The position numbers and the translations under genes are program-made. This document shows, piece by piece, positions 1-64,000 of a DNA stretch of 64,000 bases. Where the stretch lies: NCBI GenBank assembly GCA_029582155.1, contig CM055902.1, positions 18,487,248 through 18,551,247 of the forward strand, given 5' to 3'. Position 1 is the stretch's first letter. Every line of letters begins with the position of its first letter. Below the pieces are notes generated by a model. That model worked only from the letters and a program-made list of their open reading frames with translations. It did no database searches and was not told the DNA's origin. The stretch is from Panopea generosa. Lineage: Eukaryota; Mollusca; Bivalvia; Adapedonta; Hiatellidae.

Positions 1-312
1 CATTGTAACATTTATGTCTCACACCACTATTACATTTCCCACAGGGCTCCATTGTAACATTTATGTCTCACACCACTATTACATTTCCCACAGGGCTCCA
101 TTGTAACATTTATGTCTCACACCACTATCACATTTCCCATAGGGCTCCATTGTAACATTTATGTCTCACACCACTATTACATTTCCCACAGGTCTCCATT
201 GTAACATTTATGTCTCACACCACTATTACATTTCCCACAGGGCTCCATTGTGACATTTATGTCTCACACCACTATTGCATTTCCCATAGGGCTCCATTGT
301 AACATTTATGTC
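1..312. repeat. 49-bp tandem array, left edge
   Basis: About 6.4 copies of a 49-bp unit beginning CATTGTAACATTTATG, with unit starts at 1, 50, 99, 148, 197, 246 and 295. Copies differ by only a few substitutions, so the array is young or well homogenised. It runs off the left edge of the window, so its true length is unknown. The short reading frame across it at 250-453 is a by-product of the repeat. Confidence 0.95.
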
Positions 313-1699
313 CAAAACAGAGTTAAATATTACATTCTGCAGCATGTGTCTGGGCTCAAATTCTTCACTGGTTCAAGATATGCAATTATAAAGGAAAAAA
401 AGTATACCTTGAACATTTTTTTTTATTTTTTTTTAAATTCAATGCTTTTGTGAGACCTATCAATTTCCAGAGTAATAATACGTCAACAATTCGCCCTAGA
501 TGCGGTTCGAACCAACAATTCTGAAATGACACAGAATTGTCCAGAAAGCTGGTATCAACATCAAATTTTCAGTTGTGATTTCTAAAATACTGACCATTTA
601 ACTAATGCTAGCAAAAAACAAAACATTGCAGTACAAAGCCCTGAAAAAAGAAGAAAAGGAGAGCTAAAGTGTAATTTCTACCTCCTTCATCTGGAGTACT
701 CAAGGGAGATAATAGTGGTGTGAGTACTACAAGAAGCATTTTATCGCCATTGTCTAATTCTATTTGAACTCTAACCATGTTTATCTTTAGTAAGAAGAAG
801 TAGATATTGACAAGCTTTGACAAAGCTAAGATTGGCATCATATAGATTATAAGTTGACGTTGGTCACGATATTTATATTACAAATAGTCGACGCAGAAAT
901 TGCAATGTTTAAAAGTATAAATGTCATAGTATATTGAACTACGTAAAGAAATATCGAATCATTATAGAAAATGCACAAATCTGCTTAAATCAATTTAAAG
1001 AATAGAGGCGAAAAATATATATAAACAAAAATCTTTCCTCTCTGATAGAGTCATCAGTCCTTCCGTTTAACGCACAATTAAAGATGAAAGACTATAAAAT
1101 TAAATAACGGAGATGTGCCTAATTTTGAAAGGCAATACTTTTATAAATGCAGAATGACATTTCAATTCAATTCAAATTCTCAGAAGTTTTAACAGTAGCA
1201 TACAAAAGCAGACTTTATATGGATTGAACATTGTTTCAATAGTTTTGCATTTACAATTGCTTTTTATTTATTGGTTCAGTTTTGGTTGCCGGATCGATCA
1301 CTTTTCATTTTCGCTAGCTATTCCGTTTATTTACGATTACTCGTAATCAATGTTTTAGCTTTACTCAAATAACCGAACAATCAGTTAGCAGGGTCGTAAC
1401 CACAGGTTCAGTTATATCTAGGCAAAGTTACGCCCAGCCAAAAGGAAAAAAATAACAGGGAATGAAAGGGATGTTATATGTTTATGGCACAGCTACGGCT
1501 ATTGTAGTCAATTATTTAAGATGGCTATATTTTATGAAAATTTGCGGAACTTTTAAAAAAGGACTTTAAGAATGCAATTAATCTAAATAAGTTTAAACTT
1601 AATATTTATTTTATCTCGATAAGTTATTACAGTATATTCAAATCTTCCTGGGCTGAACCAATAATAATAAGCATATGCGGAAAAGGGACATCACAAATT
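313..1699. other. AT-rich intergenic DNA
   Basis: No gene, RNA or recognisable mobile element seen. Short open frames here have no domain and no coding character. A possible tRNA B-box-like scrap lies near 500-520 but cannot be assigned. Confidence 0.5.
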
Positions 1700-1772
1700 T
1701 TCGAGGGGGAGATTAGAACCCCGACCCTTCGATTTACGGTTCGTTACTCTTCCACTGGACCTTGCGCTCCGC
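1700..1772 (-). repeat. tRNA-like SINE head fragment
   Basis: Read on the minus strand, this stretch has a tRNA-like order: GGTCCAGTGGAAGAG (A-box-like) and then GGGTCGGGGTTCTAATCTCC (B-box-like). The acceptor stems do not pair convincingly, so it is more likely the pol III promoter head of an old SINE than a working tRNA gene. No matching SINE body was recognised beside it. Confidence 0.35.
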
Positions 1773-2838
1773 AAAATATTCTCAGTTGCCCGAGATATAA
1801 CGATTTGCTGGCAATGGTATCCTCTGTATTTTTCATTTAAAATAGAAAAAAATCACCCAAAAATTAATTTACAAAGATTTCATTTTGGTTCATTCTCAAA
1901 TTTGTATTGAGGCAAGTGGCTTCGCCGTAGTTTAGTTACAGACTTGGTAAGCTTTAAAATCATAAAATAAATCAAGTCAGATCGAATGCAATAATAACAG
2001 TTCATGGGCAATAAGTTAATCGGAGTGAGTATGCATTTAAACATGGCAATATTATGAAACTTGTTTGAGCAACTAATTAGAATTAATAAAAAAATCACAT
2101 TCCTAATGTAAGGTGTTGTTAGAAATAGCGCTCAAACCGATTACTTTAAACTCTCTTAGTGTAATATCAATAATGAACACCACCACACCTTCACACACTA
2201 AAATGTATAGTTCTGTTTTACTATGAATAAACACATTAAAAAATTGTCAACTGAATGGTTTAATTTCTTACAGAAAGTCATCCGAAAAGGCATTAGATTT
2301 ATTGTATGAACTTATGATGTCAAAACGAAATATTCTAGACAGTTAAAATCCCGCTACAAAAATGCCTTGTATAATAATTATATGAACTGACAATATGAGC
2401 GTATGGCAAACTTACCCTGCTCAAAATATATTCCATTAAAATGAACTGTAAACAACATCCACAAAAGAACAAACCCAGTAAACCAGCAATTATTCCGTGT
2501 TTTTTTTAAGTACTAACAACCACGTTCATACCCGCGGTACCTTTGTCACATATAAGCAATTACGATGAGTCTATTGCACAGCATGTAAGCATTGCTTGCA
2601 CGAGAATCGTGTGATAAAAAGAGTTATTTAAGTTTTCAATTAAGTTCGAAATCCATTTCTTTAATCACGGTCGCTTTCAATCATTCATGTTAAATATTTG
2701 ATAAATGTTCTAATTATAACACTTCGGACAAAACCAAGGTTCAAAGAAAGATTCAATTGAAAACGATTCACCTAAACTTTTATACAAATGCCTGAACTTA
2801 CCTTACTTTGACATGAACTATCAGCTTTCAAGCCATAA
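1773..2838. other. AT-rich intergenic DNA
   Basis: Nothing supportable seen. The 72-codon minus-strand frame at 1880-2098 is low complexity and has no domain. Confidence 0.5.
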
Positions 2839-2839
2839 A

Positions 2840-3017
2840 CAGTCAAACCTGTATTAAGCAGTCACTCAAGGAAAGGAGCAAAAGATGCCTTTTAAGATAA
2901 GTTGTTGCTTAATACTGGTTAATTTGCACTGAAAGCATAGAAATGGGAAATAACACATGTGGCTGCTTAAGACAAGTGGCTGCTTAATAGAGGTGACCAC
3001 TTACATAGGTTTGACTG
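2840..3017 (+). mobile_element. CAGTCAAACC MITE, copy 1
   Basis: A 178-bp non-coding element with terminal inverted repeats CAGTCAAACCTGT and its complement ending GGTTTGACTG. It is followed by TA at 3018-3019, while the left flank is AA, probably a mutated TA. Inside are the phrases GTGGCTGCTTAAGACAAGTGG and TAATAGAGGTGACCACTT, shared with the three other copies in this window. A TA target site with CAGT ends suits a Tc1/mariner or pogo-like superfamily, but no transposase is present to confirm it. Confidence 0.75.
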
Positions 3018-3226
3018 TACATGAATTTAATTCAATTAAAATTACCGTGTGTTATAAAATGTATGTTACTAGTCATTTCTCTGTCCGTACACGGAGAATA
3101 CATGATGATTACACCATATGCATAAACATGAATTTATATGTCCTTTTAGTTGCTTACAAGAGTCATCTAGACCTAAGTCATCAATGATTTGAGTCTGACA
3201 ATCAGACTCAGACTTACATTTTTGAA

Positions 3227-3441
3227 TTAATTGATTGATTGAATATTTAGCGTCATTTTTATGCCATCGAGGGCTAACAGACGATCAGTAGACCTAACCA
3301 CTGTTTCTTGGATTTAACCACTGCTCAAGCACACCCAATCTCCGCAAGTAACTGATTACTTTCCCACTTGAATCAGTGGTGAGAAACGAATGATAATGAG
3401 ACACAATGTCGTAAATCGATCATCACGGAGACTGTTGCCGG
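3227..3441 (-). mobile_element. SINE family A, headless copy
   Basis: Complement of the body and tail of the SINE whose full copy lies at 28751-29046. It reads from the region just after the tRNA-like head (CGGCAACAGTCTCCGTGATG), through the CAGTTACTTGCGGAG core and the TTAGCCCTCGATGGCATAAA block, to an AATCAATCAATC-type tail. The pol III promoter head is absent. A small perfect hairpin, GAGTCTGA-CAA-TCAGACTC, lies just outside the tail at about 3191-3209. Confidence 0.85.
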
Positions 3442-3551
3442 TACATTTTTGAACAAAAAAATGTAACCACAAATTATGGGAAAGAAATTTAATCCTGTGA
3501 CACTTTCTGTTAATAATCATAAAAACTGCTTGTTTCTAAAAAAATATAGTA

Positions 3552-3744
3552 CAGTCAAACCTGTTTTAAGCAGCCACTTAAGGGAAGGAGTAAAAATTGC
3601 CATTAAGACAGGTTGTTGCTTAATCCAGGTTGTTGCTTAATACAGGTTAATTTGCACTGTAAGCATAGAAATGGGAATAACACTTGTGGCTGCTTTAGAC
3701 AAGTGGATGCTTAATAGAGGTGACCACTTACACAGGTTTGACTG
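3552..3744 (+). mobile_element. CAGTCAAACC MITE, copy 2
   Basis: A 193-bp copy with both ends intact, from CAGTCAAACCTG to ACAGGTTTGACTG, and flanked by TA on each side (TA duplication at 3550-3551 and 3745-3746). It carries a short internal duplication of the phrase GGTTGTTGCTTAAT that copy 1 lacks, which makes it 15 bp longer. Confidence 0.85.
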
Positions 3745-3888
3745 TAATGTACTTGTTTTATAGATGTATTTTGAATCTTAAATTCTTGACATTTTGAGTC
3801 TGGGTCTAAATCTTTAGGTCAAGGTCACAATTTACAGAGACGCCCTTGTTATAATCTACTTGTCTCGTTGCTCACAACAATAGTACTA

Positions 3889-4069
3889 CAGTCAAACCTG
3901 TATAAGAGGTCACCTCTATTAAGCAACCACTTGTCTTATGCAGCCACAATTGTTATTTCCAATTTCTATATTTTCAATGCAAATTAACCTGTTTTAAGCA
4001 AGAACCTGTCTTAAAAGGGGACCACTTTTGCTTTTTCCCTAGAGTGGCTGCTTAAGACAAGTTTGACTG
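3889..4069 (-). mobile_element. CAGTCAAACC MITE, copy 3, inverted
   Basis: The same family in opposite orientation. GAGGTCACCTCTATTAAGC now lies at the left and GTGGCTGCTTAAGAC at the right. The element is bounded by TA at 3887-3888 and 4070-4071. Three copies lie within 1.25 kb, suggesting a local insertion hot spot or duplication followed by inversion. Confidence 0.8.
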
Positions 4070-4071
4070 TA

Positions 4072-7000
4072 TAGTTTTATTACATGTAACCATAGTAGTT
4101 GTCAAATGAGTATTTACAAATGTTGTATAGCTACTATTTACAAGAGAAGATTCGTTACTAGTTACAAAGTCATTTACGTTGACTTACAATACAATTATTT
4201 TATTTTTATTTCACAGTTGTCATCCAGTTCTGAAACAGTCGTTTAAGAACTATTTACGTAGCTGTTTAGTAAAATCTACAACAGTCAAGTCACCATTAAA
4301 ACGTATCTTTTTGACAAGTTAAATTAACACATTTGACTTGTTCAAATTTACAATAGTATAATATTAACTCTTAAAAATAGTTGTTTCAAAAGTCGCCTAC
4401 AAACAATTTATAATATTAGTATTTATAATTACTGACACATTTTGTATAGATTTACAATAGTCATTTATTGCCTATGTGTGTCTTTATATTGGTGGGACTA
4501 GTCACGTGACTTGACTGATTCATTTTATACAGGTTAACTGTATCTGGTTAGTTTTAAGGTGGCGAGAAACCAGCGTCCATCTGCAAGTAACTGGCAAACA
4601 ATCTTTAAAGACTTTTGTTTGACCGAGCAGCTGGGCCAACGACTTCAGCGGTAAGATATAATTGATCGTTAAACGACAACGCCTTAGACTAGCCGGCAAC
4701 GGAGGACCCTTTATTTAAATATTAAATCTTTACAAAAGCAGCAATGGTGTGGTTATTTATGACATTCTGTACATTTCGTTTTTTAAGCATCTGTGCTACA
4801 GTGATATAATTGGTAATTTGGGATTAATGTCTAAAATATAATACCGTCTACTAGACGTGGGATGTGATTCATTTATCATAACCTCTCCTGAACAGACTCA
4901 CTAAAACTGTGATATTGTTTTTCTTGGTTGTTTTTTTTTTCTGTAGTTTGTTCGGATACTTTTTATTATACATACAGTGGGGTTTGTGTTTCCTCAACTC
5001 CTCCTGCAACGTTCAACCTGTAGCTTCCGACTTTGCCACTGATTTATATATGTATCTAGGGAAATTTCAATTCATTTTCGCCCTCTGTGCTAGCTTCTGT
5101 CTCACCTTAAGCAGTTCTCGTGAAGTGTCTATTTACGATGCTTCATATAATGGCAGGACACAATATTTTGGAACAAACAGCGTTTACCAAAGATAAAAAA
5201 ACAATTAAACAAAATGTTATTCGATTTTGTTTTCTTCATCATAAATACGTTTATGCTGCCGCATTCGTAAGGAATTAGTCTGGCGCGGTTGATTTTATTT
5301 ACAATTTTTCGTTTTAACGAGGTTGGGTTCATCCATTAATCTGGTGAACGTTCTCTTGTGGCATTATTTTACTGTTCAGGTTTGTTGACTCATTGTGTCA
5401 TTTCGTATGTTTGAACGTATGAAATGTATTTATTATGAGTGACATATATTTATCACGTCATTTATCCGCCAGTAGTGTAATAATATATTTATCACCTATT
5501 GTATGACCACTTTCCGACTTTCCCGAATGTATAAATGACGTCGATTGTTTATGGTAGAATAGCGTGCATTTTAGACGTTACGTCATACAAAGATAAACGG
5601 AAATAATAAGCCCGATTTTTTTTCTCGTTCCTTATAGATATAACTCTTCAAACCCGACAAAATAATGTTATGTTCGGCAGAACCTCGCATAATATACTTT
5701 CCAAACTAGTAAATTTAGCAATAAATGAGCACTCGTACATGATTAGTAGATGAGTAGATAAAGATGTTTAGACAATCCTCCATTGATAATATGCATTATG
5801 ATTTGGAGACGGGTTTCTTTTAATACTGTCTGTGTCTTTTGTAAAACATGTGAGTTTTATTAAAACCAATATTTTTAAATAATTTATTAAAAGAACACAA
5901 ACTTTTTAAAACATTTTCGGAAGGACGCGATAGAAACCAAACGATCATTTTATATTCATGATACTTTGATACCGAAAGAACAAATACATTTTTATTTTAC
6001 CCTCATCGATTGGAATACGCCATACGCAATACAACCTTTATATATTATATTTACTTTTTGATAATACTTTACTATTTATTGGCTTACTGGATGCAAATTT
6101 CCATTCATGGAAACTTTATTCAGACTGCAGAAGTGTCAGACGTCAAAATGGAGCACATACCAGACGATTTAAAACTAGTATTAACTTCCATTTCCATATC
6201 AAAGAGCCATATTTTGGTATTATATAATATATCAATATTGAAGCTTAATTCAGACACAGGGGAAAGTGGCGTATGTCTTCTGTGAATATATATTCAGTAA
6301 ATTTTGAGGAGTGTTTGATATTAAATTGTATTAAACACGCAATGCTAGATGTCTAAGAATATCGATTAATTCCAAAAATAGGATAATGCAATAAGCATGT
6401 ATGGGCATTTGTATTGACGTGCACATACGTGATGATCTGATATTGACAAAACAGTGCGACGGTACTTGTCATATGTCAATGTGAAGGTACATGAGTCTCT
6501 CTGATGGATGATTTAAAAAGTGTACATTTCTGTATCATTATTCTTTAAATAAGACAAGTAGAACTTCACCATTTCTTCGATTTTTATCATAGCCTTTGAA
6601 ACATAGTGTATGGGAAAAACGTTGGTATTCATCTGAATACAAGTTTCTACTAGTATTAGGTTTATATCTTGTATGCCTTTAATCACATATTCAAATATAT
6701 TTGGATGATATACTTAATATCGATAGAAATTTCACCCAGATTGTAGCAGCTAGAACTAATTATCCAAATGAACTACAGTTGAATTATCATTATCGATAAT
6801 TAATTTTTGAAGCTCGTTTTCTTGATTGATATTTGTCTTCTAATACTGAATTTGTAAGTATCAACATTATAATGAACGTTTCTGACGTTGTTCTCGCTTT
6901 TGTTAATTTCCCTCATTTAATACAATGCACGCGCCCATGTATCATATGTTGTTTATATTTCTAAACTTTGAGTCAATCATATGTAGCTTTTTGTAGATTA

Positions 7001-7160
7001 AAATGTCTAAATAAAGTAAATGTCTGATATTGTTGTTACCATTGTGGCAGAAAGAAAGATCTATGAAGGATTTTTCTTTAATTTAAGTAACGTAATTCTG
7101 GTAGTTTATTATATGACATTTTTTTGTTTAACACAAACTATAACATTTTCAACGACTATG
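4072..7160. other. Gene-free AT-rich interval
   Basis: No gene recognised. A short piece at about 4573-4610 matches the complement of the SINE family C core (GCAAGTAACTGGCAAAC). Open frames at 4909-5196 and 6010-6285 show no domain, biased composition and no splice context, and I do not call them. Confidence 0.45.
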
Positions 7161-9384
7161 TTTATCTTTACCTGATTTTTAGAGTGATGCCGTTAAAATA
7201 ATCGTAATATCAGAGGTCCTTGTCACTTCCACGTTTATATTTACCTGATTATAAGAGTGATACCGTTACAGTCATCGTTATATCAGAGGTCCTTGTCACT
7301 TACACTTTTATCTTTACTTGATTTTTAGAGTGATACCGTTACAATCATCGTAATATCAGAGATCCTTGTCACTTACACTTTTATCTTTACCTGATTTTTA
7401 GAGTGATGCCGTCACAATCATCGTAATATCAGAGGTCCTTGTCACTTCCACCTTCCTATTTTATCTTTACCTGATTTTAAGAGTGATACCGTTACAATCA
7501 TCGTTATATCAGAGGTCCTTGTCACTTCCACTTTTATCTTTACCTGATTTTAAGAGTGATACCGTTACAATCATCGTTATATCAGATGTCCTTGTAACTT
7601 CCACTTTTATCTTTACCTGATTTTAACAGTGAAACCGTTAAAATCATCGTAATATCAGAGGTCCTTGTCACTTAAACTTTTATCTTTACCTGATTTTTAC
7701 AGTGATACCGTTAAATTCATCGTAAATATCAGAAGTCCTTGTCACTTACACATTTATCTTTACCTGATTTTAAGAGTGATACCGTTACAATCATTGTTAT
7801 ATCAGAGGTCCTTGTCACTTCCACTTTTATTTTTACGTGATTTTTAGAGTGATACCGTTACAATCATCGTAACATCAAAGGTCCTTGTCACTTACACTTT
7901 TACTTTTACCTGATTTTTAGAGTGATACCGTTACAATCATCGTTATATCAGAGGTCCTTGTCACTTCCACTTTTATCTTTACCTGATTTTAGAGTGATAC
8001 CTTATAATCATCGTAATATCAGAGGTCCTTGACACTTTCACTTTAATTTTAACCTGATTTTTAGAGTGTTGCCGTTACAATCATCGTTATATCATAATAT
8101 CAGAGGTCCTTGTCTCTTCGACTTTTATTTTTACCTGATTTTTAGAGTGATTCCGTTACAATCATCGCAATATAAGAGCTCCTTCTCACTTACACTTTTA
8201 TCTTTACCTGATTTTTAGAGTGATACCATTACAATCATCGTTATATTAGAGGTACTTGTCACTTCCACTTTTATCTTTACCTGATTTTTAGAGTGATGCC
8301 GTTACAATCATCGTAATATCAGAGCTCCTTGTTACTTCCACTTTTATCTTTACCTGATTTTAAGAATGAAACCGTTACAATCATCGTTATATCAGAGGAC
8401 CATGTCACTTACACTTTTATCTTTACCTGATTTTAAGAGTGATACCGGTACAATCATCGTTATATCAGAGGTCCTTGTCACTTCCACTTTTATCTTTACC
8501 TGATTTTAAGAGTGATACCAATGCAATCATCGTTATATCAGATGTCCTTGTAACTTCAACTTTTATCTTTACCTGATTTTAACAGTGAAACCGTTAAAAT
8601 CCTCGTAATATCGGAGGTCTTTGTCACTTAAACTTTTATCTTTACCTGATTTTAACAGTGATACCGTTAAAATCATCGTAATATCAGAGATCCTTGTCAC
8701 TTAAACTTTTATTTTTACCTGATTTTTAGAGTGATACCGTTACAATCATCGTAATATCAAAGGTCCTTGTCACTTACACTTTTATTTTTACCTGATTTTT
8801 AGAGTGATACCGTTATAATCATCGTAATATCAGAGGTCCTTGTCACTTCCACTTTTATCTTTACCTGATTTTAGAGTGATACCTTATAATCATCGTAATA
8901 TCATAGGTCCTTGTCACTTACACTTTTATTTTAACCTGATTTTTAGAGTGTTGCCATTACAATCATCGTTAAATCATAATATCAGAGGTCCTTGTCTTTT
9001 CCACTTTTATTTTTACCTGATTTTTAGAGTGATTTCGTTACAATCATCGTAATATAAGAGGTCTTTGTCACTTACACTTTTATTTTAACCTGATTTTTAG
9101 AGTGATTCCGTTACAATCATCGTAATATCAGAAGTCCTGGTCACTTACACATTTATTTTAACCTGATTTTTAGAGTGATTCCGCTACAATCATCGTAATA
9201 TCAGAGGTCCTTGTCACTTACACTTTTAGTTTAACCTGATTTTTAGAGTGATGCCATTACAATTATCGTAATATCAGAGGTCCTTGTCACTTACACTTTT
9301 ATTTTAACCTGATTTTTAGAGTGATACCGTTACAGTCATCGTTGTACTATACGTCCGTGTCACTTCCACTTTTATTTTTAACCT
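7161..9384. repeat. 73-bp tandem array, about 30 copies
   Basis: A direct array of a 73-bp unit that includes ACCTGATTTTTAGAGTGATA, CCGTTACAATCATCGTAATA and CAGAGGTCCTTGTCACTTAC. Copies vary at diagnostic sites (GAGTGATACC, GTGTTGCC, AACAGTGAAACC). A block of 12-13 units appears twice, with rare variants recurring in the same order at 7585/8541 and at 7981/8863. The array therefore has larger-scale structure. It carries stops in all frames and is not coding. Confidence 0.95.
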
Positions 9385-9656
9385 TTGCATTTCTATGTTT
9401 CACAGTATACACATGTTGTTGCTGTCACGTTTGTAAAATGATACTCTGTCGGAGGTACTTTTATTAAGTGACACCGTCTTGGTTTACCATGTAACATGGT
9501 TGCTTGTTTGTGGGCGAGAGCGAGAACTTATTCATTCGCAGTAAACAAGTTTTATTTCAACATATTTATTAAAAGGCATTAACCCCTGCCGTCATATTGT
9601 TTAATGCGTTTATTCGATACATTATTTATATATGTGATGGAGGTTCTAATCGTAGT

Positions 9657-10009
9657 CCCCAACTGTCATAATAAGTATAAGATTCCTTAATATGATTATT
9701 AAATCCTATTGTATATGTTTCATGGGATTGTTTCCGTTGTCCTAAGCTGTCATAATGCAACTTCATTAATATGAGTATGCAGTATGTATACATGTTAAGG
9801 AGTTGTTGCTGTTGTCCAGAGCTGTCATAGATGATGTTTTAACTTCCTTAGTATGTTTAAACAATGCATCTGAGAGCGATTGATTACATTGTTTTGTGTA
9901 TATATGTTTATTCCAAGGCAAAGACCCCCAACTGTCATAGAATAAATTTGTAACTTTCTTAATATGACTATGTACTTTAGCTGTATATACGAAGGGGTTA
10001 TTTTGATTG
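9657..10009. repeat. Degenerate tandem repeat, about 75-110 bp
   Basis: The phrase CTGTCATA followed by a CTTCCTTAATATGA-like phrase recurs near 9663, 9748, 9823 and 9932, with TGTATATG-like spacers. The copies are very diverged, so this is an old array. A short minus-strand frame crosses it but is not a gene. Confidence 0.55.
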
Positions 10010-10014
10010 ATTTG

Positions 10015-10236
10015 TTGATTGATTGAATATTTAGTGTCATTTCTATGTCATCGAGGGCTAAAAGACATTCAGTTAACCTAACCACTGATTCCTGGTACCC
10101 TAAAAGGTTAACCAGTACTCAAGCACAACCCGTCTCCACAAGTAACTGATAAGTTTCCCACTTGAATCAGCGGTGATAGACGAATAATAATGAGACAATA
10201 TGTCGTATATCAATCATCACGGAGACTGTTGCCGGG
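10015..10236 (-). mobile_element. SINE family A, headless copy
   Basis: A second minus-strand copy of the SINE body and tail. It starts at the AATCAATC-type tail and stops at GTTGCCGGG, the junction with the tRNA-like head. Its missing end is the same as in the copy at 3227-3441, so both lack the pol III promoter. Confidence 0.85.
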
Positions 10237-10339
10237 TTCAATAAAATGTTAGAACATAACAAAGGTGCTTTTATAGCGTTGTTTTGACTTATTTGATCTC
10301 AAAAGTGACTACCCAATTACTCTTATTTCACATTCAATA

Positions 10340-10740
10340 TCGCATGTGACCACCGCGGGTTACAATGCAATGTACGCATCTTTGTTGCCGTTCTCATTTT
10401 ATGACGGATTCCTAGGAATGTGGTGTGACGCTGACACCATGTAAATCTGTTCTGCCTGTGCTGTAGTGTCAAAATGGTTCCAACATAGGGACGTCTGACA
10501 TGAACCCCGTACGCTCCAAGTTGACAGCGTATTGTGTGTGATGACACAGGTCGTCTGCAAAAGAAACATATCAGCAATTGTTATGTCAGGACCGAATGGT
10601 TAACGTTTCTGGCTGCTAATCAGCGCATATCAGTACTAGGTAGAACCCCATCCTGTCACTGCATACCTTCTGTCCAGGTCATGCACAGTCATGTGTGGAC
10701 AACGGAAATTCCGGACAACCACTACCATCGTCATGCCAGC
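10340..10740 (-). pseudogene. Tc1-like transposase relic
   Basis: The minus-strand frame at 10323-10577 contains ARRPYVG-like text (VHVRRPYVGTILTLQHRQNR) followed by WCQRH. This matches the usual end of the helix-turn-helix half of Tc1/IS630-type transposases, where R-RPYVGPVLT-QHR-NR-W is typical. Upstream on the same strand, stop-broken text (AARNVNHSVLT, then SSHTIRCQLGAYG) fits the preceding part of that domain. Text after about residue 50 no longer resembles the catalytic DDE domain, so the copy is truncated and interrupted by stops. No terminal inverted repeats were found. The family is read from motif memory, without a database search. Confidence 0.7.
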
Positions 10741-10816
10741 GCGCAGTATCCCAATTGCTTCTGAAGGTTGATTGCCACTCAGCCTACACATCTGTTATTG
10801 GTTAACTTGTCTTGTG

Positions 10817-10819
<3 letters not shown>

Positions 10820-10869
<50 letters not shown>

Positions 10870-10871
10870 GT
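10820..10871. repeat. (AG)n microsatellite
   Basis: About 21 AG dinucleotides, nearly pure, with one interruption near the right end. Confidence 0.98.
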
Positions 10872-12018
10872 GTGTTTAAGTTTGAAATATCAAAGAGAGA
10901 TAACTGCGTAAGACACAACATATGTGTACACAGTGAGTGGTCTCCCGTTTGCTTTTGATGAAATTTAGGTGTATTTTAATTTTTACACATAGTTTCACAT
11001 TTTCTGACAGGATTTGGATTAAAACGAAAGGAAAAGGTAATTTAGCTATTCAAGTTCTTTATTCACTACCATGAGACATTTCCATTGTATCAATAGCATC
11101 GCAAACAAACTGGAAAAAAATACGAACGTGTTGGATTATTTCATAACAAGTTTGTTTCTAACGGAATTGCTTCCTGATATTGCTATCTGTAAGAAAAAAG
11201 CAAAAAAGGATATCTACATATTTGGCAGTTAAACAATGTATTTTAATTGAGATATAAAATTTGAAATGTTTAAGTTAAAATAAAAAGAATATAATATTTT
11301 GTTTTGTCGAAAAGTTACCAAGCAAACCAGAACTATTCGAATCAAGACATCTAAAAATAGAAACGTTTAATCACTTTCCTTATTTAATAAATTCTTAGGA
11401 AGGTTTGGGATTCTTACAAAACAGAAGTCAGTAAAGCACGCAAAGCTGATTCCGATAAAAAAATAATAGTTAAAAACCCAGTTGTCTGTCTTGAATTGCT
11501 GTCCAAGATGGCGTCCTGAAAAAATATTTTGGTCACGTGACCATAGTTCAGCGCGTCTGTATTCATGCGTTTTAATTCCTGTGTGCTGATTGATAGCACT
11601 AAATATAAACTTGGAATTTATACGATACACAATTGTTTATACGTATAAATCGTCGCTGTCTGTTATAATAATAATGTTTTCGTTGAAATAGGCGAATCTA
11701 CTATTTATAGTGAGGTCGAACGCTTATCAGGGGGTGGAACTATTTGATTGGTGGTTGTCAGGTTTGCATTAATATTATTAACACAATACACGGTTGTAGA
11801 TTTGCGGTATAGGAAAATAATCATTTTATCTCTGAGAGCGGTTTCTTAAGCACCGCCCCCAAAAAACAATGGCGTGAAAGTTGTGTTTCACGCAATGTAA
11901 TCAAACAAATTGATCCAAATGATTTAAAAGTAAGACTCGCGCTGATTCAATTGGTTTTCATTATGTAAATATTATTCAAAGCAAATAGCAAAATTACACT
12001 GTTACAAGTGTAAATTTA
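10872..12018. other. Gene-free interval
   Basis: No recognisable gene. The 87- and 61-codon minus-strand frames near 11367-11630 overlap each other in different frames and show no domain. Confidence 0.45.
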
Positions 12019-12195
12019 AATTCAAACTTGTGTTAGAAGTCACCTGTATTAAGCGATCACTTGTTTTAAACAGTCACATTTTATTTACCTTTTTATAATA
12101 TTTTGTTTTAATCAACCTGTATTAAACAGTCACCTGCCTTCAGGGGACAGTTTTGCTTTTTTCCTCGAGTACCTGCTTAAGACAGGTTTTACTTT
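12019..12195 (-). mobile_element. CAGTCAAACC MITE, copy 4, degraded
   Basis: An old copy of the 2.8-4.1 kb family, in the same orientation as copy 3. It keeps TTAGAAGTCACCTGTATTAAGC, TTAAACAGTCACCTG, a TTTTGCTTTTTTCC phrase and GCTTAAGACAGGTTTTACT. Both ends are mutated relative to CAGTCAAACC. Confidence 0.6.
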
Positions 12196-12326
12196 CCAAC
12201 TGGGTCAAATAATATGTTTCTAAACCGACGCAAACTGTTAAATATTGACCATCTTCAAAATTGACATTCACGTTCATTATACTTATACTTAACCAATAAA
12301 AATTGATATAATTTATATAAACTAAT

Positions 12327-12509
12327 ATATTTCAGCTCGATTGCGAAGAAAGCTCAAAAGCTTATGTTTACCGCTCTCGAGTTCGCGTCCTGGGTCGTAG
12401 GTAGAGCCAGTCCTGAGTGTTGTTTTTGAGGCATCGGGTCGAGCTGAGGTAGATATGCAACCATTGACGTAAGCGGTCAGCTGTATATCACTATACTACC
12501 GCCACGCTT
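12327..12509 (+). mobile_element. Dispersed repeat B (SINE-like), copy 1
   Basis: The best copy of a family of about 180 bp that begins TTTCAGCTCGATTGCGAAGA and then carries AAGCTCAAAAGCTTATG, CCGCTCTCGAG, GTAGAGCCAGTCCTGAGTGTTG, GCATCGGGTCGAGCTG and GTAAGCGGTCAGC. Related copies are found near 22795, 43236, 47703 and possibly 52245, 59285, 59460 and 62585. No clear poly-A or simple tail and no certain pol III boxes are seen, so SINE is a working label. Confidence 0.55.
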
Positions 12510-13509
12510 AATATAATATAATGATATATTCTATACAGATATATCTCTGTTTTCACGGCAACGTAGGGAATTATTTACAAAAGGGCGTTATATCTAGAGT
12601 GTACATGTAATTTAAACCAATATTTAAGTGTTTTATCATTTTCAGGTGTTACCCCGTACACGTGCACGCACGCACGCACATACACACCCACTGACGTTAT
12701 GACCTTTTGTCAGTGACCACGGGCAACTGTTATTTTTAAACGCCGTAGTTAAAAGGCTGACCGCCAGAAATAACCCGACAAAAATTAAGACTGTCAGTAA
12801 GAAAATTGTGTTTGTCGTTTGTGTTGCAACTTTATTATTGGAAGCGAATTTTTTTTTGTGACCATTTTCACCGTTTGCACACGTCAAGGTAACATTTATG
12901 CAATGTAATTCAGTGTTTCAATGTTCCAAGGCAGAAATTCCTGTGTTTACTTCTTCAGTGCGTTTTCATTATTTTGACATTCGTTGTATTGTTTCTACTT
13001 GTGTCGGATTGAATGCTACTTCTTCTTACTTATCCGTCTGAAAAATGATCCATTTATATTTTTCACTAAATATCTCTCCAGATTTCTTATATTATTCTCA
13101 TATAATTCTCATATTATTTTATTTTCACGAATATATTTCAGCTCACACTTGAAGAAAGATTGGGATAAGAATCAAATATTTGAAAAAATTACACTGATTC
13201 CAGTCCAGAAATATTTAACGTACGTTTCGTAAAACACATAATGAGAAAACCAAATACCTCAGGTTCCAGGATGGACCAGGACCTGATGCTGTTCTATTTC
13301 GCAATAACGTGTATTATAAAGTGTAAAAATGCCAAACAAATGAATTAACACTGATTTTAAGTAAGTACTTTCTGTTAAATGGCAAATTACACATTTATAC
13401 AAACTTACTTGTTATTCAAATCATCAAAAATATGCTGATTTGAGGGAGCGATATTTTTTTTCTCAAATAGAAATAATAGCTTGATAAAGAGGTGTGTTGC
13501 AAAATGTAT
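12510..13509. other. Gene-free interval
   Basis: Holds a GCAC/ACAC-rich patch at 12660-12690 and a scrap of dispersed repeat B at about 13127-13170. No gene is supported. The 81-codon minus-strand frame has no domain. Confidence 0.45.
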
Positions 13510-13610
13510 ATGTTCTTGTATTTATGTTTATACTTGTATATATGTGTGTACTTGTATATATATGTGTACTTGTATATATTAGCATACTTGTATATATGTG
13601 TGTTAGTAAA
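13510..13610. repeat. TATATGTGTGTACTTG low-complexity repeat
   Basis: Imperfect repeats of TATATATGTGTGTACTTG about 20-24 bp long. They create the Tyr/Lys/Thr-rich minus-strand frames crossing 13416-13757, which are artefacts. Confidence 0.8.
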
Positions 13611-15320
13611 AGATTGCTTGTCAGTATGCAGGTTTGTGTTATATAAAGGTATGTACTCAAGAGATATATAAATGCATGGTGAATTATAGAGCCACATTAT
13701 AAAACTAGTGTGATGTCTTCTTATCTTTGCACATGTTATATAATAAAACAAATACACAAATATTTACACTTTCACATCGCCATTCTAAAAGATATTCACA
13801 GTTTTGAGATATGTATGTAGAGCTATTACATTAACGATCTTGTCAATATGATCCTTATTAGAAAAAAAATCATTAATGAAATATCTTAACGTACATATAT
13901 TAAAACTGTAAATATCGCTAACAACAATAACTCTTAAATTCACACGGCGTTTCTTCATCCTTAATTATATTTAAATATGATATAGATTTATGTTATGGAA
14001 GGCCTTATTGTAATATAAGAGTTTACATTTTATGAAATTTGTCGAAATATGTAAAAAAAATAAAAAATTGTTATATTGCTTGACATTCATCATTTAGAGG
14101 ATAGTTCTAGGTCTGGTCGTCCGGTGTCAGTATAATGTAAATTGGAGAACCATAGAAAGTGTCTGTGGCGTGATTCTATTGCATAACGTAATTTGTCATG
14201 CTAGCCCACGCAGGCGACTTCGTGTTGTGACTCAGCAATTTAACTCAACACTAATTTACACAGATCAACAATTAAATATCTACTAGTGTACCGACTGGAA
14301 TCGAAGTGCTTGAACTGACTTCAATTGCGTATGACAACTGTACAACTCGTTAATAATAACTTAGTATGCCGTATTCACGTGACAAACAGTGATGATAACA
14401 CCGAACCGAAGAATTATATCATTTTATGAGAACACTCGAAATAAAATACTATGAAAAAATATAATATGAAACCAATTTAAAGCAGATATCGATAAAAGAT
14501 TATAGTTATTTTAAAATATTAATGTGAGTGTAATTATAAAATAGAATGTGGGCTGATCAAAGAAATGCATAGGATTGGTATCTACCTGAAAACATATCTA
14601 GAATCAATCGTATTACTTAATGATACTCCTAACATTTCAGCAATACCTGCGGTTATCTGGTATGTTACACACATATTTATGCTAAATATTTTATCTACAA
14701 AAATAAGTATGCAAAAACAATTCCCATATTCATCAATTTTATAAAATATTTAAAACATATTGAAAACATAAAAAGAATAATAGCAACGACAAAAGATAAA
14801 CTTGAACAACAAAACGGCAAATGTGAAAAAAATACAACTGTGTATTAATGACGTCATCAAATTGATTTCAGACTTATCCTCCACTTTATCTTAACCTCCA
14901 TTTCCTTTTTTATTTCTTATCTACACTGTATTATCTACTGTCTACAAACACCAACTTATTTCTCAATTAATGCAAAAAGTATATTATACTTATAAAGACC
15001 ATTGTGACAATGCTTCATTATAAAAACACTTATAATATCATTGTTAACATATAAAAACAGCCTGAATAGACTTGTATATCAGTTATATATCTTAACATGC
15101 TAGTATAATATACACGCTAATCCTTCTTATTGTGTTACGTACAATGCGTTGCTATTTACTTGAATGTATATGTATTATGAGAAATAACATATTTAAAGAC
15201 AAAAAAAAAACACACATACCTTGTAAAGTAAATATATTTAACAGTGATTAATTATGATCGTCAGTAATTACTTCATCTTCTACATTGAGACTGATTACTA
15301 TGATATAAAACCAAAACAAG
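13611..15320. other. Gene-free AT-rich interval
   Basis: Nothing recognisable apart from poly-A and AT-rich low-complexity runs. Confidence 0.5.
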
Positions 15321-15340
15321 AATATATATATATATATATA
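15321..15340. repeat. (AT)n microsatellite
   Basis: A ten-unit pure AT run directly before a dispersed repeat that starts GGTAATTAAATTCACAACAA. Confidence 0.95.
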
Positions 15341-15342
15341 GG

Positions 15343-15407
15343 TAATTAAATTCACAACAACGGAATTTACGTTTTTTTGGATCTTTTCAGATGCTCATTC
15401 ACAATGC

Positions 15408-15412
<5 letters not shown>
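15343..15412 (+). repeat. Dispersed repeat D, copy 1
   Basis: A 70-bp piece, TTCACAACAACGGAATTTACG followed by GGATCTTTTCAGATGC and TTCACAATGCATGATG. A clear second copy lies at 25334-25410. The opening GGTAATTAAATTCACAACAA recurs alone at 15783-15802. Both long copies run into AT repeats. Class unknown. Confidence 0.6.

Positions 15413-15456
<44 letters not shown>
15413..15456. repeat. (TA)n(GA)n compound microsatellite
   Basis: About 14 TA units pass directly into eight GA units. Confidence 0.95.
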
Positions 15457-15457
<1 letters not shown>

Positions 15458-16048
15458 TAATTATTTATGAACAACCAATACATAAATGTACAAACCAGAC
15501 TACGGCGAGTGCGCCTAGCTCCAATGCAAACCATAGACACAATATCAAGGCCTCTGCCAAACCGGTAAACTTGGTGTCGACCATGACTTATATACTATGG
15601 AATTACATGCAACACATCTTGACTGGACGGACAGATTAACATACATGAACTGATAGCTTTATATGAGTAAGACCAAGTTAAGGATTCATGACTACTCACA
15701 TGCTATATAAAGGACAGATGTATAAACCCGTTGGATCATAGATATACAGTGAATTCACATATAATCAATTTCATAAAGGGGGGTAATTAAATTCACAACA
15801 ATTAAAATATGTTCTGTTCTGCCCTGTAGACATATCATCTTTGTTGTGATATTTCGAATTGTTTTATACAAAAAAAGAGAAAAACAAATAATAATAAAAT
15901 AAATAATTATATAACCTGGATGAGATGTAGTATTCAGCATTCAAATGACACTACCACCAAAGCAGCTTGGACATACTTGATATAAAGATTTATAATTACA
16001 AGTGTAATGCATATATATATATATATATTAGCTCGCTAGACATTATTT

Positions 16049-19000
16049 AAAAACAGAGCAGCAAGCACATCTGTATATTGTAAAACAGAACAGCAAGCAC
16101 ATCTGTATATTGTAAAACAGAAAAGCAAGCACATCTTGTTTGTTGTAAATAGAGCAGCAAGCACGTCTGTATATTGTAAAACAGAACAGCAAGCACATCT
16201 GTATATTGTAAAACAGAACAGCAAGCACATCTGTATATCGTAAAACAGAGCAGCAAGCACATCTGTATATTGTAAAACAGAATAGCAAGCACATCTGGTT
16301 TGTTGTAAATAGAGGAGCAAGCACATCTGTATATTGTAAAACTGAGCAACAAACCCATCTGTATATTTTAAAACAGAGCAGCAAGCACATCTGTATATTG
16401 TAAAACTGAGCAGCAAGCACATCTGTATATTGTAAAACAGAACAGCAAGCACATCTGTATATTGTAAAACTGAGCAGCAAGCACATCTGTATATTGTAAA
16501 ACTGAGCAGCAAGCACATCTGTATATTGTAAAACTGAGCAGCAAGCACATCTGTATATTGTAAAACTGAGCAGCAAGCACATCTGTATATTGTAAAACAG
16601 AGCAGCAAGCACATCTGTATATTGTAAAACAAAACAGCAAGCACATCTGTATATTGTAAAATTGAGCAGTAAGCACATCTGTATATTGTAAAATTGAGCA
16701 GTAAGCACATCTGTATATTGTAAAATTGAGCAGTAAGCACATCTGTATATTGTAAAACTGAGCAGCAAACCCATCTGTATATTGTAAAACAGAGCAACAA
16801 GCACATCCGTATATTGTAAAAAAGAACAGCAAGCACATCTGGTTTGTTGTAAATAGAACAGCAAGCAAGTCTGTATATTGTAAAACAGAACAGCAAGCAC
16901 ATCTGTATATCGTAAAACTGAGCAGCAAGCACATCTGTATATTGTAAAACAGAACAGCAAGCACATCTGTATATTGTAAAACTGAGCAGCAAGCACATCT
17001 GTATATTGTAAAATTGAGCAGTAAGCACATCTGTATATTGCAAAATTGAGCAGTAAGCACATCTGTATATTGTAAAACTGAGCAGCAAACCCATCTGTAT
17101 ATTGTAAAACAGAGCAACAAGCACATCCGTATATTGTAAAAAAGAACAGCAAGCACATCTGGTTTGTTGTAAATAGAACAGCAAGCAAGTCTGTATATTG
17201 TAAAACAGAATAACAAGCACATCTGTATATTGTAAAACAGAACAGCAAGCACATCTGTATATTATAAAATTGAGCAGCAAGCACATCTGTATATTGTAAA
17301 ACTGAGCAGCAAACCCATCTGTATATTGTAAAACAGAGCAGCAAGCACATCTGTATATTTTAAACTGAGCAGTAAACCCATCTGTATATTGTAAAATTGA
17401 GCAGCAAGCACATCTGTATATTGTAAAACTGAGCAGCAAGCACATCTGTATATTGTAAAACAGAACAGCAAGCACATCTGTATATTGTAAAATTGAGCAG
17501 AAAGCACATCTGTATATTGTAAAATTGAGCAGTAAGCACATCTGTATATTGTAAAACTGAGCAGCAAACCCATCTGTATATTGTAAAACAGAGCAACAAG
17601 CACATCTGTATATTGTAAAACAGAACAGCAAGCACATCTGGTTTGTTGTAAATAGAGCAGCAAGCAAGTCTGTATGTTGTAAAACAGAATAACAAGCACA
17701 TCTGTATATTGTAAAACAGATTAGCAAGCACATCTGTATATTGTAAAACAGAGCAGCAAACACATCTGTATATTGTAAAACAAAACAGCAATCACATCTG
17801 GTTTGTTGTAAATAGAGCAGCAAGCACATCTGTATATTGTAAAACAGAACAGCAAGCACATCTGTATATTGTAAAATTGAGCAGCAAGCACATCTGTATA
17901 TTGTAAAATTGAGCAGTAAGCACATCTGTATATTGTAAAACTGAGCAGCAAACCCATCTGTATATTGTAAAACAGAGCAACAAGCACATCTGTATATTGT
18001 AAAACAGAACAGCAAGCACATCTGGTTTGTTGTAAATAGAGCAGCAAGCAAGTCTGTATATTGTAAAACAGAATAACAAGCACATCTGTATATTGTAAAA
18101 CAGAACAGCAAGCACATCTGTATATTGTAAAATTGAGCAGCAAGCACATCTGTATATTGTAAAACTGAGCAGCAAGCCCATCTGTATATTGTAAAACTGA
18201 GCAGCAAGCACATCTGTATATTGTAAAACAGAGCAGCAAGCCCATCTGTATATTGTAAAACAGAGCAGCAAGCCCATCTGTATATTGTAAAACAGAGCAG
18301 CAAGCACATCTGTATATTGTAAAACTGAGCAGCAAGCACATATGTATATTGTAAAACTGAGCAGCAAGCCCATCTTTATATTGTAAAACTGAGCAGCAAA
18401 CCCATCTGTATATTGTAAAACTGAGCAGCAAGCCCATCTGTATATTGTAAAACTGAGCAGCAAACCCATCTGTATATTGTAAAACTGAGCAGCAAGCCCA
18501 TCTGTATATTGTAAAACTGAGCAGCAAACCCATCTGTATATTGTAAAACAGAGCAGCAAGCCCATCTGTATATTGTAAAACTGAGCAGCAAACCCATCTG
18601 TATATTGTAAAACAGAGCAGCAAACCCATCTGTATATTGTAAAACTGAGCAGCAAACCCATCTGTATATTGTAAAACTGAGCAGCAAGCCCATCTGTATA
18701 TTGTAAAACTGAGCAGCAAACCCATCTGTATATTGTAAAACTGAGCAGCAAGCCCATCTGTATATTGTAAAACTGAGCAGCAAGCACATCTGTATAATGT
18801 AAAACTGAGCAGCAAGCACATCTGTATATTGTAAAACTGAGCAGCAAACCCATCTGTATATTGTAAAACAGAGCAACAAGCACATCTGTATATTGTAAAA
18901 CTGAGCAGCAAGCACATCTGTATATTGTAAAACTGAGCAGCAAACCCATCTGTATATTGTAAAACAGAGCAACAAGCCCATCTGTATATTGTAAAACTGA

Positions 19001-20271
19001 ACAGCAAGCACATCTGTATAATGTAAAACTGAGCAGCAAGCACATCTGTATATTGTAAAACTGAGCAGCAAACCCATCTGTATATTGTAAAACTGAGCAG
19101 CAAGCCCATCTGTATATTGTAAAACTGAGCAGCAAACCCATCTGTATATTGTAAAACTGAGCAGCAAGCCCATCTGTATATTGTAAAACTGAGCAGCAAG
19201 CACATCTGTATAATGTAAAACTGAGCAGCAAGCACATCTGTATATTGTAAAACTGAGCAGCAAACCCATCTGTATATTGTAAAACAGAGCAACAAGCACA
19301 TCTGTATATTGTAAAACTGAGCAGCAAGCACATCTGTATAATGTAAAACAGAGCAGCAAACCCATCTGTATATTGTAAAACTGAGCAGCAAACCCATCTG
19401 TATATTGTAAAACTGAGCAGCAAGCCCATCTGTATATTGTAAAACTGAGCAGCAAGCACATCTGTATATTGTAAAACTGAGCAGCAAACCCATCTGTATA
19501 TTGTAAAACAGAGCAACAAGCACATCTGTATATTGTAAAATTGAGCAGTAAGCACATCTGTATATTGTAAAACTGAGCAGCAAACCCATCTGTATATTGT
19601 AAAACAGAGCAACAAGCACATCTGTATATTGTAAAACAGAACAGCAAGCACATCTGGTTTGTTGTAAATAGAGCAGCAAGCAAGTATGTATATTGTAAAA
19701 CAGAACAGCAAACACATCTGTATATTGTAAAACAAAACAGCAAGCACATCTGGTTTGTTGTAAATAGAGCTGCAAGCACGTCTGTATATTGTAAAACAGA
19801 GCAACAAGCACATCTGTATATTTTAAAACTGAGCAGCAAGCACATCTGTATATTGTAAAACAGAGCAGCAAACACATCTGTATATTGTAAAACAAAACAG
19901 CAAGCACATCTGGTTTGTTGTAAATAGAGCAGCAAGCACGTCTGTATATTGTAAAACAGAACAGCAAGCACATCTGTATATTGTAAAATTGAACAGCAAG
20001 CACATCTGTATATTGTAAAACAGAACAGCAAGCACATCTGTATATTGTAAAATTGAACAGCAAGCACATCTGTATATTGTAAAACAGAGCAACAAGCACA
20101 TCTGTATATTGTAAAACAGAGCAGCAGGCCCATCTGTATATTGTAAAACAGAGCAGCAAGCACATCTGTATATTGTAAAACAGAACAGCAAGCACATCTG
20201 TATATTGTAAAACAGAGTAGCAAGCACATATGTATATTGTAAAACAGAGCAGCAAGCACATATGAATATTG
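16049..20271. repeat. 32-bp tandem array, about 132 copies
   Basis: A 4.2-kb uninterrupted array of a 32-bp unit (GCAGCAAGCACATCTGTATA plus TTGTAAAACTGA). The diagnostic CTGTATATTG falls at 16071 and its last equivalent near 20262, so length drift over 131 units is only one base, from a deletion near 17360 where TATATTTTAAACTG appears. Variant units keep strict phase. The GGTTTGTTGTAAATAG type occurs in both flanks, with starts including 16297, 16841, 17161, 17640, 17800, 18024, 19656, 19752 and 19912, and the CCCATCTG type is concentrated at 18150-19520. The minus-strand unit contains no stop triplet in any frame, producing open frames up to 846 codons. These are not genes, because 32 is not a multiple of three and they lack exon context. 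Confidence 0.97.
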
Positions 20272-20279
20272 TATATACG

Positions 20280-21721
20280 CAGACATGCTCAGATTAATAC
20301 ATAAACTCAAAATATATGAGTATGCAACACAGGACGAAATATGAAAGTACAACACAGGGTTTAGAGGTTTAAGAAACAAGAGGTACCAAATTGTTCAGCA
20401 GCATCTCAAGTTAACATCCAGTAACATCAACATACAATACTAACTGAAGTATGTTGATATAAACACACAAGCTAAAGATGTTGCGTTTTCATATCACTTC
20501 CTGTGTTGCTTTTTCATATCTCTCTCTATTGAACTGGCATTAGCTACACTAACAGTTTACGCTACTTCAAGGTTTACAGGTAAGTTAAACATCTGCCAAT
20601 CAGTGGTTATCTCCCCTGGTAGAGTACAGGTATAACTAACCCGCAGCTGCATATTGCAATATCACACATCACGAAACCAGATGTGCACTGACGACAATAT
20701 ACAAGTACGGCGGTTAAAAGGTTGTCACGTTGTCTATCCACAATGACCCTCCTTTCGTACACTCATTAACACGCCCCGATGCTTTTTAAAAAAATGCTTA
20801 TTTCATTGCAATTTAAATTTCACAATATTTCATCATTACGTCATAATGGACCAAAAACAGTTATGGTTTGGTGTTATCATTAGTTCAACTTCTATTAAAT
20901 GACAATTATATTCAATCAAACATTACAACCAGTATGACTACGCAGAAATGAAACGTGAAGGCGTGTATAAAAATACGATATGTCCTACAAAGACGCATGC
21001 CTCGGTTAAAACAGATGACAAACCTCAATACTGTACATAAATGGGATGCACTGCAGACGAGTGGTTTAATATGTAGTCTGAAAACCTCTTACATTTTACC
21101 GCTAACGTATCGGATTTGAAGCCCAGTGGAAAGCTTTATGTTGGAAGGTTTGCGAGTTACTTGTAAAAAAAAAAACGATGGTTCTAATTCTACTGAAATC
21201 TTCCTCAGCCCATAAAACGGGTTGGCACATATATAACCTGCAATGTGCCGAAAATGGCGTTATGCTCCGTTAAAAAAAAAAATACATATATTGGCACATT
21301 ACGTATAGATGATTTTAAACGCGCACCACAGTACTAAGATAAAAGCGTAAATACGTGACAGAAACGACAATATGTCTATATTTAATACTAAAAGTAAATG
21401 AATCAGAATGAACAAGCACGGTATCAATAAAAACACAAAAAGGCGCGCAAATATACGGATGTAAGCAAGATATGATACAAAAAAAAATCCTCTTATATTC
21501 TGTATCTAAATATTTGCTGAACAAACCCCTTGAAATGTACATTTATTACCACCCTTTGGCCGTCGGTCTTTTAACATCTATGTTATTAACACTTCAACAA
21601 ATACAATCCCCGGTAAAACCTGACCAAACTGATAGGGTATCCTGATTCAATCTTGACATGTAATTGATGCGGAAAATATGTATCGTGTCTGTAAATTTAA
21701 GTCAAAAATAACAACAGCTTC
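20280..21721. other. Gene-free interval
   Basis: No gene, RNA or clear element. Contains short poly-A tracts near 21170 and 21273 and a 75-codon minus-strand frame without a domain. Confidence 0.45.
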
Positions 21722-22545
21722 GGGTCCTCTGTGACCGAGAGGTCAACGGCGTCGTCGTCTGGTGACATCTTACTTTTCACTGTTGAGGATCGTGGGCCCG
21801 AGCTCAGCTCAGTCCGTATATTTTATGTTAAAAAGTGTGTTATTTACTTGCTGAAGAACGGTGCTTTTACTCAAATTATTTCTGAGGTCTTATCCAACCT
21901 ATAAAACTAGATATGCCATATACACCATGTATATATGCTGAGGGACGTGGGTTCGAGCTTAGCTCAGTCCAAAAACTTTGTGAGAAAGTGTATTAGTTAC
22001 TTGCTGAAGAACGGTGCTTTTACTCAAATTCATTCTGAGGTCTCTCCCTATAAAACTGGAAATGCCATATATACTATGTCTATATGTTTAGGGTCGTGGG
22101 TTCGAGCTCAGCTCAGTCCGTAAACTTTAAGTGAGAAAGTGTGTCAGTTTCTTGCTGAAGGACTGTTTTTTACTCAAATTCATTCTGAGGTCTTCCTCCG
22201 CCTATAAAACTGGAAATGCCATTTATACTATGTCTATATGTTGAGGGTCGTGGGTTCGAGCTCAGCTCAGTCCGTAAACTTTATTCGGGAACGTGTGTCA
22301 GTAACTTGCTGAAGGACTGTGTTTTACTCAAATTCATTCTGATGACTTCCCCCGCCTATAAAACTGGATATGCCATATAAACTATGTCTATATGTTGAGG
22401 GACGTGGGTTCGAGCTCAGCTCAGTCCAAGAACTTTATGTGAGAAAGTGTATCAGTTACTTGCTGAAGGACGGTGCTTTTACTCAAATTTATTCTTAGGT
22501 CTTCCTCCGCCTATAAAACTGGATAAACCATGTATACTATGTGTG
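21722..22545 (+). repeat. 153-bp tandem array made from a SINE
   Basis: Five direct copies of a unit of about 153 bp, with CGTGGG marks at 21791, 21946, 22095, 22249 and 22403. The first copy is preceded by a tRNA-Ser/Leu-like A-box region (GTGACCGAGAGGTCAACGGCG) and has a B-box-like GTGGGCCCGAGCTC. Later copies keep the B-box-like GTGGGTTCGAGCTCAG but replace the A-box region with the SINE's own 3' end (CCTATAAAACTGGAAATGCC). The body matches the SINE at 23545-23712: AGAAAGTGTGTCAGTTACTTGC, GGTGCTTTTACTCAAATTCA and TTCTGAGGTCTTCCTCCGCC. I call this SINE family C. Confidence 0.85.
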
Positions 22546-22794
22546 AAACTGGCTTTTTTTATATAAAAAGAAACCTCAGAAAGGTACCGTTTTTATATCA
22601 GATCTACATATCGTATACATTTATTAATGCTATTTTTATTACATCAGTCTGGAATATTAGTTTAGACCAATCTACCTATTATCGTGCACTTGAAATGTCA
22701 AAAAGGTACACTTCTGTTTTGCATTATGTGAAAAAATAGTATAGTTACCATATATGGTTTAGTAAAACTTTGCATTATAGTTTTAGTATATACT

Positions 22795-22905
22795 AATTTA
22801 TTTTAGCTCGATTGCGATGAAAGCTCAGAGCTTATAAGAACCGCTCTCGAGTCCGTTTCCTGGGTAGAACCAGTACTGAGTGTTGTTTTATGAGAGGCAT
22901 CGGGT
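22795..22905 (+). mobile_element. Dispersed repeat B, copy 2, truncated
   Basis: Shares TTTTAGCTCGATTGCGATGA, AAGCTCAGAGCTTAT, CCGCTCTCGAGTCCG, GTAGAACCAGTACTGAG and GAGGCATCGGG with the copy at 12327. It breaks off into a short TA run, so the 3' third is missing. Confidence 0.6.
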
Positions 22906-23544
22906 ATATATATATATGCATGTTATATCGTCATTGTGAATGCTAAGCTTGTGTATTTCAACCGTTTTTTGTCGGTTCACCGTAATGCTTCAAACAATGA
23001 AATACGTATTTTCTGCATAATATAATATAATATTGGTCATAAATTGATTGTATTCACCCAATATAAATAGGTTATTAAATATCGGTGATGCATCCAATTA
23101 AGATGAACTTTTCAACACTACGTTCTTAATAATGCATACGGTTTTTGACACGCTCGACGAAGCTGTTGCCTTTGGGTGTGATCAGTACCTAACTATTGGC
23201 GCCACCATGCCTAGCTTAAGGCATTATTTAAATGGTGTGATAAGAATTGAATTAAACCAAAAACCTTTACGCCAATGTATACCTCTTTATGATAATATAG
23301 GATGGATGTGAACTAAATTGCTTTATTTCCTATTTGATGTGAAATATACGCATTTTGCTTGAGCTATCCATTCAGTCTCAACACTAAGTAAGCATATATT
23401 TCGGTTTATGGAAGGTATGCATTTGTATCAAATTCTGCTAAGATACACATGCATGTATACCGGTCTTATAAGACAACAAATGAACAAATGCAGCCAATTA
23501 TGTTATAGCAAAATAGTGACGTTTTCTGTCAGTGTTCTCAAGTA
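22906..23544. other. Gene-free interval
   Basis: Nothing recognised. AT-rich, no coding signal. Confidence 0.45.
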
Positions 23545-23712
23545 GCGAGTAATCATACATATTTGATAGAGGAAGAATCCAGAATGAATCTGAGTAGAAC
23601 GACCGTTCTTCTGCAAGTAACTGACAAACCTTCTCATATTAATTTTTTTTATGCCAAGCGGGACTCGAACCGACGATCTCATATAGTTATGCCTCTTAAG
23701 ACTGACAGAAGA
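23545..23712 (-). mobile_element. SINE family C, single copy
   Basis: Read on the minus strand: a tRNA-like head with a B box (GGTTCGAGTCCC), then GAGAAGGTTTGTCAGTTACT, then ACTCAGATTCATTCTGGA and TTCTTCCTC. It is collinear with the unit of the array at 21722-22545, so it represents the single-copy form of that SINE. The short frame at 23503-23715 is its shadow. Confidence 0.7.
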
Positions 23713-23881
23713 CAATTCCTAAGCTTAAAATAGCTCATGTACTTATTTTCAAATCGGTTTATAGAGAATGTGACTTTGTGTTGCAGATGGCCATATAACA
23801 TCATCTGCGATAAGACATCACTGGGTTTAAAATGTAACGTGTTGTGATTTCAATCTGATGGATGAATTTTAGAGCAGTTAA

Positions 23882-24172
23882 GGATGTAATGTACAAGTGG
23901 ATCCAAATGGAAAGGTGAGCGGAAGTGCTAGTGATACAGCGAATGATCCAGGAGGATCTACATTTACAGGAAAGGCTCAGGTTAATGCAAACGGTCAGGT
24001 GAGTGGTAGAGGAAGTGCCAGTGTTATTGGAGATGATGAATCTCAATTAAATGGACAATTCAATGTTAATGGAAACGGTCAGGTCAGTGCTGGGGCAACT
24101 TGTTCTTTAAACACAGAGTAATGAAACTTTAATGACAATGTCCAAGTTAGTCGCAATGGTCAAGTTAGTTAA
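23882..24172 (+). pseudogene. Orphan exon of a 28-residue repeat protein
   Basis: The frame from about 23882 to the TAA at 24119-24121 encodes 28-residue repeats: VDPNGKVSGSAS..., VNANGQVSGRGSAS... and VNGNGQVSAGATCS.... Each begins with the shared (V)(D/N)xNG(K/Q)VSG core, and the first two are exactly 28 residues long. The composition (Gly, Ser, Asn, Val, few charges) suggests an extracellular, beta-rich repeat protein, but I do not recognise the family. The first in-frame codon follows a TAA at 23879-23881 and a usable AG, so this looks like an internal or last exon. After the double stop TAA TGA the same frame continues with VQVSRNGQVS before another stop at about 24170, so the repeat tract once ran further. 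It may be a shortened gene or a pseudogene. No partner exons were identified. Confidence 0.45.
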
Positions 24173-25333
24173 AAAACAAAATAGTAATACAAGAACATAT
24201 TTTAAATGGAAACCTTTATAATGAAAATCTTGTTATGGGGTCTAAGATAAAGCGAGAATGGAGTTGCTTCAAGAAATATGAACTTATTGCTTTGCTATGT
24301 TTTACCTTCGAACTTGTTTTAAACTATAACCTACTATTATTATTCAACCTTTGAAACATGGAATTTTGTTTACAGAATCTGGCATTGGTTATAAACGGCC
24401 ATCGACCTTTCTTAAGTTATTTGTTTGCGAGTTACTTTGCGCATATAACCAGTTTAAAGCACAATTTCATTTGGAAGTTTACCTTTGTCCTAAAATGGCT
24501 TTGATTCATAGATTCTTTGGTGTACTGCGTGACTAGTGGTTGGCCTTTTCATTGTACCACGACATGAAGGACATTCTGACGGCGAGTAACTTATAAAGCT
24601 TCAAACGGCTGGATATTCTGGATAATTATGTGTCTGTATCTCCGTAATGTTCAACTCTTGATCAATATTACCTGCTGAGTCATGAAGAACATATGTATAC
24701 ATGAATAGCATTATTTTTTCTCTTTTTATTAATTCATTTTAACAATTTATTGTGCACGTTGATGATTATGTTCATGATAATATTAGTTAAAATATCAAAA
24801 TGGGGTCTTGTGTGTACAAACCACAACCAAGAGACGAACATAGCAGCACCGGGTTTGTCTCTTCATGAGGGATATTGGAATGAATAAAACCTTAAAGCAT
24901 GTTTAACCGTAAATGTATTACGTATTGCTAAACAATATATCGCAATATTCTGTTGTCAAAAAACGTTTCTAGTTGCTTTAACCGCATTTGCTGAATGCTG
25001 GTTTTATCTATCGGCCGTGACTGAATATAATTTGTAGCCGATGAATGTAAAGTTTAACAATAAGGCTAACAAGTGAATGTATACATAAGATGAAGATTGT
25101 TGATGTTGCATTGTTATGAGAGTTGATTTCAACAATTTGTCAGCCATTATAACGACGTAGGATGCTCTGCCAGTAGACTGTCGCTGCAATATGAGTATGA
25201 TATTAAGATATATACCCCCTAGAAGGTGGTCAGTTATGTTGTAGATGTGGTCATTAAGAAAGACAGACAAGTATCAATTTTATTAATGAAACTGATGTAA
25301 ATTAATTTTGTTAACTTTAAATATATGCATGTT
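24173..25333. other. Gene-free interval
   Basis: No gene or element recognised. Short frames at 24351-24536 and 25004-25270 lack domains. Confidence 0.45.
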
Positions 25334-25410
25334 TCAGCAGTGAAATCGCAACAACGGTATTTCCGATTTTATGGATCTTTTGAGATGCATGTTCACAAGG
25401 AATTATATAT
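25334..25410 (+). repeat. Dispersed repeat D, copy 2
   Basis: Parallels 15343-15412: CGCAACAACGGTATTTCCG, then GGATCTTTTGAGATGCATG and TTCACAAGGAATTATATATA. Roughly 80 percent alike by eye, and like copy 1 it runs into a TA-rich tract. Confidence 0.55.
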
Positions 25411-25453
25411 ATGGAGATAGTAATGTGTCAGACATAACTCTATAGACCTTGGT

Positions 25454-25650
25454 AGCGTTTCACAAAACTACTTACGATAAAAATCGCCGTAAGCGTAAAT
25501 CATATTCATACTATTTTCATATTCATCGAAATGAGCCCAAATTTGCTAAACTCATGCAGGAAATGATATATTTACTGGAAATACAATCATTTTAAATGAT
25601 CTTTGACAGTAGAATTATCATAAATTAGAAAGACACTGAAAACGTTTACT
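25454..25650 (+). mobile_element. GCGTTTCACAAAA MITE, degraded copy
   Basis: Left end GCGTTTCACAAAACTACTTA, then CGATAAAAATCGCCGTAAGC. The internal phrase ACAATCATTTTAAATG is shared with the better copy at 46932-47163. The right terminal repeat is no longer clear. Confidence 0.55.
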
Positions 25651-26021
25651 AAATATCTGTAGACCATGCTAGTCACGCACCCAATACCTCAGCGGGGAGT
25701 ATTATGTCAGTAGTCTTGCGACAAACAGCATATTATCAAATAATCATTAATTAATTGTAATAATAAGTGATATCGTTAATGATATTGAATAGGTTACACA
25801 CGTGCATTCATGAAATACGCACGTGTTTGACTCAGAGCGCGAAAATAATTACGTGAATATATTCGTGTAATTACTGTTATATTTGCGAAATAAAAAAATA
25901 AAAAAAATAGACTGGTTGCGAGCAGAAATGATTGGAAAGATAACTTTTCAATTAAAATTAGTTTAATATAATGGGTATGCTTTAATCACCGAAATAAAAA
26001 TCATAGTAACATAAACAATTG
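25651..26021. other. Gene-free AT-rich interval
   Basis: Nothing recognised. Confidence 0.45.
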
Positions 26022-26057
26022 GCAGGGGTGGTTGTGGTGGTGGTGGTGGTGGTGGTG

Positions 26058-26088
<31 letters not shown>

Positions 26089-26092
26089 GGGG
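26022..26092. repeat. (GGT)n(GT)n(G)n compound microsatellite
   Basis: A run of GGT units passes into GT units and then a homopolymer of about 20 G. It is strongly strand-asymmetric and could fold as a G-quadruplex. The length of the G run may also be unreliable in any assembly. Confidence 0.95.
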
Positions 26093-26567
26093 TCATTGTA
26101 AAGCTATATAAATACTAGAGTGATAATTTCGTGGCAATTCAATGTAATTTTAGAGGTAATCTATGCGAGTAGCTTGCGAATATATCAAAATATCTACATT
26201 AAAATAGAATGTACACTTATATAAATGTCATGGTTTTATATTACTTGTATTAATCAAGTAAAGATTTGGCAAAATAGAACCCCGACGTGTAGCGACCGTA
26301 GCGTAGGAAGCGATCAAGAGTTCTATGTTGTTAAAGCTTCGCTAAATATAAAAGACAAAACTAACTTGTTGCCGACCAACGATAATGACGTCATTTTGAG
26401 CGTAAGTATGCATGAAGTGTCACAGCTCATTAAACCTCTTTCATTCAATGATATGCAAATGACGCGTTCAGTCACTTATTTATTCATTTGTTTTATCACG
26501 TGATTTGTGGTGTGATGTTAAGCCTGTCATCAGCGTTCTTTGTTGAACTCTTAACAGCCGATAAAAG

Positions 26568-26772
26568 TGTGTTTTAACGAAATACGTTTATTCAAAAATT
26601 TGAAAATCATGGCAATCTGATTGGATGGAAAATAAAAGACATGTTAATTGTGCCTTGGTTTGTTTGAAAGATAGAACCATATTATATATATATATATATA
26701 TATATATTGTGTTCAAATTGATGATCCATCCAATCAGATTGTCTTGATTTCATTGTGTTTCGTTAAAACACA
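26568..26772. mobile_element. Palindromic MITE with TA core
   Basis: The outer arms TGTGTTTTAACGAAA (left) and TTTCGTTAAAACACA (right) are perfect complements. Further in, CAATCTGATTGGATGG (26613-26628) and CCATCCAATCAGATTG (26726-26741) form a second perfect 16-bp pair. The centre is a TA microsatellite. Half of the same motif recurs at 29267-29290 (ATCCAATCAGATTGCCTTGA), so it is dispersed. It is too short to code. Confidence 0.7.
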
Positions 26773-27654
26773 GTTTACACAGAATTAAACAAATGTTTAT
26801 GTCATGAGCCCCAGCACTTCATTTGCATATAATTAAATGGAAATGGTCCAATCAGCTAGGACGTTTCATTTACATAATGTTGCTCAGGGTAATGAAATTA
26901 CCAGTGGATGGTCGAAAATTAGTTATAGCACTTAAAAACAGTTATTGATGATACATTATGATAATTATGGAACCCTGGGGTGAATGAAAAGCGAATCACT
27001 TTTTTTTTATGTTTAAATGGTAATCAAATCGCCTCCAATGTTTTTTTTTCAAAAATTGAAATCAATTGCTTTTGACTGTTAAATGTGAAGTAAATAACAA
27101 ACTAAGTTAGTATTTTTTAGGTGACATTTTATCAAACCGGACCGTATGCACGCTCCCTAATGTCGCCACTTTGTGGTTGTTCTACTTCGTTAAAAAATCA
27201 CTAATAAACACTAATATAAAACTTAATGTAAATGTCAGTTTTATCGGAGTCACGGTCCGTTGCCCCAATAAAAACGGCAATGACTGTAAATGTCATACGG
27301 GTGCATTTTAGCTGCGTTTAGCTCTGGTACATATTTCTCTCGTCATGATTTATAACCGTACATTGTGGTTGCATTAATATTTTGTAATAAGGGTAAAATA
27401 CATGTAATAATATCATTTTTTTTAAACAAATCGGTAATCACACGTGGGTGTTTTATGACGTGTTTTATTCATGTCACAATTAAAAGTATGTTTCCGGTGT
27501 TGTGAAAATCTATTTATGTATATAATAAGAACGGTTGTTTATTTTGCTATTTATTTTTTCGCGTAAATACGCTAATCTCATTTAAGTATCGCTTTGACGT
27601 AGTTACCCTCTAATCAATACTAAAGTAAAGGTCGTAAACAATTTAAGTGAAGAT
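26773..27654. other. Upstream region of the first P450 cassette
   Basis: AT-rich and without a gene. The short frame at 26225-26503 just upstream has no domain. A candidate TATA box follows at 27655. Confidence 0.4.
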
Positions 27655-27662
27655 CTATAAAT
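27655..27662 (+). promoter_or_regulatory. Candidate TATA box, P450 cassette 1
   Basis: CTATAAAT lies 269 bases before the likely coding start at 27931, just ahead of a short GC-richer stretch (GCCGCGGATAGAATTACGCG). A 5' UTR intron probably intervenes, because a pyrimidine-rich AACAG acceptor ends at 27924. TATA-like words are common in AT-rich DNA, so support comes mainly from the similar spacing at the other two cassettes. Confidence 0.35.
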
Positions 27663-27930
27663 GTGCCGCGGATAGAATTACGCGGTCAGTCGGAGCCAAG
27701 CAAGAGCTTAATAACAATACACATACGTTCTAAACTGGTGGTATGTTGAGTTGAACAGCAATTTACTGTCGTTGTTTTATTCATTATAATTCAAACTTGT
27801 CTTTTTTTTGACGTTGATTTTGTTGTATTTGTGTGTGTTTTATTTTGAGTTTTATAAAAGAAACATAATTTAAGACTCATAGGTAATTGAATATTTAATA
27901 GCTGTTATTTTTTTTTAAACAACAGTGACA

Positions 27931-28325
27931 ATGTGTTTTGGAGATTGGCTGCAGTTTTTAGTGGCAACTATGCTTTCTGTTTGCCTACTTATCATCATTG
28001 CGTGCTACGAGAGACGTCGTCGCCGAAAATGGCCGGGACCAAAGGGATTTCCGTTTATAGGCATATTACTTCAGCTTGGAGATATCGGTGCATTTCATAA
28101 GCAGGTGACGGCATTTGGCAGACGATATGGAAAAATATTTGGGTTTAAACTTTTGGGGAAAAGAGCGGTTGTTCTGCGGTCAGCAAGTATTGTCGGACGA
28201 GCATTAAATGGAATGAAATGCCTGGATAGAAAAGAAACATTTTTCCAAAAATTTGTTTTTAATGATAAGGGATTTGCATTCGCGAACTACTGTGAGAAAG
28301 TGCCGGATTTACGCAGGGTGTTCCA
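27931..28325 (+). CDS. Cytochrome P450 cassette 1, exon 1
   Basis: Encodes the N terminus of a microsomal-type P450. An ER signal-anchor covers about residues 6-26 (WLQFLVATMLSVCLLIIIAC), followed by a stop-transfer cluster (Arg28-Lys33) and the proline hinge WPGPKGFPFIG. The A-helix and beta-1 region follow (YGKIFGFKLLGKRAVVL) and then FNDKGFAFANY, the segment just before the C helix. ATG 27931 is chosen because it sits six bases after a good acceptor (27924) and opens directly on the anchor. The exon ends at 28325 with GTGAGT, phase 2, and joins exon 2 at 29863 to make a His codon. At the C-helix WxxxR site it reads VPDLR, so the Trp is missing. The nearest relative by eye is cassette 2. 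Confidence 0.85.
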
Positions 28326-28750
28326 GTGAGTATATTTTACACGTGCACTTTCATCTTTGGTTCAGTATTGAAATTGTAATTTATGATAAATGTCGACTTT
28401 ATTTTTGAAAACTTTATATCCACATGAAGCACATATGTAATTATAATACCTAAGGATGGGTGCAGAACCTTATTTTCGTTCTCTTTTTGTAAACGGGGCT
28501 AACAATTGTAAACAGTTAAGGACTTCGTCATATTTCTATTGTTCGTGGCTTAATGATTAATGATGAAATGTTTGTATAGTATGCTGTATAAAAATCCAAA
28601 GAAATAACGATTTGTATGTTTTTAATATTTTTACTCATGTTTTCAAAACTAGCGATAATTTACTAGTTTTATTGAAACTGTTAATGATTTCGTCAGAATG
28701 AAGTAGAAATGCTTTCAGAATAATATTTTCATTTCACTTTACGGCGCCGG
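28326..28750. other. Intron of cassette 1, left part
   Basis: Intron sequence after a GTGAGT donor. It holds no other feature before the SINE at 28751. Confidence 0.6.
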
Positions 28751-29046
28751 GCCCGATTAGCTCAGTCGGTTACAAGCCTGACTATCAATCCAGGGGTCGT
28801 GAGTTCGAATCCCCGCCAGGCAACAGTCTCCGTGATGATTTATATACGAAATTGTGTCTCATAATCATTCGTCTCTCACCACTGATTCAAGTGGGAAAGT
28901 TATCAGTTAGTTGTGGAGATGGGGTGTGCTCGAGTACTGGTTAATCCCATGAAACAGTGGTTAGGTTAACTGATCGTCTGTTAGCCCTCGATGGCATAAA
29001 AATGACGCTTACTATTCAATAAATCAATCAATCAATTAATCAATCA
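28751..29046 (+). mobile_element. SINE family A, full-length copy
   Basis: The most complete copy here, about 296 bp. The tRNA-like head runs GCCCGATTAGCTCAGTCGGT (A box at 28758-28769) to the B box GAGTTCGAATCC (28801-28812) and GCCAGGCAAC. Then come AGTCTCCGTGATGATTTATA, the core GTGGGAAAGTTATCAGTTA, GGTGTGCTCGAGTACTGG, TTAGCCCTCGATGGCATAAA and an (AATC)n tail. It lies in the cassette 1 intron, in the sense orientation. The head is too degraded in its stems to be a functional tRNA gene. Confidence 0.92.
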
Positions 29047-29263
29047 ACTCACTTTACGTTTATAGATGTAAAAGATTGTTTCGATGCTCAAGCTTGAGTA
29101 AAATGCGCTTCATAAACTTCGGTGTCCCCTACGGCAAAATTGATATTATGTTATATTTGTTGTAACTCGTTTAATAAATTCAATAATATACAAATGAACG
29201 TTTATGTAGTATCATCTTTATATCACTGTTATATTTTTTGTAACTACGTATTCAACTTAATTT

Positions 29264-29300
29264 TCTATCCAATCAGATTGCCTTGATTTTCAAATGATGT
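29264..29300. repeat. Half of the palindromic MITE arm
   Basis: CTATCCAATCAGATTGCCTTG and the following GATTTTCAAAT match one inner arm of the element at 26568-26772. The partner arm was not found, so this is a fragment. Confidence 0.5.
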
Positions 29301-29862
29301 CCATTGAACGGTTACACTAAATAGCGAAAAGGACTTTAGAAAATGACAGAAAAGGCGATTTCTTTAAGAAAAGGAGCGATTAAATCAACTTTTCTTTATT
29401 AAAGTGCATAAATTTGTTATTTTATTGAAACGAACATTAAATAAATAGCACATGCGTATTTTTAGAAAATTTCATTGACAAATTAATGTTTTATTACCAA
29501 AATGAAATTGTCCATGTATTGAAATGGGGAATTGGTTTCCATTGAACGGTTAATTTATTAATCGTTCAGACAAACCGCTTAATACTTGCTTAACGTAACA
29601 TCATACATCGCGTGCAAAATAGACTACGTCATGAGTTTGGATACTTCATCTGCATGTCCTAGAATAAAAGACGTCTAGTGAATTGAGTCGCTTCATGTAC
29701 ACTGAAATTCTTTCAGCACATCTGAATCAGTGGTCAATCGCATGTGAGAATAGGCTCAGTCGTCAGTTACGTACACAATTATTTACGCATGTCTTATTGA
29801 TTATAAAAAGTAGAGATTTCTTACTTGAAAGGCGTTTGACAATAACTTTTTTCACTTTACAG

Positions 29863-30022
29863 TAACTCATTATACTGGAAATGGCAAGAGAGAGAATCAA
29901 CAGACAAATGGTTGCAGCTAGAAGTGGCAAGGACAATAACAACTCTAACTGAGAAAGCAGGATCTGATATCAACACGGATGACAGTTTTCGTCGGTTAAT
30001 GACGAACATTTACGCTTCTTTG
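29863..30022 (+). CDS. Cytochrome P450 cassette 1, exon 2
   Basis: Acceptor TTCACTTTACAG ends at 29862, and donor GTAAGT starts at 30023. Joined to exon 1 the frame reads VFHNSLYWKWQERESTDKWL and ends DDSFRRLMTNIYASL. It covers the C-D helix region and raises the cassette to 185 codons, closing in phase 0. Its last 15 residues align end to end with the ends of cassette 2 (HLKTFLADVFTNL) and of the complete gene's exon 1 ([15 protein letters not shown]). No further P450 exon is seen before 42168, so either this cassette splices to the distant exon at 51390 or it is a 5' gene fragment. The Met at 29881 is in another frame and irrelevant. Confidence 0.8.
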
Positions 30023-30504
30023 GTAAGTAGGATATTAGAGTATGGAATTGTTTGAATTGGTTAAACACACGTTTTAACACATTGCATAGTTTATATGGCG
30101 GCTAGTTCCATTAGCTGATGAACATTTTTAATATGAGTAAAACCACCGACTTTTCACAAACTTTTAGACATAGAATATTTGGGTCAAGCTTGGCTAGAAA
30201 CCACGACTTTTATGCAATGAGAGAAGTAAGTAATGTTGAGACAACACTCTAACCCCTCAGCCACAGTGGACGTTGTATACATGCATATGCAATGAAGCTT
30301 TCAATAAAATTGTGTGTAAAGATTGGACTTCGTGTGTGAAAAGACATCTGAAGATATCATATCACGTCAGTTTTATATATTATACATTTATAAATAATGA
30401 TCATTTTGTCATATTAGTGCATTATGTGCCCCCATAATCCAGCATAGAGCTCTTCCGTTTGGATATACCGACTTCAATATTAGTTAAGACTATTTAGAGA
30501 ACTA
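30023..30504. other. Sequence after cassette 1
   Basis: No exon, polyadenylation context or element identified. Confidence 0.45.
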
Positions 30505-30655
30505 GTACAACATCTACCACTTCTTCCACAACAATAACAATCATCATTGCTGTCGATTTCATTATCATTTTTTTCATCTTTAACATTGTCTTCACCATTA
30601 TCATTATCATCAGTATTACAATCATCATCATAATATTCACCATCATTATCGCGAT
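30505..30655. repeat. Degenerate (ATC)n low-complexity tract
   Basis: Imperfect ATCATCATTATC-type text in which ATC and ATT triplets dominate, an eroded trinucleotide microsatellite. Confidence 0.7.
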
Positions 30656-31432
30656 TAATTATGACTAAATTATTGAATTATACAATATAAAATATTACTT
30701 TATGAAGAATGAAATCCAATACAGTACCTCTTTCAATGATTAAACAATGCAGCTATAGTGTATAATTCAATGGTGTTAATTTATAAAACTAAATGAATTC
30801 TTCTTTCACTAATACATTGCACACATATTAAATCTTTATCATCTATTTTTTTACATGGGACAAAAAAAATGACACTGATGTAACCGAGATGCTGAATAAC
30901 AATTAACAACTAATTAACTAAGACCCCCTTGTACGCACTTTATAAACGCCCAATGACTTGTTAATAACATTCACCTGAAAAAAAGTAAGTGAACAAAAAT
31001 GACGAGATCAACTGGTGGTCCAAATTTCCGTAAATGCTAATCCGTCGTCGTAAAAGCGGTCGTTATTTCGAATATAGGGGTGGCAATATTATTATTAAAA
31101 ACAATGATCATTAAACAAAAAGAAAAATCCAAATTCTATTATAGAGATGGTCCTAATGCAGGGTTTTAGTGTAAATTTAAACAACAGTGCTGATGGACAT
31201 TAAGACACTGCATAATTAAAATGATGGCGTTTGGGGTCTAGCAAATAACGTGACAGTCAGTAAGACTATCATTTTACATTCGGGAACTCCATGCGTCCAG
31301 ATGTCAAACCCATTTTAATGTTGATGTGTATATTTGACGCATAGAGCTCTATACGCCGAGGCTGTGTTGAAAATCACGTTAACACCATTAAAATAACCAA
31401 ATAGAACACACACATTAATGTGAATATCTGCG
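30656..31432. other. Gene-free interval
   Basis: Nothing recognised. AT-rich. Confidence 0.45.
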
Positions 31433-31530
31433 TGTCCTTCCACAAATAACTGGCAAATTTTCTCATTTAAAAATGTTGGACCCAGCCGGTCTCAAACCAA
31501 TGTTCTCAGCGGTAACAGGCAAGTGTTTTT
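31433..31530 (-). mobile_element. SINE family C fragment
   Basis: The complement reads as the SINE C core: a degraded B box (GGTTTGAGACCGG), then GAGAAAATTTGCCAGTTATT and TGTGGAAGGACACGC. It is broken at its head end by the TTAA-bounded element that starts at 31531, which gives a nested pair. Confidence 0.55.
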
Positions 31531-31762
31531 TTAAACCCTTTGCTCCATAGATACGCGTTTTTCCGCACCAATCACAGAAGGTCTTTGAAAATAGTGCAGG
31601 AAGAGTTCAGATTGCTCGTTACGAGCAATATGAACACTTCCTGCACTGTTTTCAACTCTGTCAGTTAATATAAACATAATTCAACCATTGCTGATACGTG
31701 GTGAATTAATGCTTTCAATATTAGAAGGTGTCCAAAGGCGTCTATATGAAGTAAAGGGTTAA
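31531..31762 (-). mobile_element. piggyBac-type MITE, copy 1
   Basis: Bounded by TTAA at 31531-31534 and 31759-31762, with ends ACCCTTTGCTCCATAGA and AGTAAAGGGTTAA. TTAA duplication with CCCTTT ends is the signature of piggyBac-family elements. In the centre lies a long hairpin, 31594-31646 (GTGCAGGAAG ... CTTCCTGCAC), with an inner GCTCGTTACGAGC palindrome. A second copy in opposite orientation lies at 42800-43054. Non-coding, so it depends on a transposase from elsewhere. Confidence 0.8.
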
Positions 31763-33261
31763 AAGATAAACTTTATACGAGAATTTCTGGCCGTTACTCG
31801 TGGAATGATGGAGGTTCAAGACTGATTCACATTTAGGCTCTCCATACATAGATTATAATGGATATATACTCTTTATTTCTATTTTAAATCAAGGATTTAC
31901 AACGTAACATCATCTCAAAACAAACAGTACAAGAACAAACATACAATACACACGGTGAAGGTACATGCCACCACAAAGCGTAATTCATAATTGTTATGAA
32001 ACAAAAATCACAAAATAAACAGAAAAGAACATTATAATTTATTATTATTTTTTTAATTTTTTGTTTGTAACAAATATGGCGTAAAATGGTTTGGGCGGTG
32101 ATCGCTCAGCCGGTATATCAGTTTACCTGACCCCTATAATGAATGCATATAACCACAAATATATACTGCGTTTGTCAAGTATTTATTGAACAACGAACAC
32201 GTTTAACAACAATTACAATTACCTTCTTCAGTAAACCGTTTTAATTTTATTACATTTGGCAATGTTTACCAATGGTATTATCGATGGCCAAAACTATCAA
32301 TATTACTTATATATGCAATATTACTGTTTCTTACTGCTATTATTTTAAGAGCTTGATCGTATTACCTTTCTATGTATATAAATATACGTCTGTTAGAACA
32401 GTATTGTATACCGGATCACCATATCAGCGGCGGATCGAATAGTTCACATTTTGGTCGTCACCAGGGTCGTAAACTGTCGGTAAATTTTCAATATAGTTGT
32501 TCAAGAGATTTAAATATGACCTTAGAGAGAGCAAACACATTTTAGAGGAGCGCAATATATACTTTGCCGTTTAAGGAATGGTCGTACACGTTTTAGGATG
32601 GGGTCGAGTTGTACACCGGTTTTTGTGCTGGATTTTAATTAAAATTAACGATACCTGCCAACTTTTGGGCGATTGGGGCGGCTCGCCCTGATCAACATAC
32701 GCATATATTCATTCAGGTTCATGATTTATGAACTGCAAGCGTCTGGTGGACTCTTCGACAAATACCAATGAAACTTACTATATGAAACAAACAATTTGTA
32801 TTATATGTAGAGTATGTGATTATGCAGGTAGATATATATATATATAGCTACGTATATCACTACACATGTCAGTGTAGATCTCTGTAGGGATATAGGAATG
32901 CATTTTTCTTAATCTTTATTGTAGTTAAGTTTCCAACCGATGTGTTGTTCCAGGGCACCCAATGAGTGATGGCAAAAAAGAGAATATGTAGCTTGTGTGT
33001 GGCGTAATAGGCAACACATAGAAAATTAAATAGAATTTACTGAACTCTGCAATTCTGCAGGTATCAATGTTCTAGGCTCGTTCTGTATATGTATTTGTTG
33101 ACGTGTTGTTGTCTTTTGTTCAGCTTTTATGTTATTCAATAATAATTATATTTGTACATGGATTGTGAACCTAAGTCATGTTGGTGATATATAACAAATA
33201 GCTTGGTGGTACGCCGTAAAACCCCAATTAATTCATTCGTTGCCCTTTTCTCTATAACCTA
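31763..33261. other. Gene-free interval
   Basis: No gene or clear element. Short TA runs near 32830. Confidence 0.45.
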
Positions 33262-33438
33262 TTATTGTTCGTCTCTCACCTCTGATTTAAGTGGGAAAGT
33301 TATCAGTTACTTGAGCTGATGGGTGTGCTCAATCACTGGTTAACTTTCCAAGATCCCAAGAAAGAGCGGTTAGGTTAACTGATCGTCTGTTAGCCCTTGA
33401 TGGTAATAGACGCGTAACACTCAATTAATCAACCAATC
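33262..33438 (+). mobile_element. SINE family A, diverged headless copy
   Basis: Begins at TTCGTCTCTCACCTCTGATT and runs through AGTGGGAAAGTTATCAGTTA and GTTAACTGATCGTCTGTTAG to a degenerate AATC tail. The head and first body segment are absent. It is more diverged than the other family A copies. Confidence 0.8.
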
Positions 33439-33844
33439 TATATCCTATTGCGAAGGTGTCACCGGTGTTTTTTTTCTTTAAAAATAATATTTGGCTAAGA
33501 TTACAAACAAAGTATTACCATTTTAAATTTATTAATGTCATGTAATATTCAACGATATTAATACATAAATTTCATAAGTTATTTCTGCTTTGATTAATCA
33601 TAGTATTACTTATATTACACAACGTGTTATATGATATGAGGTAATTAGATTAATTTATGTATGGAGTTCGACAACCAATCAATGGGGATTTCTTAAACTC
33701 AGTTGCGCGTTCTCGTGTAAAAGACATTGATAAATAGTATTTATGATTTAACAAAATATTTTGCATATATATAGTCATTAATTCTCAGTGACAATTATAA
33801 TTACTAAATGGTTACATGGTAATGATTTATGTGAATTATACTCA
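33439..33844. other. Gene-free interval
   Basis: AT-rich sequence between a SINE and the LINE relic. Nothing else seen. Confidence 0.45.
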
Positions 33845-35765
33845 TAACAAATTCAATTCAGTTCAATTAAATTTTATTGACAAACTATCAGCAAACATAT
33901 GCCTTTGGCCATTTACAATACATGTATCTTTAAATCATATGGCAAAGACATGACAATTACATATTACAATCAATACATTTTGATGAGAAATTTTAAAACA
34001 AATGTAACACACAAAAAGGCACACTTCCGCGCGAGAATGTACTCACTTTTTTTCAACATTTTTAAGGAAAAAAAACGAAATATGAAATAAGGTATTAATC
34101 AGATGGTTACAAACCTTAAATGCTTCATGTATCAATTTGGAAAATAAACAAGTAGTTTTCGTCTTTTCTTGGATAATTAATTTACAAATTTATTAGACGT
34201 GGGTCATGCCATCCGTGGACTATATTTACGACGTAAATCGTAGTATCTTGGACATATTAGTAAAAAATGGTATTCGGACTCTTTATTATTGTTTGTACAC
34301 ATTTGGCAAATTCTGTTCTGTCTTTCGACACCAGTATATCTTCCGGATTCAATCGCAAAATAAGATATGAACTTAATCTAAAACAACTATGTTGTTTTCG
34401 TTTGGGATCATCTGTAATTAAAGATAAATATTCCTCATATATAAAATCTGTTTTGAATTTACAGTAATAATTAAGTTTAGGCATTGCATGAATACTTCCT
34501 CTCCAAAATTGAATGTATTGATCAGTCGTTGTTTAATAATTGGCAAATAATTGACATTTCTATTAAAATTATCCCAAATATAACTATACCCCAAATCGTC
34601 TAATATTGTTCTTTGAACCCCGCTTTGTTTATGTTGTTGATTATTCATATTTATATATTGTTCCATGAAAACTCGATGGATAAGAGAACCAGGATTGCTT
34701 TTGATTTTTATTCAAAATTTAATCGCTTGTTTTTTTTTTACAAATACTCGATAAAGGATATCTGCCTAGATAACCTAGCAAGCAGGATTAGGTGGTTGAG
34801 TTTTAACTCCTCAGATACGCTTAAGGAATTTTATATGTATTTTATCGATATCTTTGTAGTCAAATAAATTATTCACAGGTCTTAGAGCTTGATCTGCTGG
34901 AGTTTTTGGAATTATTTTCATATTATCGTTATACATAAATTTGGTTCCTAAGTAGCAGAAATTGTCTACATTACCCAATTTTTCACCATTTATGAGCCAT
35001 TCTAGGTTATGTACTTGTTTTCTGTTTTCAAAAATACAAACTTTAGTTTTATTAATATTTATTTTAATCCCAATTTCAATGAGTATTCATAGATATTATT
35101 TAAATGCAATTGTAGACTGTTGGGATCAGTAGTAAGTAAACAAAACAATATCATTTGCAAATAATAATAAGTATAAACACAAGTGATTAATATCCGATTC
35201 AGTCAGATTATCTATGTTAAAAGTATTGTTAACATCATTAACAAAAAGAATGAACAGAAAGGAGAGAAGAGGAGAGAGTGGCACCCCTGCTTCAATCCAA
35301 GCGTGACATCAACAATGTAAGATAAATTAGAAGATAATTTTAGCTTTCCTATAATTTTCGTTAAACCACGCTGCCTCTTTTTTCTTACATTAACATGATC
35401 TTTTTTTAAAGGATTTTCCAAATAGTTTGAAAGGTGTATCGTATATCATATTTGTAAACTTTATTATACTATCATTTATTGAATCTTTATTTTCAGTCAT
35501 GTTGTCAGTAACATCTTTAAAACTTTGAACTTTTGATTGAAGTAAAGTATTCAAAGCCTCGGCCCTAGATGCATCCCAAATAATTTTGACAATATATACG
35601 TTATCTGTATGATTATTTCCAGTCATGCGACAACTTAATGCAAACTGCAAAGGACAATGGTCAGAAAATTCCATTAAATCTAACACATTCATAAAACAGA
35701 TAGTGTTAAGATTATTCGCGCTAGTTATCAAGTAGTCCACAAATAAAAATATGGTATAAAAATCC
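33845..35765 (-). pseudogene. LINE (non-LTR retrotransposon) relic
   Basis: Minus-strand pieces appear in the order of a LINE ORF2. The AP-endonuclease end carries FSDHCPLQFAL (35390-35740). Next comes a reverse-transcriptase block, VDVTLGLKQGC (35212-35421), equivalent to the LKQGCPLSP motif. At about 35150-35161 the active-site box reads FAND where FADD is expected, followed downstream by NINKTKVCIFENR and WLINGEKLGNVDNFCYLG. A C-terminal piece at 34257-34484 includes IIKSPNTIF. The 3' end near 33845-33890 carries an AATAAAATTTAATTG-type tail. The distance between the endonuclease SDH and the QGC motif is much too short, so part of the RT has been deleted. Frames are broken several times and the 5' end is truncated near 35765. 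The element is dead. Confidence 0.8.
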
Positions 35766-37096
35766 TATAACAAAATTCACATAATTCTTTTTAATGAGTA
35801 TTTAAATTACATCAAATAGCACACTTAAGGTGTTGTGATATCCCACTTTGAAAGAATGAATATGCTGTTTATCTAGTACGTTATGTAAATTATATTTTAG
35901 TTGGACACTACATTGCAGTATAATAGCTTTGAAAATATTTACATAAAGTATCAAAACAGAAAATAAATAATTGGTTATTGTATAAAGATTTTACGTTACA
36001 ATGTTGAGGACTTTAATATGAATATTATTTGTGAATTTGGGGACAATACCAGACGCATATCGCCTTCTCAATAGTAGAGTTAAAAAATAAAACGCTGACA
36101 TAGATAAAACACGGTATAAAATTGAATGGACCATTAATTGTTCATATCAGTTTATACAATCAACAGCACACAGCTATAAACCTGTGATATGCATCTAGGA
36201 CAAATGTACACGTTTGCAATATCGTCGTTAGAAAGAAGATGTAGTACATACACTACACTTTAGAGTAAATTAACCGACAGGTGCGACATCTTTATAAACA
36301 ACAAGTCATTAGTACACCTATAATTTGCGGGCGCGGTCCACATTTTATTTTTAGCATGTCAGTGCATTCATTTCTGTTGATAAACCGCCTACCTTTATAT
36401 ATATTTATACATTTTGACCTAGACCTCTACAAGTTGTAACAAAAGTTTGATGCTGATTTTCAATTATATAAAAAACACGAAATAGATATATTGACACGAT
36501 AAAGAGAATACCATATTAGTGTCTAATTGTATCAACTTCATCAGGTTCGGTACGAAATAAAAAAAACAAGGAATCGACAGAAACTCGTCCTATTTTTTTT
36601 TTCTAATCCTCACCTGATAAAATTGATAATATCAGACACCAACATGGTGTTTTCAATTTCACAGATCAATTTGGAACGGCTTCTAACAAGTGACCAGCCC
36701 TACTCATAATTCGAGGGGTGAAAACGTAAAAGGTCTAAGTACTTCTTTATTTATATGCACATAGATCTTTTTCGCATTCACCAAAAAACTTTCCAATTGT
36801 CGAGTACTAAAAAGCTCAAAACCATGAGCAAAACGTCACCTTATCTTAAGACGTGATTCATTAATAAACCACCTTGAATTTGTTGTCTGACATTCAGTGA
36901 TTTTATAGGCATTTGGTGATATTTTCTGTCTGCATGTCCTTGTAACCCGTGTCCCGAAGACAAACATGTTTCCACTAGATAGTTTATTAAAGCAACTTTA
37001 TCAAAATTCACTTGTTTGAATCAGGGTTTTATTTGTTTTGGTCCGTCTTCAAATTCTACTGACCACCTAGTATGAATATGATGTTAGTCGTAACAA
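35766..37096. other. Gene-free interval
   Basis: No gene recognised. Short AT-rich frames only. Confidence 0.45.
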
Positions 37097-37140
37097 GGTT
37101 CTAATGGTAGAGCGTCCGTCTCGCATGTGGAAGGTGGTGG
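37097..37140 (+). repeat. tRNA-like head at the array edge
   Basis: GGTTCTAATGGTAGAGCGTC and then CGTCTCGCATGTGGAAGG read like the D-arm to anticodon-arm part of a tRNA or SINE head. Where a GTCGTGGGTTCGAATCC-type B box would follow, the text becomes GGTGGTGGAGTTTTACAC, which is the 52-bp array unit. Confidence 0.5.
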
Positions 37141-38280
37141 AGTTTTACACTATGTGTCTGCGGCATGACACTTCAGTGTGGCAGCGTCGTGAAGTTCTAC
37201 ACCATGTGTCTGCGGCAAGATAATCCAGTGTGGCAGCGTCGGGAAGTTTTACACCACGTGTCTGCGGCATGATACTCCAGTAGCGCAGCGTCGTGGAGTT
37301 TTACGCCACGTGTCTGCGGCATGATACTTCAGTATGGCAGAGTCGTGGAGTTTTACACCATGTGTCTGCGGCATGATACTCCATGTTTTACACCATGAAT
37401 CTGCGGCATGATACTCCAGTGTGGCAGCGTCGGGGAGTTTTACCCCATGTGTCTGCGGCATTATACTCCAGTGTGGCAGCGTCGGGGAGTTTTACACCAT
37501 GTGTCTGCGGCATGATACTCCAATGTGGCAGCGTCGTGGAGTTTTACACCATGTGTCTGTGGCATGATACTCCAGTGTGGCAGCGTCGGGGAGTTTTAAA
37601 CCACGTATCTACGGCATGATATTCCAATGTGGCAGCGTAGTGGAGTTTTACACCACGTGTCTACGGCATGATACTCCAGTGTGGCAGCGTCGGGGACTTT
37701 TACACCATGTGTCTACGGCATGATAATCCAGTGTGTCAGCGTCGTGGAGTTTTACACCACGTGTTTGCGGCATGATACTCCAGTTTGGCAGCGTTGGGGA
37801 GTTTTACACCATGTGTCTACGGCATGATACTCCAGTGTGGCAGCGTCGTGGAGTTTTACACCATGTGTCTGCGGCATGATACTCCAATGTAGTAGCGTCG
37901 TGGAGTTTTACACTACGTGTCTGCGGCATGATACTCCAGTGTGGCAGCGTCGTGGGGTTTTACACCATGTGTCTACAGCATTATACTCCAGTGTGGCAGC
38001 GTCGAGGGAGTTTTACACCACGTGTCTGCGGCATGATACACCAGTGTGGCAGCGTCGGGGAGTTTTACACCATGTTTCTACGGCATTATATTCCAGTGTG
38101 GCAATCGTCTGTTAGCCCTCGATGGCATAAAAATGACGCTAAATATTCAATCAATCAATCCAGTGTTGCAGCGTCGGGGAGTTTTACACCACGTGTCTGC
38201 GGCATGATGCCCCAGTGTGGTAGGTGGTGGAGTTTTACACCACATGTCTGCGGCATGATGCCCCAGTGTGACAACGTAGT
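37141..38280. repeat. 52-bp tandem array, about 21 copies
   Basis: The unit contains TTTTACACCATGTGTCTGCG, GCATGATACTCCAGTGTGG and CAGCGTCGTGGAG. It is GC-richer than its surroundings. Copies vary at CATG/CACG, TGCGG/TACGG and CGTGG/CGGGG. One copy at 37380 is a partial unit and one position holds an inserted SINE tail (38104-38159). Open frames on both strands are repeat artefacts. Confidence 0.93.
38104..38159 (+). mobile_element. SINE A tail inserted in the 52-bp array
   Basis: Fifty-six bases (ATCGTCTGTTAGCCCTCGAT through GACGCTAAATATTCAATC) interrupt one unit. The array word CCAGTGTGGCA (38093-38103) lies before it and CCAGTGTTGCA (38160-38170) after it, an 11-bp target-site duplication with one mismatch. 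It is an extremely 5'-truncated SINE insertion that postdates the array. Confidence 0.85.
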
Positions 38281-39675
38281 TGCTAGTATGACTGTATATT
38301 TGTTCAAAGCGATGCTAAACATCATACAACTACAAATATGTTTGGCCTTACATATCTGAATATTTACATCCGTGTCTGATCCCATATTATAGACAATTTA
38401 CAGAGATGCGTCCTTCATTAACCATGAAAGATCATCTCTTTTTGAATTCGAGTATAGTTTGGTATAAAAAAGTTTCTGAGATATCGCTTAAGGCTTGAGA
38501 ACATATTTTTGGGTTTCCGTCGAGTGATGACAAAATAAGGCTAATTTAACACCTGTGAAGTCCCGGTAACATTAAATTAGACTAATTATGTCTTTCATTA
38601 TTTTGAAATTGAACAGTGGTGTATACGCATCGAACCGTAAAGTCAGTGTCATTGTTGGAACAGCGACTTTGTCATTACGTTGAATAAGCACACGTGATTT
38701 TATGGAATCCGCACAGCAAACGTCACGCGAAATTCATAACAAAGTGACATTGAAGAAGCAAGCACAACCGCGGAGCCAATAAAATCGGAACATCGTTCGG
38801 CTATTTCCGTAGTTTTCGGAAATGGCCGAGCTATGTTCCGATTGGAGCCAATACGTACTGTTATTTAGTCCCCCCAGGTGCAAAAAATCTGGAAATGCAG
38901 TTTGTCAATATAAAGACAGATAACAGCATTGATAGAAATTCGATAGATAAAGACACCCGAAATGTAACGAATATTAAGCATAATATTCAAGTTGCATAAG
39001 AGGAGAGTTACTGGATATTCCGTTAACCGGCGCCGGTTCAAACCTACTAAAATAATAATATAATATCCTTTATAAATGGATCATATTGGTATATACTGGG
39101 TAAGACTACATTAAAATGTTGACATAAGAAATATACGTTGTTGAGACGTTTCACTAAATATTAACCTACATCTAACTACCAACATTTACCTGAACTCTGC
39201 CTTGGTCGTTTATGACACAAATAAAATACATTTTTATGCATATTTTTTGGTAGACAAACGTTAACGTCCGTACTGCAATCCTGTCTAACTATATAACATT
39301 CAATAATTAACGGGGACCCCGCCTGCCTCCCATTATTACGGTCTGGTAGATATATAACCTTTGAATGACACCATTAATTTTAAACTGTCCCTGATACGTG
39401 AATAAACTACTGTATTGCTCGGGATTTGAACCTTATTTCGTGGTCATAAAAGTTTTTATTATGTAAAAAAAAAAAAACAGCAATAAAGAAAAAATGAAAA
39501 CCGATTAACACAAAAAAAGGACTTCAAACAGTCACAACAAATTTGAGATTCAGTGTGATGTTTCGATTACGGTGAACTGGATGGGAAAAAACATTTTTTC
39601 TCGAGATTCGTTACTTTGAAAAAGACGATCAGAAAAAGGATTTACGCGAAAGCGGTACTTCTTTGGTTATGTTTA

Positions 39676-39679
<4 letters not shown>
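38281..39679. other. Gene-free interval
   Basis: Nothing recognised apart from poly-A near 39467. Confidence 0.45.

Positions 39680-39712
<33 letters not shown>
39680..39712. repeat. (TA)n microsatellite
   Basis: About 16 TA units. It makes the Tyr-Ile run at the start of a 151-codon open frame that is not a gene. Confidence 0.95.
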
Positions 39713-39715
<3 letters not shown>

Positions 39716-39861
39716 CTATGTCACAGCGTGTACAAGTTTTTACCAGGGTTTCATTGCGTTACGCAACATTCATCTGTTAATGGAGCGTAGTGCAGTGCAC
39801 CTGGAGGAGATTGGGTGTTTACGTAGCCTCCTGCTATGGGAGAACGCCGGCTGTCCGATTT

Positions 39862-39915
39862 ACTCACGCGGCAGAGCTTTCGTTCTGTCAGCACACGGTT
39901 CCGAGTTCGAGCCCA
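39862..39915 (+). repeat. Possible tRNA-like SINE head
   Basis: CGCGGCAGAGCTTTCGTTCT followed by GTTCCGAGTTCGAGCCC resembles a degraded A arm plus B box. No SINE body was recognised downstream. Confidence 0.3.
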
Positions 39916-41930
<2,015 letters not shown>

Positions 41931-41940
41931 CTATAAATAG
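41931..41940 (+). promoter_or_regulatory. Candidate TATA box, P450 cassette 2
   Basis: CTATAAATAG is a consensus-quality TATA box, 228 bases before the ATG at 42168. The spacing matches the TATA-like words before the other two P450 starts. Confidence 0.4.
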
Positions 41941-42167
41941 TAAAAGTTTGAATGGAAATAAGGTGTCAATGAAAATAAAATAAAATTCGTTGTGAAGTTT
42001 AATCTGTTTGGGGACTTTAATCGCTGAAGTATCAGTAAACATCAATATTAGATAATATATAAACAATTGAAATAATTAATAGCGATGTTGTAATCTTTTT
42101 AAAGAAAATAGCGGCAGTGGAAAATACTCATAAATAACAGCACATACGTACTATTAAGCGATTAAAA

Positions 42168-42782
42168 ATGAAACAAATGAGATTTTTGCTGTCTAAAACG
42201 TTCAACTCCAGCAATGCATCTCTTCTGCTTAAGCCTCTACGTCAGACTAGAGACGTCGGGAACCAGTCCATGTACACAGTGACTCGTGCTTTACCGTGCC
42301 ATTATCACCAACAGGAACGGGTGCGAAAACTTAGCTGCAAATATATATCGCTTAAAGAGTGGACTGGACGAGCTCAAGGTGGCAAATTGCATTTTTATTT
42401 CAACGAACTCGGTAAAACACACGGACCACTATTTCAAATACAAATTAACATTTTACGTCAAAAAATAGTCGTCGTGAACTCATCAAATTTGGTATACAAG
42501 ATACTTGGAAATGAAACTGAAAAGACAAGCGACAGAATGACGCCGTTTTTTCAGAAAGGCGTTTTCAATGATAACGGATTTTCGTTTGCTAATTATTCTC
42601 AAAGAACAGAGAAACAAAAACGAATTTTAATGAAGTACCTTAATACTAAATATAAAATGGCAACATTGGATGGGAATACTGGCATAAAACAACTCATAAC
42701 ATCTTGTTTTGATAAAAGTGACTCCTTTTTAGATACTGAAGTGCATTTGAAAACATTTTTGGCAGACGTTTTCACAAATCTT
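42168..42782 (+). CDS. Cytochrome P450 cassette 2, single exon
   Basis: 205 codons of P450 N terminus. Unlike the other two cassettes it lacks both a hydrophobic anchor and a PGPKG hinge. Its first 28 residues hold six Lys/Arg and no acidic residue (MKQMRFLLSKTF and on), which looks like a mitochondrial presequence. GGKLHFYFNELGKTHGPLF then matches the A-helix start. FNDNGFSFANY is shared with cassette 1, and the C-helix WxxxR site reads TEKQK. The exon ends in phase 0 at AATCTT with GTAAGT at 42783, aligned with the ends of the other cassettes. No exon for a C-terminal half is seen before 50336. It may be an alternative first exon of the gene at 51390-57943, or a 5' gene fragment. Confidence 0.78.
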
Positions 42783-42799
42783 GTAAGTATATACTCATA

Positions 42800-43054
42800 T
42801 TAACCCTTTACTTCATATAGACACCTTTGGACACCTCTAATAAAGACACTTTTTGACACCTATAATATAGAATGCTTTTGAATTATTGGGTGAATTATTT
42901 TTATATCAACTGACAGAGTGGAAAACAGTGCAGGAAGTGTTCAGATTGCTCGTTACGAACTCTTCTCTGAACTCTTCCTGCACTGTTTTCAAGGGCCTTC
43001 TGTAATTGGTGCGAGAAAACGCGTGTCTATGGAGTCTATGGAGTAAAGGGTTAA
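42800..43054 (+). mobile_element. piggyBac-type MITE, copy 2
   Basis: TTAA at 42800-42803 and 43051-43054 bound a 255-bp element with ends CCCTTTACTTCATATAGAC and GAGTAAAGGG. The central hairpin at 42928-42983 (GTGCAGGAAG ... CTTCCTGCAC) is shared with the copy at 31531-31762. The element begins only 17 bases after the exon 3' end, just beyond the GTAAGT donor. Confidence 0.85.
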
Positions 43055-43235
43055 ACAAGTGTTTTTAGTACATCTGTAACTCACTATCCCATTTTTACAG
43101 GTATGTACCAAAGTGTCATGACTTTGATAAAACAACATTTTACATTGTATTGTATAGTATTTAATTATTGGTGTATCGATACGAATTTTGAAGAACGTTC
43201 TTTAAGATTAGTTAAAAATACTAATAAATTATCTT

Positions 43236-43402
43236 CACTCGATTTGGGAAAAATGTTCTGAGCTTGTATAAATAGATGTTTATTCTATATCCTAGAATCA
43301 GTACCCGATTGGTGCTTTTTGTTGTTTTGAGGGGCCATCGGGTAGAAAATAGGCTCAAACGCGCAACCGTTGGCCAGAGAGGTTAATACTATACTCACTG
43401 AA
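43236..43402 (+). mobile_element. Dispersed repeat B, diverged copy
   Basis: CACTCGATTTGGGAAAAATG, GAGCTTGTATAAATAG, AATCAGTACCCGATTGGTG, GGGGCCATCGGGTAG and CAACCGTTGGCC keep the order of the copy at 12327 with many changes. Confidence 0.4.
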
Positions 43403-44347
43403 CTATCGCTCAGTATTTTTAATTTCCTTGATAAAGATATGTTGACGGTTGTACATGTGCAACATAAAACTGGGCTCTGGCTATTAAGGTGCTATAAGTC
43501 AGTGGGCTATGCTTTTGTTTTTAGCGATGGAGATACCCTTTCAGTTAATACTGAACTATGCTATCGTTATTAACTGCAACTCGATTACTGGCTACTAGGC
43601 TGTGATATTGTTTCATTCTCCTAGATTGTGCTGTCCTTACTGGCTACAGAGTCGTTTTATCATTGTTAGCTACCAGAATGTATTATCATTACTGGCTACT
43701 GGGCTGTGCTTTCCATATTTACTTAGGGTCTTAATCATCTTTGTAAGCTGCTAGAGTAGGGCGGTGTAAATAGTCAAGCTTCTAAGGACTAGAATCTAAC
43801 ATCAGACGACCACAAGACGAAGCTGAGCTTAACTTACCAAATAGAAAAATATATTCGGAATGCTGTACACTGGCAACCTGACAGTGTTACATTTGAAGAT
43901 AAAACCAAACAAGATACATTACCATATTGAATCGTACCAGGAACGTGTATACCACATTGCATGCTAGGATGTCCTTGTGTTTTGGTGCAATGGCGTTTCT
44001 GGCTGCTGGTGGTGCTATACATTTTGGAATTATTTTGTACATTAACAATGGACGTCGGTGAACCAAAAAAAACCAAAAAAAACACGAAGATTTCCCGTGT
44101 CCCAATACTCAAGGAGTTGGTAAATAGCAGAAAATAATTAAAATACGTTTATTATATAAACACACTGCTATGTACATAGCAACTGCGTAATGTTGATGGC
44201 CTGTTGTAATATTGATAAGGCAAGTGCTTTTGTTTTGTTTTATTTCAATAGAAATACACACAACAGTCATGCCCTTGGGAAAACAAGTACGTTCAAAAAT
44301 AGAAATTATGTACCACTAATTATGGAACGGGGAATGCACTCTTTGTT
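43403..44347. other. Gene-free interval
   Basis: Contains a weak repeat of CTGGCTACTAGGCTGTG around 43585-43710. Minus-strand frames at 43834-44112 have no domain. Confidence 0.45.
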
Positions 44348-44760
44348 AGTATTGTAATATTGTATTGTGCTGTAATATTGTGTTGTGCTGTAATAATGTA
44401 TTGTGTTGTAAATTGTACTGGGTTGTAATATTGTATTGTGCTGTAATATTGTATTGTGTTGTAATATTGTATTGTGCTGTAATATTGTACTGTGTTGTAA
44501 TATTGTATTGTGCTGTAATATTGTACTGTGTTGTAATATTGTACTGTGCTGTAATATTGTACTGTGTTGTAATATTGTATTGTGTTGTAATATTGTACTG
44601 TGTTGTTATAATGTATCGTGTTATATATATTCTGTTGTAATTTTGTACTGTGTTGTAATGTTGTATTGTGTTGTAATATTGTACTGTGCTGTAATATTGT
44701 ACTGTGTTGTAATATTGTATTGAGCTGTAACATGGTATTGTGTTGTAATATTGTAATTGT
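44348..44760. repeat. 18-bp tandem array, about 22 copies
   Basis: The unit GTGTTGTAATATTGTACT alternates with GTGCTGTAATATTGTATT. Because 18 is a multiple of three, long hexapeptide frames appear on both strands. They are by-products. Confidence 0.93.
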
Positions 44761-44794
44761 AATACCAACTTACTACTGTACATTATCCTAAATT

Positions 44795-46125
44795 TCATGT
44801 CAGTTATCCTTACTGTCATGTTTGTTATCCTTACTGTCATGTTTATTATCCTTACTGTCACGTTTGTTATCCTAACTGTCATGTTTGTTATCCTTACTGT
44901 CACGTCTGCTATCCTTACTGTCACGTCTGTTATCCTTACTGCCATGTTTGTTATCCCTACTGTCATGTTTGTTATCCTTACTGTCATGTTTGTTATCCTA
45001 ACTGTCATGTTTGTTATCCTTACTGTCATGTCAGTTATCCTAACTGTCATGTCAGTTATCCTAACTGTCATGTCAGTTATCCTTACTACCATGTTTGTTA
45101 TCATTTATGTCATGTATGTTATCCTAACTGTCATGTCAGTCATCCTTACTGTCATGTTTGTTATCCTTACTGTCATGTCTCTAATCCTCACTGTCATGTC
45201 TATTATCCTTAGCGTCACCTCTGTTATCCTTACTGTCATACTAGCATTACTGTCATATCAGTTATCCTTAGTGTCATGTCTATTATCCTTACTCTCATGC
45301 TAGCTTTCTGTCATATATGTTATCCTAACTTTCATATATATTATCCTTACTGTCATATATGTTATCCTTACTGCCATATATGTTATCCTTACTGTCATGT
45401 CCGTAACATGTATCCTTACTGTCATATATATTATACTTATTGTCATGTCAGTTATTCTTACTGTCATGCCTGTTATCCTTATTGTCATGTCTGTTATCCT
45501 GACTGTCATATCTTTATCTTAACTGTCACGTCTGTTATCCTTACTGTCACGTATGTTATCCTTACTGCCATGTCAGTTACATGTATCCCTACTGGCATGT
45601 CTGTTACCCTTACTATCATGTCTGTTATCCTGACTGTCATGTCTCTTATCTTTACTGTCACGTCTGTTATCCTTACTGTCATGCTAGCCTTACCGTCATG
45701 TATGTTATCCTCACTGCCATGTCAGTTACATGTATCCTTACTGGCATGTCTGTTATCCTTATTGTCATGTCTGTTATCCTGACTGTCATTTATCTTATTC
45801 TTACTGTCACGTCTGATATCCTTACTGTCACATATTTTATCCTTACTGTCATGCTAGCCTTACTGTCATGTATGTTATCCTAACTGACATGTCAGTTACA
45901 TGTATCTTGACTGTCATGTCAGTTATCCTTACTGTTATATCTATTATCCTTACTGTCATGTCAGTTATCCTTACTGTCATGTCAGTTATCCTTACTGTCA
46001 TGTATGTTATCCATCCGTATTGTCATGTCTGATATCCTTACTGTCATGTCAGTTATCCTTGTTGTCATGTCAGTTATCCTTACTGGCATATATATTATCC
46101 TTACTGTCATACATTAAGCCTAATA
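44795..46125. repeat. 21-bp tandem array, about 63 copies
   Basis: The unit TGTCATGTCTGTTATCCTTA plus one C is repeated with many variants (TGTCATATATGTTATCC, CCATGTCAGTTACATGTATCC). A longer internal repeat is visible at 45540-45790, where CCGTAACATG/CAGTTACATG variants recur. It begins only about 35 bp after the 18-bp array. Seven-residue frames on both strands are artefacts. Confidence 0.95.
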
Positions 46126-46931
46126 TCTATGTGTCCTACTCCAGTGTATCAACGCTTATGTTACTCTTCTTTGGTGGTGCTCGTCCCGTTGAAAGTAACG
46201 CTGTTCGCCGCATCAAACTGCTTTATTTGCATTATTTCACGTTTTCGCCGGTATTAATCATAAGAACAGGTATCTGATACATTTGTATGATATTAATTTT
46301 AAAAAAGCAGACTGTGTAGGACGATATGTTGTGGTTTAAAAGCAGATTTAATTTTATCTTTTGAGCGATCTTCCGGTGCAATGTCTGAAAAACAAAAGTC
46401 TGAGTTATTTGAATACTTAATGTAGTTATTCATCCATTCTGGGCTTTTTAGTTCTCGACTGATCGTCTGATAAACCACTCTGCATTAATATTATAAAACC
46501 TGTCGTCTGACATTTAAATATATCACTGTTCAATTTCGTTTGTGTGAACTCATTCCTCGGTATCATTGTAAGCTAAATAACGCCCACTGTTTGTTACCTC
46601 TTGACTTTACATTACAATTTATCTTTCAAGTGAAAAACGGTTACATATAATCTCTATTTAATTTACTAAATTGATGTTTAATGTAATAATAAATTATATT
46701 CATGTTAATCACCTATCCAGTTACTAATCAGAAATATACCCACGAGCAGTTAGAAGTTAGTTTTGCCTTTCTTCTTTCATTATTCAGGTATATAACTCTT
46801 CAATAATGGAGGTTGAAAAGTTAACGGTTGGTTCCTTGTTGAATATTAATCTGTATAACGGACTCAGCTCTCCCGACTGGGTCCGAAACATAGACTTCCC
46901 TGCTTTTTCATTGGGTGTTAATAGGCCAGGG
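46126..46931. other. Gene-free interval
   Basis: No gene or clear element. Confidence 0.45.
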
Positions 46932-47163
46932 TGCGTTTAACAAAAATTCTTACGACAAAAATCGTCGTAAACGTAAACCAACAATTATTCACGATTTTTT
47001 TAATTTTCATCCAAATGAAACCAAGCTAGCTCAAATCATTAAAAAAGTTATATATTTTCTAAAAATACAATCATTTTAAATGTCGGTCAAAATTTGAACA
47101 CTACGGAGAAATTGTCAAATTGACGTACGTCGAATTTTATCGTTAGTTATTTTATGAAACGCA
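46932..47163 (+). mobile_element. GCGTTTCATAAAA MITE
   Basis: Left end TGCGTTTAACAAAAATTCTT then ACGACAAAAATCGTCG. Right end CGAATTTTATCGTTAGTTAT then TTTATGAAACGCA. The ends are imperfect terminal inverted repeats of 30-40 bp. The internal ACAATCATTTTAAATG is shared with the degraded copy at 25454. Non-coding; superfamily not assigned. Confidence 0.7.
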
Positions 47164-47202
47164 GTCTTGATTCGGAAGATATAGACTATGTTGAATATCA
47201 AA

Positions 47203-47422
47203 ATCGAAGCACGGTATATCGAAAGACGAAACACGGTTTATCGAAAGACGAAACACAGTATATCGAAAGACGAAACACGGTTTATCGAAAGACGAAACAC
47301 AGTATATCGAAAGACGAAACACGCTATATCGAAAGATGAAACACAGTATATGGAAGGACGAAACACTGTTTATTGAAAGACGAAACACCGTATATCGAAA
47401 GATGAAACACGGTATATCGTGA
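47203..47422. repeat. 22-bp tandem array, about 10 copies
   Basis: The unit TATCGAAAGACGAAACACGG plus two bases alternates GGTTTATCG and AGTATATCG variants. It starts 40 bp after a MITE end. Open frames on both strands are by-products. Confidence 0.93.
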
Positions 47423-47702
47423 AATATACAAGTCCGACACAACAGATTTAGATTTTTTTATGTCGACAGCTGACATGAACCATGGCGCTTAATATCATTT
47501 TGATATTATCTAAGGTGTTCGTGAAATTTGAAATGTATAATTTGTTTAACCATGATATAAACAAAAGATGAAATGAGCTATTATAACATGTATAACCTAT
47601 TCGTTCGTATTATCACAAGGCCAAAGACAAAGACAAAGTCACCTGCAAAATATCGACTATAATTTCTACCTCTGAAGCTGCATTTCTGGACTTAGTTTAG
47701 TT
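47423..47702. other. Short gene-free interval
   Basis: Nothing recognised. Confidence 0.4.
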
Positions 47703-47890
47703 TGAACTAATTCATTTTTGCTCGAGTACGAAATAAGCTCAGAGTTTGTAAAGCTTATATGAACCGCTCTCTGAGTCTTCTTTCTTAGTTGAACCAGTAC
47801 AGAGTCGTGTTTCTTTATAGGCATCGGGTCGAGCTGGAATGAACCCACAACCTCTGGCGTGAGCGGCCAACACTCTATTCCAAACACTTC
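47703..47890 (+). mobile_element. Dispersed repeat B, copy
   Basis: TTTGCTCGAGTACGAAATAAG, AGCTCAGAGTTTGTAAAGC, CCGCTCTCTGAGTC, GAACCAGTACAGAGTCGTG, GGCATCGGGTCGAGCTGGA and GTGAGCGGCCAACACTC. Full length relative to 12327-12509. The minus-strand 75-codon frame over it is its shadow. Confidence 0.6.
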
Positions 47891-48015
47891 CATCTCTGTT
47901 TTGACTTACATCTCTCTATTGATAATGATTTTATAAATACATTTTTTTCATTCTCCGACTATTTCGCTTTGACAGAAGATGTTTCTTTGTTTATTTTTAT
48001 TGTTATACGTAATCT

Positions 48016-48180
48016 TTCATGGGCGTAGGAGCGTTTCAATTATTGGGGTGGGTGGGAGGGAACCTGAGGAGAGAGTAAAATATTGGGGCGGTGGGGGAGG
48101 GGGGGGGGGGGCAAAATATATGCTGGTCCCTTCAACTTAACATTTGGGGGGATCGAACCCCTGCCCCCCACCCTCTCCGA
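48016..48180. repeat. G-rich low-complexity dispersed sequence
   Basis: CATGGGCGTAGGAGCG, then GGGGTGGGTGGG, a run of about 19 nearly pure G, and CCCCTGCCCCCCACCC on the far side. It resembles the G/C-rich edges of many invertebrate DNA elements, but I cannot assign a class. Confidence 0.4.
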
Positions 48181-50075
48181 CTCCTTCACATATGTCTCTA
48201 TTTTATTGCTAGAAAACTTACCTTCTAACGTTATCACGATTGACGTAAGGGCTACAGTTCGCTGTCGTAATTCTCCTCTCATCCGCATATAGGACACCGA
48301 TATTTTAAGGTTTGTTTTTACCTGACTTTGATCTTGATGTGACAAACATTCTCGTTACCGTCTGACTAGTTGTCACTTAAAATTCTTATTTGTTATACAG
48401 AAGAAACATCAAAATAGGTTGATTCTGTAACATATTATACGTGTCAGATGTTAGCTGCAGGGACGGATCCAGGATTTTAGTTGGAGCGGACTTGATGCGC
48501 AATACAAAATCTGAACTGCACCTATTTTTTTTCATTGTAAATATAGTGTTTTTTTGTTTTTTTTTGTATAAAATGTGTGAGTTTAGATGGTGGGTGCACG
48601 CCGGGTATCTAAAGAGTTGATCCACCATTGAGCTGGCCCTACACAGCGTCTTCGATTGTGCTAACTGAAAGACTAGAACTTTCCTCTTTTAGCATTTAAC
48701 GGAGGTTCTGGAAATGTGTCCTTATTTCTGTCGTGCTGTTCTTTTAATTATTATTCATTGTCTTGCTGATTGACTTCTGCAAAGTCATCGAGTTTTATAC
48801 GTATAGTATTACGTGGTTCTTTTTTATGTATACAATTTTGCTTGAGTCGGTTTGTTGTCAGTATCATACATATTCACTGTCACATTTAGAAAATAATTGG
48901 ATGGGGTTGCTTTTAATAACATTGTCTCCTTTTTATGATATGACAAATGGAAGTGCGGGGCGATTTAAATCTTTGGCTTAAGGTGTTTGTACTTTAATTT
49001 GAAAACGTCATAATTGTTCTACCACACCAATCGCATGTTTTAGAATTTACTCGTTTTGTGTGGTTGTCATATTTTCAATATGAATAATAACAAAAAAGCA
49101 GAATCTTAGGTTAACATAAAGCCAAAATCGACGGATGAACATCTCACGTACTGGTATGGTATTCCGCACTGGTATTTCCCTTTGTTATGCCTGTATTTAC
49201 ATAAGGTGCATATTTTGACACCATACCCGGTACACCACCGAATATAATTTGATAGTAAAACAGTTGTTATTATGAAGAAATAGCATAAATCATTGGCGTA
49301 TTATATTACTATAAAAGTAGTAAAATGTCTGTGTTACTAAGCGTATCAAAGTGGGGGAAATTAACATTAAGCCACAGCGAGATTTTTTTTTAACTTTTAT
49401 CAATACGCAATCGGAAGTTATTTGAAATATTATAGTTACGAAGGCGTCCCACTTATTTGTTTTCGGGGCTTGATCTACTGACTAAATCGCATTCCTGCCT
49501 TTGTATGTCCTTTTATAAAGTAAACGTTGGATAGTATGAAATGTGACGCCCATGTTTAAAAATAGTACAAAATAGTGTATATATAGACAGAAGCTAGTAT
49601 AGAGAAAGTAATCGTAAATTTGAACTCTACGAAAGAGTACCGTTCGTTATGAATGCTTTTAATTTGTACTGAAAACAGGAAATAATGTTTGAATTTTACT
49701 GAAACGTTCTGTTAGTTTTCTTATAAAGTAATAATCAGCTGAGAGAAAGAATTAATTGTTTATCACTGAGCTACTATATACCATGTGAATGTAATTTATA
49801 TCTATAAAGAAATATTTTAAAGACAACGGGATCGTCTATTTATACTAACAGTAATACGTCTAATCACTACGACGTATTTGAATACTTAACATACGTAATT
49901 AACTAAACTACCAATTAAAAGTGCAATTAAAAAAAATAAACACATACTTTCACTGAGGTTATTGGGTAACAGAAGGTATTTAACGTCATACGGGCGACAA
50001 TAAACTGTGTGTATGTCATTACATTGTTAAGTAAGAGAAGCTAAAACTAAACTTAACATTAACATGTGAATGGAT
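48181..50075. other. Upstream region of the complete P450 gene
   Basis: No gene. A dispersed-repeat-like phrase (GGGACGGATCCAGGATTTTA) lies at about 48460-48480. Frames at 48386-48628 and 48763-48981 have no domain. Confidence 0.45.
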
Positions 50076-50088
50076 TATATATAAATAC
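50076..50088 (+). promoter_or_regulatory. Candidate TATA box, complete P450 gene
   Basis: TTATATATAAATA lies about 250 bases before the ATG at 50336. It is plausible by spacing, but the region is AT-rich, so chance occurrence is possible. Confidence 0.35.
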
Positions 50089-50335
50089 TATTTTCGAAAC
50101 AAATACAACATTAACTCATCAAGTTAGGACGGTGATATATTAAATAAAACACAACTGCCATAGTGCTGACATATAACTATCAAATAACCATAATTGATTA
50201 AAATCGTTTCGGGCAGAACCATTGATTATCTTAATTTCTTATTTTGTGTTTAATTCATCTTCTTGCGGTTAATTGTAAAGATAAAAGAAAAACAGCAGAC
50301 GACTTGGATATACATTCCGATACACACTTTGCAAG

Positions 50336-50914
50336 ATGATGACAGTAATACTTTCATTTTTGACAACAGTGGAACAAATGTGGAGTAAATTAAGCCTCAG
50401 TCTCATAGCGACACTTCGTCCTTGGCAAAGTAAAGTTCGACAAATACCGGGGCCGAAAGGACTGCCTTTCATCGGAAACTTATTCCAGATGAATTCGGAT
50501 AGAATACAGCATTGTTTAACTAATTGGAGTAAATCGTACGGATCTATTTTCAAAATAAAACTTTTAGGGAAAAATGTTGTGACCATATCTGACGCGGAAC
50601 TCTTAAGAAAGACATTTCATAAGGAACCTGTTAGTTTTCATACAAACGACAGAGGCTTGAATTCGTCCCAGTATGTATTTTACGGAAGAAAACATGTCGG
50701 ATTTGCCGATTTGAATTCAGAAACAGTTCGGTTAAGAGAAATTTTAAGGAGAAATGTGTTGATGTATTTGATGCAACAAGAACGATTTGAACAAGTGACT
50801 AGAAAAGCAATACATGCATTACAAGTTCGGATGGCTCATGCCAACTCTATTAACAGGGATTTGAATCCAGATGATTCTATAAAAGATTTTTTAACAGATC
50901 TTAACTCTGAAATA
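50336..50914 (+). CDS. P450 exon 1 (N-terminal cassette 3)
   Basis: 193 codons, phase 0 end, donor GTAAGT at 50915. Of the two adjacent Met codons the first, at 50336, is taken. Residues 1-35 ([20 protein letters not shown] and on) are only moderately hydrophobic and amphipathic, unlike the strong anchor of cassette 1. The [10 protein letters not shown] hinge is intact. At the C-helix the WxxxR site reads TVRLR, keeping the Arg but not the Trp. It ends [15 protein letters not shown], aligned with the ends of the other two cassettes. Confidence 0.9.
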
Positions 50915-53900
50915 GTAAGTTTAATATTATCATATGAATATATATGAATGCACCAATGTACTCATATTCTGTATTAGTATACTCTTATTGCAAATGAAGT
51001 GTAAACATTAAGACGAATTCTTAAGATTATATATTTTTTGTTATTAAACATGATGGCATTGTTGTTTTATACATTAAAGCTGTTATGTACCACTAGTTAA
51101 GAATAAAGCTTACTGATATAATCAGCTTGCAATTGATCTGGCGTGGGCCATCAATCAAACAAGTCAAAGATTTAATCAGCGATTGCTATTGGTTACTACG
51201 GCCCAATTTTCCTTAGACAAGCTGACGATGTATAAGTTAACATTATATTGTATTAACACCACGTGAGCAGTGGGTGGAGAGATTGTCTTACTCACGCCAG
51301 GTCAGTTATATCTAACGTAGAAGCTACCCAATTACTGAAACTTGATTTTTTTCATATATATATATTATTTATCATCTATGTACTTGCAGTTGATGGGAGA
51401 AACACTACCGGAAGACGATCCTGACCGAAATGCATTATGGGAACTTATCAATTGCCTTTACCTGCTTATCGAACCATCGAATGACGGTCCTCTGAGAGCC
51501 ATGCCATTCCTACGTCATCTTCCAGGCAAACATGGGCGACTCTTTAGAAGTACAATCAAAGCAAGGGACAGGGTTGCTCAGCGATATTTTGACACACAAA
51601 AGGTGAGAAATAAACAATGAATACACATCCTATTAAAATGCCATTATTCGTCCCAACAATGTATTTTTTCATTTTGTTTCCCATCTGCTGTATTTGGCAC
51701 TGGGGATAGATGCTGTTGCACAACATAATCCAGAAGCATTTGTCGTATCAGAAACGTTTAAAAAGGACAAAGTATAAGAAGAGCGATGATAGTTGTATAA
51801 CCTAAATGTATTAACAGAGTATCACCTAACAGCGTGTGCCTGTCTTGTCCAATTGTCTTACCTGTTGTACAAGTTAATTAATCAAGGTTCAAAAATTCTT
51901 TATTCAGTAATTTAAACACATAATGTTTCTTATTAGATACAAATTCAATTAACAAATGTAGCAAATGACACGCTGATAATAAATCAATATTATGTTAGAT
52001 TCTGTTAAATTAGAAAAATTACGTTATTTAAATACATATATTTTTTAATAGTGTCTGGATAGAAATATAATAGGTTGGACAAATATAAATTAAACATTTA
52101 AATACTTTGTCAAATATAAAATTGAGTAGATCAACACAAAAAAATAGACGTATATATTATGTATTGAATGTGTCCTTATTACATACAGGAATTTGCAAAA
52201 TAGTAGATATATGATTTAAAATATAACAAATTTAAAATTATTTATTTTACGTCGATTGTAAAACAAATTATTACGATTGAGACAAATCATTGGGTAGAAC
52301 CAGCAAGCGGAAAAATTGTCTTGGTCAATGACATCACCAATAGCGGTGGTTGGGGGTTCGAAGCCACGGCCCTCCGATCTTGGGTTCGATTCTCATTACT
52401 GGACCGCGCGCCGCTCCACTAAACTATAACTGAATCATAAATAATAAGTGGATGTCTGTTGTCATCTAGTTTCGTGTTGTAAATAAATCCTATCGTTAAT
52501 TGTTTTACAACAAAACTACAACATTTTATTGTATGTCCATGTAAAGCTTTATTAGCACATACAAGGATTAGAGCGAAACAAAATTGTTATCTTTATTGCA
52601 TATGTATTGCCTATGTAGTGCTTAGTATATGTTTTGCCTATGATCTGCCTATGTAAGATTATTGTTGTTATATAATTAATGTGTTTTGTTTTTTCTAGTC
52701 AACGTTTCAAGAAGGTCGTATACGAGGTTTGATTGACGTATGTCTTCAGATGCAAGCAGACGGCAGGCGAGAGGACGGCGAATTTTGGCTGACAGACGAA
52801 TATATCAAGGGACTGGTATACGACACCGTAGTAGCAGGTATGCGTCTCTCTTTACATAAATATGACAATTAATTATAATTTATATTTAATTCAACAGCTT
52901 TATAGGCCCTAATGACACAAATTCATGGAATGTGTCTAAGAATTGCCATAATACACGTTTATTTGTATGCAATTGTCGGCTGCTTACAGGCGGGAAGGGT
53001 TAATCAAAAGCATTCAGAGAATTATATCATTATCCTTATAAAACATGAAACAAGATGTAAAATAGCGCAACGCCATAACATACAAGCGATTATGTATGCG
53101 ATTATTTGAACAAACAATGTAATACGTAATACAGCATGCGATATTTCTTCGTCTGTGACGTATAGCTATCACGTGTTCTCCAATAAAAGAACTCATTATT
53201 TGTCATAAAATATAAACTGTTATATATTTTTATTTCAACTAATACATAAAATTATTTTCTATTAAATCCCACCATTGCTGCAACACTTTCCAACCATATT
53301 GTTATAACCTTTTTTCTCTCCCATATAATATATTATTAATTTACCTGTTTTGACAAGCATACGTTTACACTGTTTTGACAAGCATACATTTACACTGTTT
53401 TGACAAGCATACATAAACACTGTTTTGCAGGGATGACGGAAATGATGAAGAGTTTGCGTATCTTAGTTTTATTAATGTGCCACCATCAAGACATCCAATC
53501 ACGTGTTCATACCGAAATCAATGACGTCATACGCGAAGACACGCCTTCGTGTTCACACCGGCAGGAAATGCCATATACACAAGCTGTTATATTGGAAATG
53601 CTGCGCTACGTCAGTCAGACACCGTTAGCCATTCCCCACAAGTGCAATAAAGACATTATCCTCGACGGGTATTTAATAGAGAAAGACTCTGGGGTAAGTC
53701 ATCCGTAGTTTACTTATCTATTATTTATATATTTCAACAGAAGTCCAATTTTATGTACTTGACAACCATTCACGCTGAACCTGTACCACGGTCTCAGTTT
53801 CACATGGAGGTCAATGGCTAGATTACAAGTGAGTCCGTACCAGGTATATGTTATGTATAAACGATGGGGAGTTGCACTGCAAATAGGAATCCGCAACGCA

Positions 53901-56900
53901 ATCTGGACTTCTTGTTTTCGGGGTTGGGAAGAAGGCGTAGATTTTGGTAATTCTTCACTTCGTATGGATTTGGGTGGTTGGGTGGTTGGGTGGTGATAAA
54001 TCATGACATGAGAATGACCATATTTGTATGTTTAGCCTTTCTATATAACAAAAGTTTAAAAAGATCAATCTATAATGAATTTTCGGCTACCTTTCCTACA
54101 TAAAAAAATGAAAATATCTTTTAACTATATTTTCTAAACTATAGGGGGCGACGGGTTCGTCTCCTTTCTGGATTCGCTAGTGGGAATGGGGTTCCGATCA
54201 GAAGAACTACGTCAATGACCAATTACAAGTACACATTGCCAAGTTGTGAAAAATGGGCAATTTAGCACATTTTTCATTGACGTATCAGTAATTGCTGCAA
54301 TTATGCCCACTATCGATAAAGGCTGTAACTGTTGTTGCTATACAGATATGTGACAAGGAACGCCAAAACTTTAAGTAAACGTTTCCTTTTCTGTTCACAA
54401 AGGCTTGAACATTATTTTACATCGCCTTGAAACGATCAGTAACAATACAGCCACTGAGGAGTTTAAATCAAGGTCAGAGGTGCACCCAGCACAAAAATGA
54501 TATGCTATGAATATAGTGTATCTTCATAAATCTTGGTCCATCTTTAATACGCTTTGTTTTAGTTATCTGTGTTTTCTTTTAACGTAAATGTTGTTTTCTG
54601 TCTGTTAATTTTAACGGTACATATATATTTTTAGTTCACAATACGCATTACGCAATTTGTAAAATGCAAAACGCGTACATTATATGATAATATAAATATG
54701 TATAAAGAAACTTCAACCCATTTCAATAACATCTACATACATGTAAGGCAAAAACACCTTTAAAATCATGTATGAATCACACACATACAGTATTGTTAAA
54801 ACGTCAATTTTACTTTGAAATAAATATCAAAAAAGAAAAAAAGTGACAGTAAAGGTCTACGAATTTGTTAGACACCCCTTCGTATAGAAATAAATGGAAT
54901 AATTGAACAAACATGTTTATTAGCCATATATTGTCAACGTAAAGCATAAACTCTTATAGAAATGAGAGGAAATAAAAACTAGTTTGATAATTTGTAAACA
55001 CGAACTAACAATTACAGTTGACAATTTACTAAACTACATTTTCAATAAACGTGATTTTGGAAAGTAAGTTAAAAAGGAAATGTAATTATAGAAAGAAATG
55101 TACGGGAACTTTTGAACTTGAGCCCAACCCTCATGACCTTCTAGTATCGTTTGATCGTTCATACATAACTATCCACCATTATCGTTGTGCGTGTATATAC
55201 AACAAATTATTTACACATTATAAGTCATATCATTCAGTCGACGTAAAACTGAAATGGGAAAAATGTTTGAATGAATGTATGAAAAGAGCGATCGTACGAT
55301 AATAATGTTTTAACTATGCAGTTGTCAAAACAGAGAATATTAAACAGATATTAGCTTAGTCAGTGCAGAAATATAGGTTAAGGTTTGTTTACGTGATATT
55401 TTACACACATCAATCGTGATAAAAACCACTTAACATTTCTTTCTAATAATTATATATCTGCACGATACAAAATGATATTAAACTACCCAAGTATGTATAA
55501 AGACCCTAAATGTTGTTTCTATATTATTACGTTATTGTTTACGTTTCAAGGACAAAGTCAGTTTCTCCCTATTTTCATACTACAGGGTCAAAGTGTTTGA
55601 CGTAGTACTTTTATTAAATTAGCTCAGTCGGTTACGCGTCTGACTATCAAAAGAGAGGTCGTGAGTTCGAATCCCCCGCCGGGCAACAATCTCCGTGATG
55701 ATTGATATACGACATTGTGTCTCATTATCATTCGTCTCTCACCACTGATTCAAGTGGGAAATTTATCAGTTACTTGCGGAGATGGGGTGTGCTCGAGTAC
55801 TGGTTAATCCCAGGAAGCAGTGGTTAGGTTAACTGATCGTCTGTTAGCCCTCGATGGCATAAAAATGACGCTAAATATTCAATCAATCAATCAATAATTA
55901 AAATAGAAAAAACGCCTACAATTGCATGGCCATGATCTGTAGAACTAAGTTATATAGATACGGTAAAATGTACGTAACGATCTGCGGCATTAACAGTTAC
56001 AATCTTGTCATCAGTGTGGGAACAGCAGGTAACATCAGCGTAGTAAGAATCAGTTATGTAATACTAGTATAATCCACCAACCTGTCATCTTCATACCTTA
56101 GGCCTAAAAAAAAAAAAGGTTTGTTTCCTGTTACATGCCCAAAAAAATATGGGTCGGTAGGTAGGGATTTTTTTTTTTTTTTTTTGTCGTTACCACACTC
56201 CTTTATTAAATGGAACATCAAAATGAATGAGTTTGTTAGTTTCTATTACATGATTATATATGTCATTTTGGGGGTAGTGGTGTGAAAGTAGTATATCTTT
56301 TAAATAGTACTCAATTTTAGATATGAATCTGAAATCTGAAGTGGCTATAATAAACCGAGGAAGATGTTTGATATTGGCTATACTGTCTTCGCAAAAATTA
56401 TACCTTGCACCGTTTCTGTGAGTCTATATCATCTAGGCGTATGCAGTGATTATTTTATAATGAGATAACGAGCGTCTAAACGACACAGCGCGCCGGTGTG
56501 TAAGAATTACTTTGTTGTGAAAATCACCAAAAAAAGCGCGAAATCCGATACCGATTTTTTGGACATAAAAACTTTTGAGTCGGCAGTTAAAATATAGGGT
56601 CGGTCGGGTAACCGGAAACAAACATCTTTTTTTTTTAGGCCTTAGCAAGGAATTCCATACCTTTGTATATTGAAATTGTAATACTAGTATAATAAACCAA
56701 CCTTTCATCTTCATACATTAGCAGGGAATTTCATATCTTATATATCAAAATTGTAATACATGTACTAGTATAATCTACCAACCTGTCATATTCATACATT
56801 AGTAGGGAATTCTATAACTTTATATGTCGAAATTGTATTTGTTTATAATATTCTCAAGTTTATATTGAAATAATTATAATTATCAACATTGTTTTCTATT

Positions 56901-57943
56901 TTAGATTCTACCAAATATATGGGGTATTCACCACGACGAAGAAGTATGGGGTGACCCGTGGGTGTTTCGACCTGAGAGATTCTTAGATGAAAACAGTCAA
57001 CTGATACCAAAGGATCACAAACTCATGAAGTCGTAAGTGCCATCAAAACATACACAATAAACGTGTTTTCCCAATAACAATGGAACAACAGCAACAACCA
57101 ATTAACAGTCAATTAGCCAGTAATCTGTTTATGCTTTATATTTAGTATCAGATAGTTCCAAGGCGGTAAACCATCTGTCATTTTCACTGTATGTTTTTAT
57201 TTTTCCTAGTATGTCTACTCTATGGACTGTTTGCGCTTCTGTTGTTTTTGTGGCCATGCCTCTTGCGTTTTTTTTTATTCTTTTTTTTTTTTTGAAGGCT
57301 TGTTCTGTCATTATACTACCAAGGTCAGTCATTCCCCTTTCCTGACATCTCCCTATTCAAGTCTGGTTTACGTAGCTACTTGACTCAATTGTCCAATATA
57401 ATGCCGTATTGTTTCGTGTTCAAGTAACTGACCAATCAGTATGGTTATAGTTATTTGTGAGGGACGGTTCGTAGAGGCAGAGCAAGGAATGTTTCTGTAG
57501 TGTATTTCGGATTTGCCTTCTGGCGTAAACATAACCGTACATTTAATAAACATTTTGTTCATTAACATCAGCATTTTATTGTATAACCAATATATAAATG
57601 TGTAACCTGTGACTTTCGTTACTGGACAAGAATGATATTTGCGATGATGAAAGGATGACAAAGATATATGTACATGTAACATGGTTTTGTGATCTTTTTC
57701 AGATTAATTCCATTTTCTGTCGGAAAGCGACGCTGTCCGGGAGAAAATTTCGCAATGTCAAGGACGTTCTTGACCTTCGTTTCGTTACTACAGCAACTTC
57801 GTTTCGCGCCACCCGAAGATCAAGAACTCCCTTCTGCCGACCCTCGATTGTATACAAACAAATATCCGCTCCATCTCCCAAAATACACGTGCAGAGCAGT
57901 TCCCAGACGGGAAGAGCCCAGACCAGAAGAGAAATCCTCGTGA
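50336..57943 (+). CDS. Complete cytochrome P450 gene, CYP2-clan-like, six exons
   Basis: A haem-thiolate enzyme of the microsomal electron-transfer type; substrate unknown. Exons are 50336-50914, 51390-51602, 52699-52837, 53431-53693, 56905-57032 and 57703-57943, all with GT-AG introns. They total 1563 nt, or 520 residues, the normal size. Order: weak amphipathic N terminus; hinge [12 protein letters not shown] (37-48); pre-C-helix [10 protein letters not shown] helix (about 300-325); K-helix ExxR as EMLR (366-369); FRPERF (419-424); haem loop [10 protein letters not shown] (445-454), with Cys452 the axial ligand. The FAD(L/Y) pre-C-helix and haem loop resemble CYP1/CYP17-like members, so I place it in the CYP2 clan without a family number. 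The I helix reads AGMTEM where AGxDTT is usual, and the C-helix Trp is Thr. The frame is intact across all joins. Confidence 0.92.
51390..51602 (+). CDS. P450 exon 2 (start of shared half)
   Basis: 71 codons, phase 0 at both ends. Acceptor TACTTGCAG ends at 51389; donor GTGAGA starts at 51603. Encodes the E-F-G helix region ([20 protein letters not shown] and on). As a phase-0 exon it could accept any of the three upstream N-terminal cassettes in frame. Confidence 0.9.
52245..52436 (+). repeat. Diverged dispersed repeat in intron 2
   Basis: TTTTACGTCGATTGTAAAACA, CATTGGGTAGAACCAGC and GGGTTCGATTCTCA keep some of the dispersed repeat B order, with a B-box-like end. Very diverged. Confidence 0.35.
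52699..52837 (+). CDS. P450 exon 3 (to start of I helix)
   Basis: 46 codons plus one base. Acceptor TTTTTTCTAG ends at 52698; donor GTATGC starts at 52838. Encodes [18 protein letters not shown], a charged loop and [12 protein letters not shown], entering the I helix. The Gly codon is split across the intron. Confidence 0.9.
53345..53430 (+). repeat. 25-bp tandem repeat ending in a splice acceptor
   Basis: CTGTTTTGACAAGCATAC begins at 53345, 53370 and 53395. A fourth, truncated copy at 53420 reads CTGTTTTGCAG and is the acceptor of P450 exon 4. The repeat therefore abuts and includes the splice site. Confidence 0.85.
53431..53693 (+). CDS. P450 exon 4 (I helix, K helix)
   Basis: Acceptor TTTTGCAG ends at 53430, and donor GTAAGT starts at 53694. 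Completes the split Gly and continues [20 protein letters not shown], so the I-helix motif reads A-G-M-T-E-M. EMLRY is the K-helix ExxR, followed by the TPLAIPHKC beta-1 strand and [11 protein letters not shown]. Ends in phase 0. Confidence 0.92.
53694..55616. other. P450 intron 4, left part
   Basis: Intron sequence. No exon or element recognised. Open frames at 53714-54004 and 55051-55302 have no domain. Confidence 0.55.
55617..55897 (+). mobile_element. SINE family A in P450 intron 4
   Basis: A nearly full copy lacking only the first few bases of the tRNA-like head. A box AGCTCAGTCGGTTA starts at 55621 and B box GAGTTCGAATCC lies at 55663-55674. CAGTTACTTGCGGAGATGG and TTAGCCCTCGATGGCATAAA follow, then a clean AATC tail. 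It is the least mutated copy here, so it is probably the youngest. Confidence 0.92.
56058..56830. repeat. 81-bp tandem repeat, three copies, in intron 4
   Basis: TACTAGTATAATCCACCAAC and CATCTTCATAC words recur, with TACTAGTATAAT at 56682 and 56763 (81 bp apart) and a first copy near 56060. The first copy is split by the 541-bp element at 56101-56641. Confidence 0.75.
56101..56641. mobile_element. PIF/Harbinger-like MITE
   Basis: Terminal inverted repeats GGCCTAAAAAAAAAAAAG, then GTTTGTTTCC at the left, and GGAAACAAACATC ... TTTAGGCC at the right. TTA lies on each side (56098-56100 and 56642-56644). TTA duplications with GG-starting ends are typical of PIF/Harbinger. It contains long T and A tracts and a GGGTCGGT phrase near both ends. 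Non-coding, 541 bp. Confidence 0.75.
56905..57032 (+). CDS. P450 exon 5 (PERF region)
   Basis: Acceptor TCTATTTTAG ends at 56904, and donor GTAAGT starts at 57033. Encodes [20 protein letters not shown] followed by FRPERFLDE, the meander that locks the ExxR pair. Ends with two bases of a Ser codon. Confidence 0.92.
57033..57702. other. P450 intron 5
   Basis: Intron sequence with poly-T near 57265-57295. No element recognised. Confidence 0.6.
57703..57943 (+). CDS. P450 exon 6 (haem-binding loop, stop)
   Basis: Acceptor GATCTTTTTCAG ends at 57702. Encodes [20 protein letters not shown] with the Cys ligand, the L helix, and a C-terminal tail of about 25 residues rich in Arg, Pro and Glu ([13 protein letters not shown]). 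It stops with TGA at 57941-57943. The charged tail is longer than in many P450s. Confidence 0.93.
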
Positions 57944-58086
57944 ATAAACGCTTGGAGACAATGCAATAATTGTGATATTAAACGGCCGAGAGGATCTTTT
58001 CTGTCTCATCTGAAATGCTAAACTGTCTTGCATTCCTTTCGAGAAATCTCTTTCATGTAAGTCAATTAAGGCAAACAGATGAGGCA

Positions 58087-58092
58087 AATAAA
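58087..58092 (+). terminator. Candidate polyadenylation signal
   Basis: AATAAA lies 144 bases after the P450 stop codon. Another AATAAA overlaps the stop at 57943-57948 but is too close to be the likely signal. Confidence 0.5.
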
Positions 58093-58254
58093 GATATATG
58101 GAAACGTAGCATTATAACAGCCTTTGAATGGAGCATGTTGCTATAATCCAGACAGAACCTTTCAGTGTTCATAGATTGTTTGAAATGCAAACCGATTTCA
58201 TGCAAGACACTCGTATAAAATGTAAGACACAAATGCGAGTGACGTATGTTAGAT

Positions 58255-58400
58255 GTTACATATTGTGTAATGATGGACTGCTTAAATGCCATCGAGTGGC
58301 ATATGCTAAATTAACATAGTGTGTAATAATGGAATGCTTGGATGCCATCGAGTGGCATATGTTTAATTTACACATTGTGTAATAATGGAATGTGCTAATG
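58255..58400. repeat. 56-bp tandem repeat with hairpin
   Basis: About 2.5 copies, with TGTGTAAT at 58264, 58320 and 58376. Each full unit holds ATGCCATCGAGTGGCAT, a 6-bp-arm inverted repeat. It lies just past the P450 polyadenylation signal. Confidence 0.8.
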
Positions 58401-58877
58401 CAATAAATCATATTATCATTGCACATGCAATGTATCTGAAGCATTCCAGGGAAACAGTATTACATGTATTTATTTAAAGAAACAAATTAAAGTGTTCAGT
58501 GCACATTTGCTTTTGTTTTCATTTCTTTTCGAAGTATTTGTAAGAAATTTTTTGATCTTGCATCATGTTTGCCAAAATGTCGAAACACTTTGATTCGATT
58601 TCTTACTATGCCTTGCGTACATTTAACAAACAAGAGAGTCTCTGTTTTACATTAGATCAAACGATGTCGATATCAAAGAATAATGTGAATTTATGGTGCA
58701 CGTAATTGATGACAATAGAGCAGTTTACCTTTATTTATTCTTACAAGCGACTGGCTAAAATGTTTATAATGCGCATATAATATGCACGAAACTGCTTCGA
58801 AATTAATGATTGACATTACATATATTATAATATTACTCTTAAAAACAGTTGCTTACACTATGTTTTGTCTGATAGTC
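58401..58877. other. Gene-free interval
   Basis: Nothing recognised. AT-rich. Confidence 0.45.
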
Positions 58878-59034
58878 TGGTTCACACAAAGTTATCAATT
58901 ACTTGCGGAGATGGGGTGTGCTCGAGTACTGGTTAATCCAAGGAAACAGTGGTTAGGTTAACTGATCGTCTGTTAGCCCTCGATGGCATAAAAATGACGC
59001 TAAACATTCAATCAATCAATCAATGGTTCACACA
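58878..59034 (+). mobile_element. SINE family A, truncated, with target duplication
   Basis: The 3' part of the SINE (58889-59023) lies between two copies of TGGTTCACACA, at 58878-58888 and 59024-59034. It starts inside the core at AAGTTATCAATTACTTGCGG and ends in (AATC)n. The perfect 11-bp duplication shows insertion by target-primed reverse transcription. Confidence 0.93.
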
Positions 59035-59284
59035 GTCTAATCATTCCAATTTATCACGTCATAATGATATTTATGAATTGAAGACTATCCAAGCAAAAGG
59101 GTTAGAACAGTGTACAATCTATCAACATTATACATGTATGCAATGCCACCAAGCTTCGAAAGTCTTAACATGATACGCAATGCGTAAAATTTATGAACTC
59201 GTTAATAATTGATCGAACTTTGAATGCACATTATGGCACTGCGAATTGGTTGAATGCTTTCTCAATATAAGTCAGTTAACTTAA

Positions 59285-59412
59285 ATTATTTAGTTTTAAT
59301 TTTAATTGATTGCGAAACAAGCCATATAACTCTTACAAATCACTATCGATCACTTATCGTTTGTGATGTGTGGCGTGAATCTGAGGGAAAACCTACCTGT
59401 AAAATACAGAGG
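59285..59412 (+). repeat. Diverged dispersed repeat B-like
   Basis: TTTTAATTGATTGCGAAACA, CTTACAAATCACTATCG and CTACCTGTAAAATACAG are shared in order with 62585-62690. Confidence 0.4.
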
Positions 59413-59459
59413 TGAAGCTGCCATTTGTATCGGAGTTGTTAATGTAAAATAACTGCGAT

Positions 59460-59585
59460 AGTAAAACAAAGCTAAGCGGATTGGTTGATTGAACACAATG
59501 CTGACCGCTCACCCCAGGGCGCTTGGTTCTACTTAACCAGCAACAAGTGCTGGTCTCAAACAAGACATGGTCTCCAGAACGAATC
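59460..59585 (-). repeat. Dispersed repeat B fragment, minus strand
   Basis: The complement holds GTAGAACCAAGCGCCC and GGGGTGAGCGGTCAGCATTG, matching the GTAGAACCAGT and GTGAGCGGCC words of repeat B. Confidence 0.4.
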
Positions 59586-60817
59586 ACAAAAGCTTTTATT
59601 GGACATTAGACGTTACTATTAAAATAAATCAATTAATACAAATTAAAATTTTGAACAATTAAAGTTGAAATGTCTAGATATACCAATACGACCATGTTTT
59701 CTTTTTGGTTATATATTTAGTTTTTAACAAAATACAAACAAAGCTATTACTGGTAAATTTTATTCAGATTCCTGACATCTTCTGATTAATATCGGTTATT
59801 CCCTAATATTAAGGTTTGGGATTCCTTGCCTGTTCATAACACCAACGCATTTACCAAATTCAACTTCTATTGAAGCAACATACCAACCATGTAACCGTTA
59901 TGTAACGGTGCCTAATCGTTTCTACAGTCTATTTCCTGGTAAGAATCATTACTGCAACATGCAGACAAAGGACCTAAAACAGGAATTAGATTCGCCCGTC
60001 ATAGGACAGTATATACCCACTCGGGCTGTAACAATATGCTGTATGCAATGGACCATATATCATCTTAATCTACAAACTTTCTAAAAACACTTATTGACAA
60101 CTTCACTATGTAGGCGTGGCTTTTATATACAACAGCTGTTTTATTTACCTGTCAGCCATGGTACAGTGTGGCTGCTCAACTGTGTATAAACACAGATCCA
60201 TGTGTATTTGTTTACAATTTAGAATGCATGACCTTACAAGCTAATCCCTAGAACTGTTTTTCAAACTGTATATAACATACACTTTTTGGAAAATATCATT
60301 TTTCCAACTAATGCCAATCAAATGCATTAATAATAATCAAGTAGTATGTAAATTTATGCAAAAAAAGTGACTTTGAAATTTGAATCACGTATATAAATAT
60401 TTAAAACTTGCTCCAGAGCTCTTTTATTTCACAGTTTTGTTTTAATAACAACATTATGTTTGCTATATCAACAGTTATTACAAATAGGAAAAAACAAGCC
60501 CAACAAGACACCCAATAAAGCCACCAAAACAGAACAGACACCACAAATTTATAGATTATTTACAAATGAGATATAAGCAACACCACTATAAAACAGAAGA
60601 GGTGAACACAGCTGTTAACGCCGTTAAACGGTTAGCAGCAGAGCCGCCACTGGGGTGCTGATTTGTAAGCTCGTTCTGTCCCCGTCCTCACATAAAATTG
60701 CCCCCGGGTTACAGAAAAAAGCTTTCAACACATTTTGCAGAATCTTTCCCAATTTAATTTACGTGAATGTACAGAATATATAGAAATATTAAAGCGAACA
60801 TTGCAGATAAGAAACAT
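59586..60817. other. Gene-free interval
   Basis: No gene recognised. Confidence 0.45.
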
Positions 60818-62450
60818 AATATATATATTTGATGCAGCAGTTATCAAGGTTTAAGCCCTTCAAAGAGAAACTACGTTACTGACAGATACAATATATACAT
60901 ATTTGTTGCACCAGTCTAAGCCCTTCAGAAAGAAACTACGCTACTGACAGATACAATATATCTATATTTGGTGCACCAGACTAAGCCCTTCAGAGAGAAA
61001 CTACGCTACTGACAGATACAATATATACATATTTGGTGCACCGGTCTAATCCCTTCAGAGAGAAACTACGCTACTGACAGATACAATATATACATATTTG
61101 GTACACCAGTCTAAGCACTTCAGAGAGAAACTTCGCTACTGACAGATACAATATATACATATTTGGTACACCAGTCTAAGCACTTCAGAGAGAAACTACG
61201 CTACTGACAGATACAATATATACATATTTGGTACACCAGTCTAAGCACTTCAGAGAAAAACTACGCTACTGACAGATACAATATATACATATTTGGTGCA
61301 CCAGTCTAAGCACTTCAGAGAGAAACTACGCTACTGACAGATACAATATATACATATTTGGTGCACCAGTCTAATCCCTTCAGAGAGAAACTACGCTACT
61401 GACAGATACAATATATACATATTTGGTGCACCAGTCTAATCCCTTCAGAGAGAAACTACGCTACTGACAGATACAATATATACATATTTGGTGCACCAGT
61501 CTAATCCCTTCAGAGAGAAACTACGCTACTGACAGATACAATAGATACATATTTGGTGCACCGGTCTAAGCACTTCAGAGAGAAACTACGCTACTGACAG
61601 ATACAATATATACATATTTGGTGCACCAGTCTAATCCCTTCAGAGAGAAACTACGCTACTGACAGATACAATATATACATATTTGGTGCACCAGTCTAAT
61701 CCCTTCAGAGAGAAACTACGCTACTGACAGATACAATAGATACATATTTGGTGCACCAGTCTAATCCCTTCAGAGAGAAACTACGCTACTGACAGATACA
61801 ATAGATACATATTTGGTGCACCGGTCTAAGCACTTCAGAGAGAAACTACGCTACTGACAGATACAATATATACATATTTGGTGCACCAGTCTAATCCCTT
61901 CAGAGAGAAACTACGCTACTGACAGATACAATATATACATATTTGGTGCACCAGTCTAATCCCTTCAGAGAGAAACTACGCTACTGACAGATACAATAGA
62001 TACATATTTGGTGCACCGGTCTAAGCACTTCAGAGAGAAACTACGCTACTGACAGATACAATATATACATATTTGGTACACCAGTCTAAGCACTTCAGAG
62101 AGAAACTACGCTACTGACAGATACAATATATACATATTTGGTGCACCAGTCTAAGCACTTCAGAGAGAAACTACGCTACTGACAGATACAATATATACAT
62201 ATTTGGTGCACCAGTCTAAGCACTTCAGAGAGAAACTACGCTACTGACAGATACAATATATACATATTTGGTGCACCAGTCTAAGCACTTCAGAGAGAAA
62301 CTACGCTACTGACAGATACAATATATACATATTTGGTGCACCAGTCTAAGCACTTCAGAGAGAAACTACGCTACTGACAGATACAATATATACATATTTG
62401 GTATACCAGTCTAAGCCCTTCAGAGAGAAATTAATCTACTGACCGTTACA
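60818..62450. repeat. 65-bp tandem array, about 25 copies
   Basis: The unit contains GACAGATACAATATATACAT, ATTTGGTGCACCAGTCTAAG and CACTTCAGAGAGAAACTACG. GACAGATA marks recur at exact 65-bp steps from 60881. Most units are nearly identical. The variant CAATAGAT appears with starts at 61541, 61736, 61801 and 61996, spacing of 195, 65 and 195, which shows a three-unit higher-order repeat. Edge units are more diverged. Confidence 0.97.
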
Positions 62451-62584
62451 AGGTGATATTTCTAGTATGTTGTTATTTCTTCTAATTGTATGGATTTTAC
62501 ATATTTATATATATACTCGACATATTTGTACTTTTAAATATTTACTTTGTTTAAGCTGTTTAAATTGGTGGTTAGTCTAGTGTA

Positions 62585-62690
62585 AACTTCTTTATTTTAC
62601 TTCGACTGTGAAACAAACTATTACAACTTATACATATCACGCTCGAAGTGATGGTTTTGTCCTTTGTATGCTTTCCTTACCTGTATAATA
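62585..62690 (+). repeat. Diverged dispersed repeat B-like
   Basis: TTTTACTTCGACTGTGAAAC, TTACAACTTATACATATCAC and CCTTACCTGTATAATAC correspond to the piece at 59285. Confidence 0.4.
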
Positions 62691-64000
62691 CAAAAAAGTG
62701 TTTGAATATCAAGATATATTGTATACAATTAACTAAATGTCATACTTTGAGCGATATGTTTGGAGTCTGACGATTTCGTCAATATTTTGGTTGCTCTCAA
62801 TAATTTACTTTTGATTTAGGTTCGGTTTATTAATTGTTAGATTTATTGTATAAAATTATTAATGAAAATTATTGTTCTGAATACTTCACATGCTGACATT
62901 CTTAATTAGTTGTCTACTAACTTTAATGTGACTAGTTAGACGAGTTAGTTATTTGAATAGTTAATTAAATTAGATATTTAGATAGTTCTGTTTACTTGAG
63001 TTGAGTGGGGTTTTGGCAGATATATTGAAATAAGATCATCCGGAATATTAATAATTAAAAGCTAGTTGAGATACAATTGTAGTTGATATACGGTTCACAT
63101 ACGTGACTTTTTATAAATTTCTGAATTCAAAATACTACATTTTCAATTCACCAATCTACCCCCAAGTGGGTAAAAGGTTTCTTCTGTGTTTGTTCAGCGA
63201 TACCATTTCACATAGATATGTTTGTATTCAAACAATCAAGTCAAATTCAATCAATAGAGTTTAGAATGTTATTTAAATAGCAAGCAAAAAGAGTATTATT
63301 ACATGTCGTTCACATACGTTGCGCACCTGAGTCATAAAATCACACATTTTAACAGATGACTAAGCCTTTGCAATATGCCGTCATTGGTTCACTTTTGAAA
63401 TAAAACTAGTAATAAAAAGGTTTCAGTTGTAAGTTTGAACAAATCAGCTAATACATCTGCAGCTTATGGTGATAATTTAGCATGTCTCGACGACCGGCTA
63501 ACGAGATAATACATTAAAGACAGAAATGAAATTGTGACATTTGCAATTTATTTTAAATCGATTAGCAAATAGTTAGGACGTGTGAATGTGGATATAGGAG
63601 TTGATGTTGTATTTTATGTGACTGATGATACAACAGCTTGACAATTCCCCGATCTTACTGGGCGAGACTTTTGACACAACCTAGTTTGCAGTTGTAAGAT
63701 AAGATGGCTAGACGATAGTTTATGTTAAAATAACACCATAATTGTTTGTTGAAGCAAAACTAATACTGTAACTGGATAAGCGGAAGAAATTGGGTCGATT
63801 TTACTAATTAAATCTCTTAACTCATGTAGTTAAATATGGAATCTAAATGTGTAAGGAATTATTAACAATTTTATACGATAGCGGTGGAAAATCTGAAGAT
63901 ATGAGTTAAAACATTAAATCATACAATTTTCTTTTGTCTTCCTTTCCTATTACACCTATAAAACTGATAATAGTGAAAGTGTTTTACAGGTTTGTCACAT
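62691..64000. other. Gene-free AT-rich right edge
   Basis: No gene, RNA or repeat recognised. Confidence 0.45.

Follow-up and report, generated by a model that had tools for sequence, protein, structure and literature searches.

Three divergent P450 N-terminal blocks upstream of one catalytic half: possible alternative first exons of a single locus

We describe a stretch of DNA (the window; 64000 bases, no N, 34% G+C) that holds three P450 N-terminal blocks and, downstream of them, one set of later exons. We propose that the blocks may serve a single UGT1A-type P450 locus as alternative first exons, a reading to which we give a probability of about 0.42. This and the odds worded below for the other readings are judgements, with no formal model behind them. 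Such a locus had been put forward in an initial annotation of this DNA. The anatomy that it needs is present, as open frames with matching donors and phase, while remnants of older genes are nearly as likely, and we slightly favour alternative first exons over detritus remnants. An alternative-first-exon locus would account in one step for two orphan blocks that are intact, that keep donor and phase, and for which no later exons were found.

In the proposed locus, each of three alternative 5' coding blocks would have a promoter of its own. Transcription would start from one of these predicted promoters (~27.7, 41.9 and 50.1 kb), and the chosen block would be joined through its GTAAGT donor, in phase 0, to the common acceptor exon at 51390, later blocks being skipped; for the two upstream blocks this would imply long splices of 21.4 and 8.6 kb. 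The three predicted products would be CYP2-clan P450s that differ in their N-terminal third (A-D helices and substrate-recognition site 1) and have their I, K and haem regions in common.

Table 1. Positions of the P450 blocks, the later exons, the TATA-like words and the MITE-like pair in the window.
Feature	Position	Strand	Description	Match
TATA-like word, block 1	27656-27663	+	275 bp upstream of ATG	
Block 1, first coding exon	27931-28325	+	Membrane anchor, PGPKGFPFIG hinge, A to C helices; donor GTGAGT	Pfam P450 3.9e-10
Block 1, second coding exon	29863-30022	+	C-D helices; phase 0 end before GTAAGT	profile E 0.019
MITE-like element, inverted sister copy of 42800-43054	~31531-31762		TTAA-flanked	
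TATA-like word, block 2	41932-41939	+	236 bp upstream of ATG	
Block 2	42168-42782	+	One exon, P450 N-terminal; phase 0 end before GTAAGT	Pfam P450 4.1e-9
MITE-like element	42800-43054		TTAA-flanked, ends approximate; begins 17 bp after last base of block 2 exon	
TATA-like words, block 3	50076-50087	+	Overlapping; 256-260 bp upstream of ATG	
Block 3 (exon 1 of complete gene)	50336-50914	+	Phase 0 end before GTAAGT	Pfam P450 3.7e-14
Exon 2	51390-51602	+	E-G helix region, phase 0 start; sole acceptor exon of its kind found in window	
Exon 3	52699-52837	+	Up to start of I helix (...VVAG)	
Exon 4	53431-53693	+	I helix AGMTEMM, K helix EMLR	
Exon 5	56905-57032	+	PERF region	
Exon 6	57703-57943	+	Haem loop, stop codon	

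As the initial annotation had stated, the three blocks are non-identical open frames on the + strand (185, 205 and 193 codons), and each stops in phase 0 at one common aligned residue, with GTAAGT immediately 3'. The frames match Pfam P450 (Table 1). The word GTAAGT occurs 15 times on the + strand of the window, three occurrences being the block ends and two the donors of exons 4 and 5. The best PDB sequence matches have E values of 3.1e-6 for block 1, 2.4e-8 for block 3 and only 0.069 for block 2, whose Pfam match is limited to residues 80-177 of a 221-residue open frame. Taken by itself, the second coding exon of block 1 is a weak match: its value in Table 1 was obtained with the complete downstream gene in the profile and becomes 3.7 without it. 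The stretch between C helix and junction measures 58, 55 and 60 residues in blocks 1, 2 and 3 and 58 in all three vertebrate P450s compared, and the RK/RQ stretch is separated from the YG/HG motif by 36, 34 and 35 residues. The 555 coding bases of block 1 and the 615 of block 2 were examined for loss-of-function changes, and neither stops nor frameshifts nor lost splice sites were seen; start codons, both donors and the splice sites inside block 1 are all intact. The chance of 205 open codons at the stop frequency of the window is ~3e-6. The C-helix tryptophan is absent from the three blocks (aligned residues V, T and T) and also from CYP2A13 (A). Predicted structures of blocks 2 and 3 had mean pLDDT values of 40.3 and 41.5, too low for use.

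The blocks had also been said to differ in membrane anchor, which is partly right, a clear anchor being present in block 1 only. The best 19-residue hydropathy is 2.59 in block 1, 0.91 (weak) in block 3 and 0.52 (no anchor) in block 2, and the first 25 residues of block 2 hold five basic and no acidic ones. The PGP hinge is not present in block 2 in any of the three forward frames of 42168-42410, and a frameshift concealing it was rejected on this ground. Since the motif spacings are close to those of the other blocks and, between C helix and junction, of vertebrate P450s, the frame of block 2 is probably coding across the hinge region despite the lost motif. Anchor switching between blocks is speculative, because block 2 has neither PGP hinge nor anchor.

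Block 3 and the five later exons form a complete six-exon gene (gene 3) of 520 residues, with GT-AG borders in five of five introns, which mark the DNA as eukaryotic, probably animal. Its closest solved sequences are CYP2R1 (7.4e-46), CYP2A13 (8.5e-45) and CYP17A2 (2.2e-42), and on the strength of these relatives gene 3 is placed as a CYP2-clan cytochrome P450. The haem loop FxxGxRxCxG, ExxR and PERF are P450 motifs, as is the I-helix acid-alcohol pair, AGxE/DT. The first three are all present in gene 3; its I helix (52830-53460) reads AGMTEMM, so that the usual pair (AGTET) is missing, and the solved relatives compared have AGTETT, AGTETV, AGVETT or AGMVTT. Because P450s that lack this pair exist, gene 3 is kept in the CYP2 clan by sequence similarity and not by the I-helix motif, and its product may be a non-standard P450. 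Directly next to the acceptor of exon 4 lies a tandem repeat with a 25-bp unit in 3.6 copies (53339-53430), and this acceptor, CACTGTTTTGCAG, resembles a variant of that unit, CACTGTTTTGACAAG.

We compared exon-wise profiles, built from four vertebrate P450s and gene 3, with segments from all six frames of the window, and exons 2-6 each had a single strong match, every one in gene 3. As a positive control, profiles built without gene 3 recovered its exons 2 (1.7e-4), 4 (8.4e-21), 5 (2.8e-13) and 6 (9.6e-13) and missed exon 3, for which the control is blind; they also recovered block 3 (5.6e-15), the first exon of block 1 (1.7e-11) and block 2 (8.1e-8). Given these recoveries, exons 4-6 of blocks 1 and 2, if present, should be visible, on the assumption that they are about as conserved as those of gene 3. 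No second copy of exons 2, 4, 5 or 6 was found on either strand of the 64-kb window, nor a second exon 3 by the profile search whose control misses that exon. Outside gene 3 the best exon 2-6 profile match has 10 residues (LQSIHFDEKF at 33964, E 0.021-0.029). Loose tblastn of four regions outside the blocks and gene 3 gave 17 matches (E up to 10) of 10-72 residues, all with E of at least 0.49, and the best match of a DNA comparison outside the blocks and gene 3 was of 23 bases (E 0.089); both searches gave chance-level matches only. The three approaches together reject overlooked exons 2, 4, 5 and 6 of blocks 1 and 2 within the window, provided that these are conserved like those of gene 3, and the single set of C-terminal exons of the initial annotation, with its first exon in phase 0, holds for exons 2, 4, 5 and 6, the exon 3 search being uncontrolled.

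The blocks share little sequence: pairwise identity is 27% between blocks 1 and 2, 28% between 1 and 3 and 18% between 2 and 3. All pairs fall below 40%, given in a passage of PMC2678163 as the threshold for a CYP family. In a tree of seven sequences (the three blocks and four vertebrate sequences) the blocks stand apart from the vertebrate ones with an ultrafast bootstrap of 100, the order among the blocks having 50, and the distances among blocks are 2.2-2.7 versus 1.8 for CYP2A13-CYP17A2. Their flanks (450 bp upstream, 475-500 bp downstream) share only chance words of 9-14 bases. Judged from these comparisons, the blocks are old or fast-evolving paralogs and, being only 18-28% identical, not recent copies of the 5' end of gene 3. 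A recent duplication of that 5' end is rejected by this identity and the lack of flank similarity, and the simpler alternative first offered for the locus, one gene plus two 5' fragments left by duplication, is as stated a poor fit.

Codon usage at shared residues and simulated decay were also considered. Degenerate codons differ at 24 of 45 shared residues between blocks 1 and 2, 32 of 50 between 1 and 3 and 10 of 30 between 2 and 3; long selection at the protein level is compatible with the counts for 1-2 and 1-3, and less so with that for 2-3. We simulated neutral decay with assumed rates (indels at 12% of the substitution rate, of which 75% were taken as fatal; 3000 trials per block), the percentages being the product of the block 1 and block 2 fractions. 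At divergences of 1%, 2% and 5%, both frames stayed intact in 19%, 3.8% and 0.05% with indels and in 55%, 29% and 5.6% without them.

A TATA-like word about 230-280 bp 5' of each block had been noted earlier, and TATAWAWR is found at such distances before all of them (Table 1). The occurrence in three of three blocks is suggestive, but the motif and the distance were picked after the words were seen, and 7.2% of positions have a TATAWAWR at 220-290 bp. A second, nearer TATAWAWR precedes block 1 (27853, 78 bp upstream) and block 2 (42056, 112 bp upstream).

Several repeats and mobile-element copies were found in the window. The two MITE-like elements of Table 1 have AACCCTTTRCT ends. By eye, a short interspersed element with a tRNA-like head is seen at 28750-29030, 33261-33438 and 38104-38160, and copies of its tail recur between blocks 1 and 2. 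Broken minus-strand frames at 34260-35764 look by eye like a reverse-transcriptase remnant; three of their four pieces were searched and none reached the Pfam cut-off. At 16050-20273 there is a 32-bp minisatellite of 132 copies, with minus-strand frames open for up to 855 residues, which we take as repeat and not gene. Also, a 65-bp tandem satellite (24.6 copies, 96% matches) occupies 60852-62451, ~2.9 kb downstream of gene 3.

The alternative-first-exon reading gains from several of these observations. The recognisable sequence of both orphan blocks stops at one intron, the lengths from C helix to junction (58/55/60) resemble the 58 of vertebrates, the frames are open and would rarely be intact under neutral simulation with indels, the degenerate-codon counts of block 1 against blocks 2 and 3 fit long selection on the protein, and TATA-like words lie at 236-275 bp. 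It is weakened by the lack of PGP hinge and anchor in block 2, which is odd for a working P450 front end, by blocks that differ like separate CYP families, which is unusual for one catalytic half, by the mere 10 of 30 degenerate codons that differ between blocks 2 and 3, by upstream regions in which no promoter similarity was found, by the long and repeat-rich introns that would be required, and by the detritus exons known from P450 clusters.

Nearly as probable is that two old, separate CYP2-clan genes upstream of gene 3 recently lost exons 2-6 by deletion, leaving detritus (solo) 5' blocks that are unused or read through accidentally. Detritus exons beside P450 clusters are described in passages of PMC4365919 and PMC4964396, an identity of 18-28% suits three separate genes, and block 2 is without hinge and anchor. 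The intervals are rich in mobile-element copies and minisatellites, and the simulation without indels allows some neutral age (both intact in 55% at 1% and 29% at 2%). However, this history needs two losses that both broke within one particular intron, and the search of the intervals revealed no decayed trace of exons 2, 4, 5 or 6. The losses would also have to be recent, because frames, start codons, splice sites and donors are intact. Decay signs, which are frequent and not obligatory in detritus exons, are absent from blocks 1 and 2, and the hinge of block 2 is missing without a frame break.

An unlikely reading is that blocks 1 and 2 are parts of complete genes and that their exons 2-6 are not seen because the assembly is wrong, because the haplotype carries a deletion or because they lie beyond the window. 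Their frames and splice sites resemble those of working genes, and both intervals carry repeats of a kind that can break assemblies. Against this, the window has no N, two separate losses would be required, exons lying past gene 3 would imply nested genes, and the six-frame search of 64 kb on both strands found no partner exons for the two orphan blocks (exon 3 being uncontrolled). It is very improbable that transcripts of the two blocks end in the following interval and act as regulatory RNAs or encode short N-terminal proteins that stand alone. AATAAA words do lie beyond the donors, at 30303 and 42839 (the latter 57 bp past the block 2 exon), but such words are expected to be frequent in DNA of 34% G+C, both blocks keep a consensus donor, and no P450 is known to work without its haem half.

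In a UGT1A-type locus, several first exons are spliced to shared later exons and the variable part is the substrate-facing N-terminal portion. Here too, tandem 5' blocks on the same strand, with a common phase and a candidate promoter each, lie upstream of one shared exon set; however, the enzyme family is unrelated, the splicing is predicted from sequence and the blocks are very divergent (18-28%). Drosophila Cyp4d1 is a precedent. Among the literature matches listed, none described a UGT1A-like P450 locus in which several complete N-terminal blocks serve a common later half. Human CYP4F3 exchanges exon 3 and exon 4 and, as a passage of PMC12380495 has it, yields enzymes with different substrate preference from one P450 gene by coding-exon exchange. 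The exchange there concerns one internal exon, whereas here it would concern whole front blocks of 185-205 codons with their own start codons. The same review calls such exchange exceptional among human P450s, which weakens the alternative-first-exon reading (PMC12380495).

A first exon of one P450 can also be joined to the exons of another. CYP3A43 exon 1 joined to CYP3A4 or CYP3A5 exons at canonical sites is reported in part of PMC1890557, and chimeric CYP2C and CYP3A RNAs are discussed in sections of a marine gastropod P450 paper, which also raises the idea that solo exons may be functional through trans-splicing and whose authors consider chimeric or alternative P450 splicing conceivable (PMC3022543). 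In their joining of front and later exons these chimeras resemble the predicted transcripts (PMC1890557, PMC3022543, as far as those passages go). However, chimeric RNAs join separately transcribed neighbours, whereas the window yielded no later exons that belong to the upstream blocks described here. The likeness to detritus or solo exons lies in orphan exons beside a complete clustered gene (passages of PMC4365919 and PMC4964396); unlike these, the two orphans are intact, keep their donor and are not close copies of their neighbour.

A further version of the alternative-first-exon reading is a combinatorial locus, in which three promoters would place N-terminal thirds that differ at the family level on one haem half, altering substrate site 1 and cell location. 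We consider this improbable, more so than the missing exons discussed above. Block 1 would bring an ER-type anchor, and the anchorless, basic and acid-poor N-terminus of block 2 could route the catalytic half to mitochondria or cytosol.

P450 diversity is usually attributed to gene duplication. If the blocks are remnants, they would represent a clean case of exon loss caught early. If instead they are alternative first exons, a front third chosen by promoter and set on one catalytic half would be a second route to P450 diversity. Such a locus would test how divergent two P450 front ends can be and yet fold with one haem half, and it would bear directly on how animals broaden their chemical defence.
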